This document shows positions 1 to 64,000 of a stretch of DNA of 64,000 bases, in pieces. Source of the DNA: Scenedesmus sp. ARA3 (lineage: Eukaryota > Chlorophyta > Chlorophyceae > Sphaeropleales > Scenedesmaceae); contig RWJK01001715.1 in assembly GCA_004335835.1 (NCBI GenBank), positions 16,198 through 80,197 on the forward strand, read 5' to 3'. Position 1 is the stretch's first letter, and each line of letters begins with the position of its first letter. Under the pieces are notes generated by a model. That model was not told the DNA's origin, did no database searches, and was given only the letters and a program-made list of their open reading frames with translations. The translations under genes and the position numbers were made by a program.

Positions 1-127
1 CCTGGCACACTTTGCAGTACCAGTCACCTGCAGGCACCACACGCAGGCCCACGCAGTGCAAATGGAATGCCAGGGGGCAGCCATCACACATCAGCAGCTC
101 CCCATCACCCCTGCACAATGCACACAC
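1..127 (-). other. PHD zinc finger (C4HC3) at the window edge
   Basis: The minus strand encodes CALC, then MCDGC, FHLHC and WYCKVC, which is the Cys4-His-Cys3 ligand series of a PHD finger with the usual Trp before the last Cys pair. PHD fingers commonly read histone H3 tails. The reading frame is open without a stop from 1,381 to base 1, so it shares an exon with the FANCM-like [13 protein letters not shown] segment. An acidic, Ser-rich stretch precedes the finger. What follows it lies outside the window. Confidence 0.85.
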
Positions 128-1435
128 ATCATCATGGCTGCCGTCACTGCTGCACCCCTCATCATCCTCTTCTCCACTACTGCTATCCCTCACACCAGCA
201 GCAGCAGCAGCAGCAGCATCGCCAGCGTCATCACTTCCGTCATCTATCACTATCACATCCCCTACTCCTGCTCTACCCTGCTGCTGCCTATCACTGCTAC
301 CTACTCTACCCTGCCTGCTGCTGACTACACCTACACATGACTCTACCTGTGCTGCTCGCCCTGCTGCTGCTGCTGCAGCGCCAGTCCCTATGCCTCTGCC
401 CCTCCCCATCATGCCCCCAGCCCCTGGTAGCCTGCCTCCAGCAGCAGTGGCAGCAGCAGCAGTAGCAGCAGCAGCAGCTGCTGCTGGCTGGTCTGCCTCG
501 TCATCGTCCTCTAGCTCATCACTGTCATCTATGACCTGCCGCCGCCGCTGCCGCCCCTGCTGCTGCTGCTGCACTCCGCCTGCAGCAGCACCTTCCCGCT
601 GCTGCTGCTGCTGCTGCCGGCCGGCAGTTGCGGCCCTGCCTCCAAACAGCTGCTGCTGCTGCTGCTGCAGGTCATCTGCTAGCTCGGAAGGCTCCTCTAT
701 CTCATCTGTTACTTCTGTTACTTCTGTTACTTCCGTAGCAGCTGACTCAGAGGCCAGCACCCTGCCCCTGCCTTGCCTGCCTCTGCTGCTGCCCCTGTTG
801 TCTCGCCGCCCAGCTGCTGCTGCTGCAGCGCGCCCCTGCTGCTGCTGCTGCAGCCGCCTGTTCCCTAGCAGCTCCTCACCCTCGTCCTCCTCCTCCTCAT
901 CTCCTTCGTCCTCTTCCGACTGTGAACACTCAACTTCACTGCCATCTTCACACTCCTCTTCATACTCATCCTCCTCCCCTGCCGCCTTGTACCAGCTAGG
1001 TGTGTCAGCCAGTGCAATACCAGCCGGCTCATCACCCGACAAGCCACCACCCCCACCTGCATCAGGTGGCGTCTCATCCAGCCAACCATCTCCTGCCCCA
1101 GCAGCAGCAGCAGCGGCAGCAGCAGCAGCAGCAGCAGGCTCCTTCTTACTGCCTTTTCTGGATCTCCAGCCGCCATCCTCTCCTGCCTCACCCTGTCGCT
1201 GCTGCTGCTGCTGGGGCTTGCTGACGTGGCGTGGCCGTGCCCTGTGCCTGCCATTGACCAGTGCCCACATGTCCAGCCCGCCGCCTGGCGTCTGCTGACT
1301 CAGCAGCAGCGAGCGGTGGTACAGGCCCATGCCGGGCGTGGAGCTGCAGCAGCGGCAGCAGCAGCAGTAGCAGCAGCAGTGTCAGACAGCGGCAGCGAGC
1401 GTTGATACAGGCCCATGCCAGGCGTGGAGCTGCTG

Positions 1436-1466
<31 letters not shown>

Positions 1467-2200
1467 GTTAGCAGGCACCGCTCAGTCGCGTCAGTGCCAC
1501 TTGCAATGGTGACCGCGCTGCCTCGCATACCCTGGCATAACACACAGCAACAACAAGCGCTTGCAAATACTCACCGCTCAGTGGCGCTGCTGCCGCCTGG
1601 TGTTGTGGCCTCAGTGCCGGTTGCAATGAAGATCAAGAGGTCATCATCCTCGTCCTCGTCAGCAGCTGAGTCACCACACTCAACCAATCAAGCGCTCACC
1701 GCTCAGTTGCCTGCTGCCGCCTTGCTCGCTGCCACACGTTTTGCTACTAATGCCCGCAGTGGGCACCCTTTAGACGCTAATATCTTTAAACAATGTGACA
1801 AAGCATCAGGCACTCTCTGCTCAGTGGCGCCGCTGCCGCCTGGTGTGGTGGCCTCCGTTGCAATCAAGCCCGACAGGTCGTCATCCCCGTCCTGTTCAGC
1901 AGCTGAGTCAGCACATTCAACCCCATCAAGCGCCACTGCTCAGTTGCCCTGCTGCCGCCTTTCTGGCTACCACACGTTTTGCTACTACTGCGCGCAGCAG
2001 GCACCCCCCAGGCAGTCGATACCTTGAAACAATGTTCAAAAAGCCTCAGGCACTCACCGCTCAGTGGCCCCGCTGTTGCTTGGCGTGGTGGCGTCTGTTG
2101 CAATGAAGCCCGACAGGTCATCGTCCTCGTCCTCGTCAGCAGCTGAGTCAGCAGCTGAGTCGTCACTGTCAGCCTCTGCCGCCTCGTCGATGAAGACGCT

Positions 2201-2248
<48 letters not shown>

Positions 2249-3860
2249 CATGAGATCCAGCAGGCAACTGCAAATTGAGCACGGGTTCAATGAAGCAAGG
2301 CTCACGCATGCACGCATGCATGATGCAACGTTGCACCCTGCATGCCTAAAAGCAGCTCAGCTGCTCACACCAGCCCAAATCAAGGCAAACCAGCACCCTG
2401 CAGCTCAACTCTAAAACACTATTTTGAACAAGCTACATATATATGCAGCTGCGGCTCGCACCAGCGGCCAGCACGGCGGGCCCTCGCGCCAGCAACAGCA
2501 GCAGCAGCTGCTGCAGCTGCAGCGCCTGTAGCTGCCCTCGCCCGCTTCCTCCCTGCCTGCTGCTGCTGCTCAGCTGGTGCAGTGCAGCCCGCTACCCTGC
2601 CACGCGCATCACCTGCTGCTGCTGCCGCCCCTGTGCGCTGAAGCCTGCCAGCACCTGCACGCTGCTGCTGCTGCTGCTGCTGCTGCCTCAGCCGTGCTGG
2701 TGACTCAGCCAGACACACATCACTGTCCTCAAAGCACTCAGGGCCCTCCTCTGAAGCAGCAGCAGCAGCAGCAGGCCTTGCGGCAGCCCCAGCAGCAGCA
2801 GGGCTGACCTCAGGCGACTGCAGGGCTTGTGACAGCAGCACAGCACCCCTGCGGCCGCCACACGGCCTCGCCCGCTTGCGCCGTCCAAACCCAAAACCAG
2901 CAGCAGCACTGCCATCACCAGTGCTGGGCTCAGCACTGCATGCAGCAGCAGCAGCAGCGGCAGCTGGTGTGGTGCTGCGTGCCCTGGCAGCAGCAGCAGC
3001 AGCAGCGCGGGGTGTCACTGCCATCCCCAGCTCTGCTGCTGCAGCCGCTGCTGCCGCAGCAAAGCCACCCACTCCAGCACCCACAGCAGCAGCAGCAGCA
3101 GACGCTCTCCCATCGGCAGAGGGTGGCCGCTGCTTCGTGCCTGGCTTGCTGCTGCTTGCTGCTGCAAACAGATCTTCCAGCCCATGCAAGCCCTGCAGAT
3201 CTCCCTCCTCCCACGTGCAGGGACCCCGCGCTGGCCGTCCTGCTGTCCCTGGGGTTGTGTGCGCACTGGTAAACCCTGCAGACCCGCCACTTAAACCCTG
3301 CCGAGCACCTTTGTCGCTGCTGCTGCTGTAGCCAGCGGCTTGGCGCTTGCCTGTGCTGGGTATAATGTGTGAGGGAGCTGGCATGGTGCGTGCAGGGGGG
3401 GGCGACATGCAGCCGGCAGCAGCATCAAAGCGCAGCTGCCTGCTCAGCTGAGGCTCTGCTGCTGCTGCTGCTGCTGCTGAGGTTTCCGGCTGCTGCTGCT
3501 GCTGCTGCAGGTCTTCATTGCTGCTGAGTTTGTTGCCTGGCTTGAGCTTGAGGTCTGGCGTGGCTGAGCCCTGCCTGCAGCCAGCAGGCGCAGCTGTGAA
3601 AGCAAAACCACCAGCCACCTCAGCTGCTGCTGCTGCTGCTGAACCAGCTTGATGCCGTGCTGCTTCCTCGCCGGCACCTGCTGCAGCATCCATGTGTGGC
3701 AGCTGCCCAGGAGGGTTTGTTTCAAGCTGCTGGTGCTGCTGTTCCTGCTGCGCTGGCGGTACTTGCAGCAGCAGCAGGTCTCCATCAGCCGCTTGATCAT
3801 CAATAGAGTCGGGCAGCCAGGACACGCCTGCAGAGTGGCTGGAAGCCGCGGCCACTTGCA

Positions 3861-3916
<56 letters not shown>

Positions 3917-4131
3917 GTGTTTGCCTGCATTGCCTGTGGCAGCTCCAGCTGCTGCTGCAGCAGCTGCTGCTGCAGCAGCTGCTGCTGCTGTTCGGCTGGC
4001 ACATCCGCTCGAGAAGCTGCTGCCTCCTGTGCTGGCTGGTGTAATACCACTGCAGTGCTTTGCGGCTGCCTAGTACCTGCTGCTCTGCTTGGCGCTGCTG
4101 CTGCTGCTGCTGCCGGCGGCGGCTGAGCATT

Positions 4132-4170
<39 letters not shown>

Positions 4171-4689
4171 CTCCTGGCTGCTCAGCTCGTCCCAGGATGA
4201 GGCCTGCACGGGGCGCCGCATGGCTGCCCTGGCGCGGTTCTTGCCCATGCCGTTACGCCGCAGCGGCTGCCGCTGCTGCTGCTGCTGCCGCGGCTGCTGC
4301 TGCTGCTGCTGCCGCGGTGGTGGTGGCGCGAATGCATCAAATGCATTGTCTGCTGCTGGTTGCTCGCTGTCATCGAATGGGTCAATATCAGGTGGAGGAG
4401 CCAGGGACGCTACAGGCTGTGAATGCAACGGCAGCACAATGTTGGGCTGCTGCTGCTGCTGCTGCTGATATGCTTGGTGCTGCACAGACAGGGCCTGGGG
4501 CAGCTGTTCCAGCTCCTGCTGCTGCTGCGGCTGCAGGCAGCCAAGCTGCTGCTGCCCGCCAGGCCCATCACCAGTGCTATCTGTTGGAGGTAGCAGCTGC
4601 TGCTGCTGCTGCTGCTGCTGATGCCCAAGCGACAGCTCCTGCTGCCACACCTCTGCTGCATCTGCAAATGTGTCATCAACCTGAAGCCC

Positions 4690-4744
<55 letters not shown>

Positions 4745-5230
4745 GTCTGGTGCCCAAGTGACAGCTCCTGCTGCCACACCACTGCTGCATCTGCAAGTGT
4801 GTCACCAATTTGCTGCCCCTGCTGCTGCTGCTGCTGCGTGCCATGCTGCAAACTGCCACCACCTGCTGCACTCTCCCGTTGCTGCAGTCCCAACGGCATG
4901 TCAGCCTGTATGCCAGGGCCTGGCTTATCACCACCAGCTGACGCTGCAGCAGCGGCAGCAGCAAGCTTCGGCAATGCAGTGCTGCTGCAGTGCTGCTGTG
5001 CCAGCTGCTGCTGCCGCTGCGCCAGGGATACATCTGCCTGCGTCTGCAGCAGATCCGCTGGCAAGTGCTTGCCCCGTACTCCGCCTGCTGTTGAAGCAGC
5101 GGAAGCAGCAGCACCGTTCGCTAGCTGCTGCAGCCGCCGTGCCAATGGGACGTCAGCTTGAGTCACCGGCAGTAGCTTTGCCTGATCATCTTCACCCTGG
5201 AAAGCTGCTGTTCTGCCACCTGCTGCTGGC

Positions 5231-5285
<55 letters not shown>

Positions 5286-6396
5286 GATGCAGCTGGCGCT
5301 GGGCCAGTGGCCGGTCAGCTTGAGTCAACACAACCTCGTGCGCTTCACCATTCGGCTTCTCTAACGTGCTGTCTGCTGCTGCTGCTGTACTCAGCTGCTG
5401 CTGGCGCTGGGCCAGTGGCACGTCAGCTTGAGTCAGCAACATCTGCTGCTCGACGCCACACGCCTCTCCTGCTGCTGCTGCTGCTGATGTTGATGCTGCA
5501 GTCAGCTGCTGCTGGCGCTGCACCAGAGGCACATCAGCCTGTGTTGCTGGCGGGCTCATCCAAGAGTCGTTATCCGAGTCATCATCATCATCATCTGCTG
5601 CTGCTGCTGTTGCTGCTGCTTGAGGCGCTGAAAGCTGCTGCGCTGTCGCACCAGCCATATGTGGTGCCTGTTGGTTGCTCTGCTGCTGCTGCTGCTGCAA
5701 TGGCTGCTGCTGGGGCCTGGCTACTGGAATGCGCAACGCCAGCGGTATGTCTGACTGTGACAGCTGCTGCTGCTGCTCCTGCTGCTGCTGGTGCACGTCC
5801 CCACCACATACGCCTGCCAGCTGCTGCTGTCGCTGCGCCAATGGAACATCTGCCTGTGTGCCTTCTGCAGCAATCTGCTGCTGCTGAGCTGCTGCTGCTT
5901 TGCCTTTCCTGGCTGCAGATGCTGGCCTGGGCTTCTTGGGTCCTGCCAGTGCCAGCATCCTCTGCAGCAGCGGCACATCTTCCTGGCTGTGGCCCTCATC
6001 TGGCTGCTGCTGCTGCTGCTGCTGCTGCTGTACGCAATGCACAGCGTCGGCAGCTAGTGCTGCGGTATCCGGCCCCTCTGCTGCTGCTGCTGCTGCTGCT
6101 TTCTGCCTCAGCCGCCAGGGCACCTGAGCCTGCTGCGCTGCAGCAGCACCGCCAGCTGCCTCATCTGCCTCTTCATCATCAGAGCAGCCAAGCGCATCAG
6201 CATCGCTGCCATCAGCACCTGCTGCGGCTGCTGCTGCTGCTTCCTCAGCGGCAGCTGTGCATGCGCTTGTACGCGTCTGCTCTGCAGGCTGCATCATCAC
6301 ATCAGCTGCTGCTCCTCTCCTGCCAGCCACAGCTGCCAGCTGTGAGCTGCAGCCCAGCAGCGCTAGGCCCACCAGCGGATGAGCATCATGCGACCC

Positions 6397-6432
<36 letters not shown>

Positions 6433-7262
6433 CTCAGCATCAGTCAGTGGCTGCATCAGCTGGTCAAGCACTGCTGACAGCGCACCAGCACCACCACCAG
6501 CAGCTGCTTTGACGCAGCCGCTAGCGGTACCGCCGCCGGCAAGCTCACGCTGCTGCTGCTGCTGCTGCAGGTGGTAGTTCTGCAGCAGCTGCTGAGTGGC
6601 CCAGCTGCCCTCCGGCAGCAGCACTGCTGCAGCGCCAGGTGCGAGCCTGAAGCTGCCGGTGCGAGGGTCAAACTCAAACAGGCGCTGCTGCTCTGGCTGC
6701 TGTTGCCACTGCTGCTGATTGCATGGAGCATCACATTCTAGCTGCTCGATTAGCTCCACTTTAGCATCATCATCATACTGGCTAGCCTGCTGCTGCAATC
6801 CACGACCTGCTGCAACCCTTGCAACATGCATCTGCTGCTGCTGAGCATGCAGCGGGCCTGGTGACTCCCCCACCACCTGCACATCATCATCACTGCAGTC
6901 CCCTGCTGCAGCAGCATCCCCAGCAGCAGCAGGCGGCTTGGCTGCAGCCAAGTCGTCTAGCTGGCTGTCTGTTATGCCGCACATGTCATACACGTCGTGC
7001 ACCAGCTGCTCAGTGGGTGCCAGCACTTCCTGCTGCTGCTGCTGCTGCTGAGGCTGAGGCAGCCGCTGCAGCTGCTGCTTCCGGCGAATGGCCTTGCCTG
7101 GTGCCGGCTGGCCGTCCCCTAGGGGGCCTCTTGCTGCTGCTGCTGCTGCTGACCATGAGGTGCCGAGAGCAGCAGCAGCAGCAGCATCTGGCAGAGGGCC
7201 AGGCGTACCCCAGCCATCATCACTTTCCGCATCAGCACCAGCCGCCCGACGCCTGCCTAACC

Positions 7263-7296
<34 letters not shown>

Positions 7297-10200
7297 ATCT
7301 CCTGCAAACACAGCCTCCGCTTCATCCTCCTCTGCCAGATATGCTCTGCTGCTGCTGCTGCCGCCGCCAAGCTGCCTGCCGGCGCTGCCGCCACGCGCAC
7401 GCTTCGCAAGAGCAGCATAACCCAGCCCCGGCTCGGCCTGTGCAAACAGACCCGCAGCGCCAAAGCCTTGCTGCTGCTGCTGCTGTGGGTCTTTGGATCG
7501 CTTGCGCTTCTGTGCGGCGCCGCTGGTGCCGGCTGCTGCTGGAGGTGCTGCTGCGGCTGCGGTGTTGCTGCGTTTGCCGCGCGGCTTCGTCGCCTGCAGC
7601 AGTCATTATTGATGCAGCACAGCAGGTGCTTCGACTGTCCAATAAGCCTGTGTGCCTAGTGGTGCACGATGCTGGCAGCCTGCAAGACATTGCAGCTGAA
7701 ATTTGCCCTGTGTTACTGCACCATCGCTGCTGCCACAACAACTTGAAGCAAGTGCAGCAGCAGCAGCGACAGCAGCAGCATACGTAGTAGGGGCGGTGAC
7801 TGCTGTCATCACACGCACCTGCTGCGCGTCAGGCAGGCAGCAGCGATGCCTGTGCTAACAATAGCGCATGAGCCGCCACAGAATGCGCCAGCAGCAGCGA
7901 CAGTACTAGCATAAGCCATCGCACGCGCCTGCTCTGTGTCTGGCAGCGCCGCCAGTGTAGGCATGTCACTATACCATTACTGCTGCCACAGCAAGGAGCA
8001 AGTGCAGCAGCAGCAGCAGCACATAAACCACCACCACCAGCAACAGTAGCAGCAGTGACTGCTGCTATGACACCCACCTGCTCTGTGTCTGGCAGTACCA
8101 CCAGTGTGGGTGTTGGGGTGATATCTGGCGGCAGCATCGCTACCTCAGACTTGTGCAGGTCAAAGTTGCTGGCACGCAAGTGCGCCTGCACAGCAGCAGC
8201 AGCAGCAGCAGTGGCCGGTCACGCAGCATGAACATGTGGCAAGATACACGTCTGCAAAACGCAGGCCATGCAACGGCTGGCAGGGCGGCAGCAGCAGCTC
8301 CCTGAACCCTCCCTTGCATGGAAAACCCAGAAGTTAACAGGTGAAATGGCAGTTGCGCGTCAAACACCGCCTTCAGCTACACCGGAGGGAAGATAGGTAG
8401 TGTGCATGGGATGCGTTCAAAATGCAGCCACCCAGGCTCAAACTGGGGACCTTGTGCGTGTGAGGCACACGTGATGACCAGCTACACCATGGCTGCTGCT
8501 GCTGCTGCTGCTGCTGCTGAGGTCATAGCATGCTGGAGCCGGTGTTGCCAGCTCCACCTGGACGCCACCAGCGGTGCGGCGTTTGTTCCGCCAGTGCTGC
8601 GACGTTCCAGATTTTCGGGTGTTCGTTGCACCGTAGTTGCCTGTGCCCACACCGTGTAACCCCTCTTCTATTGAAAAAAAGTGCTGCGACAGGGCGGCTG
8701 GTCAATCTGTGATGGCGTACGCCTCATGAACACACCGTGTAACCCCTCTATCTTTCTATCTGTCAATCTGTGATGGGCCCCGGACCCACCTTGACCAGCT
8801 GCGGGGTTCTCACGATACGTGAGCTGAAAGAGGGGCAAGTGACGCACTCTAGAGTGATAGGTTGCCCACACCCCTGTAACAGACCTCTCTCCGCTGCTCC
8901 TTGGCATGGTTGTCCTGGTAGTGCTGCGCCTCGCGCCCCTTCACCCAAAACCTAAACCTAAATCCCCCAAGCCCTAATAACCACCCAGAACTCTTTAACC
9001 CTCACCAACCCTGAGCCCACCTTGACCAGCTGCTCCTTGGCGTGGTTGAACTCGTAGGGCTGCGCTCCCCGCCCCTCGCTGAGCAGCGTCACCACGCGGC
9101 CCAAGTGGCTAACCACAAACCACAAACCCAGAACCACACCCTAACATAACACATCATAACAGCAAACCCCACCTTGACCAGCTGTTCCTTGGCGTGGTTG
9201 TCCTCGTAGTGCTGCGCCTCGCGCCCCTCGCTGAGCAGCGTCACCACGGACCCTTGGGTGGCCAACACCACACCCCAAACCCTCAACCACACCCTAACAT
9301 TACAAATCATAACAGCAAATCCCACCTTGACCAGCTGCTCCTTGGCGTGGTTGTCCTTGTAGTGCTGCGCCTCGCGCCCCTCGCTGAGCAGCGTCACCAC
9401 GCGGCCCAATTTGCCAACACCAAACCCCAAACCCTGAACCACACCCTGACATGACAAATCGTAACGCTAAAACCCACCTTGACGAGCTGCTCTTTGGCGT
9501 GGTTGTCCTCGTAGTGCTGCGCCTCACGCCCCTCGCTGAGCAGCGTCACCACGCACCTCGGGTGGCCCCAAACCCCAAACCCTATACCAGAAACACCAAC
9601 AACTTGAACCCTAACAGCAAATCCCACCTTGACCAGCTGCTCCTTGGCGTGGTTGTCCTCGTAGTGCTGCGCCTGCCGGCCCTCGCTGAGCAGCGTCACC
9701 ACGCGGCCCAAGTGGCCAAAACCAAACCCTAAACCCTGAACCACACCCCAAATATCTTGAACGCTAACACTAAACCCACCTTGACCAGCTGCTCCTTGGC
9801 ATGGTTGTCCTCGTAGTGCTGCGCCTCCCGCCCTTCGCTGAGCAGCGTCACCACGCGGCCCAAGTGGCTAACCCCAAATCCCAAACCCTGAACCACACCC
9901 TAACATTACAAATCGTAAAGCTAAAACCCACCTTGACCAGCTGCTCCTTGGCGTGGTTGTCCTCGTAGTGCTGCGCCTCCCGGCCCTCGCTGAGCAGCGT
10001 CACCACACGCCCCGGCCTGCTGCGCCCGGTGCGGCCCTCGCGCTGCCGCATGCGTGATGGTGAGGATGCGTCCCAGCAGATGATGAGATCCACCTGCAGC
10101 ACACACGCATGTAGTGGCACACATGCACGCTTGTGACAGCTTGACTACATATGTACATGTGCAGGTGAGGGCGAGGAGGCGTCCCAGCAGATGATCAGGT

Positions 10201-10963
10201 CCACCTGCAGCACGCATGCTCATGATGTGTCATTTGGACTGTCTTTCAGTGCACGATCTCTGCCGCTATAGTGTAGCACAGGAGACCATGCATTTTGTGA
10301 TGGCAAAGAGGCGTCCCAGGCTGGGACTCCCAGCAGATGATCAGGTCGACCTACAGCACACACGCATTTGGTGGCACCCATGCACGCTTGTGACAGCTTG
10401 ACTACATATGTACATGTGCATGTGAGGGCGAGGACGCATCCCAGCAGATGATCAGGTCCACCTGCGGTGTACAGAGATCAAGTGCGGCGCAGATCCATGC
10501 ACTATTCAGAGGTGCACTGACGACGTCCAAAATGCATCCCAGCAGATGCTCTGGCCACCTGCGGTGTGCAAAATCCGCAGCACCCTGTTGGTACCCCACA
10601 TGCACCACACTGCTTTCTGATAGAGCCTCTAGGCTTCAAATTGATGGTTGATTGACAACTAGGTATTCTCCTACCTGAGCGATGTCCAGCCCCTCTTCCC
10701 CAATGCAGGTTGCCAGCAGCACGTTGAAGCAGCCCTCCAGCCAAACAACATGCGAACACCTCTCTCAACTCGACCCTGTACAGTTATGGGGTGTATGTCG
10801 AGGTTCAGCCTTTTGCCAGACTCCCACCTGGGGAATGTCCAGCCCCTCTTCCCCAATGCAGGTCGCCAGCAGCACGTTGAAGCAGCCGTCCCGGTACTCC
10901 TGCAGCACGCGCTGCTGCTCCTTCTGCTTCATGCCACCAGCCAGCTCCCCCAGCTCAGCCAGC

Positions 10964-11005
<42 letters not shown>

Positions 11006-14000
11006 CCGCCCCCGGAGCCTGCTGCTGCTGCTGCCTCGCTGCCCTTCTTGCCACCCTTCTTGGTGGTGCTGCGGCTGCTGGCGTTGCCCTGTCCGATGAA
11101 GGCCCTGTGGGATAATCACAGATTCATTCCAAAGGCAGCACAGACGAAAGCAGAGCACACAACAGTGTTTTGAAGTATATCTGACGATTGACAATTTGGG
11201 CCAGTGTTAGTCTCTACAGCCGTGCAGACTACATACGTAGCCGACAAGCTGCCCCTGTACCAGCATGGTGCTGCTGCTAGAGCCCGCGAGCATCAAAACA
11301 CCAAAACACCTGCAACGTGGACATGCTACTGTTGCACGGTGTACCTTGTGGTGCTGTACAGACCATGTAACCCCTGCCCACTTGGCCTGTATCACAGGCT
11401 CGAACCATTGCCAGCACTGCTACGTAGAGTGTGTACGCTGCTGCTGTACAGTACATGTGCGCCCAGGCCTTTGGGACCACCCCACACCCACCTGGCCTGT
11501 ATGAGCGGCTCATACTGCCTCAGGTACTGCTGCAAATTGTCTGTGCGCTACCGCTGCACAGTGTGTGTGCCGCCCACCTGTCTGCTGACCCAACCCCACA
11601 CCCACCTGGCTTGTATCATCGGCTCGTACTGCCTCAGGTACTGCTGCACCATGGCCACCTCTTTGAGGTAGGTGCAGAACACAATCGCGCGCCCGGGGCC
11701 CCCATCGGCCCCCTCTGCTGCTGCTGCTGCTGCTGCTGGCTGGTCAAAGTGCTCCTGCAGCAGCTGCCCCAGCACTGCCAGCTTTGGGTGCGGCACAGCA
11801 GCGGTGGCCTGCACAGCAGCAGCAGCAGCAGCAGCAGCAGGTTGGGTGCATTTTTTGTATGAAACCAAATGTGTGATTGCACATCCTACTGGCTAAGCGT
11901 GGCCTCCGGCAAAAGCACCACACTTGCAGCAGCTACAACATCTGCAACTAAGTGCTTGCACCTACACCTGCCATGACGGCTGGCTACACTTCCATGACAC
12001 ACAATACGCCCAACCTCCCGAACCTACCTCCAACCTCCGCAGCAGATCTTTAGATGGCGAGCACCGCACATGCAACAACCTACCGCCCCCTCCCCAGTTC
12101 CACCTGCAACCCTCTCTGTGACGTAACACTGCAATCGCCATACCCACCTCCAACCTCCGCAGCAGGTCTGCATAGTCCGCCTGGCTCGCCTGGCTCCGCA
12201 GCAGCTGAGACACAGCACGTCTGCCAGTAGCCTCCGCACTGCGCAGCACATCGAGCCCTCCCTTCGACCCCAGCTGCTCATACGCCTCAGCAGCAGCAGC
12301 CAGGAGCAGCAGGCCCTCCCAAAGCAGGTTCACATCACCCCCTAGACCCCATGCAGCACCGCTGCTGCTGCCATCCCTGCCACCTGCACCCCTGCCACCC
12401 CATGAGGGAACCAGGCTGCTGCTGCCACCCCTGCCCCTGCCGCCGCCCCTGCCGCCGCTGCTAGGGAAGGCTGCTTTCGCGAGGCCTGCGCGGCCGGCTG
12501 CTTTTGACCGCGCGTCTTGCACCATGAAGGGCGTGAGCAGTTCATCTGCATGAAACATGAAGCCGGCCTGCGACAGCACACATAAAGGAAAAAGGGTTGA
12601 TGGCTGGTTTTAGGCTTGGGGGCTGATCTTGCACCATGTAGGGCGTGAGCAGCTCGTCCGCATGGAACATGAATTAGAATTGAATTGAAATGAAGCCCGC
12701 CTGCGGCAAGATACACACGACGCAGGTCTTCAGGTCCAGGCGCCCAACCATATGGATGTGCAGGCCGTGAGCAGCTTGTCTGCATACACCCTGCAGCAGC
12801 AACGCCGCCCCACCCACACATGGCCAACAGCATATGCAGCCGCAGCAGGCCCACCTCTGCAACTGTGCTCAGCAGCATCGCCAACGGTGTCACGAGCTTG
12901 CTCAGCAGCTGCCGGATCAGGCGCCCCTCCTGGACTGAAAGTTCAAGCCACCCCAAACCTTCGTCCCACAACACAGCCAACCATGCCCCTCTGTATGCAA
13001 CACATACTGTACAGCACACAACAGCACATGAGCAGTGACATGAGGGCGACAGCTCCAGCGCATCCAGCGTGGTAAGAACAGCAGCCGCAGCGCCCACCTC
13101 TGCATCTGTGTTGAGCCGCATCGCCGTCGTCAGCTTGCGTAGCAGCTGCCGTCTCAGCCGCCCCTCCTGGCACTGAAGTTTCAAGGCACCCCAAACCCTC
13201 GTCCCACAACACAGCTAACCATGGCCCTCCGCATATGACACATACTGTACAGCACACAACAGCACATGGGCAGAGCCACCAGGGCGACAGCTCCAGCGCA
13301 TCCACATGTGGTGAAAACAGCAGCCGCAGCGCCCACCTCTGCATCTGTGTTGAGCCGCATCGCCAGCAGTGTAATCTGCTTGCACAGGTCCTCTGCATCC
13401 ACACATGACCAACACAGGAGCTGCAGCGCCCACCTCTGCATCTGTGTTCAGCCGCATCGCCAGCGGCGTCATCAGCTTGCGCAGCAGCTGCCGTATCAGC
13501 CGCCCCTCCTGGCACACCGGCACCAGCCGCTGCTCGCGGCTGCGCACGTGGCAGTGCTTGGCTACGTCAGCGTCAGCGTCATCACGGAACTCGATGCGGT
13601 TGATCATGAGGTTCTGCACCACCGCCTGTTGTGTTTGCAGCAATGGAAGCGCGGTGCGCAAAGATACGAGCGCAGGCCAGTCAGCACGTGGGTCTTGCTA
13701 CCGTAGGGCTAGGTAGCAGCAACGTGGTTTTGCGCTGTCCAGTGAGCGAGCCGCAACACCCAACTCGAACACAACATCTTCTGCTGCTCTTGTCCGCCAT
13801 ATGCTGTGCTTGCATGCCATACTGCGCACCTTGATCTTCTCGTGCGAGTTGCCGGGCGTTGCTGACAGCCCCAGCACTCTGAACACGGCGCGGCGCTCCC
13901 GCAGCAGCTGCACCGACTTGGCCATTGCTGCATCTCCTGTTGCTCTGTGGCACTCGTCCACCACCAGGCACACCAGCTTGTGCGCAGGACAGGTGCCCTT

Positions 14001-15144
14001 CCTCAAGTCATTTTGCAGGCACTGCAGCACATGAGGGATGGCACACAACAATATACAGGTTCAGAGTGGGTATGCTGGTTGCCCTTTGGCACTCGTCGAC
14101 AACAAGGCCCACCAGCTTGTGTGCAGGGCAGGTGCCCTTCTTCAAGTCATTTTGCAGGCACTGCTGCACATGAACGATGGCACACGACAACACACATTTT
14201 CAAGATGGGTGGTGTTGGTGGCCCTGTGGCACTCGCGCACCACCAGGCACACCAGCTTGTGTGCAGGGCAGGTGCCCTTCTTGAGGTTGTTCTGCAGGCA
14301 CTGCAGTGCGCGAAACAGCAATATGCAATGGTACGTAGGCCAGGTGGGTTCAATGTGTTAGCGGCGGCGGTGCTCAGTAACAGCACAACCACGCGGTGAT
14401 ACTGCGTGTGATGCACAGGTGCATCCCTTGCCGCATTGCCAGCACCATGTGGCAGCACAGCTGCACAATGTACGAGGTCAAGCGCTGCGTGGCTTGCTTG
14501 TACTGTGGTCACATCGCTCACACTGTGGTCACAACATCAATAAAAACGCAGCTGCCGCCCGCTGCCGCTGGCTCACCTGGGGAGTGGTGAAGAACATGCG
14601 GTGGTTGTTCCAGTCGTCCATGCGGTCGCTGCCGTTGCCGTGCAGCTTCACCACGTCGTCCTGGCGGCAGCGGCAGCAGCAGCAGCAGCACCGACGGCGG
14701 CGAGAGCAGCAGCAGCAGTGGCGGCGGCAGCAGCAGCAGCAGCGGCAGTAGCAGCAGCAGTGAGGCCATTGCCAATAGCGTGCAGGCTGATGTTGAGGCG
14801 TTGTGTTCCAAGCAACACGCCGCTGTTGAGTTGTGAACAATTTTAGTGCCTATAGCTGCAGCGCCAGTCACGGTTGCTGCAATGCTCTGTACACAACACT
14901 TCACTGCAGCTCATATTGCAGTGAGTGTCACCTTGTGTATGCCCATGAAGGCCTTGCAGGCCTGGAACTAGCACATACCTTACACAGGCTGCAGGGCCCT
15001 GCATTATCCTCTGTTGTGTTGTAGATTTCGGTACCCCTCCCCCCCCCTTTACCTTGTGTATGCCCATGAAGGCCTTGCAGGCCTGGAACTGCTGCTCCAC
15101 CAGCGGCCGCGTGGGCGTGATGAACACCACCTTGCCCTGCAGTG

Positions 15145-15180
<36 letters not shown>

Positions 15181-17137
15181 GCATCATCAGGAGCACATGC
15201 AGTTGTGCATCACCACAGCCGCAAGCAGCATCTTGCCTAGCCCCATGCATTTCCTTCGCGATCAGTCCGCAGCAGCCTCTGTCAGGTTTAGACCTATGGC
15301 GGGGAACCAGAAGTACAAGTTGTACGTCACTACAACTGAAAGCAGTGTCGTGCATAGCCCGGCGTACTAACTCTGCTGTCAAAAAACGTACCGTGGGGAA
15401 CCAGCGGTAGAAGTTGTACATGACCACCGCAGCAATGAGTGTCTTGCCCAGCCCAGTGGGCAGGCAGGCCAGCGTGTTGTGCTGGCAGGCAGTCCACGCA
15501 ATGGAGAACTGGTACTCGCGCGGCGGCGGCGACGCGGGGTACAGCCAGGCCCTGCACGGTACAGCAGAGCGCACGAGCAGAGCCATATCGTGGTTTTGTG
15601 TTTCTTTATTGAGCAATGGAGAACTGGTACTCGTGCGGCGGCGGCGCCGCGGGGTACAGCCACGCCCTGCACGATAGAGCGCAAAACAGGAGGCAAAGAA
15701 AATGGTTGGGTTTATGCTAACTTCTTGAACATTGGCAAACTGGTACTTACGAGGAGGTGGCAACGCAGGGTACAGCCAGGCCCTGCGTAGCACGTAACAC
15801 AGAGAAGCAGAGCAACACCATGAGTGTGTGGATCATCAACACTATGCTGCCACGTAATGAGAGACCCAGGCCCTACACAACACTGCTCAGTCAGATGGCG
15901 CTGCTGCCAGCCAGCCACAACCCATGCAACCACTCACAACACTCGAGCCTACAAGGCACCCACTCAGGCCCTACAATTCCCAGTGGCTTTAGTGGTAGGC
16001 ATGCCTGCATCCCCTCTAGCCACAACCATGCAACCACTCACTGTGCAGCCTCCTTGTTCAGCCTGCAGCCAAGCCCGCCAGCAGCGTTGCTTGCAGGACA
16101 GTGCACCAGCTGCAGCCCGGGTGTCTGGCTGCTCACAGCCTGCCCTGGCAGCGCCATCTCTAGCAGTGCTTGCACCTGCTGAGGATCATCCACTCGAACA
16201 GGCTTGGGTGGCGCTGCCGGCTGGCGCGGCCTGTATTGCTGCTGCTGCGGCTGCTGCCGCTGCTGCTGCTGCTGCTGCTGCTGCTGATGGTGAGGCTTTG
16301 ACTGCTCACGCGTCTGTGCAGGCTGCTGCTGCTGTTGCTGCGGCTGTGCGTCATCATCGTCACTAACTAGCTCTATTACGTCTTCATCGTGCAGCTGGTT
16401 GACGGGACCGCTGCCGCCAGCAGCAGCTGCTGCTGCCCTGTGGCTCACTTGTTCGCGCGCCTGCTGCTGCCACCGCTGCTCCTGCTGCTGCAGGCGCTGC
16501 TGCTGCTTCGCTGGGTCAACCTCAAAGAACCTATGCAGGTCTTGCTGGCCCAGCTGCCCCTGCGGCCCCTGCTTCTTCTGCTGCTGCTTGGCTTGGTTGC
16601 GCTGCTGCATAGCTGGCTGCTGCTGATAGGGCTGCAGCTTGTTGTCCTGCAAGGGCCTCACTCGTAACCTGTTGCTGGCAGCAGCAGCAGCAGCAGCACC
16701 TGCAGCATCAGCGCTACTGCCCGAGCCTGCATGCCGCTGCTGCTGCTGCCCGGCTGCTGCTGCTGGCCCATGTATGCTGGAGCTGTCCTGGTTGCCGACA
16801 GAAGCAGCCCCGGAGGGCACAGCCATGCCTGGTTGCAAGTGCGGTGCCTGCATTAGCCGATGCAGAGATGAGGCTGCCTGCTGCTGCTGCTGCTGTTGAG
16901 TGTCAACAGCTGCTGCTTGTGTCCATGGCTGCTGCTGCTGTGCAGCCCTTGCTGGCTGCTGCTGCTGCTGCGGTGGAGGGTCAGCAGCTGCTCCTTGTGT
17001 CCATGGTTGCTGTTGTGTAACCCTTGCTGGCTGCTGCTGCGGCTGCTGCTGCTGTGGCTGTGCCTGCCACTGCTGCGTTGTTGGCTGCTGGGGCCCTTGC
17101 AATGGAGGCTGCTGTTGCCAGCTTTGCTGCAACTGCA

Positions 17138-17178
<41 letters not shown>

Positions 17179-17648
17179 TGTCCCTGCTGAGGTTGCCAAG
17201 CCTGCTGTTGTTGCTGCTGCCATGGCTGCTGCTGCCAGGTCTGAGTCGCTGGCACGCTGCTGTTGTGTTGTGCAAACGGTCGGCTGACGGGTGGTGTTGC
17301 TGCATGCTGCTGTTGTGCTGGCTGAGGCCACCCTGTGTGCTGTTTGGTCTGCCATGGCTGCTGCTGGTTCTGCTGCTGGTACTGCTGCTGCTGATGGTGC
17401 TGCCCGTGTAACTGAGGTTGCTGTGTCCAGCTGTTCTGCTGCCAAGTTTGGCCTGTAGCTGCAACTGGTGGTGCCTGCTGCTGTGTCTTCTGGGCTGCAT
17501 GCTGCTGTACTGCGCTGTCCAGTTCATCCCAATCCTGCAGACATCGAACAAGCAGCTGCTCAGCAGCCATCCGCTTTTAAAACCCACAAAAAGACGTTGA
17601 TTGCATTGATGCTCCACTTACGATGTCTGCAAAGTCATCGTCCTCCAT
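1..17648 (-). CDS. FANCM: FANCM-type DNA helicase/translocase with C-terminal PHD finger; 3' end lies beyond the window
   Basis: Model exons (minus): 17648-17622, 17534-16042, 15551-15392, 15136-15053, 14660-14577, 14021-13830, 13625-13434, 12567-12148, 11808-11606, 11104-10828, 10093-9932, 8185-8078, 7593-2462, 2198-2058, 1343-1. All junction phases agree, giving at least 3,339 residues. The start MEDDDFADI is spliced to DWDELD. Superfamily 2 helicase motifs appear in FANCM order: EAAQAWLYP, Walker A LPTGLGKT (about residue 537), ITPTRPL, FFTTPQ, Walker B DECH (about 638), [35 protein letters not shown] and [13 protein letters not shown] family members move replication forks and branched DNA and limit crossovers in the nucleus. 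The 5.1-kb exon is Gln/Ala-rich with basic nuclear-localisation-like clusters (KPRGKR, QKRKRSK). It is followed by [14 protein letters not shown] and [13 protein letters not shown], which resemble a C-terminal motif I recall from plant and animal FANCM. The last exon stays open into a PHD finger. The family call is firm; the PHD join rests on phase and needs cDNA. Confidence 0.88.
1315..1433 (-). repeat. Two-copy echo of the start of FANCM exon 15
   Basis: CAG/CTCCACGCC(C/T)GGCATGGGCC and its coding continuation occur twice, 84 bp apart, each preceded by a usable CAG acceptor. Only the copy at 1,343 stays open into the PHD exon; the other reaches a stop. Confidence 0.75.
1568..2198 (-). repeat. 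Five-copy, 120-bp echo of the end of FANCM exon 14
   Basis: Copies of the exon end (acidic [10 protein letters not shown]...GATER) with its GTGAG donor recur at about 1568, 1688, 1808, 1928 and 2047, a near-exact 120-bp step. Alternate copies are more diverged. The 1,808 copy has a changed donor (GAGCAGAGAG). The 2,058 junction fits the protein phase. Confidence 0.8.
4882..5994 (-). repeat. Nine-copy protein repeat [ST]Q-x-D-V-P-L-x-x-R in the FANCM tail
   Basis: Reading the minus strand, the long exon carries nine related units at about 5964-5994, 5831-5861, 5726-5760, 5511-5546, 5401-5438, 5291-5328, 5130-5167, 5016-5048 and 4882-4912. The core is [14 protein letters not shown] with variants [30 protein letters not shown] and a degenerate [10 protein letters not shown]. 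Spacing is about 35-70 codons, filled with polyGln and polyAla. Eight units begin with Ser-Gln or Thr-Gln, the minimal ATM/ATR phosphorylation site. The units are far better conserved than the spacers, which suggests selection. I know no named domain with this motif. Confidence 0.75.
8423..8496 (-). tRNA. tRNA-Val (anticodon CAC), nested in a FANCM intron
   Basis: The minus strand folds as a 74-nt cloverleaf. The acceptor stem GCAGCCA/TGGCTGC is perfectly paired with discriminator A. The D arm is GTG...CAC. The anticodon stem TGTGC/GCACA holds loop CTCACAC with anticodon CAC. The T stem is CCCAG/CTGGG. A TTTT run follows immediately 3', fitting a Pol III terminator. The T loop reads TTTGAGC rather than TTCGANY, so conserved C56 is changed and the internal B box is weakened. 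It may be a working gene, a decaying copy, or a tRNA-derived SINE head. It lies in the intron between FANCM exons 11 and 12, on the same strand. Confidence 0.72.
9013..10010 (-). repeat. Seven-copy, about 150-bp echo of the FANCM exon 11 end (helicase motif VI region)
   Basis: An 85-bp segment encoding [20 protein letters not shown] plus the AAG/GTGGG donor repeats at about 9020, 9170, 9325, 9477, 9628, 9778 and 9930. A truncated eighth copy sits near 8789. The real exon is the 9,932 copy, which alone is joined to [11 protein letters not shown]. Spacers are degenerate CCCTAAA-like sequence. Confidence 0.85.
10080..10470 (-). repeat. Echo of the FANCM exon 11 start ([12 protein letters not shown])
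   Basis: The exon start with its CTGCAG acceptor occurs at about 10,093, 10,203, 10,350 and 10,462. A larger unit of about 80 bp (10,134-10,214 and 10,391-10,470) shows a second, 257-bp duplication step. Confidence 0.8.
10675..10905 (-). repeat. Two-copy echo of the FANCM exon 10 end
   Basis: The segment encoding [17 protein letters not shown] and its donor is repeated about 146 bp downstream (10,675-10,740). Confidence 0.75.
11370..11660 (-). repeat. Three-copy echo of the FANCM exon 9 end
   Basis: [17 protein letters not shown] sequence and its GTGGG donor recur near 11,606 (real), 11,495 and 11,390, increasingly diverged. Confidence 0.7.
12849..13525 (-). repeat. Four-copy echo of the FANCM exon 7 end, with a 239-bp higher-order unit
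   Basis: RLNTDAE with donor GTGGGC recurs at about 13,434 (real), 13,335, 13,096 and 12,849. The blocks 12,950-13,050 and 13,190-13,290 are near copies, giving a 239-bp superunit. Confidence 0.8.
13930..14300 (-). repeat. Three-copy echo of the FANCM Walker B exon start
   Basis: [26 protein letters not shown] sequence recurs with a step of about 140 bp; starts near 13,938 (real exon), 14,079 and 14,218. Confidence 0.82.
14931..15110 (-). repeat. Two-copy echo of the FANCM exon 4 end
   Basis: [15 protein letters not shown] sequence and donor occur at 15,053 (real) and again 120 bp downstream. Confidence 0.75.
15392..15551 (-). other. FANCM exon 3: helicase entry motif and Walker A
   Basis: This exon encodes [14 protein letters not shown] followed by [14 protein letters not shown], the ATP-binding motif with its Lys and Thr intact. 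Its phase-2 entry fits the GTGAGTGG donor at the end of exon 2 (16,042), giving EAAQAWLYP, which matches the EAAKTWIYP-like segment I recall for plant FANCM. Two diverged copies of the exon start lie upstream in the intron (about 15,610-15,672 and 15,730-15,785). Confidence 0.88.
15498..15790 (-). repeat. Three-copy echo of the FANCM exon 3 start
   Basis: The AWLYPA...PPREYQF start with its GCAG acceptor occurs near 15,551 (real), 15,672 and 15,785, a step of about 118 bp. The outermost copy has gained a GTAAGT. Confidence 0.8.
16350..16379 (-). other. SUMO-interacting motif candidate in FANCM
   Basis: [10 protein letters not shown] (about residues 395-404) is a hydrophobic V-I-x-L-V core followed by Ser and four Asp, the classic layout of a SIM. 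It lies about 50 residues after the PIP-box. Binding is inferred from the motif alone. Confidence 0.5.
16524..16547 (-). other. PIP-box (PCNA-binding motif) in the FANCM N-terminal region
   Basis: The peptide QQDLHRFF (about residues 339-346) fits the canonical PIP-box Q-x-x-[LIM]-x-x-[FY]-[FY] exactly. It stands in a Gln-rich, probably disordered region before the helicase core, where such linear motifs are accessible. The motif is seen directly; PCNA binding is inferred. Confidence 0.6.
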
Positions 17649-18485
17649 GGCACAGGAGGAACCCCCATGGACTGGTTACTGCCTTGCCAGGCTGCCGGAT
17701 CCACAGCTAATGCTGGGCTGATATGCTCACACTAGATAGTACAACCATACAAAGGGATGTGCAGTAGTGTCTTGGGCAAGCATGCGGCTAAAGTTGCCCC
17801 GCACGCACAGCACCGGTGCTTATTACAGTCCTCGACAGCGTGCTGTGCTGCAAAACATTTTTTTCTTGGTGAACGAGCTGACCGTATCAACAACTATGAT
17901 ATCGAAGTGTCAGGATCACGTAACACCGTCGACGATTTGAAATTCAATGTAACACGTTGTTACCAGATGATCAGCAGTGACCCACAACGTGGCACTAGCT
18001 GTTGCACCACTTGATGACTGGCTGCGAAGGGTATGTTAATATACATCGCCAGCCTTTTGGAGTCGGCATGCAAGATGGCTTCACATACGTACGCATGTCA
18101 TGCCAGGATGGTGCGGTTTCCTCAGGAACTTGCAGTTGAACGTGCGCTGATCGCATACAGCAGGTGTTCAGACAGTGTTGATCAATACATTATTCAGATG
18201 ACATTCCATCTACATCCAACATACGGCAAATTCACACAATATCTGGCATCAACCTTTGACACATGAAGCACAAGTTGGCGACATGCCATGATGGTGCTCA
18301 GTGAGCATGCAGTTGTGCAGGGCATGCAGATGCGCAGGCCTGCATCGGCTAGCACTGCAAGCTGCCTGCTGCAAGCACTTAATGACCAGAAATTCCGCCG
18401 ATGCTGCTGTTGATGACCAAATGACGAAAATGACCAAAGGCATACCACGATACAGGAATGTCACATACGCGTACCGGTAGTCCCT
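17649..18485. other. Intergenic: FANCM promoter side and RP2 3' side
   Basis: No coding segment recognised. A TGTAA on the minus strand at 17,827-17,823 could end the RP2 transcript but is 660 nt past its stop. Confidence 0.5.
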
Positions 18486-20878
18486 TCAGCCATCAGTACC
18501 AAGGTTCCTGAACAACTTCGCTGCCTGCAGCGAGCTGCAACTGAGGGTACTTAGTGCTGCAGCACTGCTGCTCAGTGCTGCTTGCTGTTCAACACTGGCA
18601 CAGCTTACTTCCACTCCTATGAAGCACGTGCGCTGCTTGGCGTGCTTATCCCCTTTCACTGCTGCTGCTTGCCCCGCAGCGAGCTGCATCAGCTGCGCCT
18701 GGCTCCAGCCTGCTGCTGCTGCCATCTGCTGCAGCACTTCTGCAGGTACGGCTGCTTCATTGGTATGCAGCAGCAGTGACTGCCGCTGCTCTTGCTGCTG
18801 ATGCGCCTGATGCTGCTCCTGCTGCTCCTGGCAAGCGGCAACCTTGGCAGCATTGCCATCAGCTGCTGGCTGTGCTGCTTCTGCTTCAGCTGCTGCTGCA
18901 GTGTCCTGCTCCTGTGAGCCTGGACACTCATCCAAGGTGATGTCATCAATCTCAGTGACGCCAGCAGCATCACAATGGCTGTCACTGCTGCTGCTATGTC
19001 TGCCAGCCAAGCTGCTGCTGTTGCTGCTGCTTGCAGGAAGCGGGAATTGGCTTGCCAGCCACTGCAGTACTGCCCCTTGCTGCCCAGGGGGAAACAGCAG
19101 GAAGGCAAAACAGCCTTCTGTAATGTCCTGCAAGCTGCACAGCGCCCCGGCTGTGCACACTGCCGCCTGCCAGTCGTGCTCTGTCAGAGGCTGCACAGCT
19201 GCCTGTTGCTCCTGCTGCTGCTGCTGCTCATCATGTGCAGTTTGTCCCAGCAGCTGCTGTACCTGTTTTGGCAGCTGACCCATGTGCTGCTGCAGGCTTG
19301 TGCCAGCCGGCAGCAGCCGCCAGTGCTTGCTGCTCTGCAATTCTACTGCCCCTGCTGCAGCTGCTTCAGCAGGCGTGAAGTCAAACACGTCACTCCAGAA
19401 GTTGTGCAGGGGGCTGAGCTGCATTGCTGCCATCTGCTGTGCCAGGCCAGCATATGGTGTGCAGAAGCAGCCCAGAGCGATGCCTGTGCTGCTCTCAATG
19501 ATGGGCCGGGTGCGGCTGCGCAGCAGTATGGAGCAGTCCTGGCAGTCCCGTGTGCGCAGCTGGCGTGTGATACAGACCAGCTGGCAGTTGCTGCAGTTGC
19601 GCACAAACACACTGCAGCAACAGCAGCAGCGACGATTGCGTGATATGTTGGTGGATCATCAGGAAGCGTACTGCCGACACATGGGCGAGCGATACCCCCA
19701 AACAACCACATCATACATTCAACCTGAATTGGGCAGCTTGAGGACAGTCCAGGTACACACTGAACACCAGTGGTGACTTGTTTCTGCTTCTCCTTGCTCA
19801 CCTGCTCTCTGTTGGGCCAATGAGGATCCTGCAGTCCTTGCAGTCGTCCACTGTCACCATGGCGCAGGCATCCATGACATACAAGTCGCAGCCCTGCAGC
19901 GGCACATTTGCAAGCAACATGTGCAAGCCCCTCAGCGAGCTTGGAGACATGCATGCGCAGCATGCTACACAGGAGTCAGGACCTTCTGCAACAGTAGAGA
20001 TGGATGCTGTGTTATAGCATACTCATAGACTGCTGCTAGCAGTGTTGCTGCTGGCTGACGCTGCCAGCCGCAAAGAGGCTCTCTGCTGCCATCAGTGTGC
20101 AGCGTTTGCTTGCAGGACAATAATCAAGGCAGACACAGGCTGACAAAGCAGCAGCAGAAGGGTGGGTTTGAAAGCTGGGCTCACCTCACAGCCGTCTATG
20201 ATGAACTGTTGCCCATTGATGGACCTGTTGGTGGTAGCAATTTGCAGGTGTGGTCAGCGTGTGTGAAGGTAGCGGCATCATGCCCCACACCTGGTGTGTC
20301 TATGCTGCCTTATAAATTGTACAATAGACCGTGCAATGCCGTCCGACCATCACGTGCTGCTGTTCAGCCGCAACTCTGCCCAACACATGATGCTTTCAAC
20401 TATTAACTAAATGACTGCAAACTTTGCAGTTGAACTTTGAGCTGCCAGCTCACCCTGGGAGCTTCACGTGTGTCTTCCCAGTCAGCTGCATGAACATAAA
20501 GTCCTTGGGGTTCAGCTTAGGCTTGCCTGCTGCTGCTGCGGGCGCTGTTGCTGTGTGTGATGAGCTGCCTGCCTTGCCATCAGCTGCTGTCGGTGCTTTG
20601 CCAGCCTTGATGAGCTGCTGCTGGTTTGTACATGCTTGCTGCTGCTCATCGCAAGCTTTTGGCTTCTGCAGTACCACAGCACAGTCGATGTGAGTCGCAG
20701 AGCTGGCAGAACATGTCTGTGCTTTGGTCAACACTTTGATGGCATTACAGCCTGACAGATGTTTGAAATGTACCTTGCTCGGCGAGGCTGATGCAGGTGC
20801 AGCTGCTGCTTCTCCAGTTCTTTCTATCCGTGACTCTTGATAGGCGCGAGACCTGCGTTTGGAGAGCTGGCAGCCCAT
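18486..20878 (-). CDS. RP2: RP2/XRP2-like protein with TBCC (C-CAP) domain, ARL-GTPase activating protein
   Basis: Exons 20878-20454, 20224-20185, 19893-19802 and 19611-18486 join in phase to 560 aa. The N-terminus MGCQLSKRRS matches the myristoylation/palmitoylation signal of RP2 (Gly2, Cys3), placing the protein at membranes. Then come PKDFMFMQLTGKTHVKLPG, INGQQFIIDGC, CDLYVMDACAMVTVDDC and VFVRNCSNC, followed by QLRTRDC and RPIIESS: the parallel beta-helix TBCC domain. QLRTRDC and RPIIESS contain the catalytic Arg region known in RP2 GAP activity toward ARL2/ARL3. The C-terminal half (about residues 280-560) is Gln/Ala-rich with a weak NDK-like core, longer than in animals. RP2 traffics lipidated proteins to cilia. 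No echo arrays were seen in its introns. Confidence 0.9.
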
Positions 20879-21213
20879 GCTGCCTTGACTGATGTGACGA
20901 CCGGTGGTGTCGCAGCACAACGGAGGCAACCGGTCTTGAATGAAGCTGATTGACGTCTTACATTAAAGTACATGCACCAAACTGATTGTTCGTCACACCT
21001 CAGTTATGCTTGCATACCAGCGGTTCAGGTGTTGTGCTTGAAAAGCTTCAAATTTACATCCGAAGACGATCGAAAGCATACATAGCTGACACCAATCGTG
21101 CCCTCAGCCTCGCACAACATGCTTTTCATTCCATGCCGAAAGCAACTGCAAGCATCGAAACAACAGAGGCTCAACAATTTGCCAAAGGCACGAGTGCTGC
21201 GCGGTAGTGTGCG
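20879..21213. promoter_or_regulatory. Divergent intergenic region between RP2 and the coiled-coil gene
   Basis: About 335 bp separate the two start codons, which point away from each other, so this stretch must hold both 5' UTRs and promoters. I see no clear TATA box or named element. Confidence 0.45.
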
Positions 21214-22941
21214 ATGTCGCTCTTGGAGGGGCTCAGCGGTGTCAGTGAGATGCTTTTTGATGGCATAGGCGCTGCAGACGAAGGTTTGGCAGAGCTGGAG
21301 GCAGCAGCAGTGCAGAGCGAGGATGAGGACCTGTACGCAGGGCTGCAGTGCGGTAAGCAGCTGCTGACACGCAACCAAGTAACTACGCTCACATTATACT
21401 CGTAGTGGTGGGCTTGACACATGGATCACCCTTGCAGATGCAGACCATGACGATGAGGGTGGCACCATTGTTGTCAGGCAGCAGCGTCAACAGATTCAAG
21501 AGGTGAGCCTTCATATGCATGCGCCCTTTGCTGCTGCACAGCATGCCAAGACAAGCTTCTTCTCTGCCAAAATCCTGATGCAGCTGACATACTGATGTTG
21601 TGCTTTGCAGCTTCAAGCAGCACTGGCGCAGAGAGACCAGCACATCACTTCTTTGCAGGAAGCGCTGGCAGCCAAGGGTGATGAGGTAAGCAGCGACAAC
21701 AGAATTCACAGAAGTCCCTCAGAGCGCTGATGCAATGAGAATGGTGGAATTCTGCCTACTGCTTGCAACAGAGCCTAACTGGAGGGCAGACGGTGACCCG
21801 GATGATCAGTCGTGCACAGGACTTGGCGTGTCGCCATGTACTGCATGCCATTGTCTGCTCAAACATCACGCACACAGCAGTAGCCGTGTGCATAAGTTAC
21901 CACAGCACATAGGATGCTATCGCAGACCTGATACTGTGCTGTCACACCAACGAACAGTGTTATAACATGCTCCACATTGGTGTTGCACTTATGCAGGTAC
22001 AACAGCTGGCCTCGCAGCGGCTTGTACTGCTCACCAACATCTCCAGCCTGTTTAAGACAGCACAGGCAGAGATCAAGCGGCATACCACGCAGTTGCAGTC
22101 GACACGGCTGGAGCTAGTGCAGCTGAAGGCGCAGCTGGCCCGCGTGCAGCGGCAGCCAGCAGTACAGGCAAAGGCACCCAAGCAGCAGCAGCAGCAGCAG
22201 CTACTGCCGCCTAGGCAGCAGCAGCAGCAGCTACCTCCGCCGCCAAGGCAGCAGCAGCAGCAGCAGTTGCCTCACGTCATGCACGACATCACCGGCAGCT
22301 GCCTGAACCAACAACAGCAGAACGCATTGCAGCAGCCACAGCAGAAGCAGGACAGGCACCAGCAGCCTCCCCACATGCCACAGCAGCAGCAGCAGCAGCA
22401 ACAGCGGCAACGATGCCAGACGCAGCAACCAGCTCAGCAGCAGCAGCAGCAGCCAGGCCGCCAGCCAGCGCCTGGTGCTGCTGGCAGCTGCAAGCGCTGC
22501 AGGAGCAGCAGCCCACGCCGCGGTGCAGCAGCAGATGCGGCAGGTGCTGTAGCGGACCCTGCAAACCACAGGCACAAGCAGCAGAAGCAGCATTGCGACG
22601 CTGATCTAAGGCCTGGCAGTCACCCCAGCCGCCCCAGCAGCAGGGACAGCAGCATTAGCAAACCAGACAGCCACAGCAACAATGGCAGGCAGGACTGCTA
22701 CAGCAGGCCTGGCAACACCTGCAGGGGCATGGACAGCAGCAGGGCGGGCGGAGGCAGCGGCAGCAGCGGCGGCTTCAACAATGGGTATGGTGGCAGTGGC
22801 GGCAGCGGCAGGAGCCGGTCGCCGGGCAGGGTGGATGGCGGCAGGGGCAGCAGCAGAGCAGCAGCAGCAGGCAGCCACAAGGCTGTGCCTGGGCACAGGG
22901 CTGGCAGCCCAGATCGGCGGCAGGACAGGCGGCGCAATTAG
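21214..22941 (+). CDS. Coiled-coil, Gln-rich protein with Gly/Arg/Ser-rich tail, function unknown
   Basis: Exons 21214-21352, 21438-21502, 21611-21685 and 21997-22941 join in phase to 407 aa, each with GTAAGC or GTGAGC donors and TGCAG-type acceptors. The first 95 residues are acidic (MSLLEGLSG..., DADHDDEGG). Next is a likely coiled coil made of RQQRQQIQE, LAQRDQHITSLQEALAA and LLTNISSLFKTAQAEIKR (about 75-150). A polyGln stretch follows, then a Gly/Ser/Arg tail with RSRSPGR. The NISSLFKTAQAEI segment faintly recalls a coiled-coil motif I associate with the animal histone-mRNA factor FLASH, but I would not name it on that. The RS/RGG-type tail hints at RNA or nuclear association (inference). 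Confidence 0.78.
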
Positions 22942-25900
22942 AGCTGAAAACCCAACACGTGCGGTTGCTTGCTCTGGGTCTGGGCAGCACTGGCTTGCAG
23001 AGAAAACTGTCTGGTTTAGTTTACATGATTTGGCTGCAAGCGAGCTGTGATTTGCAGCTGCAACACACCTGTGATCATCGTGCTGAACAGCATTTATGCA
23101 CTTGGACACAGCCTGTGCATTCTTGGTTTGCATCTTGTTTGGAATATTGGTACAAAGACAGCCTGCAGGCTTGGCAGTGTGCTCAGTGTCCACAGTTCAG
23201 AGTGGTTGGAGCTACATCATGAAAGACCCTAACAGCATCGCACCTGCAATCACTGCTCTATACCTGGACGTGACATGGATGAGACGCAACACGTGCGCGC
23301 GTCAGGGTTGACAGCATGGCGTGACTGTTACGACTGGACTTGTGATATTACGCCACCGTTGCACACGCCTTGATGCTGGATTTGGCGCGTACAACGTGCA
23401 TATCACGTTGCGTGTGATGGTGACACGTGCTGGGCGCACATCATCAGCATGGTGCTGCTCATGATCAGCTTAAGGTGTTGGTGGCCTGGTGGACCAATGT
23501 TGCCACCCTTGTTGCGCACTCAGTGTTTCGTTGATCTGCTTACCTCTCATGCGCTGTACGGCGGCACAGCAGCCGGTGCTGAGCAGCGCACCATCGCTTT
23601 TTAAGGGACAAGAGCGCTTCCTGCGCTAGTGCCACTGGGACTGGACGTCAACGCGCTTGTAATCTTTGGTATATCCCTAAATGTATATGGTGGTTTTGGA
23701 TGTTTCGCTTTTAGGTGCCCTGTTTGCCCATTGTGCCTGCCCTTGGATCCCCAGGGGAGCGCGGTGACCCACCTGGTTTCTAGCACGACGGCCCCACTGC
23801 GCACATCCACTAGCTGAGCCTTAGTACAGTGCCCAGATCTGGCCAAAGGCTTCGCCCAGAAATGTCCGCTAAAATCGCACAGCGGTTACCAAAAGCTGTG
23901 ACGGGCAGCTGAAGCACAAACCCAGGCCCATGTGTGCGCAACCAAACTGGCACAAACCATCAACTTTGTGCACAGGCATGAGCAGCCCCAGCAGCGGCCC
24001 AGACCCATACGTTAGGTAGCTATGGCCACTAAGGCCAATCCTGTCTATCGTATCGTAATCCGATTAGGTAGGGTACCTGCGGGTGGGACACAAACTACCC
24101 GCGCCTCGCACACACCTGCCAGGTTGATGCGCAAAGTGATGTGGGGTGAAGCCCGTAGCTTGACGCAATGAAATCAAGATTCTGGCTGCTGCCAGCCGCC
24201 GCCACCCACAATGCACACCATGTCAAACACAAACCATGCCAACCTAGACATACAGCGCCTGGCATGACCAGGGAAACACCAAGTGAACAGCCAAGCCACA
24301 GCAACAGCCGCCATCGGCGTTGCATCCCTGGCCGATTATTTGATGCCAGGCCCTGCCAACAGCAGCAGCCACTGTGCCCCACACCACAGCACGCCAATTT
24401 GCACGCCAAAGTGCATAACGCAAGAACCTGGTCATGTCTGTAACCCGCAAGCACTTATGCGACAAAGGCAGCTGTGCCTGCCACTGCCACTATCTACATG
24501 TGATGTGAGAAGAGCGTACAACTGGAAGCAGCAGCCAAAACCTAAACCTGTTTGCGCGGCAAACACGGGTTGCACAGAGCAGAGGCGACCGCCAGTTCGA
24601 ATGTATGCCTTTATCAGTCAGAGAACAGAACAGCGGCATGCATTGTGATGTGCATGTGCAAAGCAGAGTGTCACGATGGTGTGTGTGCTGAGCAGAGTGT
24701 CACGATGGTGTGTGCGCTGCACATAACACATGCCAGATATGAGAGCAACAGAAGGCAAAGGATGCTGTTGACATCCCACTGTACTGAATGCGACCAAAGA
24801 TACACCAGAAGCATGCAGAGTGCAGCAGCAGATGAGGATGACAGCTCGCTCGATGTGCCACCATACGCTGCAAAATGCTGTAGCAGCCGCACAAACGATA
24901 CATACGGCAAGTATGTGGCTTCGTGCACCAGGCTGTTGTGTGCTGCCATGTAACACGAACACACTCACACAGCAAGCTTGAACCGGTGTGCCCCGGCTAC
25001 AACAGCTGTTCGCACAATGCCATATGCTGATTATGCGTTTAGCCTGGCCACTCATGAGCGCACACATGTTGTTGCAGCTTATGGGCCGCTGCTTCAGCAA
25101 GGCCTGCAGTTTGAAAGAGTTTAGAAAAGAGAGTACAACAGAAAGAGAGGCTGTGGGGAAGAGAGGTGGCATGCTCTGGCAGCCCAGCATGTAACACAGC
25201 AACATGACAACGTAACATGTAGCAGAGTTTGCCCAAATATCACAGCCTCAAACGCACCTGCTGAACAGCAGGCGCACCAACTGCGGCTACATCACAAAGA
25301 GATTGAAAGGACGCGCCAGGTGAAACAACGCGTGGCGCAGCAACACAGCAGTCCACACGCCCTCACCCTATGCTTGGTGCATGCAAGCTGAGGGAAAGCA
25401 GCAGGCAGAGCACTAGCCGTGCATGCGGCACATGGCATGACTATATGGCATGGCATGACATATGGCATGACACAGCGAGCGTGGTGAACATAATACAAAA
25501 AAGCACTAAAGCACGAACATGTACAGTCAACCTCAATACCTTCGCTCTAATTTAGCTCTATCAGCTCACAGCAGTGCAGCAACAAACAAAGTGTCACAAA
25601 GTAATGCTGTACTGTGGCACACGCGTGTTTGCGTACCACAGACAGCAAGATGCATGCAAACAAGGCAGCTTTCACAGCAGTGCAGCAACGAACCCGATGA
25701 TGCAAGTCGCCAGCATTTGTTATGCCTAATGCTGCCACACCGCAATGCACGCAGCTGCTGCAATATAAATGCTGCTGCTGCCTCTGTTGGCCAAACAAGC
25801 AAAGCCCGCCGCAGCACCACAAAGCCAGATCTTCTAGAACATCACATGGGCCACCAAGCTGCAGCACAACTGAACAGCTAAACAGCAGTGGCCATGAAAC

Positions 25901-25963
25901 ACAGCAAGGGTTGGGTTTGGTCCGCAAGCCTGCACACTCCACCTAAAACACACAAGCAGCTTG

Positions 25964-26168
25964 CACCAGGTGTCAGCAGACTTGGCATGCCATTGCCGCA
26001 TTCCTGATGCTGCCGGCAGGTTCAGATCAAGCTGTGCAGCCAAAGAGATCAGAAGAGACCATGCAGTTGGACCAGGTGCCGGCAGGCTTGCCGTGCTTGC
26101 CACTGCCGCATGCCTGATGCAGTCAGCAGGTTCACATCCAGCTGTGCTTCGCCACAAAAGACATCACT
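25964..26168. repeat. Two-copy tandem duplication of about 105 bp
   Basis: The block starting ACCAGGTGTCAGCAGACTTG is repeated at about 26,069 with roughly one change in five. It is not attached to any exon I recognise. Confidence 0.7.
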
Positions 26169-26872
26169 AAAGAGAGCTATGCAGCTGGAGCTGCACCATT
26201 CAAATGGCCCAGTAGCCGTACAGTTGTAGCAAGAGATGCAAAAGGCACACGCAACATCACTGCAGAGGCTGCGCACGGCAGCTGCTGGCTCTGCAACTGA
26301 CATGTTGTTCAGAAAAGGGATGCTAGGAGCTCACAGAGATGCTGCAGAAGCAGAGCGATGCTGCAGTCGCTGTAGGTTCAGGGCAGCGCTGCAGCTGCTC
26401 AGACAGCAGCAAAAACACAGCAGGGGCGCTGGCTAGAGGCCGGGGTGCTGCTCAGCTGCCAACAACTTTCATCTGCGCAATCGGCCTCAAGGACTCAAAC
26501 TGATCCAGCAGCACAGATGCTCAGCTGCAACCAGTTTGATCTGCGATCTTAAGACACATACAGATCTAGCGGCACACATGCTCAGCTGCAGCTGCAATGC
26601 AGCAAGCCCAACGTTGCAGGGGTCCGCAACTGCTCGACCAAGGTGCATAGGATCAAGCACAGCAGGACAGCAGCTGCGCCCATGCTGTGAATGTTCAGGC
26701 TTTGCAAGCATGCCAAGAGATGCTAAACCAAAAAGCAGTACTGCACGCCAGCTGACCGTCCAGCACCATGCACATCCAAACACGAGCACTGCGTGTCAGC
26801 GGAGCCAATGCAGACGTTGGAACGTTTTGCTGCAAGCAGCACCAGAAGCAACGGTCAGCGCCAACCCTGCTG

Positions 26873-26877
26873 TTACA
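26873..26877 (-). terminator. TGTAA poly(A) signal candidate for the CHASE kinase
   Basis: TGTAA on the minus strand, about 290 nt after the stop at 27,166. TGTAA is the known chlorophycean polyadenylation signal, but a 5-mer is weak evidence. Confidence 0.3.
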
Positions 26878-26957
26878 AGGGCCCCATGTAACTGATAAGC
26901 TGCCGCATCTGATGGTGGGACCTTTACTCACACACTGCAGCTCCTGTGCAGCAGAGC

Positions 26958-27115
26958 TCAGCAGCCTGCCCCGCCTTGGTCAATGTCAGGATCCCTCGCA
27001 GGGCTGCCAGCAGGCATAGTGCTGCTGCTGCTGCTGCTGCTGCTGCCGCTAGCATGTTGAGGCGGCCGGGGTGCTGCTGCTGCTGCTGGCTCCTCATCCT
27101 TGGGGTCCAGCGTCA
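26958..27115 (-). pseudogene. Duplicate, non-spliceable copy of the kinase last exon
   Basis: Downstream of the real last exon (27345-27166) a diverged copy encodes LDPKDEEP, polyAla/Ser, MPAGSPARDPDIDQGGAGC and a stop, parallel to LDPIKDEED...AGSPERDPDIEEGGAGS. The CTGCAG acceptor of the real exon is replaced by GACATGACG here, so it has no AG at the equivalent place. It lies in the probable 3' UTR. Confidence 0.7.
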
Positions 27116-27165
27116 TGTCACGTTTGACCAGTCTAATGCTTAACCAGTCAAATGCGCAGCAGCGC

Positions 27166-29697
27166 TCATGAGCCTGCCCCGCCTTCCTCAATGTCAGGAT
27201 CCCTCTCAGGGCTGCCTGCAGGCTTGGTTTTGCTGCTGCTGCCGCCGCCGCTGGCCTTGTGTGGCTGGCGAGCTGCTGCTGCTGCTGCTGCTGCTGCTGG
27301 GGAGCATGGCACGCCCTCGTCCTCCTCATCCTTGATTGGGTCCAGCTGCAGGTCAAACGTTTGACATTTGACCAGTCAGAGTTGATAAAAATGAACACAG
27401 CAGCAGACAAAATGTTTTTGATTGCCGGAAACCACATGATCTGTTTTACATCCTCAGTGCATACAGAATCAACGCAGCAGACATGCAGCGAGAACCCGAG
27501 CAGCACGCACAGTACTTCGCAAACACAACGGGGTAACCAACCAACTAGCCTCGACCCACCTTTGTAGGGTACAGGCTCATGGCCACGCTCCTGCTTGGTA
27601 CAAGGATGCCTGCTGGCGCACCGCTGCCACTGCCGCTGCAGCCTGCTGCTGCTGCCGCTGAGCCAGCCAGCCCCTGCTCGTCATCAGAGCTGCAGCTGCT
27701 GCTGACGTAGTAGGATGACATGCGCACCAGGCCGCCCGCCTGCGCGCCCGCCAGGTTCTGCAATGCGGCAGCAGCAGCAGCAGAAGCAACAACAATGATT
27801 GTTGAGCACAGCCTCATCAACAACACTGACTGCACATGCTGGATTTAGTTACACATTTTCAGGTGGCTGCAGACTACACTATTGTCCGCCTGGTTGGCGG
27901 CCCTGCTGCTGCTCTGTTGTGTGCTACAAACCCCTCAATCACAACTCACCTCCTCTGTGTTAGCTGCCTGCTGGTTGGCTTCTTCAGACTTGCTTCGCTC
28001 CCGCACACGCCCCTTGTGCTGCAGCGTGTTTGGGGGAAACCACATGCCCACAAGCAACCCCATCATGCAACTGGCTGCCTTGCCACCCAGCACCATGGCA
28101 ATCACACACCAGCTACATAAAATCTGGCATACACTGACATACATCATCTTTCTGTCCCATCCCGCGTGCGCAACAACGCCCCCCCACCTCCTCTGTGTTG
28201 GCTGCCTGCCGCTGTGCTTCTTCAGACTTGCTGCGCTCCCGCACACGCCCCTTGTGCTGCAGCGTGTAGCGTGCCAGGGGCGGCGTGGCAGCGGGGCCCA
28301 GCGCATGCCGGATGGCGAGCAGCTTGGCCAGGATTGCATCGAAGCTGGGCCTGCGCAAATGGAAGCAGCGGCAGCCACACATGCACATACAAAATGAGCA
28401 CTGCAACCCAGCACGTGTCTGATCGCCAGCAGCTTGGCCAGGATTGCGTCAAAGCTGGGCCTGCACGTGCAGCAAAGCGCGGAGCAGCAGCAGCAGCGCT
28501 CAGACATTGTTCATTGAGGCAACCGGGCCCAGCGCATGCCTGATGGCCAGCAGCTTGGCCAAGATTGTGTCAAAGCTGGGCCTGATAGCAGCAAAGGGAC
28601 GGGAATCATCATCATCAACAGCATCAGCAGCAGCCGTAGCAGCAGCAGTCACACATAAAGACCAATGTGTGGCAGTGGGGCCCAGCGCGTGCCGCATGGC
28701 GAGCAGCTTGGCCAGGATCGCGTCAAAGCTGGGTCTGCACGTGCAGCAAAGTGCGGAGCAGCAGCAGCAGCGGTCAGACACTGGTTTCATTGAGGCAGCG
28801 GGGCCCAGCGCGTGTCTGATCGCCAGCAGCTTGGCCAGGATTGCGTCAGAGCTGGGCCTGCGCAAGCAGCAAAGGGTAGAGCAGCAGCAACAGCAGGAGC
28901 AGCAGCAGCCAAACATGAAAGGACATATGTGGCAGTGGGGCCCAGCGCGTGCCTGATCGCCAGCAGCTTGGCCAGGATTGCATCGAAGCTGGGCCTGGGA
29001 GCAACAAAGAGCAGAGCAGCAGCAGCAGCAGCGTAACATAAGAACCAATGCGTGGCAGCGGGGCCCAGCGCGTGCCGCATGGCAAGCAGCCTGGCCAGGA
29101 TTGCAGCAAAGCTGGGCCTGCACAAGCCGCACACAATGGCAGCATAAAGCCAGCGGAAACGACGTTGGCAGCAAACATTGAAGGGCCCGTGTTATCATGT
29201 ACTTGAACTGGTTCCTGGGTGCCATGAAATACCATTCAACTGATAGCATGGTCCCACAGCAGCGCAAACACGTGCATGCATGGCAGCAGAAGCCTCACCG
29301 CTGCTCCGGGTCCTGCGCCCAGCACTCCTCAATGAGCATCGTCAACAATTTACAACCCGGCCCCACAGCAGCACGGCCCCACAGCAGCACAACCACGTGC
29401 ATGCATGACAGCAGCAGCAGCAGAAGCCTTACCGCTGCTCCGGGTCCTGCGCCCAGCACTCCTCAATGAGCGCCTTGAAGTCTGGCGGGGTAAAGGGGGG
29501 CAGCGTCGGCCGCAGCCCCAGCACTGCCACCTTGTGGCCCACGAGTGCACGGGGTATCCCTGGTAGCAGCAGCAGCAGCAACAGCAGCAGCAGAAGCAGT
29601 GGCAGCAGGGTTGAGCAGGGTACAACATGTTAATCTGTCAGCGATGGGCCGCAGCCCCAGCACCGCCACCATGTGGCCCACTAGGGCGCGAGGGATG

Positions 29698-29729
<32 letters not shown>

Positions 29730-29960
29730 GGTTGAGCGGGATGCAACAGGGTGATCTGTCAGCAATGAGCCGCAGCCCCAGCACGGCAACCTTGTGGCCC
29801 ACTAGGGCGCGAGGGATGCCTGGCAGCAGCAGCAGCAGCAGCACCAGCAGCAGGGTTGAGCGGGATGCAACAGATCCGCCTGTTAGCGTGGGCCGCAGTC
29901 CCAGCACCACCACCTGGTGGCCCCACCAGCGCGCGAGGGATGCCTGCGGCCGCCGCCACC

Positions 29961-30004
<44 letters not shown>

Positions 30005-30975
30005 GTCCAGCGGGAAGCAACGCACATGGAGAAGCAACTCATGCAACACACATCACAGTCAAGCGGCACATCACAACTCATGCAACACACATCACAACTC
30101 ATGCAACACACATCACAACTCATGCAACACACATCACAGTCAAGCGGCACCCAATAGCCTGCAGCATATTTTGCCTGTACACCCATGGTTGATTACTGCA
30201 AAAATTACTTTTAAAGAGGCAGCTGACACAACTGAACTAACTACGTGTTGATGCCTGCTCACCCTGGTATGCCTGGCCGCCTGTGAACAGCTCCCACAGT
30301 GAGATGCCAGAGGATTGACATCTTTTCAAGAAAGAACCACAATGATTGCCATGCATGAGCTGCCCGTGCACCCTGGTACGCCTGGCCGCCTGTGAACAGC
30401 TCCCACAATGAGATACCAAAGGACATCTGACCACCAGACACACAACTACCTTCAGTGTATTTACCATGACCGTCAGTGCATGTGTTATGCCTGCTCACCC
30501 TGGTACGCCTGGCCGCCAATGAACAGCTCCCATAGCAACATGTGAAAGCATAACATAGGAAACAGGGAGAAGCAACTTCCACTGCTAAGATGCAGCAGCT
30601 TCCAGCGCCTGCTCACCCTGGTATGCCTGGCCGCCTGTGAACAGCTCCCACAGCGAGATGCCAAAGGCGTACACGTCACCCGCCTTGCTGATGCGGCCGT
30701 GCAGCAGCGCCTCAGGTGCCATGTGGCTCATCGTGCCCTGCATCAGCAGCAGCAGCAGCAGCAGTCAGCACATGGCGATTGCGGTGAGCCGTGAGCAGCG
30801 CCTCAGGCGCCATGTGGCTCATCGTGCCCTGCAGCAGAAGCAGCAGCAGCAGCAGCGGCAACAGCAGCAGCAGCAGCAGCGGCAACAGCAGCAGCAGCAG
30901 CAGCGGCAGCAGCACATGGTGAGTGTGGTGTGCCGTGCAGCAACGCCTCAGGCGCCATGTGGCTCATCGTGCCCT

Positions 30976-31013
<38 letters not shown>

Positions 31014-31079
31014 CAGCACATGGTGGGTGCAGCGTGCCATGCAGCAGCGCCTCGGGCGCCATGTGGCTCATCGTGCCCT

Positions 31080-31112
<33 letters not shown>

Positions 31113-34100
31113 CCAGTTAAACCAAGAACACGCACACAATGCGGCATGCCAGGCAGCATAATCCTACAAGCGTCTACAAGCAAAAACATGCCGATGCACT
31201 GGAAGGCTGGCACGTGCGGGTTTCAGCGTTCTACACAGTCGGTGTATATGGTGCAGTCGACGCAATGCGCGCCCAGAATCACAGAAGGCAAGCACATGCG
31301 TGTCGCAGCAGTCCATGTGCACCGCCGCAAATACAGAGGCAAGCAGCTGCGCATACCATAGCACGGCTGCAGCTGCAGTGTGAATACATGCACAAGGCAG
31401 CAAGCAAGGCCATAAAACCTGTCAGCATACCCGCGAACGTGCCGTCAACACACAATCGCCCTTGGAACGCAGACACGTGTGTGTCGCAGCGGTCCATGCA
31501 GAGTGGAGCAGTGCATGCAGTACATGCTACTAAGCCGTACATGCAAGCAGCACCCACTTGAAAGGCCGACACGTGTGTGTCGCAGCAGTCCAGGCGCACC
31601 GCCAGCCTACCGCACAAACTTGCAAATATCTTTGTACATTTTAACATAACACATGTTTCTGCGCACCTGGAACACGTGCGTGTTGCAGCAGTTCATGCGC
31701 AATGCATGCAAAACCAGTCGAAGCACTCCATACCTAGAAAAACAGCCGAAAAGCAGCACCCACCTGGAAGGCCGACACGTGCGTGTCGCAGCAGTCCATG
31801 CGCACCGCCAGCCCAAAGTCTGCCACCTTGGCGATGCAGCCGCGCGCTGAGGCGTCACTCTTGAGCAGCACGTTGCGCACCTTGAGGTCGCTGTGCAGCA
31901 CCTGCGGTGGTTGCAGATCGGCAGCAGCAGCAGCAGCAGCAGCAGCAGACACAGCAGCAGCAGCAGCCACAGCAGTCAGCATGCCAGCACGTTGCGCACC
32001 TTGAGGTTGCTGTGCAGCACCTGGGCAGAAGGCAATGGGGTGCACAAACGTGGTGGCGCAGACAGCGACAGCAGACAGCAGTGGCGGAGGCGGAACACAA
32101 CAGCGGTGGCAGCAGTCAGCTACGAGGAAAGCTGCATGCGGGTTTTGCAGCTGTGCAGCCATATGACGGGGAAGTATTGTTCACGGAGCGCATTGAGGGC
32201 CTGATAGCTGCAGTTCCGCTTGCGGGAAAACAATGACCACACATCTCAAGACCTTATGCTGGACTTGCAAGCCCGTTGTGTTGTGGCAGCCGGCAGTTGG
32301 TTTGGGGCCGCACCTGGTTCTTGTGCAGGTGCATCATGGCCCTCGCAATGTCTGCTGCTGTGTCAAGGATTGCTGCATAGTTCAGGGAGTTGTCCTCTGC
32401 AGCAGGCAGCGACAGCAGCAGCGGCAGCATTGCATGATACATGCACTCAGCAACCCGATCGATGAGCTGCAGGCGGTGTCCTGGAAACGTTACTGTCATC
32501 TCAGCGAATCGTAAGCGTGTGCAGGGTCGAACAATCCTCGATTTGCAAGCACGTATGCACCCAAACATCCAGCGGCCAGAATCCCTAGGTAATGCTTGCT
32601 TCCAGCTATACAGCAAATGGTCAAAGTTGCTGCAGGCGGGCAGATGGTCAAACTTCAAGCAGGCATGGCAGACAGTCGAACACAACGCTCTCACAAAAGC
32701 TCACCAGCAAAGAATGCCCCTGCATCCAGCGCCGTGCGCAGGCTGCCCCAGTCGCAGTACTCCAGCACGAGGCTGACCTGCAGCAGCAGCAGCAGCAGCA
32801 GCAGTACGTGTTTTAAGCTGATGAGCAGTGGCATGAAGCACCTTGGAAGAGCTGATGGCTTGCCGGCCAGCAGGCAACCAGCTTCATGTTGTTCTTATCT
32901 GCAAGGTGTGGTCTCAAAGGTCACGGCTGGCATTGATTGCATTAGCAGCAGCAACACCCCGCACCTCGAAGTTGTGCACTGTGGGGTGGTTGGCCTCAGG
33001 CGCATCAAGCCCCTCCATGCTGGGTGCCAGCTCAGCAGCTGTCACCAGCGACGACAGGCTGCCCCTGCAGCAGAAAGTTGCAGCATATTACAGCACAGTA
33101 CAGCACATCACAGTGTGTGTCTGCGCAACAGCATCAAGGTGACAAGGCGCATGACAGAGCTTGCACAAAGCAGAGGCATGCATGCCATGCAGAGAGGCAT
33201 ACTGCCCTTCCGCTGCCGCGTACAACAGACGGATGTTGACGCAGGAAGACGAGCCAGCGCGAGGGAAAGTGTGTGGCCCAGCGCTGGTGAGGTGTGAGTG
33301 GACTGTACTCACTCAGATGCCGAGCCTGCGTGGCCGATGCTGCTGCTGGAGGGCTTGATGATGTACGTGTACGTCTGCAGGGGAGCAGTAGCAGCAGCCA
33401 CACAGACAGCCACCATGAAGAGAGTCAGCACAGTGCCGCAAAGCCTGTCTGTTGCGTGCTGTTATGCTATGCTGTTACAAATAATCACGCTCCTTGAGTT
33501 CTGTGACGCAAGACGTTTGGATGCGAAGGAGGCAACTTCCAGCAGCTGCAGGCATGAGTGCTGTTTGGTATGTTTGGGTCAGCTCAGCGAGCAAGCTGCC
33601 TGTGATCTTTACAGGACTCTCAATTAGCTGCTGCCGTGGTTGGGATGCACTTGGGACAAGCGCACCTGCACGATGTTGGGGTGGTTCATGGCGCTGCTGA
33701 TGGCAACTTCCAAGATTTCAAATGATGGCCATGCAGATGAACATACATTGTTCAGATCCTATGCATCACTCAGATCACAAAACAAGCACACCTGCACGAT
33801 GTTGGGGTGGTTCATGGCGCTGCTGATGGCGGCCTCCATGATCGCCATGCGCTCACGCTTCTCCGCGCCGCTCATCTTGGCGGGCAGGATCATGGACTTG
33901 ACCGCGACGCAGCTGCCACGCCACATGCCTGTTGCAAACACGAAGTTACAAGACAGCAGCAGCAGCAGTACACAGGAGTGGGAGGTTGTTTTGGCGGGAA
34001 GGATCTTGGACTTGACCGCGACATAGCTGCCACGCCACATGCCTGCGGCAGACATAACCCAACGAATCAGGCAGAAGACGCCGCACCACAAGATGCCCTG

Positions 34101-37100
34101 CAGCAGCTAGATAGCGTACAGCGCTGTAGTTATCCACACCGTTTGGTGTGTGTCCGGCTGTCCGGCTCACCGCGGAAGACCTTGCCGTAGGTGCCCTCGT
34201 CGATGAGCTCGATCAGCTGCAGCTCGTCCACGCCTGCGCTGCCGCTGCTCACGCCGATCTCGCGCCGCATGTCTTCGATCTTGGCTGCAGCGCATGAGGA
34301 GCGGGTTGAAACACGGCGGTCAGCCCAATGCTACTCAATTGCTTCACGCCACATGTCCTTTGCTCGTGGCTGCACATGCAGGACACCTAGGCAGGTCAAG
34401 CATGCGCATTGTTGTCATGTTGCTAGAGTTTGGCAGCCGACAAGCTGCAACTCATGCCCCCAAAGCTGCAAAACCACTGACACGGGTGCTGCTAAGCAAA
34501 CTATTTGGCCTTGTCAGAGACTATCGTCAGCAGCAGCAGCAGCCGTGTGTCCACCCAGCCCTGCCGCTCACCCAGCGTGCGGTGCTCCAGGCTGCGCTTG
34601 GGCTTGCTGCTCTCGTCCTGATGCAGCACGCAGCTGATCAGGTTGTACTGCCGCGCCAGCAGCACGTCCATGCGCTCCTTCTCCTGGGCCAGGGCGTCGT
34701 TGGCAGACTGCATTACACACAGAAATGCAGATTGCAGCAGGTTGATTTGACATTAGTAAGCCAGCAGCACGTCCATGCGCTCCTTTTCTTGAGCCAGGGC
34801 ATCATTGGCTGACTGCAGGTGCAGCAGGAGGCAGCAGACAGCAGCAGCACGCAGGCGTTGAACGCAGCAGTGCAGGTTGTGCTGTGGCGTGATGTGTGTA
34901 CGAGCCAGCAGCACGTCCATGTGTTCCTTCTCCTAAGCCAGCGCGTCATTGGCAGACTGCAGGCGCAGCAAGGGGCAGCAGGCGTTCAACACAGCAATGC
35001 CGACGGCAATGAGACGTTGAGACCTGAAAAATCCAGCAGCACGTCTATGCACTCCTTGTCCTAGGCGAGTGCATTATGGGCGGGCTGGAGACGCAGCAGG
35101 TGATACACAAATAGCACAGCAACGCAGACATAGTTTCTCCTGACATGACGCGGCACAGCAGCAGGCAAAGCAAGCAGTTCAAGCAGACAACCGCGCACCT
35201 TGAGCCAGGTCTGCAGCCGCGCGCTGACAAGTATTGCAGCCAGCAGCAGCCCGATCAGGCAGCTCACGATCACCACCACCGCCAGCACCCAACAAACAGC
35301 CATGCAGACCACATTACAAAGTATTGTTTGTAAACCATGCGCACACGATACGCGCATTTGATGGACAAATCAGCAGAAAGCAGCAACCCGCTGCGCCAGC
35401 CGCAACACTCAGCGCTGAAACGCTGTTCACCTTGAGCCAGGTCTGCAGCCGCGCGCTGACTAGGATGGCCGCCAGCAGCAGCCCAATCAGGCAGCTCACG
35501 ATCACCACCACCGCCAGCACCCACGGCCGCCAGCCAGGCACCCAGCCCCTGGCAGGCGCCACTTCTAGCGTCCAGTTACTGCCAGGCACGTGCACGTCCG
35601 TGACAATGGGGTCATGAGGCAGCTCCTGGCTCTGCGTGATCTTCACGAGCGCCCCGGTCTTCTTGTCGCGCGTGTACATGCGGTAGCGGTACCCCTGCGT
35701 CGCCAGGTCCTTCACGCGGCTGTCACTCCCATTAAACAGCGGATCGAAGTTGATCACCGCATTCACAAAGCCCCAGAACTGCTCCTGCGTCTCGTTGCGC
35801 CAGCACACCGAGCAGTTGCTTGCGAGGCCGTCCGGCGCGCCGAACGTCTCGTTGGGTGTGGAAGGCGATACGAAGATCGGCTGCCGGCCCACCACACCAA
35901 AGTAGCCCTGGGCGAGGATCATGGGTCCTTGCATTGTCAGCTTGCCGGTTTCGACAGTCTTCAGGGCCACTGGCCGGCGGTCGGCGGCTGCGCAACAGAA
36001 GCAAACACGACAGCAGGCGTGCGGAAAAAGGGTGCGGAGGCGGCAAGTGAGCCAGTTGTGGGTGTGGAGTCTGTGTGATGCACGGCTGTCGAGGAGAGCA
36101 AGACAAGATATATGCAAGCATCTAGTTATGTACGAATGCACACTACGTCCCTCACGCATGCGGCATGCTTGTTCAGAGCATAGAGGTGCAACTGTCAGCA
36201 CAACCGCCACTCACTCTCAAAGAGGTTGATGTTGATGTTGTCACAGCGGTCCTGGCAGTAGCCTGCGCGCAGCCACAGCGAGAAAGAAGACAGTTAGCAT
36301 CGAAAGCCCAGATGCTTGCAAGGCAGCAAATGGCTTATGCTGGACGCTATGGCTGGCTGGTCTGTGCCGCGGTGACAACATCAGCTGGAAAAAATCTAGG
36401 GCCGCAGCCATGGCTGAGGCTGAGCCAGCAGGAAGTTCAAATTGTAGTCATACTGCTGGCAGGCGGCTGACCAGTGCACACGCAGCTGCGCAAGCACACA
36501 GCTCTTTTGGGTCCGCACCTTTCATGGGGTAGAAGTTGCGCAGCACGCCTTGTGGAGCAGCGATCAACGTGGTGACGGCGTCCTGAGTCGGCAGCTGCGG
36601 CCAGCAACGCAGCAAACAGGCAGAATGAGCTACACAGGTAAAGCAAGCAGCACGGCTAAAGGTACAACATAAAGTGCATTACAATCATCTGCTTGCACGA
36701 GGAGCCACACCACCTGCATGTATGAAGCATCACGGCTGTAGCATGCTTGTCACTTTGCCCAAAACAATGACGAAGCAACCGATCCCCACCTGGTCTAGCA
36801 GCTGCTGCGCAATGCGGTCGAAGCTTGCATTCACGTGGGGATAGTAGGGGTCGAAGCGTATGATGGTGGCCAGCGACAGCAGCGGCCCAAACATGGACAG
36901 CAGCTGGTTCTCCAGCGCCACAGCTGCGTTCATTGCTGAGCCTGCAGGAGGAGAGTATAACATGATGTTCAATTAGCAACTGTTCGCACATGTCAAGGTG
37001 TTAGAAACAGAGAACAGGAAACATGCATGAAGCCAGGCTGGTGTCGTGTTGGGTACACAAACTTCTGCCTGCCTGCGTGGAGCAGTTGATGTGGCTGAGT

Positions 37101-38034
37101 AGTAGAGGAAGCTGATAGCACCAGCTGCCACACCTCAACCCTTTTTCTGGCGCAGCTGCTGCTGACGGCACCCAACATCCAGCCCACCCAGCAACCATAC
37201 ACCAGCTGCTGCTGCTGCTGCTGCATGTGCCAGAAACTTTGCGCACCCTCTGCGTTCAGCCGCGCCTGCCGTGTCTCTGTTGCTGCAGCCGTCATGACGC
37301 CTACGATGCCTCCAGTGGCTAACACAAGCACTGCCAGCAGCGGCACAATCCAGATGCTAGGATGCCGCCGCAGCGCTGCATACATCGCCTGCAGCAAGCA
37401 GCGCAGGAACGCAGGTGATATAACAGACGAATTTGAGATCAGCGGGCGGCGCTGCAGCATTGTCCAGCGCAAGATGTGCTGGCAGCAGCTAAAGGGCTGC
37501 GCTATAGCTAGGCATGCTGTTGCCATTCAGGTTGCTTGCGAAACCGGACACCAGGGCAGCACACACGCGCTGCAACTGCTGCCGCTTGCAGGAAATTGCT
37601 GTAACAAAGCATATAAGATGCTTCCCTCAATCAAAACACTGCTTCCATCTCCTGCAAAGCAGCAGGCTCACCCGGAACGGCAGCCAGTACAGGCAGCACC
37701 GGCCTTCTGGCTCTTCCATCGCCACCTGCTCATATATGGGCCCCTGCACAATCCATGACTGCCCGATGCTGCCATCATGTGACCCCAGGGCAGTGTTATT
37801 GCTTGCAGGAACGCCTTCCTGCAAGCGCTGCAGCTCGCTGCTGGTAAGCCCTGGCTGATGCAAGTCGCTGCTGAGCTTGCGCTGCCTTGAGAGCGCCTCG
37901 CTGCTCCTGCGCTGCTCTTCTGACAGCTGGTCCTCTGCTGCTGCTACTGTTGGTGCTGCTGTTGCTGTTATGAAGTCCTGCGCATGCCTGCTAGGCTCTC
38001 TGCTGCCTGCAGCTGATATGCGGGAGGCCGCCAT
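27166..38034 (-). CDS. Transmembrane CHASE-like sensor protein kinase (TKL type), 989 aa, 19 exons
   Basis: Exons: 38034-37672, 37388-37247, 36941-36790, 36594-36519, 36262-36215, 35987-35431, 34707-34572, 34284-34171, 33928-33792, 33374-33313, 33064-32965, 32777-32705, 32396-32314, 31901-31764, 30737-30617, 29559-29433, 28350-28188, 27757-27560, 27345-27166. All phases close. TM1 is about residues 133-155 and TM2 about 417-439. Between them lies an outside domain with FDPYYPHV, APQGVLRNFYP, MILAQGYFGVVGRQPIF and WTLEVAPARGW, which reads as a CHASE ligand-sensing domain. A short coiled coil precedes the kinase (about 505-835): EGTYGKVF loop, VAVK lysine, LVLEYCDWG hinge, HSDLKVRN catalytic loop, ADFGLA and MAPEALL, ending ECWAQDPEQRPSF as in TKL/tyrosine-like kinases. 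The HRD Arg is Ser (non-RD). It probably signals from plasma or endomembranes; the ligand is unknown. Confidence 0.87.
27950..28265 (-). repeat. Two-copy echo of the kinase exon 17 end
   Basis: TLQHKGRVRERSKSEEA is encoded at 28,190-28,265 (real) and again at about 27,952-28,027. Confidence 0.8.
28285..29125 (-). repeat. Seven-copy echo of the kinase exon 17 start
   Basis: PSFDAILAKLLAIRHALGP with its CAG acceptor recurs near 28,300 (real), 28,407, 28,533, 28,683, 28,803, 28,945 and 29,063. Protein identity between copies is very high, and triplet-rich spacers separate them. Confidence 0.87.
29495..29960 (-). repeat. Four-copy echo of the kinase exon 16 start
   Basis: IPRALVGHKVAVLGLRP-coding copies begin near 29,559 (real), 29,695, 29,820 and 29,935, each preceded by a (CTG)n run in the sense direction. 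Confidence 0.83.
30031..30150. repeat. 21-bp tandem repeat in a kinase intron
   Basis: The unit AACTCATGCAACACACATCAC recurs at about 30,036, 30,074, 30,095 and 30,116, with a flanking CAGTCAAGCGGCAC motif at both ends. Confidence 0.85.
30262..30660 (-). repeat. Four-copy echo of the kinase exon 15 end
   Basis: LWELFTGGQAYQG with its GTGAGC donor recurs near 30,617 (real), 30,495, 30,372 and 30,262. Confidence 0.82.
30695..31085 (-). repeat. Four-copy echo of the kinase exon 15 start, separated by (CTG)n
   Basis: GTMSHMAPEALL-coding copies near 30,737 (real), 30,828, 30,980 and 31,080. Each is preceded in the sense direction by a pure (CTG)n run ending in CAG. Confidence 0.85.
31200..31800 (-). 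repeat. Five-or-more-copy echo of the kinase exon 14 end
   Basis: MDCCDTHVSAFQ and its donor recur near 31,764 (real), 31,670, 31,565, 31,460 and 31,285. Two outer copies carry substitutions such as MDRCDTHV. Confidence 0.8.
33640..34050 (-). repeat. Echoes of both ends of kinase exon 9
   Basis: MWRGS(C/Y)VAVK(S)ILPAK is encoded at 33,928 (real) and near 34,042. The exon end AISSAMNHPNIVQ recurs near 33,660-33,705. Confidence 0.75.
34650..35095 (-). repeat. Four-copy echo of the kinase exon 7 start, outer copies with stops
   Basis: SANDALAQEKERMDVLLA-coding copies at 34,655-34,713 (real), 34,755-34,815, 34,900-34,960 and 35,030-35,090. In the two outermost copies the Gln codon CAG has become TAG in frame. 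Confidence 0.83.
35193..35527 (-). repeat. Two-copy echo of the exon encoding the second transmembrane helix of the kinase
   Basis: About 97 bp (35,430-35,527) are repeated at 35,194-35,291 with few changes, including the helix VVIVSCLIGLLLAAILVSA and the donor. Confidence 0.85.
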
Positions 38035-41000
38035 GAGTTCCTGCAAGCACAAAGGACAGCACGAAGCACAGAATAAGAAGGACGTATCAGTTGCTGTAGC
38101 GCTGCATTTGAAGTCTGATGTGGGCTGACACAGCTGCAGTTGACGAGCTTATAGCTAGCAGCAAGGTATAACTTTGACTGGGGTGCTGCAGCAGAGGCCG
38201 CAGCATTGCCAGTAGAGGCAACCCAGGTGTCCCTTTGCTGTGAGTTTGCGCCAGTACACGAGCACATTCAATGTGCACGTCCACAAGTCTTCCGATCACA
38301 TTGAATATAGCAGTTGAGTGTAGGATTTCGTTTGGCCAACTTAGTCCTGACTGGCTCACAGACGGCAACGAAGCCTGTGTTGCTTGATGGCACGATGAGC
38401 AACTGCCGCAGTGGTGCAGCAGCTGCACAAATGCTGCCTTGAAATGTGTGGGGTACAGGGCCCTCACAGCAGCATCTGACAGTACTTATTATGTCAAGGT
38501 GAACCATATGCAGACATAGACACAACCGTGTTGAAGGAAAGCTGTTGAACTGTTCCTTTGCAGCTGCTGTTGCTGCTGATGCCTGCAACGTGCCTGCAGC
38601 TCCCGAGCGATCTCCGCTCTGCTTTTTGGACACTCCATTCTGTTTGAAATGATGCACAGTATTGCCGTTGGCTTATGCAGGGGACCGGGAGACTGCTGGC
38701 TACGTGTTCATTGCGGGCTTGCTGGCCCCAAACTTCGATGCTTCACACGGCCGGCCCCACAGATATACACAAGTAGATTGGCACCCCTGCGGCCGCAAGC
38801 TATCAGCTCAGCATTCCACATAAACATAGGCATGTGTGCCCGCATATGAGTCCATCCTTTTGCTCGTACGCATCATCTGTTTCCTCCCAGACATCCAATG
38901 CGATAGATCCAAGCTGCAAGCGACAGAGGAAGGGGATTGTAATCAGTACTGCATGTTACAGAACACCGGCGACAGTGCGAGTCCGGTGGTAATCTGGTCA
39001 TCGGCGAAGCATGTGAGGCTTAAGATCATACATCACCTTTGCTTGTGCCAAAATCAAAACCAGTGTTGCGCGTTGCGACATCTGAGCCTCCAGTAGCCAG
39101 TGGCTCTGGCAGGCCAGTGCGGTGTCACCCCTGCAGGGCCTGCCAGGCTAGCCAGGCACCATGGTGCCACTGCCCCCACCCCACCCCCATCCGCCTGGTA
39201 GGGACATTCTATCCCATATACCACTTTGGTCTCCTGTCAGAAGTCAACTGAGAGAGGAACACGGCAGGTTCGAAAGGTTGTCATCAACGCTTACCACAGA
39301 AACAGCCGGCGTGCAACTCGTACAAAAGCGCAGCTGCGCACAACAAAGATGCCGCAGTGTGACTGGTTGCACCTGCAGCAGTGTACCAGCCTTCAGCTGC
39401 AGCAACCATACTCACGCAGCCTGCAACAAGCCATGCAGAGCAGCCGCATTGGTGCTGACTGACGCCATGCATCAACATCACGATTTGTGTGTTACACGAC
39501 GGGAACACAGCCCGTTTCACATCACAGTCTCCGGCCCAACAACAGCCTGTTGCCAGTGTCCAAATGACAAACATGCCACCAGCAATGACGATGATGCCAG
39601 ACCATGGCACGCTGGAACATGATGTACAGGTGGCAAGCAGAAGGTGACCATATCAGGGCAGCCTACTCGGACCACACTCGCCTGCATTGTGACCACATTC
39701 AAACAAGCAGGGCGCAGTGCTGCGCAGGGAGCAGTTGAGCCGCATAAGCGTGCTCGCAGCAGAAGGCGCCAGACAAGTGCCGGAGCCGGCACATCCAAGG
39801 CACCCTGGATGCGCTCCATGCTGCGCTAAAACCAAAGCCACAACTCATATACCAACACGCCAGCCACAGTTGGTCCCACCAGGTGGCGTGCTACACCTGC
39901 TTAACGCTCACAACAAACAAGGCATGCTACGGTGCAAGTGCGCAGTACTTTTATGTCAGCAACAAAGGCTACTCAAGATTGGGTTAGCGGCCGTTAAGCC
40001 CACTGGCAGCCCATGCAGCGAGAGGCGTCCTAAACCTGCTAGTAGCACTCATGATGCTGAGCAGTGGCGCCGTCCAAACACAAGCCACACTGTTGATAAC
40101 AAATACATCAATCGGATCGCCGCCACTGGCATGGCGGCACCCGTACAGGGGTTTAGGTTTCCTGGGAAACATTGTATATGTTGCAGCGCTGCTGCAACCG
40201 CCACTTGTGCCATCGCCACAAGTGAAAGGGCCAACAGCCAAAGGCAGATGCAATGCCAGTAAGGGGTTCAAGTCATGTGCTGCCTACACTGACCAAGCAC
40301 TGCCTGCTCTGGCGACGCAGGAGGAGGATACAGCACGCCACAGCACTACAACACAAGGGCGTTTGAACTATGCACATGCATATTGCATTCACCGCCACCA
40401 GAACCCTGCGCACACCCAGCACAGGTGTACAAGTTCCGCAAGCAGCCACAGCACTGAACGTGCGCAGCGTAACGCAGCACACAATACTGCACATGTGCAG
40501 GGCAAGGACAGCTGCAGCATGCCGGGCCGGATCACTTTCATCAGGCCCTATGGTTCCAATTGCACGCTGTCATGCTCGCATGCAGCTGCACCTGATGATG
40601 TGCCACATATACAGAATAGCATTCGGCAGCCAGCTGCCACTGCCACCGCAGCAAGGCCAACATGTTGTGTTCCCACGCTGGCAACAGACTCACAGGCCAT
40701 CCAAACAAGTTCTTAAAGCAACCGCCGCGCCAATGAACTGCCAGACTAAGCACCACCAGGTTATGCGCTACCAAGCAAAGCAAGTAAGCGCAGATGCATG
40801 GTGCTGGCCGCAGTTCGCTCAGCATTGGGTTTCTCAAGCGAAATATCGTATTGAGTTGCGTAAAGACAAGAAAGAGCCGAAATGAGGTTGTACAGGCGGC
40901 ACAGCAGTGCTACTCACCACCCCTGCCCATCCTGGTTGATTTTGCTGTCTGCGCGTGCATGCCGCTGCAGCGGAAGCGCCTGCATGTGTGGCACTGCATG

Positions 41001-41515
41001 TTCGCAACAGTAATGCAACAGCAGCAGCAGCAGCTGCATGGGCTACCCTGGCCTGAGGCACAGAGGGCGCATGGCAACAAAAAAACGGCACACACCACAA
41101 AGCAGGAAAGCACACAGCACGCCTGCACGCTCCAAACCAGCAGGTCCGCATGCATTCATGCTTGCATGCATGCATAGATGCTGGTCTGTAGGCATGCATC
41201 TCATGGTGTGCATTGTGCACTGGACATGATAACTGCGCCAAGGAGCTGCGCAGCAACATCACTCCTGCTTATAACAGCCCAACCACCAGTTGATGTTGCT
41301 CCACTAAATGCACCAAGTTGTCCCATGCAGCTACATAACCCGTCTTGATGCCTGCACAACCGATCCAGACGACTGTGTCATGCGCGTTGCAGGGTGTTGC
41401 AACAGTTAACACTGATGATGCAAGGCACACCGTGCCAGATTGCTGCTCCAACGGCTGCATGGCTCAAAATCACTCTTTGCTTTTGCATCATGCAGCCGCC
41501 TAGCAGGCACAGCGC
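38035..41515. other. Unassigned stretch of about 3.5 kb
   Basis: It should include the kinase promoter and the 3' UTR of the membrane-protein gene. A 127-codon minus frame at 38,087-38,467 has a protein-like look but no homology I know and no clear splice context. TGCATGCA runs occur at 41,150-41,175. Confidence 0.45.
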
Positions 41516-41975
41516 CTACGCGCCAGGCCTGTTGTCAGCTGCTGCTGCAGCAGCAGCCTTTTTGGGCATGTGCAGCTGCCACCAGCTCTTGCGCACCCCG
41601 GCAGCCCCGTCCCGCGCAGGCGCTGTGTCGCTGCTGCTGCTGCCGCTGTCAGTGCTGAGCGTGCTACCGCCAGGCGATGCTGACGCAGCCACGCGGATGG
41701 GGCTTGGGTACAGCGCTTCAGTGAACGGCCCCAGCGGCCGGCCCACAACAGTTGCAGGCCCCACATGGGCATGCACGCCAGCCTCAGGGTCGGCAGTCTG
41801 CTGCCACTCCTGCGCAGCTGCCACGCAGTTGTTCAGCAGCCAGCGCTGCACAGCAGCAGCAGCCAGCAGCGCCAGCAGGGCAACCACGTAGTTGCACACG
41901 ATGCGCGGCACACACCAGGGGCTGTTCTGGCCGCTCAGGGTGGGGCCCTGCGAGCGCAGCAGCACAGAAGAAATG

Positions 41976-42025
<50 letters not shown>

Positions 42026-43699
42026 GAACCTGTCATGGGCAAAGCCTGAGACACGGGTGTATCAGCACGACTTCAATGCTGCCACAATGTGCTGCATCCA
42101 CACAATGGTACAAATGCGCCAGCTGCACTACAGCAGCTAAACCGTGCAGCAATGTGCAGGCAACATCTGCACAAGTAAGGCGGCCTCCCACACCCGCATG
42201 CACCAGCAACTCAGTGGTGCAAGTTCACCAAAAACTGTACGCACCAGGCCAACCAGTGCCATGACAGTCAGTACGCTCGCCCACAGCTGCGACACGTGCA
42301 GCGCTGTGCGCTGCGTGTTGGGCAGGTTGCACAGCTGCAGCGGCAGGTGGTCCCTCAGCGACTGCATCGTGAAGTTGTCCCAGGACGGCGACAGCACAGA
42401 GAGCTGCGTAGGCCAGACAAAAAAGGAGCAGCAGCAGCGACAACGGCGTACAACAGTAAGTGATAGGGAGCGCTGCGAATGCAACAGGTGACAGCTACAA
42501 GTACTCTACATATCTGGTGCTTCAGCACAAAGCATGTCGCAGCACTAAACACCATGCACTGTTCACAATCCCCAACCTTCCGCTTGTTCTGCTGCGAGCA
42601 GCGAGAGCGCCACAGCAGAGTGCCTGTGTTGCACGCTGTGTGCTGCCCTGCTTGCAGGACAGGACAACTGTGTGCTTGCAGGACAGCCGTGTGCTTGCAG
42701 GAACTCACCCACATGAAGCAGGCCACGATGCCATGGTGGAAGGGCGCCACCCAGAACTGCATCCAGCGCGGGTGCGTGATGGCCACAGGAATGAGGCTGA
42801 TGTAGAACAGCAGCAGGAAGGTGTCCAAGGACTTGGGATACACCTAATGGCCAGCAGGCAGGCAGCAAGGCAGGCAGGCAGCCAGGCAGGCGGGCAGGCA
42901 GCACAGGACAGGGGTCAGATAGTATAGGTGCAAACGACCTCAGGACAACAAAGAACACGTCACAGCAGCAGCTGGCAGGACCTGTTGTGAACTGATAAGA
43001 CTTGACCATCACGCTTAAACCACACAGCTTCAACAGTTAACAGGGGACACAGCGACGTACATAGGCGATCAACAGCGTGCATGTTGCTGTTGGTATCCAC
43101 GAGTCCTGCAAGCTGCTGCTGCTGCTGCTACTGCTGCGCGGCCTCACCTTGACCACCTGCATGCGGTGGAACCAGTAGTTGCCCACGGCCAGGCATACGC
43201 ACAGCGCTGCGCTGAGCACCACACCCATCTTCAGGTGCACATCTTGCAGGACCACAATGACAAATAGCGGCACAAACGCCTGCAGGTGCAGCAGTGATTG
43301 CAGCAACAAAGTTGACAGGCAGGTTGATGTGGTCCTGAGCATTAGCAGGGGACCTATGTGCAGCACATGGGTTCAGCACGTTTGGACAAAGCAAAGTCAG
43401 CTCCAGATGTGCCTGTATGCTGCTGGCGTGCACCACAGCTGTTGCTCAAGGAACACGCCGCAGCAGTCCTGCAAGCCAGCCCAACACTTCCATGACCTGC
43501 AAAGAGCTGCCCGGCTTCGGTTGCATTCAAAATCTGCTAAAGTGCTGCCACAGCACCCAGCAGCACAGCAGCGCACCAGCATTTGGGTGACAGCCAGAAT
43601 GGCAGAAGCCACTCTTCTGCTGCCTTTGAAAATGTCATCATCTAGCCCATCCAGGCTCAACTGGATGGCATCCGCAGCCGGTGGGGTCTTTGAACCCAT
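41516..43699 (-). CDS. Multi-pass membrane protein, about 325 aa, family not recognised
   Basis: Exons 43699-43577, 43279-43148, 42843-42709, 42403-42245 and 41947-41516 are all phase 0 and join without stops. The start MGSKTPPAADAIQLSLDGL gives a short cytosolic N-terminus. Hydrophobic segments are AFVPLFVIVVLQDV, MGVVLSAALCVCLAVGNYWF, SLDTFLLLFYISLIPVAI, FHHGIVACFMW, LWASVLTVMALVGL and NYVVALLALLAAAAV, suggesting five or six passes. Between them are WDNFTMQSLRDHLPLQLCN (a possible lumenal loop with an N-x-T site) and HPRWMQFW. The C-terminal 95 residues are Ser/Ala-rich. I cannot name the family or substrate. Its introns lack the echo arrays seen in neighbouring genes. Confidence 0.72.
42843..42906. 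repeat. GGCA-rich simple repeat next to a 3' splice site
   Basis: A run of CAGG/GGCA units directly upstream (sense) of exon 3 of the membrane-protein gene. Confidence 0.75.
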
Positions 43700-44418
43700 C
43701 TCTGCACGCACAAAATAAGCTGAGACATCAGCCTGGTGCGGTGCCCGTGTATGCTGAAGTCAGTCTGCACACAGACCCTCCGCTGCTGTGCCGTCCGACA
43801 ACGGCATCTCGATGCACCCGCTGCCTCTGAAACTAGACATTGTGCTGCAACGAGGCACAATCAACGCCGTGAACACGGCAAACGGCCTGTTGATCAGAAC
43901 AAGTCGAAGCTGCATACACACAGGACAGCAGACCTACCGCGCTCGCAACACAAAAGGCCTGCAACCTAAGTGAACTGCTGCATCATAAGTATACTTGGTG
44001 CTCGTCCCTCCCAGATGCTCGGCACAGACTACTACTTGTAAGTGCTGCCGTGCACAGCTCGATCTCGCCTAACGTGTTCGCGGTTGGGTCTCAGATGGCA
44101 CAAAAAGCTACTTTGCAGCAAACAAAGGGTCGGTGACCGACCAGCCCTTGCGTGGCAATGGCAGAAAACGGTTCAGGGCTCGGATTGGATATTTTGACGC
44201 AGGACGCAGTCCATCAGACGAACAGTAGCGTAGAAGAAACTTTGAATTACAGGGCAAACAATAAACGAAAAACGTGGTTTTCGCACGCCTAGCGGCGGCA
44301 CACCACCGGAACGCACGTGGCACTGCCACACGCAGTCCTTCAGTGCTGCTGTTGCTGCTGCTGCTTGCAGGCGCTGCTGCCCTGCTGCTGCACGTGCAAC
44401 TGTAAGGCTCGTGTCTAA
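43700..44418. other. Intergenic between the FtsHi stop and the membrane-protein start
   Basis: About 720 bp. Contains the TGTAA candidate at 44,247 and a triplet-poor segment (44,060-44,320). No gene seen. Confidence 0.5.
44247..44251 (-). terminator. TGTAA poly(A) signal candidate for the FtsHi gene
   Basis: TGTAA on the minus strand about 170 nt past the stop codon at 44,419, a typical distance in green algae. Confidence 0.4.
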
Positions 44419-47400
44419 CTATTGCTTAGCAGAAGCTGCAGCATCTGCATCCCCTGCTGTGCTGTCCTGAGTGCTGCTGCCTGCTGAAGCTGCCGCTGCT
44501 GCCTCGTCCCTGCCCAGAGTAGTGTCATTGTACCTGCAAGCAGTTGCAGCCACAAGCGTGTTAGTACGCACAGCAGTCAAAGTAAAACGTTTGCTGATGA
44601 AGAGCTCAGCTGCCTGCAAATGTTGCACACCACGTAATTGATGCAAGAGGCTGCCTGAAGGCTGCTGGCCAGTCAGGCTGGCTGCATGCTGCTGCATCAC
44701 GAGACCGCAGCATGCAGGCATGCGTGATTGTTTGTCACCAGCTGCAGAGGACCAGCTGGAGGTCATTGTCCATCACAATCGCTCTGCCATGCTGGCATGC
44801 ACACACACGGGCAGCCAGGACCTGAGCATGCACACTGAGGCGCATGCAGGACATCAATCTGTTGTAAGTTGCTGAACCAATGCAAAGACTTTCCAAGGCT
44901 GCATCTCTGTCCAGGGTAACCTGTTTTAAAACCCCAAACATCAGAAAACGGACCCTTTACTGAAACATTTGGCAGGCGGGGGGGCTCACCAGGGCAGGTC
45001 CATGTCCTGCTGGTAGTGCCCGACCTGGCGCTCGTTATATAACATGTCGATGGCGCGGAAGCCGATGCTGCTGATGTGGCGCGTCTTCCACCACTCCAGC
45101 GCCATCTCCTTGGTGTAGCCGTACAGCGGCACAGCCAGGTCTGCGGCAGCATTAGCGACAGGTTGTTGGATGTAAGTACTCAGGGTGACCGCGGCAGACT
45201 TGATCCACAGGCAACTTGAATACACAGTCCGTATGGGCTATGTATGCAGACGATGCTGCTACTGCACAAAAGATTTCTAGAGGATTTCTAGACGTATGTC
45301 ACGAGAGCCAACCAACATGCGAAGCGTCTAGAGCGCCATGTGTAAGGGCAGGGGACATCCTGCAGCTCCGGCAGCTTCCTGGAACACCAGCCTACCTGAC
45401 GCCAGGGGAGGGGGCGGGAAGGCACCATCCGGCTGCTCCACGTAGGCGCGCACCGCCTTGAGCCGGTTCACTGTTGCAGGGTCCAGCAGCGACTCAACCA
45501 CCTGGAAACAAATGGCAGAATTATTGAGATTGCAGTGTTATCAGAGCATGACAGGCTTTCAGGGACTAGTTTGAGCCGGCCTACTGTTGCAGGGTCCAGC
45601 AGCGACTCCACCACCTGCAGACAGAAGGGCAAAATTATCAAGATTGCAGTGTTATCAGAGCATGACAGGCTTTCAGGGACTAGTTTGAGCCGGCCTACTG
45701 TTGCAGGGTCCAGCAGCGACTCCACCACCTGCAGACAGAAGGGCAAATTTATCAAGATTGCAGTGTTATCACAGCATGACAGGCGCGCAGGGATCATTTT
45801 GAGCCGGTCAATTGTTGCAGGGTCCAGCAGCGACTCAACCACCTGCAGACAGAAGGGCAGAAACATCAACTTAACATGGACTTTCACCAACCGTATCAAA
45901 GTGAACAACTTGATGTGAAAGTCGAGGCACGCACAGCAGCTTGACCACCTGCCTTCAATGCACTGCCGGCTTGCCCTGCCAGCATGTTCTCAGCAGTTGG
46001 CCTATACCAAAGTTGAAGAGTAACATTTGCAACGACCTTGCAGCAATGTAAGTAACAAATGCAAACACACTCACTCCGCCACCTCGTACACGGTGTTCTT
46101 GCCCACCAGATCCACCACGTTCAGCCGGCCTTGATGGCCCTGACTCTAAAGTTGGTTATAACACATGTAACATAGCAAAAGTAACACACTCACCCGCTCC
46201 GCCACCTCGTACGCGGTGTTCTTGCCCACCAGATCCACAGTCTCCAGCCGACCCATGATGGCCCCGACTCAGAAGACGGTTATAACACATGTAACACATC
46301 AAAAGTAACACACACTCACCCGCTCTGCCACCTCATATGCGACGTTCTTGCCCACCACATCCACGATGTCCAGCCGGCCCATGATGGCCCTGACTCAAAA
46401 GATGGTTATAACACATGTAACACAGCATAAAGTAACACACTCACCCGCTCTGCCACCTCGTACGCGGTGTTCTTGCCCACCAGATCCACAATGTCCAGCC
46501 GGCCCATGATAGCCCTGCTCACTGCAGCCAGCGTGTCATCATCCAGCTTCAGCGCTGCATCCACAGCAGCAGCAAGCGGCCTTGGCACCCCTGGCAGGAA
46601 GTCATCCGGCACACTGCTGCTGCTGCTGCCGCCTTCCCCTGCTGCTGAGTCGGCCGCCTGCTGCTGCTGCTGCTGCTGCTGCCGGTCTGCCTCGTCGAGT
46701 GCTGCTGCCTGTGCCGCCAGGGTCTCTGGCACGCGGCCCAGCACCTCCTTGACGATCGGCAGGAAGTCACAGTCTATGCTGATGTCGGTTTTGTTCAGCG
46801 GCGTGCTCTGCAGCAGCAGCAGGCAGGCGCAGGCAGGTCAGACGCGCAAGGATGAGAGTGAGTAACCTAGGGCAGCTTCAAAGAGCTGGGAGGAGGAGCA
46901 GCACCACACAGATGCATGTATCCCAATAGCAAATACGCATAGGACAGGTAGCTGCCGCGCCCAGGTACAAAAGTAGCAGAACCAAAGCATCACACAGAAC
47001 AGTAGCACTTGGTACACTGCACCTGGTGCAGTCCACACAGAAGCCGTCTCTGCACCTTTTCTTTAGTTTTTTAGTGATTCAAATAGGTTCAGAATTTGAG
47101 TTTTTTCTTAACAAAACCCATCTTTTTTTGGTTTCAAAAGCAATCATATCAAAAATTCCTGCCAAACGCCCCTAAACCTACCTCGATGATCTCCACCAGC
47201 CTGCTGCCCTCCACCTTCTCATCTTCTGCTGACAGCAGCTCGGCAGCAACCGCGCGGATGGCATCGGCTCGTGTCGCCACCAGCTGCTGCGTGCGGCGCC
47301 ACGCCGCCTTCAGCAGCGTCAGCGTCAGCGCGTGGAAGCTGCGGCATGCACAAAGCAGCAATGCGGTGATATTCAGTTTTGATCTGAGCCCTTTCATGAC

Positions 47401-49953
47401 GCCGTCTTGAGCAGCGTCAACGTCAGCGCATGGAAGCTGCAGAACAAAGAGCAGGCGCATGGCAGCAGCAGCAGCAGCAGGGGGTGTCGGCCCTTAAGCA
47501 GCGTCAGCGTCAGCGCGTGGAAGCTGCGGCATGCAGCAAGCCGTGATGCGGTGCAGCAGTCATAAGTGTCAGTGCTTGTCAGTCATGGCAGTAGCGTCAG
47601 CGTGACAGCTGCAGTGTGCAGGACAGCTGCAGCTGCAGCTGCAGCAGCAACAATCGTGACTGCTGCAATAGTGATGGTGTGTGGGAATCGCAGCTGGTCT
47701 TCAAAGCAAAAGAAAGTGGCCAGCGACTCGGGCATGCATGAACGATACAACAAACAGAACACAACAGAACTCAGCAGCAGCAGCAGCAGCAGCAGCAGCT
47801 GCCACACACCCCTGCTCCTCGTCCAGGCCAATGGCCAGCAAGCTGGGTCGCGCAGGCAGGACACACACCATACAACAACCACATGCACTACACAGCAGCA
47901 GCCAGCCACCCCCTCCCGTCATCCAGGCCAACAGCCAGCAAGCTGGGCACCGCCTCGTCTGCCATGCTGCTCTGTTTGGCATCTTCCTATCTGTCTGTAG
48001 CTGCCATACTAGTTCTTCAAGACTACCCTGCTGGTCTCAAATTTTTTCCATTAATAGCAGCAGCCGCCACTCACCCCAGCTCCTCGTCCAGGCCAATGGC
48101 CAGCGGGTCTCGCGCGTTAGCCCATCCGGGGCCATTGCCCAGCATGATGTAGGTGTGCAGCGGCGGCAGCCGCTTGAACCTACGGCAGCAGCAGCAGCAG
48201 CAGCAGCAGTTTCAAGGAAAGCTCAGCATGATGTGTGGGTGCAGCAGCGGCAGCTGCTTCAGCTTGCAGCGAAAGCAGCAGCAGCAGCTGCAGCAGCACG
48301 CAGGGGTGTTCATGCCAGGTGCAGTATTTTCACAGCCGTGGTTGCTGACCCCACGAGCAGGGCTGCGGTCAAAGTCGCATTTGCAAAGGACAGGAACCAA
48401 ACAGCCAAACTCTGAACCCTGACACCCACCTCGGGTGCAGCAGGCTGTTGCGCATGCAGCAGTACGCAATCTGAAAGCAGTCCGCAACAAGCGCTGCTGT
48501 TGGCCTCACCCTAAGCCACACAACAACTCAACCACAGACTCAACCCTGGTTTCAACCCACCTCGGGTGCAGCAGGCTGTTGCGCACGCAGTAGTGAGCGA
48601 TCTGGAAACAGTCAGCAAACGGCGCTGCCGTTGCCTGTACCCCTAAGCCACACAACCGCAGAACCACACACTCAACCCTGAAACCCACCTCGGGTGCAGC
48701 AGGCTGTTGCGCACGCAGTAGTACGCAATCTGGAAGCAGTCCGCAATCGGCGCCACCATTGCCCTCACCCCAGGCTACACAACTGCTAAACCACACACAC
48801 TCAACCCTAATACCCACCTCGGGTGCAGCAGGCTGTTACGCACGCAGTAGTACGCGATCTGGAAGCAGTCGGCAATGGGTGCTGCTGTTGCCAGCGAGGC
48901 AGCATCTGGCCCGTGCTCTGCCACCTCCCAGGCCCGTGCAGCGTACAGCGGGATAAGCAGGCTGGCCACGTGCAGGAACTCCCCTAGCGGCTCGTCGCCA
49001 ACCTCTGCTGCGTTGACCTGCAAAACAATGTGCAATAGCAAGTAGGTAAGGTGGAAAGGGTCAGCAGGCTGGCCACGTGCAGGAACTCGCCTAGCGGCTC
49101 GTCGCCTACCTCTGCTGCGTTGACCTGCAGATTATATGCAGTGATCAATGTGCGGGTGCAGTGAGATGTGCTGTTGGCATATAGAGTAATAGGTGGGCGG
49201 GATGAGCAGGCTGGCCACGTGCAGGAACTCCCCTAGCGGCTCATCCCCGACCTCTGCTGCGTTGACCTGTAGCAAGTGTGCCGGGCAGTTTGAGGGACAG
49301 ACACTCAGAAGGTGTGAGGGTCAGCAGGCTGGCCACGTGCAGGAACTCGCCGAGCGGCTCATCACCAACCTCTGCTGCGTTGACCTGCAAGATATATGCG
49401 GTGATCAATGTGCGGGTGCAGTGAGATGTGCTGTTGGCATATAGAGTAATAGGTGGGCGGGATGAGCAGGCTGGCCACGTGCAGGAACTCGCCCAGCGGC
49501 TCGTCGCCAACCTCTGCTGCGTTGACCTGCACAACAATTCGGAAAGGTGAGAGGAGTGAGCAGGCTGGCCACATGCAAGAGCTCGACTCCCACGTCTGCT
49601 GTGTTGATGTGCGTTGAACACAACAGCATATGGGTGCGCGTGCAGTGTGAGTTTTCAAAGGGCCGGAACCTTGCAGGGTTACAAGACCAGCTGGTCAGAA
49701 ATCGAGCAGGTCGAAAAGCAGAGGAGGGCAACACAAGGCAGGCACACCCAAAACATTGCAGCATAGGCTTGGCCAAAGCAGGCATTTTGTTTGAAATAGA
49801 CAGCAGGCCGTACCTTGAAGTTAGTTGCCCTGTCCATGATCTCCACCTGCTCCGGGTGCCAGGCTGGGTCCAGGTTGGTGGCGCTGTCAATGAATTGGAT
49901 GTAGGGGCCCTGGCCGCGCCGCCGGCTCCACATGGTGACAAACTGCAGTTTGT

Positions 49954-49993
<40 letters not shown>

Positions 49994-50216
49994 AACAAGC
50001 GTTAAGTTGGCGATGAATTGGATGCAGGGGCCCTGGCCACGCCGCCGGCTCCACTTGGTGACAAACTGCAAAATGAACCAGCGGCAGCAGCAGCAGCAGC
50101 ACCACCAGCAGCAGCAGCAGCAGTAGCAGGAAAACACGCGTCATTTTGGCGATACACTGGTTGTAGGGGCCCTGGCCCCGCCGCCGGCTCCACTTGGTGA
50201 CAACTGCAGTTTGAAT

Positions 50217-50248
<32 letters not shown>

Positions 50249-53200
50249 GAGGCACAGGAAAAAAGTGGATTGTTGATGACACTGTCATCAACGCAAATGA
50301 AACACAAATGTGCGTCAGCGCCATGGTCACCGCCTTGGCTGCCGTGACCTCCGTCAATCTCTCCTTGCCCCTTCTTCAAAAGCAGTAAAACCGTTGTAAC
50401 AAGCAATTGCCAGCAACGCACCTTGATGGGGTCGATGCCGGGTGTTAAGCGCCATGGCGACCGCCTTGGCTGCGTCACCTCTGCCAGCCTGTCTTTGGCC
50501 TCTTATCAACACTATAACAACTTTACAACAAGCAAACACCAACAACCAACGCACCTTGATGGGGTCAATGCCGGGTGTTAGCGCCATGGCCACCGCCTTT
50601 GCTGCGGTCACCTCTGCCAGCCTGTCCTTGGCCTCTGAGGGTGGGATGCGAGGTGCACTGGGCCCCCACTCCTGAGCTTCAACCAGCTCCAACACCATGG
50701 GCAGGCTGATCTTCTGCACGCTGCGGCGCACCTGCAGATGCAACAGTTGAGAAAGCAGGAAGAACCATCAGTGGGTGCATGAGTGCTGGGGCCCCACTCC
50801 TGAACCTCGACAAGCTCCAGCACCATCGGCAAGCTGATCTTCTGGACGCTGCGGCGCACCTGTGGCGCAAAGATGTTGCAGTCACAACAGGTCACAAAAC
50901 AAAAAAAATACATTCAGCAAGTTTGTTGAGCCTATGCAACCTCCAGCACCCGTGGCAGGCAGCAGAGCAGGAATCTGTGAGCGAACGGCGTGCTAGGATG
51001 CATGGGGCCCCACTCCTGAGCTTTGACAAGCTCCGGCACCATGGGCTGATCTTCTGCACGCTGCGGCGCACTTTGTGTGTTGTGAATGTAACAAGGTAAG
51101 CACAGGCGGCAGCACAGCAAGTAGCTTTCAGTAGGTGTGCAAATGCATGGCCCCTGGGTGCTGAGCTTCAACCAGCTCCAGCACCATTGGCAGGCTGACC
51201 TTCTGCACGCTGCGGCACACCTTTACGGAAAATGTAACAAATGCAGCAAGGCAGTGTGAAGAGTGCGGCGTGATCCACAGCATGGTGCGGCGTGAAGCTG
51301 CCAGCAGGAGGCAGTCAGCAGGTGTATGTGTGTAGGCATTAGTTGTGCAGCTGCCTAATCACAAATACAGCCGACAAGCACATAGTGCGTTTGTTATGTC
51401 ACATTCAACAAAAATAACAACAGATATCACATGTTATTTGAAGCTCACCGTGAGGATGGCTGCCTCGTTCATCAGGTTGGCCAGCGCGGCGGCGCTCCAG
51501 CCCGCAGTCACCTCAGCCACCTGCAGGCCAAAAGCAGAACAAAGCTCAGCGAGTTTTGAAAGCAGCAACTACATTGGCTTCATCGGCATCTGGTAGCCCT
51601 GCAGGATTAGCCTTTAAATGTTTTATTATGGTTCGATTCAGCTTTCAAGGCGTCACCTTGAAGTAGAGCCCCTCATCTTCGATCGGCTTGTTCCTGCCGT
51701 GGTACTTGAGCATCTCTAGGCGCGCCGTGGGGCCGGGGGCAGGGATCTCATACACCACCTGCAAACAAACCAACAACACAAGAAAACGTTTCAGCACTCC
51801 ACACACGTGACACACTTCCTGATGCAGGCACAATGTTGGGATGTTGCGCACCTGGGGCGCTATGCCTCCTTACACACAATCTAGTGCCAAACTTTAGCTG
51901 GTTATCCGGACAGAGCTGCCGGCTGCTATTACCGGCATCCAGCACGTGTTGAGGTGCCGCTCAACCTGGGCAGTTCAGAATCAAGTTTGGCGCAGGGCCT
52001 CCCCTCAAAGCGCCCCGGGCGCAGCAGCCACAGTACATACCTCTGTGCTACGGTTGCATACCTCTGTGCTACGGTTGCATACCTCTGTGCTGTATGCAAA
52101 ATAAACAGCATGGGGCCTCATGCACACCCACCTCGAAGCGCCCGGGGCGCAGCAGCGCCTGGTCCAGTTCCTGCGCCAGGTTGGTGGCGCCGATGGTGAG
52201 CACCTGTGTTATGGCAGCAGCAGCAGCAGCAGCAGGAGTGTGTTGCTGGTGGTGGCAAGAGGGAGCACGGTGGGCTGCATCACGATGCTGATGGCACGCA
52301 ACTCAGCAGCCTGCCTGCATGTTGGCCAAGTTCCACAGGTGCTGTCATAGTATCAACAACGTTGTCGACTCAGCGTGCATGAGTTGCGCAGTGATGAGTC
52401 CTCACCTGCTCCAAATGGCCGTGGATGCCGTCCTTCAGCATCAGGAAGCTCAGCAGCGCGCTCTCGCGCTCCATGCTGCTTAGTACCAATAACAACTAAA
52501 ACAACGACTCATGAACAAATAACAGCAATAATAGCATTGATAACAACCCCACCTGCTCCAGGTGGCCATGGATGCCGTCCATCTGCACCAGCAGGCTCAG
52601 CAGCGCGCTCTCGCACTCCATGCTGCTTCAGTATAACAACTATTATTACATGCATATCAAAAATAACAACAGTAATAACAATTATAACACCCCCACCTGC
52701 TCCAGGTGGCCGTGGATGCCGTCCATCTGCACCAGCAGGCTCAGCAGCGCGCTCTCGCGCTCCATCGACCCGGGGTCGCCGCCCAGGCTGCTGCGGCTGC
52801 GCCCGATGGCATCGATCTCATCAATGAAGATGATGCAGGGAGCCTTCTGGCGCGCAGCGTGGAACAGGCTGTTCACGCGCGCAGCAGCCACGCCTGTCAA
52901 GGAGAAGGACACGGCAAACAACCGATGCATCAGTTGCCTGAGATGTTGCAGAAGGTGCGTGACTGGTTGGGTGGGGGTTTGCGCTGCACCGAGTGCATCA
53001 AGCAGGCATGGCATCGATCTCATCAATGAAGATGATGCAGGGAGCCTTCTGGCGGGCAGCGTGGAACAGGCTGTTCACTCGCGCAGCAGCCACGCCTGCA
53101 GCGAAACAGGCGGGAAGGAGGAGACAGATGTTTGACAGCAATGAAATAGTCAGCAGGAATCATTAGGACTGGAAAGATGGCTGAAGTGCATGAGTGTCTT

Positions 53201-53953
53201 GAAGTGCTCGGTCTGCATTGAGTGTTCATAAAGCAGGGAGGCTCTGCAGGCGTGTGCATGTGTGCCGCAGACATACGCTGATGTGGCGCCATCCCCTGGC
53301 AACCGCACCTGCAAACCTTCCACGAACTTGGAGCCCACTGCCTGCCTCGCCATATTTTATTTGAAAGTACGCCAGCCTCACCATATTTAATTAGAAACAG
53401 CAAACTATGAATAAAAGCACACAATTCGGTGTTTCACAACACAGCAAATTACATAATCCCGCGCACCTGCAAACATCTCCACGAACTCGGAGCCCACTGC
53501 ACTGAGGAAGGTCACGCCAGCCTCGCCAGCAATGGCACGGGCCAGGTACGTCTTGCCTGTGCCGGGCGGCCCCTGGAAGATGATGCCCTGCAGGCGCGGT
53601 CAAACATGGTCAAACATGGTCAAACATGGTCAAACTTTGGTCAAACATGGAAGTCAAATGATGGTGGGTGAGGCTGCAAGGAGGAACTCGCTGCGTCCCT
53701 GTCATAACAAACAGACGGAAGGCACGCACAAAATACTGCAAGCAACGATTCGCGCGTGGACAATCAATTATCTGTGACTGGACCGCAGTGCGCAGGCAGC
53801 GCTGATGCGAATCAAGAAGTCGAAAACATATAACACCACTCACCCTGGGGCAGCGCGCGCCCACGTGCATGTACACGGGGTCCCTCAGCAGCATCTTGAC
53901 CACCTCCCGCATCTCAAACACCAGCCCGGGCGTGCCTGCAGGGCGAACAAAAG

Positions 53954-53984
<31 letters not shown>

Positions 53985-54342
53985 TGGTCAGAGCAGGTTG
54001 TGAAACCTAAGCCACCTGCCAGTGCCTAGACACCTTGACCAGCCCCCGCATCTCAAACACCAGCCAAGGCGCGCGTGCGTGGCAAATGACTAAAAATGGT
54101 GTCACTCCAACAGCTCCTGTGTAGAATTCCAGCCAAATGATTTCTTAATACAGACTGTCTGTGCCACACAACAGCAGGCCGCACCCGCAATGTCGCTGAA
54201 GCACACGCCGGTGGGAAAAACGGCGCCGCAACAAATGCTGCAAAAAAGCTCAAACAGACCGCACCTGCGATGTCGCTGAAGCGCACGCCGGTGTCCTTGA
54301 GTTTGCCGCTCTTGTCGCGTGTCATGAACTCCTTGGCCCTGC

Positions 54343-54380
<38 letters not shown>

Positions 54381-55826
54381 CCATATATTCAGTGCATGCC
54401 GCGGGAGCCGGCGGCTCCCAACAGGCATAAACACGCATCCACATGCATCCACACACCAAACGCATCGTGCTGACCAAAACACGCGCGCAGGATCGCGCAT
54501 CAAGCACGTTGAGTGGTGAAAGCCCTGCAGCAACGCTACCCAATAGCGCAGTAATGCGAGCGTTGATGCAGAAACACAGCCACTCACGGCGCGTGTGTGA
54601 GCCGCTGCCACATGTTCTGCTTCTGGTCCTTGCCCTTGCGCACGTGTGTGCCCATCAAGAAATCTGTGGTCTACCACATCAAAACAGATCCCAAAAACCT
54701 AAGACCCCACTCACGGTGCGCGTGTGAGCCGCTGCCACATGTTCTGCTTCTTGTCCTTGCACTTGCACGAGTTTGCGCATGAAGCAATGCGTGACAAACA
54801 ACGCCTAGGCGTGTCCAAAACAGCACAAAGTATACTCACGGAGCGCGTGTGAGTCGCTGCCACATGTTCTGCTTCTTGTCTTTGGCGCGCCGCCGCTTGC
54901 GCAGGAAGCGCACCAGGCTGGTGGCAGACAGCAGGTTGGTCAGGATGGCCACGCCACGAATGGCCAGGCACACCGCGGCCGCCTTCTCCAAGAACTGCGG
55001 TTCAAAACCCAGTTGTAACAAGAGGATTAGGGTTGCAAGACAGCAGGTTGGTCAGAATGGCCACGCCGCGGATGGCCAGGCACACCGCAGCCGCCATTCT
55101 CCAAAACTGCACGAACAGCAGCACATGGTAATCATTCACAGTGACAAAGTGTGTTTAAAACGTTATTTTGCAGCAAACCCAGCTGCGGCATCCTCAACCA
55201 GGAATTGCGGCATGCAATTAAAAACAGCGTGTTGAAGCAGCACAGTAATAAAATGCAGTCACAACAAAGGAAAGGCTCAGCTGTTGACAACTGCATCTAC
55301 CAATGGTTTGACAGTAACAACAGCAATTCAGCCACACCTGCATGGGGCGCTCGTCCAGCAGCCAGCCCAGGGAGGCCACAGCTGTCCAACATCTGGTTTG
55401 AATTCAACAATAATAACAATAACAACAGAAATAACAGCCGCACCTGCATGCGGCGCTCTTCCAGCAGCCAGCCCAGGAAGGCCGCAGCTGTCCAACATTG
55501 GGTGTGAATTCAACAATAACAACAATAATAACAAAAGTAACACCCCGCACCTGCATGCGGCGCTCGTCCAGCAGCCAGCCCAGGAAGGCCCAGTTGTCAG
55601 CAGCGTCCAGCAGCTGCAGCTCCGTGCGCACCTCGCCCAGCTTGGTCAGGTGCTTGTAGGGCAGCACGTACTGCCGGCTGGCGTCATCCCACAGGATCTA
55701 CAGCAGCAGCAGCAGCAGCAGCAGCAAACAGCTTAGTGTGTGCATGCAAGGCAGCACGATTATGCAGTTTTGCCAGGTGCTTGTAGGGCAGCACGTACTG
55801 CCGGCTGGCGTCGTCCCAAAGGATCT

Positions 55827-55882
<56 letters not shown>

Positions 55883-55940
55883 GTGATCGGGTGCTTGTAG
55901 GGCAGCACGTACTGCCGGCTGGCGTCGTCCCACAGGATCT

Positions 55941-55981
<41 letters not shown>

Positions 55982-57831
55982 GTGATCGGGTGCTTGTAGG
56001 GCAGCACGATACTGCCGGCTGGCGTCGTCCCACAGGATCTGCAGCAGCAGCAGCAGCAGCAGCAGCAGTGTGATCGGGTGCTTGTAGGGCAGCACGTACT
56101 GCCGGCTGGCGTCGTCCCACAGGATCTGCAGCAGCAGCAGCAGCAGCAACCTCTGTATGCATGCAATTCAGCGGCGCATTTCTCTCCTCAGGCGCTTGTG
56201 CAGCAGGAGCAGCTCCACCAACCTCACATGCACCAACTCAAACACTTCACGCATAAACCTTGAAACTTGGAAACCGAACTGCAGGCACCGCACCTGCACC
56301 TCGCGCTCCCGCAGGTATCGCAGCAGTGCGCCGCTCTCCCAGAAGTCACCCGGCAGGTCCAGGTAGAAGCGGTACTTCTCCATGTCCCACTCTGGCATCT
56401 CGGGGCTGAACCACTGGCTGCAGGGTTTGAAAAGCAACAACAAATGCCTGTGTGAGCAGAGTATATGATGTGGAGTAGAAGCGGTACTTGACTCTGGCAT
56501 CTCAGGGGCTGAACCACTGGCTGCAGGGTTTGAAACGTAACACAGAAGAAGACAGGAGCAGCAGGGTTTGGGTGAGTGCAGTACAATGGGATCGGTACTT
56601 CTCCATGTCCCACTCCGGCATCTCGGGGCTGAACCAGTGGCTGCATATTGCATGGAAAAACAACAAAAGATTGATTTTGTGAGCAGGGTGTATGATTTGG
56701 AGTAGAAGCGGTACTCCACTCTGGCATCTCGGGGCTGAACCACTGGCTGCAGGGTTTGAAAAGTAACAAACAAGGAGACAAGGGCAGGATGGTTTGAGTG
56801 AATGTCGTGCAATGGAATCAGTACTTCTCCATGTCCCACTCCGGCATCTTGGGGCTGAACCACTGGCTGCTGTTCATAAAAAAGTATCACAACACACAAG
56901 TTGCTGGCTGAGTGAGTGGTGTGCAGTTGAGTAGAAGCGGTGCTTCTCCATGTCCCACTCCGGCATCTCGGGGCTGAACCACTGGCTGCATGTGCATGGA
57001 AAATAACAACAAAAGATTGATTTTGTGAGTAGGCTGTATAGATTTGAAGCAGAAGCTGTACTTCTCCATGTACCACTCCGGCATCTCGGGGCTGAACCAC
57101 TGGCTGCAAGTGGGGAGAAAAATTGATGCATGCTTTGGGTCACTGATTGCTGTGCGCTGCAGTGTGCCGTGGACGCTGCAATGTGACAAACGTCGGACAC
57201 GATGACAACATTTTTGTGGGGTGATTGGGACGTGTGGATGTCAGAGGGCAGGTACTTTGCCATGTCCAACTGCAGCGTGTTGGGGCTGAAATCACTAGCA
57301 TGTTGAATGTAGTACTCTGGCCTTGTTGTAAACAATCAGGAGAAGCGTGCGCCTCACCTGGGGTCGTCGGGCGCTGCCGGGTTTGGCACCAGTATGCCCA
57401 GTGGCGCTCCGTCCGGCCCCAGGTACTGCCCGTACTGGCCAGGGGCGCCCGCGATGTTGGCGCTCCAGGGGTGCGGCACCTGCAGGATACAGATGATGAG
57501 GCAATTGATTGAGTACCAGGCAAAAGTTTGGGTCGATGTCTTTGCTCCACTAGTGGATGTCTTACTGTGACCGCGGCAACACTCTACTGTTGTGGGTGGG
57601 TCTGACTGGCTGCTACGCATGCCCCGCCTTCCGCCATGATGATGTGCATGTCGCCGCATATGATGAGCCGCGCACATGTAGGCAATGCTGGCAGGCTGCT
57701 GCACGTCTCTGCAACCTTCAAAACGGATATAGACCCCGCACCTCTACGATGGCTGTGCGAATGTCGCCGGAGATGATGAGCCGCTTGATGCGGTGCATGC
57801 ATTTGCATGTGTTGCACAAGCACGATGGACA

Positions 57832-57878
<47 letters not shown>

Positions 57879-59273
57879 AACAAATCGTACCTCCACGATG
57901 GCTGTGCGCATGTTGCCGTAGATGATGAGTTGCTTGATGCAGTGCATGCAAATGCATGTGCTGCTGCTGCTGCTGCTGCATTCAGTCTCACCTCCACGAT
58001 TGCGGTGCGCATGTCACCGTAGATGATGAGGCGCTTGATGCGGTGCCGCTCCAGCAGCGCCAGGAACTTGGCGTAGCTGATGCGCATGTCGCCCACAAAG
58101 CCCGCAGTAGGCACCTTGCTCTCTGTGAGTAACAAGTGGTGAGACCAAACGACGCGCAAAGCATGGTCAGGTCAGCAGGAGATGACAGGTCAACCAAAAT
58201 GCCAGGTCAATCAGACAATGTTCATGCCGGTTACAATGAACAAAACAACTGGGAGCTTGCTCGCTGCAAGCGGCACAAGAAGTCTTGGTACATCAACATG
58301 ACAGCAAGCAACCAACAGCCATATCTGATGCGGTCCGGACACTTGTTCCATCCTAATTGCCGCCCATCCCCATTCCAGTCTCCCCACCACCACCACCAGT
58401 GCCCACGCCCACTCACTGTAGCTGATGCGGTCCCACAGCTTGTTCCAGACCAGCTGCGGCTAATCACATCACAAACCACATGCAGTTCTACGGATTGCAG
58501 CCGCTGCCCAAGCCCACTCACTGCAGCTGATGCAATCCCACAGCTTGTTCCACAGCAGCCGTGTCTCCTCACATCACAATGAGCAGCCCACATGTATGCA
58601 GCACGCGCATCAGCTGCTTCATCGCAGCCGCTGCAGTCCCACAGTAAGCGCTGGTGTACGCTTGCAAGGCCCCGCCAGGCCCTGGTTGCTGTTGTTGATA
58701 TGAGTGTGTGACATGCAACGCTCACTGTAGCTGATGCGGTCCCACAGCTTGTTCCACAGCAGCTCCGGCTCAATATAAACCCTCTGCCCTTGCTGCACCA
58801 TTATGACCACAGCTGCCACCCCTGATTTTAATCCCAAGCCCACTCACTGTAGCTGATGCGGTCCCACAGCTGATGGGCAATTGCAGGCCCCGGCTGCCAT
58901 TGTTTCACTGATTGTCAGTCACGCTGTGTAAATCTACCCACTCACTGTAGCTGATGCGGTCCCACAGCTTGTTCCACAGCAGCTCCGGCTCGTTCCACAC
59001 CACCGCCTGCTTGAGCGTGAGCCACATCTCAGGGTCCCACACATAGCTCAGGTCCAATCCCGTTACTGGGAAGGTCCAGTCCATGAAAGTGAGGCTCTCC
59101 TGAAACTGTGGATGCAACACAGCGCAGACAACATGGCAAGTTGAGTGTTGAAGCGACTTGTGTTGCACTGGTGTAATCGAGCTGTTGGATGAATCAGCCA
59201 CATCTCAGGGTCCCACGCGTAGCTTGAGCCCAGCCCTGTTACTGGGGAGGTCCAGTCCATGAAGGTGAGGCTC

Positions 59274-59324
<51 letters not shown>

Positions 59325-60613
59325 GGACTGAATACAGCTGCAACTGAAGCGATGCGTTGCTGCTGCTAGTGCCGTGCTCGTCCTCGGAGGGTGGTTGCAG
59401 AGCAGAGGCTTGCCATTGTCCTTGTTGCAAGCACTACGGACTCCACACACCCTATGGACTCCACACCCCCGCACGATGGAACCATGCACTACGCTGCTAA
59501 AATGAATGCTCGCTCGTGCTGCGGCAGCATGTCACGTCATGCTGTCACGGCCTGAAGTGCTGGCAGAGTACTTCCAGCTACTGTTCCAAACAGCAGCTGC
59601 AATGGATGCCTGACCGTCCCCACACGCGCCCTCGTAACCGCGTACACGTATATACCATGCACAGGCACCTGTGCTGCAGCTGCATGCACACACTAGGGCG
59701 CAACCTCACTGCTGCTTGCGCAACTAACATGAGAATCAACAAGATACAATGTGTGGCCTGCTCACCTTGGACCACCGCTGCTGGAAGCCATCCGTAAACA
59801 CAGTGTCCTGGATATTGGCTCTTAGCCGCTCCCCAAATCCAGCAGCAGACTCGCGCCAGGCCGGGTCAGCAGCCAGCGGCATGGCAATTGCTGCAAAGGG
59901 AGACAGAGCCATGGCTGCCAGCGCTTCCCGCGGAAGCTGCGCACGGCTGCTGCTGCTGCTGCTGCTGCTGCTTGTTTGGCTGCTGGTGTTGTCGCTGCTG
60001 CTGCTGCTGCCGCCCCCTCTGCTGGGGTTGCTGCTGTCTGGCTGGCTGCTGCTATTGCTGCTGCTATTACTGCTGCCATCCTGCCGGTCCTGCAAATGAT
60101 ACACCAAGTTTAAACAGCAGTGGGACACTCAACTCATCTTACCACAGAAGAAAATGCTGTTCTCATGCTGGGCGTGCCTGCTCCAGCAGGTTATGCTGCA
60201 CCCAGTGCAGCGTGACAGCAACCCACTGCACTGCTACAGTGCATATGACACTGCAAATCACACTATGCAATGATAATGCTACAGCACGTGGCGTTGTGAA
60301 GCAAGCATATGAGGCAGGGGCTTCTCCTGTGTGGGCAGTGCTGCTGCTGCCGTCGCTCGGGTACTGCTGCTACTGCTGTGCTGGTCAGCAGCACTCAGAC
60401 GTGCCTAGCCAATCTTGTACGCACCTCTAGAGCATAAAGTACATGCGATGGGCGCCCATGCAGCGAATGTGACCTCCTGCTGCCGGGAAGTCTTGCTGAT
60501 CTGCTGCTGTGTGACAGTGCAGTGGACCTGGGTAGGCCCTGCCGCTGCACGTGACATAACGCTGCAGGCCCCGCATGGCCTGCGATTTTCGATCGCAGGC
60601 CGAACTCTATCAT
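44419..60613 (-). CDS. FtsHi-type (proteolytically inactive FtsH-like) AAA protein, probably chloroplast envelope
   Basis: Exons: 60613-60425 (tentative), 60089-59766, 59099-58946, 58122-57992, 57479-57358, 56417-56294, 55697-55551, 54994-54840, 54338-54265, 53935-53844, 53587-53467, 52893-52697, 52203-52132, 51758-51657, 51520-51449, 50731-50555, 49942-49814, 49017-48818, 48179-48075, 47338-47182, 46807-46445, 45501-45396, 45140-44990, 44533-44419. Phases close, about 1,192 aa. [16 protein letters not shown] segment resembles the FtsH inter-membrane domain. A TM ([14 protein letters not shown]) is followed by basic residues. The AAA module has [25 protein letters not shown] and LLRPGRFE. Where FtsH has HExxH this protein has [10 protein letters not shown], so no zinc protease. 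In plants FtsHi proteins power the Ycf2/FtsHi plastid import motor; membership here is inferred. Exon 1 (R/S/A-rich, transit-peptide-like) is least certain. Confidence 0.85.
45455..45855 (-). repeat. Four-copy, 117-bp echo of an FtsHi exon start; three copies read in frame
   Basis: [10 protein letters not shown] with a CTGCAG or TTCCAG acceptor recurs at about 45,501 (real), 45,617, 45,734 and 45,850. The unit is 117 bp (39 codons), so the frame is open across the outer copies and is broken only on entry to the real one. Confidence 0.87.
46075..46520 (-). repeat. Four-copy echo (about 121 bp) of an FtsHi exon end
   Basis: [21 protein letters not shown] with GTGAGT donor recurs near 46,445 (real), 46,320, 46,198 and 46,078. 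The outermost copy is the most diverged. Confidence 0.87.
47325..47535 (-). repeat. Echoes of the FtsHi exon start [11 protein letters not shown]
   Basis: The exon start GCAG/CTTCCACGCGCTGACG recurs near 47,338 (real), 47,437 and 47,522. Confidence 0.75.
48425..48880 (-). repeat. Four-copy echo of an FtsHi exon end ([10 protein letters not shown])
   Basis: Copies near 48,818 (real), 48,690, 48,560 and 48,430, step about 129 bp, each keeping CCGAG/GTGGGT. Confidence 0.85.
48955..49612 (-). repeat. Six-copy echo of an FtsHi exon start with a 260-bp superunit
   Basis: [27 protein letters not shown] copies at about 48,959, 49,065, 49,208, 49,325, 49,468 and 49,560. The spacers 49,126-49,206 and 49,385-49,466 are nearly identical, showing a 260-bp two-unit block that duplicated recently. 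Confidence 0.87.
49880..50215 (-). repeat. Three-copy echo of an FtsHi exon start ([14 protein letters not shown])
   Basis: Copies near 49,942 (real), 50,065 and 50,200, separated by (CTG)n or TTGCTG-type runs in the sense direction. Confidence 0.82.
50320..50620 (-). repeat. Three-copy echo of an FtsHi exon end ([15 protein letters not shown])
   Basis: Copies end at about 50,555 (real), 50,423 and 50,320; the middle one carries a one-base change of frame. Confidence 0.82.
50650..51225 (-). repeat. Four-copy echo of an FtsHi exon start ([18 protein letters not shown])
   Basis: Copies near 50,731 (real), 50,860, 51,072 and 51,222. One copy lacks several codons of the middle. Confidence 0.82.
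52035..52095. repeat. 21-bp tandem repeat, three copies
   Basis: CATACCTCTGTGCTACGGTTG is repeated in tandem inside an FtsHi intron; the third unit is partial. Confidence 0.9.
52395..52760 (-). repeat. Three-copy echo of the FtsHi AAA exon end
   Basis: [24 protein letters not shown] copies near 52,697 (real), 52,555 and 52,405, step about 145 bp. Confidence 0.8.
52800..53100 (-). repeat. Two-copy echo of the FtsHi Walker B exon start
   Basis: [18 protein letters not shown] and the following Walker B codons recur at about 53,015-53,097, upstream of the real exon (52,893). Confidence 0.82.
53599..53651. repeat. 10-bp tandem repeat
   Basis: CAAACATGGT is repeated about five times with one variant unit. 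Confidence 0.9.
54590..54880 (-). repeat. Three-copy echo of an FtsHi exon end ([10 protein letters not shown])
   Basis: Copies near 54,840 (real), 54,717 and 54,594, each keeping a GTGAGT donor. Confidence 0.83.
54905..55110 (-). repeat. Two-copy echo of the FtsHi transmembrane exon start
   Basis: [19 protein letters not shown] is encoded at 54,994 (real) and again near 55,100. Confidence 0.8.
55335..55600 (-). repeat. Three-copy echo of an FtsHi exon end ([10 protein letters not shown])
   Basis: Copies near 55,551 (real), 55,440 and 55,335, step about 110 bp, with A/T-rich spacers. Confidence 0.83.
55625..56130 (-). repeat. Five-copy echo of an FtsHi exon start, embedded in long (CTG)n runs
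   Basis: [16 protein letters not shown] copies near 55,697 (real), 55,825, 55,940, 56,042 and 56,130. Between them lie pure triplet runs of up to about 18 units that form the intron 3' end in the sense direction. Confidence 0.87.
56375..57290 (-). repeat. Eight-copy echo of an FtsHi exon start ([15 protein letters not shown])
   Basis: Copies recur about every 115 bp upstream of the real exon start (56,417). The most distant (57,240-57,290) reads [17 protein letters not shown] and is strongly diverged, giving a gradient of decay away from the working exon. Confidence 0.87.
57735..58060 (-). repeat. Three-copy echo of an FtsHi exon end ([17 protein letters not shown])
   Basis: Copies near 57,992 (real), 57,890 and 57,742, the first two separated by a (CTG)n or (CAG)n run. 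Confidence 0.83.
58395..58985 (-). repeat. Five-or-six-copy echo of an FtsHi exon end ([14 protein letters not shown])
   Basis: Copies near 58,946 (real), 58,850, 58,725, 58,525 and 58,415; one is truncated. Confidence 0.82.
59015..59280 (-). repeat. Two-copy echo of an FtsHi exon start (LTFMDWT.PVTGL)
   Basis: The real copy starts at 59,099; a second at about 59,265 is preceded by a (CTG)n-CAG tract. Confidence 0.8.
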
Positions 60614-62968
60614 GGCTGCAACAGCCTAACAGCTGCTGCCTGCATTGGCTACCCAGTCAAGTGCCTGCTATACTGACGCAAACACGGGTTTCGTGCTAAA
60701 TATTGTATCTCAAGCCAATGTGTACTAATAAACGTTCAATGACCGAGATCGTGCTGCTGTCGCTGCTGTCGAAACACACTCGCCGCAATGATGTCAAGAA
60801 TCGTGCAGGAACAGCAGAACGCATTTTTTTGATGAAAGCTTCGTACTTTGACGTAATATGGCACTGCTCTGACTTGATCACGCGGGATGGGCCTGGCATT
60901 GACATGTTACCTGGCACAGCCCTGCTGCTTGGGGTCAAGGGATGTGTACAGCCATCAGCACTGCTGCCTGCGTGCTACAGGATTGTTTTGTTGTTCAAAG
61001 TTGAAGCAAGATTCACGCACAAGAAGGTGGTGTCACGTGTTTGAGCTGGAGGCATGTTTGGGCTGCTCTGCCACGTGTATTGGCTGGGCCTGAACAAGAG
61101 TTCATGGACTGCAGCAGTTACGTGCGCAGAGGAACGTTTATTCGTCTACACCGTTACACAACAACTAATAGGTCAGTGATACCGTGGCAGTTGTGGAAGG
61201 ACAAGGCCCCGGCCAGAGGTTGTGGCAGTTGTCCAGAGTTAGGTCTGGGCAGTTCAGCAGCACGTCTTGCAGCGCCTGCAGCCTGTGCAAACACTCAGAG
61301 CACAGGTCAAGCTGCTGCCTCAACACAACGTATCATCCTCAGATTTGCTGTTCAGAGCGTCTGATATCAAATGCAGGTGCAAGCCGGGGAGGGTGGTGCC
61401 CAGCTTGCCTAGCACCAAGTGCTGCCTGGTGCTGCATGCAGGCCTTGAAACCACGCGTCACTTTGCTGAGCAAGCAGCCGACTGTCAGCTGTTAAGGACG
61501 TGAAATTCATGTTGGTGCACTGGCCACACTGCCTGAGGCTGGGTGGTGCCACAGCTGCAGAGGCTGAGTTGTACAACAGCAGCAGAGGCCCTGCTGCGTT
61601 GGCACTGGACCTCAACCAAGCCATTACATTGAAACCTGTTCTGTACCAATTTATTCTTTTATCAGCAGTTGTCTGCCTGCGGTACCTTTACCTGGAGTGT
61701 TTCAGCAGCTACCGACGGCGTTCCCTTAGTATAGAGTCGCCTTATGATTACAGTCGTTACGGTATCATGCCTCACACTTCACTTGTGTGTGGAAGCCAGC
61801 TGGCTGCAGCAGCAGCAGCAGCAGACTCTGCAACTCACGACAGGTGGCGGCGCTGCTTTTGCAGCAGCCGTGCCAACTTGGCTGACTCGCACCAGGCAGC
61901 CGCAAGTGCCGAAGGGTGTCGCCGGCAACGGCGCTGGAACTGCAATACTGTACAGGAAGGATTTATGCGGATCCTGGATGCCGGGGAAGCGAGGAAAGTG
62001 CATGGTGATGCAAGTACAGCAATGCTGGACCAGGAGGACCCCTGCCCAAAGTGTCCTGATGCTCCACGTCGGCTGTCAAGCAGGCATAGCAGTCGATACT
62101 TGGAGTGGGCTGTCATGCGGCACATGCCATGGGCCACAGTGTGCCCCGAAGGGGGCCCCCTAGGGCCTGCTGATACAAATGGAAACGAGCACTGTGACAA
62201 CTTGTGCTGCAAGCGTGTCCCTGGAGAAAACGTTGCCTACGGGCGCACAGCTGCTCGGCATGAGGTGACGTAGCGGCAGTATTGAACATCCTGCAAGACG
62301 TGGTTGCACTGCAGAGGTGAAGCACTCAGCTGCACATGGGTGCTGGCCCAAGCGGAAGCAGGTGCAGCGCAGAATGCAGGCGGTTTCCTTGTAATGTGTG
62401 ATGCTTTGGCGACACTACAAGAGGCAATCGTAGACCCCCTGGGAGCCTTTCAGCTGAGCTTCAAACGAGTGGATGTTGCTCTGTGTGTCACACGTGTTGC
62501 TCTGCTGCTCTGTTGCTGCTGTGGAGTCGTGGCGGTCCCTTTGGAGTGAGATGACAGCCACAGTAACCACTGACTCACCTGCCTGTAACAGGTGCACGCG
62601 CAGGCAGATGAAGCGCAAGCAAGGCCCGATATCGAAGGTATTAAGCAGTTACGAAGGCTTACAAGGCACTGGTGTTGCTGCCGGCACAAGGTGATGCTCA
62701 GCAGGTTGATTGATAGGTTGATCTCGACAGCCACGAGACACTCCGTCGCGTGTGCTTCTTGAAAGACTTCCAGCTATGTGTATGTTTCAATGCGCCCGTG
62801 TTACGACACCCTGTGCCTCACGTAGTGCTGTTTGCGAGTGTCACTACCTGTTGTGCAGCCTGATGCAGCCACAGTCCTTGCGAACGTGAAGTTGCCTCTC
62901 AAAACGTATTTAAAAGTGAAGTTTACCTGTGTTTTTGCTACGTGTGCAGTATATCGGCCATCTCAGAC
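60614..62968. other. Divergent region between the FtsHi gene and the secreted-protein gene
   Basis: It may contain a further upstream FtsHi exon. A minus frame starting at 61,624 (MAWLRSSANAAG...) looks transit-peptide-like, and a plus frame of 257 codons lies at 61,500-62,273. Neither has motifs, so no gene is called. Confidence 0.4.
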
Positions 62969-63691
62969 ATGGCCATGGGCAAGCACTTGCTGCTCGCAGT
63001 GGCACTGCTGGCAGTGGGTCACCAGGTGCTCGGTGAGTATACTTAAATCAGTATCAGCTTCCTTTAACGATCTAGCAGCAATGGACAGGCTCCCGCCCTT
63101 GCAGTGACTACTGCAAAAGGCAGCCTGGCTACGCAACTGCTTAATCGCATGTCGTCTTGTACGGTAGATGTATTCAATAGCAACTGCTACGCTTGGAGAC
63201 ACAAGCAGTAGGATGCGCAAAACAGGAGGCAACGTTCGACCGAGATGACTCGGCAGCTGTGCTGGTGACAGCCAGCAAACGAGCAGCGACAGCATTTGAA
63301 TATTCTTCACAAATTATTATGAAGCATATTGCAGGGGCCGTCTGCGGTTCGGCCCTGGTGGACAGCCCTGAGCTTTTGGCAGCAGCAACAGCAGCAGCAC
63401 CAGCACCTCCACCTCCACCAGTAGCAGCAGCAGCACCATCACACCTCATACACGATATTTGACACCCAAACACACCTTCACCTCATCCCTTTTCACTGTT
63501 CAACAACGTGTGAAACGTGTCTGCTGCAGCTCATGACGCATGCCTGCGCCAGGTGGGGTCCAGTGAGATGCTGGGCACTGCCTGCGATGGCGGCAGCTAC
63601 ATCGATCAGAGCGTGAAGCGCCCGGGCGACCCCACCAACATCAAGCTCTACTTCGACGGCACATGCGTAACAGGAGTCATGCCAAAGTACG
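62969..63691 (+). CDS. Secreted Cys-containing protein, 5' exons only
   Basis: Exon 62969-63032 encodes MAMGKHLLLAVALLAVGHQVL, a textbook signal peptide, with donor G/GTGAGT. Exon 63530-63691 (acceptor CTGCAG) continues in phase with AHDACLRQVGSSEMLGTACD and ends in DGTCVTGVMPKY before GTGAGC. Three Cys occur in about 50 residues. The remaining exons lie beyond the window or were not recognised. A partial diverged copy of the second exon follows at about 63,758-63,830. I do not recognise the family; a secreted or cell-wall protein is the simplest reading. Confidence 0.6.
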
Positions 63692-63944
63692 GTGAGCACG
63701 CAGCCCAGCTTATTAATCCTTCCCAGAAGGAACCCTGGCAGGGTTGATGGTGAGCAGCAGCGGCGTGATACGGGGACCCTACCACCATCAAGCTCTGCTG
63801 TGGTGGCACATGGGATGCCGGAGCAAGGGGTTCCATGCAGCCGCTGTGCCAGACTTCTGACCAGTTGCCTCAGCAGCTGCAGTTCTACGGCATTGCTTGT
63901 CTTGCCTTTTCTCCGGCAGGCACTACATCACGTTGCATATCTCA

Positions 63945-63948
<4 letters not shown>

Positions 63949-64000
<52 letters not shown>
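63949..64000. repeat. (CTG)n array at the right window edge
   Basis: About 17 uninterrupted CTG units run off the window. It may be intronic in the secreted-protein gene, with CTG on the sense strand as in the other genes. Confidence 0.9.

Follow-up and report, generated by a model that had tools for sequence, protein, structure and literature searches.

Tandem copies of exon edges in the introns of a green alga and their possible exchange with working exons

Introns of this green alga, which is Tetradesmus obliquus or a very close relative, contain tandem copies of the edges of the exons that they adjoin. In three genes with protein-anchored models, namely Fhl1/FtsHi and a CHASE-domain kinase from the window (the whole 64,000-nucleotide stretch of DNA analysed) and a kinase paralog outside it (C409), degenerate copies of a neighbouring exon edge were detected in 32 of 58 introns at a score of at least 22, and shuffled controls gave 0 hits in 232 tests. 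The sequence comparisons suggest, with somewhat better than even confidence, that sequence continues to pass between these junction-spanning arrays and the working exon edge, with selection filtering what enters the exon and introns lengthening in the process, in the one assembly analysed.

Exon-edge copies and intron length

Gene models for Fhl1/FtsHi and the CHASE kinase were obtained by spliced alignment to public T. obliquus proteins (P0001 and P0241, respectively) and fixed independently of the repeats; the FANCM core model consists of exons recurring with several more distant homologs and is less certain than the other two. We call the copy that remains attached to the body of the exon the working edge, and any further copy within the intron an echo. 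At a score of at least 20, copies of the adjoining exon edge were detected in 30 of 46 tested introns and at 42 of 92 edges in the window (Fhl1, 17/22 introns; CHASE kinase, 8/18; FANCM core, 5/6). These amount to 94 copies, 42 of donor edges and 52 of acceptor edges, and two more FANCM donor edges, tested separately, have 7 and 3 copies (Table 1), so that the observation of an earlier, sequence-only reading is confirmed and its estimate of about 35 affected junctions was a fair one. Raising the threshold from 20 to 22 changes the Fhl1 count from 57 to 54 copies and the affected introns of the C409 paralog from 8 to 7.

Tandem Repeats Finder (TRF) detected head-to-tail units of tens to hundreds of base pairs, as in minisatellites, and copy spacing in the window has a median of 123 bp (10–90% range 98–171). 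The repeat unit, ~120 bp long, spans a single splice junction and comprises about 40–90 bp of exon edge, the remainder being intron; copies follow a single exon edge to a median exon depth of 58 bp, and the whole exon with both splice sites is not duplicated. Median identity between the exon part of a copy and the working edge is 88% (10–90% range 75–96%). The proposed rise in divergence with distance from the working exon is weakly present in the window (rho −0.25, p = 0.027) but was not significant in the three-gene set (15 versus 7 arrays, sign test p = 0.13). Further arrays, at 1.5–8.1 kb, lie in a low-complexity region that has no protein-anchored model and stand outside the set confirmed as exon edges.

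In the three-gene set, introns with copies are twice as long as those without (median 604 versus 286 bp, p = 2.7e-8), and ~39% of intron length in these genes is excess over copy-free introns of the same genes, supporting the earlier suggestion of intron growth. A mean intron length of 462 bp is given for T. obliquus in PMC5966456, compared to 230–302 bp in the four other green algae listed there.

Table 1 Genes and exon-edge copies in the window (positions count from its first nucleotide)
Feature	Position	Strand	Basis
FANCM exon 9932–10093, donor-edge array, 7 copies, ~152-bp period	8893..10093	-	separate edge test, TRF
FANCM helicase core, exons shared with several distant homologs	9932..15551	-	homolog comparison, echo search
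FANCM exon 9932–10093, 2 acceptor-edge copies	10071..10465	-	echo search
FANCM exon 10828–10944, 1 donor-edge copy	10668..10891	-	echo search
FANCM exon 11606–11808, 1 donor-edge copy	11377..11648	-	echo search
FANCM exon 13434–13625, donor-edge array, 3 copies	12855..13625	-	separate edge test
FANCM exon 13830–14021, acceptor-edge array, 2 copies	13939..14306	-	TRF, echo search
FANCM exons 15053–15136 (1) and 15392–15551 (2, weak), donor-edge copies	14930..15353	-	echo search
CHASE-domain kinase gene, 19 exons	27169..37719	-	spliced alignment to P0241, echo search
CHASE kinase intron 17, donor-edge copy	27950..28009	-	echo search
CHASE kinase intron 16, acceptor-edge array, 6 copies; silent variants in mosaic pattern	28283..29125	-	exon-blind arrays, copy alignment
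CHASE kinase intron 16, donor-edge copy	29299..29337	-	echo search
CHASE kinase intron 15, acceptor-edge array, 3 copies	29502..29946	-	exon-blind arrays
CHASE kinase intron 15, donor-edge array, 3 copies	30245..30667	-	exon-blind arrays
CHASE kinase intron 14, acceptor-edge array, 3 copies	30696..31079	-	exon-blind arrays
CHASE kinase intron 14, donor-edge array, 4 copies	31284..31813	-	exon-blind arrays
CHASE kinase intron 13, acceptor-edge copy	31866..32023	-	exon-blind arrays
CHASE kinase intron 9, donor-edge copy	33656..33842	-	exon-blind arrays
CHASE kinase intron 8, acceptor-edge copy	33877..34054	-	exon-blind arrays
CHASE kinase intron 6, acceptor-edge array (3 copies) and one donor-edge copy (35199–35258)	34656..35258	-	echo search, exon-blind arrays
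Fhl1/FtsHi gene, 23 working exons (44422–44533 ... 59766–59882)	44422..59882	-	spliced alignment to P0001, echo search
Fhl1 intron 20, donor-edge (3) and acceptor-edge (3) arrays; flank alike too in several copies	45458..46521	-	exon-blind arrays
Fhl1 intron 18, 2 acceptor-edge copies	47301..47523	-	echo search, exon-blind arrays
Fhl1 intron 18, donor-edge copy	47801..48104	-	echo search, exon-blind arrays
Fhl1 intron 17, acceptor-edge copy	48137..48259	-	echo search, exon-blind arrays
Fhl1 intron 17, donor-edge array, 3 copies	48406..48890	-	exon-blind arrays
Fhl1 intron 16, acceptor-edge array, 5 copies; 118/142-bp alternation, a 260-bp dimer	48948..49650	-	TRF, exon-blind arrays
Fhl1 echo present in public T. 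obliquus P0001 as 48-bp exon (duplicated 16-residue segment)	49479..49526	-	spliced alignment, internal repeat in P0001
Fhl1 intron 15, acceptor-edge array, 2 copies	49885..50220	-	exon-blind arrays
Fhl1 intron 15, 2 donor-edge copies	50314..50633	-	echo search, exon-blind arrays
Fhl1 intron 14, acceptor-edge array, 3 copies	50654..51222	-	exon-blind arrays
Fhl1 intron 12, donor-edge copy (weak, score 23)	52004..52056	-	echo search
Fhl1 intron 11, donor-edge array, 2 copies	52400..52765	-	exon-blind arrays
Fhl1 intron 10, acceptor-edge copy	53036..53095	-	echo search
Fhl1 intron 10, donor-edge copy	53304..53500	-	echo search, exon-blind arrays
Fhl1 intron 8, acceptor-edge copy and weak donor-edge copy (54187–54213)	53892..54213	-	echo search, exon-blind arrays
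Fhl1 intron 7, 2 donor-edge copies	54582..54884	-	echo search, exon-blind arrays
Fhl1 intron 6, acceptor-edge copy	55047..55104	-	echo search
Fhl1 intron 6, donor-edge array, 2 copies	55315..55598	-	exon-blind arrays
Fhl1 intron 5, acceptor-edge array, 4 copies; CTG runs immediately before acceptors	55638..56127	-	exon-blind arrays
Fhl1 intron 4, acceptor-edge array, 7 copies; most decayed is farthest	56363..57299	-	exon-blind arrays
Fhl1 intron 3, donor-edge array, 3 copies	57634..58046	-	echo search, exon-blind arrays
Fhl1 intron 2, donor-edge array, 5 copies	58322..59003	-	echo search, exon-blind arrays
Fhl1 intron 1, acceptor-edge copy	59230..59277	-	echo search

Spread among genes and placement at exons

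The sequence-only reading had described the arrays as specific to three genes. Heterogeneity between genes is borne out, and one kinase paralog with 8 modelled introns has no copies at all; the restriction to three genes is wrong, because exon-edge copies recur in a random sample of other contigs (220 kb), at 71 of 461 confidently predicted exon edges compared to 0/461 and 1/461 in controls. The exons of this sample are our own gene predictions, in which echoes can be called as exons, made with a home-made gene finder whose training set was Fhl1 and the CHASE kinase only; trained on Fhl1, it recovered 19–20 of the 23 Fhl1 exons. A version self-trained on the random sample was dropped, its recovery of Fhl1 exons having fallen to 11/23. 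To see whether the arrays might predate the kinase gene family, copy depth was compared at homologous edges of paralogs: it looked alike at 4 of 7 edges shared by two paralogs, but with more paralogs included a permutation gave p = 0.15. Within the window, repeat finding blind to exons, with triplet runs masked, detected no array at 17.5–26.9 kb or 37.8–44.4 kb and one (63625–63823) at 59.9–64 kb, so the reported local contrast between array genes and other stretches is real by coordinates.

This exon-blind search located 27 arrays in Fhl1 and the CHASE kinase; every one touches an exon and none lies wholly within an intron, whereas random 110-bp placement would be 62–68% intronic. Similarly, 59 of 69 arrays in the random sample touch a predicted exon, as do 16 of the 18 containing a pair at least 92% identical (the other two are intronic), against 26% spanning by chance. 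Placement thus depends on gene structure, whereas for an ordinary minisatellite we would require indifference to it.

Selection, sequence exchange and the origin of the copies

Changes private to one copy, in the 15 arrays of at least three copies (8 Fhl1, 6 CHASE kinase, 1 C409), are spread flatly over codon positions (36:34:37, p = 0.94), with a transition-weighted pN/pS of 0.97 (CI 0.68–1.33); unweighted over all window arrays of at least two copies, private pN/pS is 0.60. Shared variants are third-position biased (7:6:39), and changes private to the working edge fall 2:0:11 (three-gene set). Working–echo pN/pS is 0.34 (CI 0.26–0.45), below the ~0.5 that we expect from a plain one-way clock. 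A third-position bias between working edges and echoes had been considered as coding constraint on the echoes, a reading overturned in the protein-anchored genes by this split into private and shared changes. Echo–echo identity is 0.86 in the exon part versus 0.63 in the flank and 0.51 for shuffled sequence (101 pairs), a contrast of which fast intron indels could produce part; among 196 filler pairs (echo–echo and working–echo), 86 have no detectable similarity and 81 are clearly similar. Four-gamete conflicts become more frequent with distance, from 8/38 among site pairs within 9 bp to 34/58 beyond; this signal leans on a single array, CHASE kinase intron 16, without which the counts are 7/23 versus 18/37 (p = 0.056), and the same distance test gave p = 0.11 for the random sample alone. 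Edges with copies have a higher GC3 than edges without, both in the three-gene set (0.885 versus 0.810, p = 0.002; GC12 not raised) and in the random sample (0.801 versus 0.733, p = 0.003), which is consistent with GC-biased conversion and not diagnostic of it, as GC3 could differ for other reasons.

The nearest competitor, which we consider rather unlikely, is that these are plain neutral minisatellites arising by random slippage or unequal exchange, junction duplications being tolerated since one junction stays whole, and decaying without further exchange with the exon. The neutral appearance of private changes, the similarity of whole units in some arrays (Fhl1 intron 20) and the weak trend of divergence with distance in the window, not significant in the three-gene set, all agree with it; the absence of wholly intronic arrays among the 27, the mere two intronic ones among 18 with a near-identical pair, an exon part that keeps its echo–echo identity while the flank loses it, and the raised GC3 together with a tentative distance-dependent incompatibility speak against it. 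That echoes are functional, as alternative exon edges or decoy splice sites selected for regulation or splicing robustness, seems improbable. In its favour, 67 of 85 copies are free of a frameshifting indel, and many translate almost unchanged; splice dinucleotides are kept in 33/42 donor and 45/52 acceptor copies of the window (78/94 together), the best echo scores as well as the working splice site (Wilcoxon p = 0.77), and P0001 has one echo annotated as an exon. The random sample also shows a third-position bias of private changes (47:40:86, p = 2e-5), which may arise because private and shared changes cannot be told apart in two-copy arrays and because some predicted exons are echoes. Against this, private changes are flat in the protein-anchored arrays, 21 of 99 copies in the three-gene set are frameshifted, dinucleotides are retained no better than surrounding exon bases, and four other public T. 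obliquus proteins contain no exact 9-residue repeat within 120 residues. The coding constraint expected of tandem duplicated or mutually exclusive exons was thus not found in the protein-anchored genes, whose copies do not look like selected spare exons, the random sample being less clear; the earlier proposals of a reservoir of alternative exon edges and of splicing buffering under selection are both unsupported.

An artefact of a fragmented assembly appears very improbable: there are 1567 contigs, some pieces have N runs that may be gaps or masked stretches, and near-identical arrays may have been assembled with a wrong number of copies, but assemblers do not invent divergence of the kind seen between copies and working edges, and a public T. 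obliquus protein from a 5.6-Mb contig has the same duplicated segment. Insertion of a dispersed mobile family (introners, for example) at exon edges is scarcely credible; it would fit the many genes affected, but the units are gene-specific exon sequence, and in a search of the 87-Mb assembly that skips simple repeats and very common words, a 1.1-kb Fhl1 block matched only itself and neighbouring introns and a FANCM block only itself, rather than introns of unrelated genes. A single dispersed repeat family, which the sequence-only reading named as fatal to its claim, is excluded for these two blocks. Echoes derived from a second, diverged gene copy were also rejected, the Fhl1 block having found no other locus.

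Under continued exchange with the exon, a duplication would create a tandem unit across one splice junction, of which only the working edge is needed, leaving the other copies as non-coding echoes. Copies and working edge would keep recombining over the exon-derived tract, by gene conversion, unequal exchange or both, so that silent variants would circulate among them, and replacement and frameshift variants would be purged once they reach the working edge. The intron flank, no longer pairing, would decay, and every net duplication would add one unit to intron length.

Related systems and implications

In the titles and opening abstracts from our literature searches, we found no description of exon-edge arrays in green algal introns; the Chlamydomonas version 6 genome paper, which reportedly discusses gaps and hidden exons, may mention them. 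The Rogers model of intron gain, also based on tandem duplication involving splice motifs, is said to duplicate an AGGT-bearing exon segment and to predict that the upstream exon end is repeated right next to the acceptor; here, the nearest of the 94 copies lies 44 bp from the opposite splice site. Zhuo et al. (2007) reportedly derived human introns from tandem arrays, likewise turning arrays into intron sequence, but at new intron positions, whereas existing introns are lengthened in the alga. The minisatellite of IFI6 (6-16) is said to repeat splice donor sites in a short unit in one gene; both units carry a donor, but the algal ones are ~120 bp long, including as much as 90 bp of coding edge, and occur on donor and acceptor sides in many genes. 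In human disease gene conversions, a gene and its pseudogene reportedly exchange sequence; here too a broken copy would trade sequence with a working one under the filter of selection, the broken copies being exon edges in the gene's own introns. As described in Genome Biol 2009 (PMC2812944), human segmental-duplication genes likewise have internal tandem repeats at exon–intron boundaries; they change splicing, and unequal crossing-over and slippage are invoked. Those are 27 curated and recent intron modifications in duplicated genes, whereas the algal arrays occupy about half of the introns of three conserved genes, are mostly diverged and have a unit tied to one exon edge.

More tentatively, and we would sooner doubt than assert it, introns may form a genome-wide, self-renewing store of neutral exon-edge copies in two-way trade with working exons, with longer introns, faster silent change in exon edges and a splicing machinery choosing among near-identical sites. 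If the main reading of the arrays is right, they would be a concrete and common route of intron lengthening, and the affected edges would be natural tests of splice-site choice among near-identical rivals. Annotation is affected, as the public protein P0001 carries an echo as an exon, and if exon edges recombine with neutral neighbours, silent-site rates and GC3 would be unreliable as clocks.

Exon edges are repeated in adjoining introns

The FtsHi-like gene of the window resembles Chlamydomonas Fhl1 (PDB 8xks_D, 8xqw_A), and protein-to-genome spliced alignment of the public Tetradesmus obliquus protein P0001 (OEZ85_003491) resolved 24 exons, which include one echo, i.e. a degenerate intronic copy of an exon edge with its splice site. 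Identity to P0001 is near-complete across 1077 residues, and the CHASE kinase was resolved into 19 exons by its match to T. obliquus P0241; these matches therefore indicate that the window, from an 87-Mb assembly of 1567 contigs, comes from T. obliquus (Scenedesmaceae) or from a strain very near to it.

With exons set by protein evidence, each intron was scanned for copies of the 60 bp that lie nearest to it in either flanking exon. Copies were found in 30 of 46 introns in the window (17/22 in Fhl1, 8/18 in the CHASE kinase and 5/6 in the FANCM helicase core, whose exons, based on distant homologs, are less certain than the other two models), while two shuffles of each of 116 edges from Fhl1, the CHASE kinase and C409, a CHASE kinase paralog on another contig, returned 0/232. 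This confirmed the proposal of the sequence-only reading that exon edges are copied into introns of three genes, on both the donor and the acceptor side: the 94 copies comprise 42 donor-edge and 52 acceptor-edge copies, carrying a median of 58 bp of exon at a median spacing of 123 bp.

An exon-blind repeat search of Fhl1 and the CHASE kinase, with triplet runs masked, detected 27 arrays, of which 25 span an exon edge and two overlap an exon near its edge; none is wholly intronic, compared with 62–68% of 110-bp stretches placed at random in these genes. A random sample of 220 kb (19 pieces of other contigs) contains 69 arrays, of which 59 touch a predicted exon, five are intronic, three exonic and two intergenic; among the 18 arrays containing a pair at least 92% identical, 16 touch an exon. 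These figures are softer than those from protein-anchored genes because our home-made gene finder may call echoes exons. The exon-edge copies are real, widespread and specific to exon edges.

Positions of the features discussed (window coordinates unless a contig is named)
Feature	Position	Strand	Remark
Fhl1	44422..59882	-	23 working exons
CHASE kinase	27169..37719	-	19 exons
FANCM core	9932..15551	-	helicase-core exons
FANCM donor-edge array	exon 9932-10093; copies 8893-9839		7 copies; nearly the same 18 residues readable repeatedly
Further repeat arrays	1569-2153, 3019-5859, 7770-8095		low-complexity region without protein-anchored gene model
Stretches without arrays	17.5-26.9 kb, 37.8-44.4 kb
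Fhl1 intron 16 echo	49479-49526		48 bp
Triplet runs before acceptors (example)	55638-56127		at expected polypyrimidine tract position
Kinase paralog L032	C1107:28001-31500		part of gene

In the random sample, copies accompany 71 of 461 confidently predicted edges (controls: reversed 0/461, other-locus 1/461). C409, which shares 975 of 983 residues with a public protein of T. obliquus, bears copies in 8/18 introns at a score of at least 20 and in 7 at a score of at least 22. Among three further kinase paralogs (partial sequence, rough models), two have copies and one, L032, has none in its eight modelled introns, all short (about 190–315 bp). Because the random sample and C409 are positive, and L032 and two window stretches lack arrays, exon-edge copying is widespread but patchy; the suggested gene-specificity holds in that genes differ in whether they carry copies, but not as a confinement to three genes. 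Other paralogs of the short-intron L032 are, by contrast, rich in copies. Two old kinase paralogs (L029-L030 and the window gene) often have copies reaching to a similar depth into the exon at their homologous edges (42/43, 36/34, 39/38–41); this similarity is not significant once more paralogs are included (p 0.15).

Splice sites and coding constraint

Frameshifts occur in 21 of 99 copies in Fhl1, the CHASE kinase and C409. Most window copies keep their splice dinucleotide (GT 33/42, AG 45/52, together 78/94), a retention no higher than expected from roughly 6% mismatch at non-silent exon bases. The best echo splice site and the working site score alike (p 0.77), and some echo site equals or outscores the working one in 18 of 36 arrays. 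CAG/CTG triplet runs are very numerous across the window, some directly preceding acceptors.

Working edges and echoes of Fhl1, the CHASE kinase and C409 differ by 0.063, 0.057 and 0.159 per site at the three codon positions (random sample: 0.068, 0.069, 0.179), a third-position excess that, taken alone, would suggest coding constraint. However, in 15 arrays with at least three copies (8 Fhl1, 6 CHASE kinase, 1 C409), echo-private changes are flat over codon positions (36:34:37, p 0.94), which, together with the frameshifts, indicates little or no coding constraint on echoes of the protein-anchored genes. Working-edge-private changes (2:0:11) and shared variants (7:6:39) fall mainly at third positions, and shared silent variants thus originate in the constrained working lineage. 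Private pN/pS was 0.97 (0.68–1.33) when transition-weighted with an assumed ratio of 3.5, and 0.60 unweighted across all window arrays with at least two copies. Neutrality is less clear in the random sample, where echo-private changes, from a set including two-copy arrays and predicted exons, are third-position biased (47:40:86, p 2e-5), although less so than shared and working-edge changes (p 0.003).

Origin of the arrays and exchange among copies

A dispersed repeat family was rejected as far as tested, in that one block of Fhl1 (1.1 kb) and one of FANCM had no matches beyond themselves and neighbouring introns. Intron gain by AGGT duplication was dropped because every copy is at least 44 bp away from the opposite splice site, and whole-exon duplication was also rejected for these copies. 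An assembly artefact is unlikely, since the copies have diverged (they match the working edge at a median of 88%) and a public protein derived from another assembly also carries the duplicated segment. Human genes provide related cases, but we found no description of exon-edge arrays in green algae in the literature.

The account we favour, with moderate confidence, is that these are junction-spanning tandem arrays which exchange sequence with the working edge. Three signs, none of them final, may reflect exchange between copies. Across 101 echo-echo pairs in Fhl1 and the CHASE kinase, identity is 0.86 in the exon part, 0.63 in the adjoining 34 bp of intron and 0.51 in shuffled flanks; if exon part and flank are both unconstrained, either the exon part is refreshed or the flank changes much faster. 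The 196 filler pairs (Fhl1, CHASE kinase, C409) divide into 81 clearly similar, 29 doubtful and 86 without similarity. Variant pairs incompatible with one tree number 8/38 at up to 9 bp versus 34/58 beyond (window arrays alone, p 0.0002; random sample alone, p 0.11); omitting the array in intron 16 of the CHASE kinase leaves 7/23 versus 18/37 (p 0.056). GC3 is higher at edges with copies than without, both in Fhl1, the CHASE kinase and C409 (0.885 vs 0.810, p 0.002; GC12 0.531 vs 0.542) and in the random sample (0.801 vs 0.733, p 0.003), as GC-biased conversion would predict. Working-echo pN/pS, at 0.34 (0.26–0.45), is below the value of roughly 0.5 expected if silent changes enter by mutation alone on two equal branches. 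One residue in a duplicated edge is N here and D in P0001, and an echo here encodes D, which could reflect the retention of an older state or else a transfer.

Intron length and annotation

Introns with copies in Fhl1, the CHASE kinase and C409 have a median length of 604 bp (n=32) versus 286 bp without (n=26; p 2.7e-8), an association that is partly definitional, as copies themselves add bases; the excess amounts to about 39% of all intron bases in these genes. Copy-free introns lie near the mean lengths of 230–302 bp given for other green algae in PMC5966456. In P0001, the intron 16 echo is annotated as an in-frame exon, resulting in a duplicated 16-residue segment in the annotated protein, so that intronic echoes can get into annotations.
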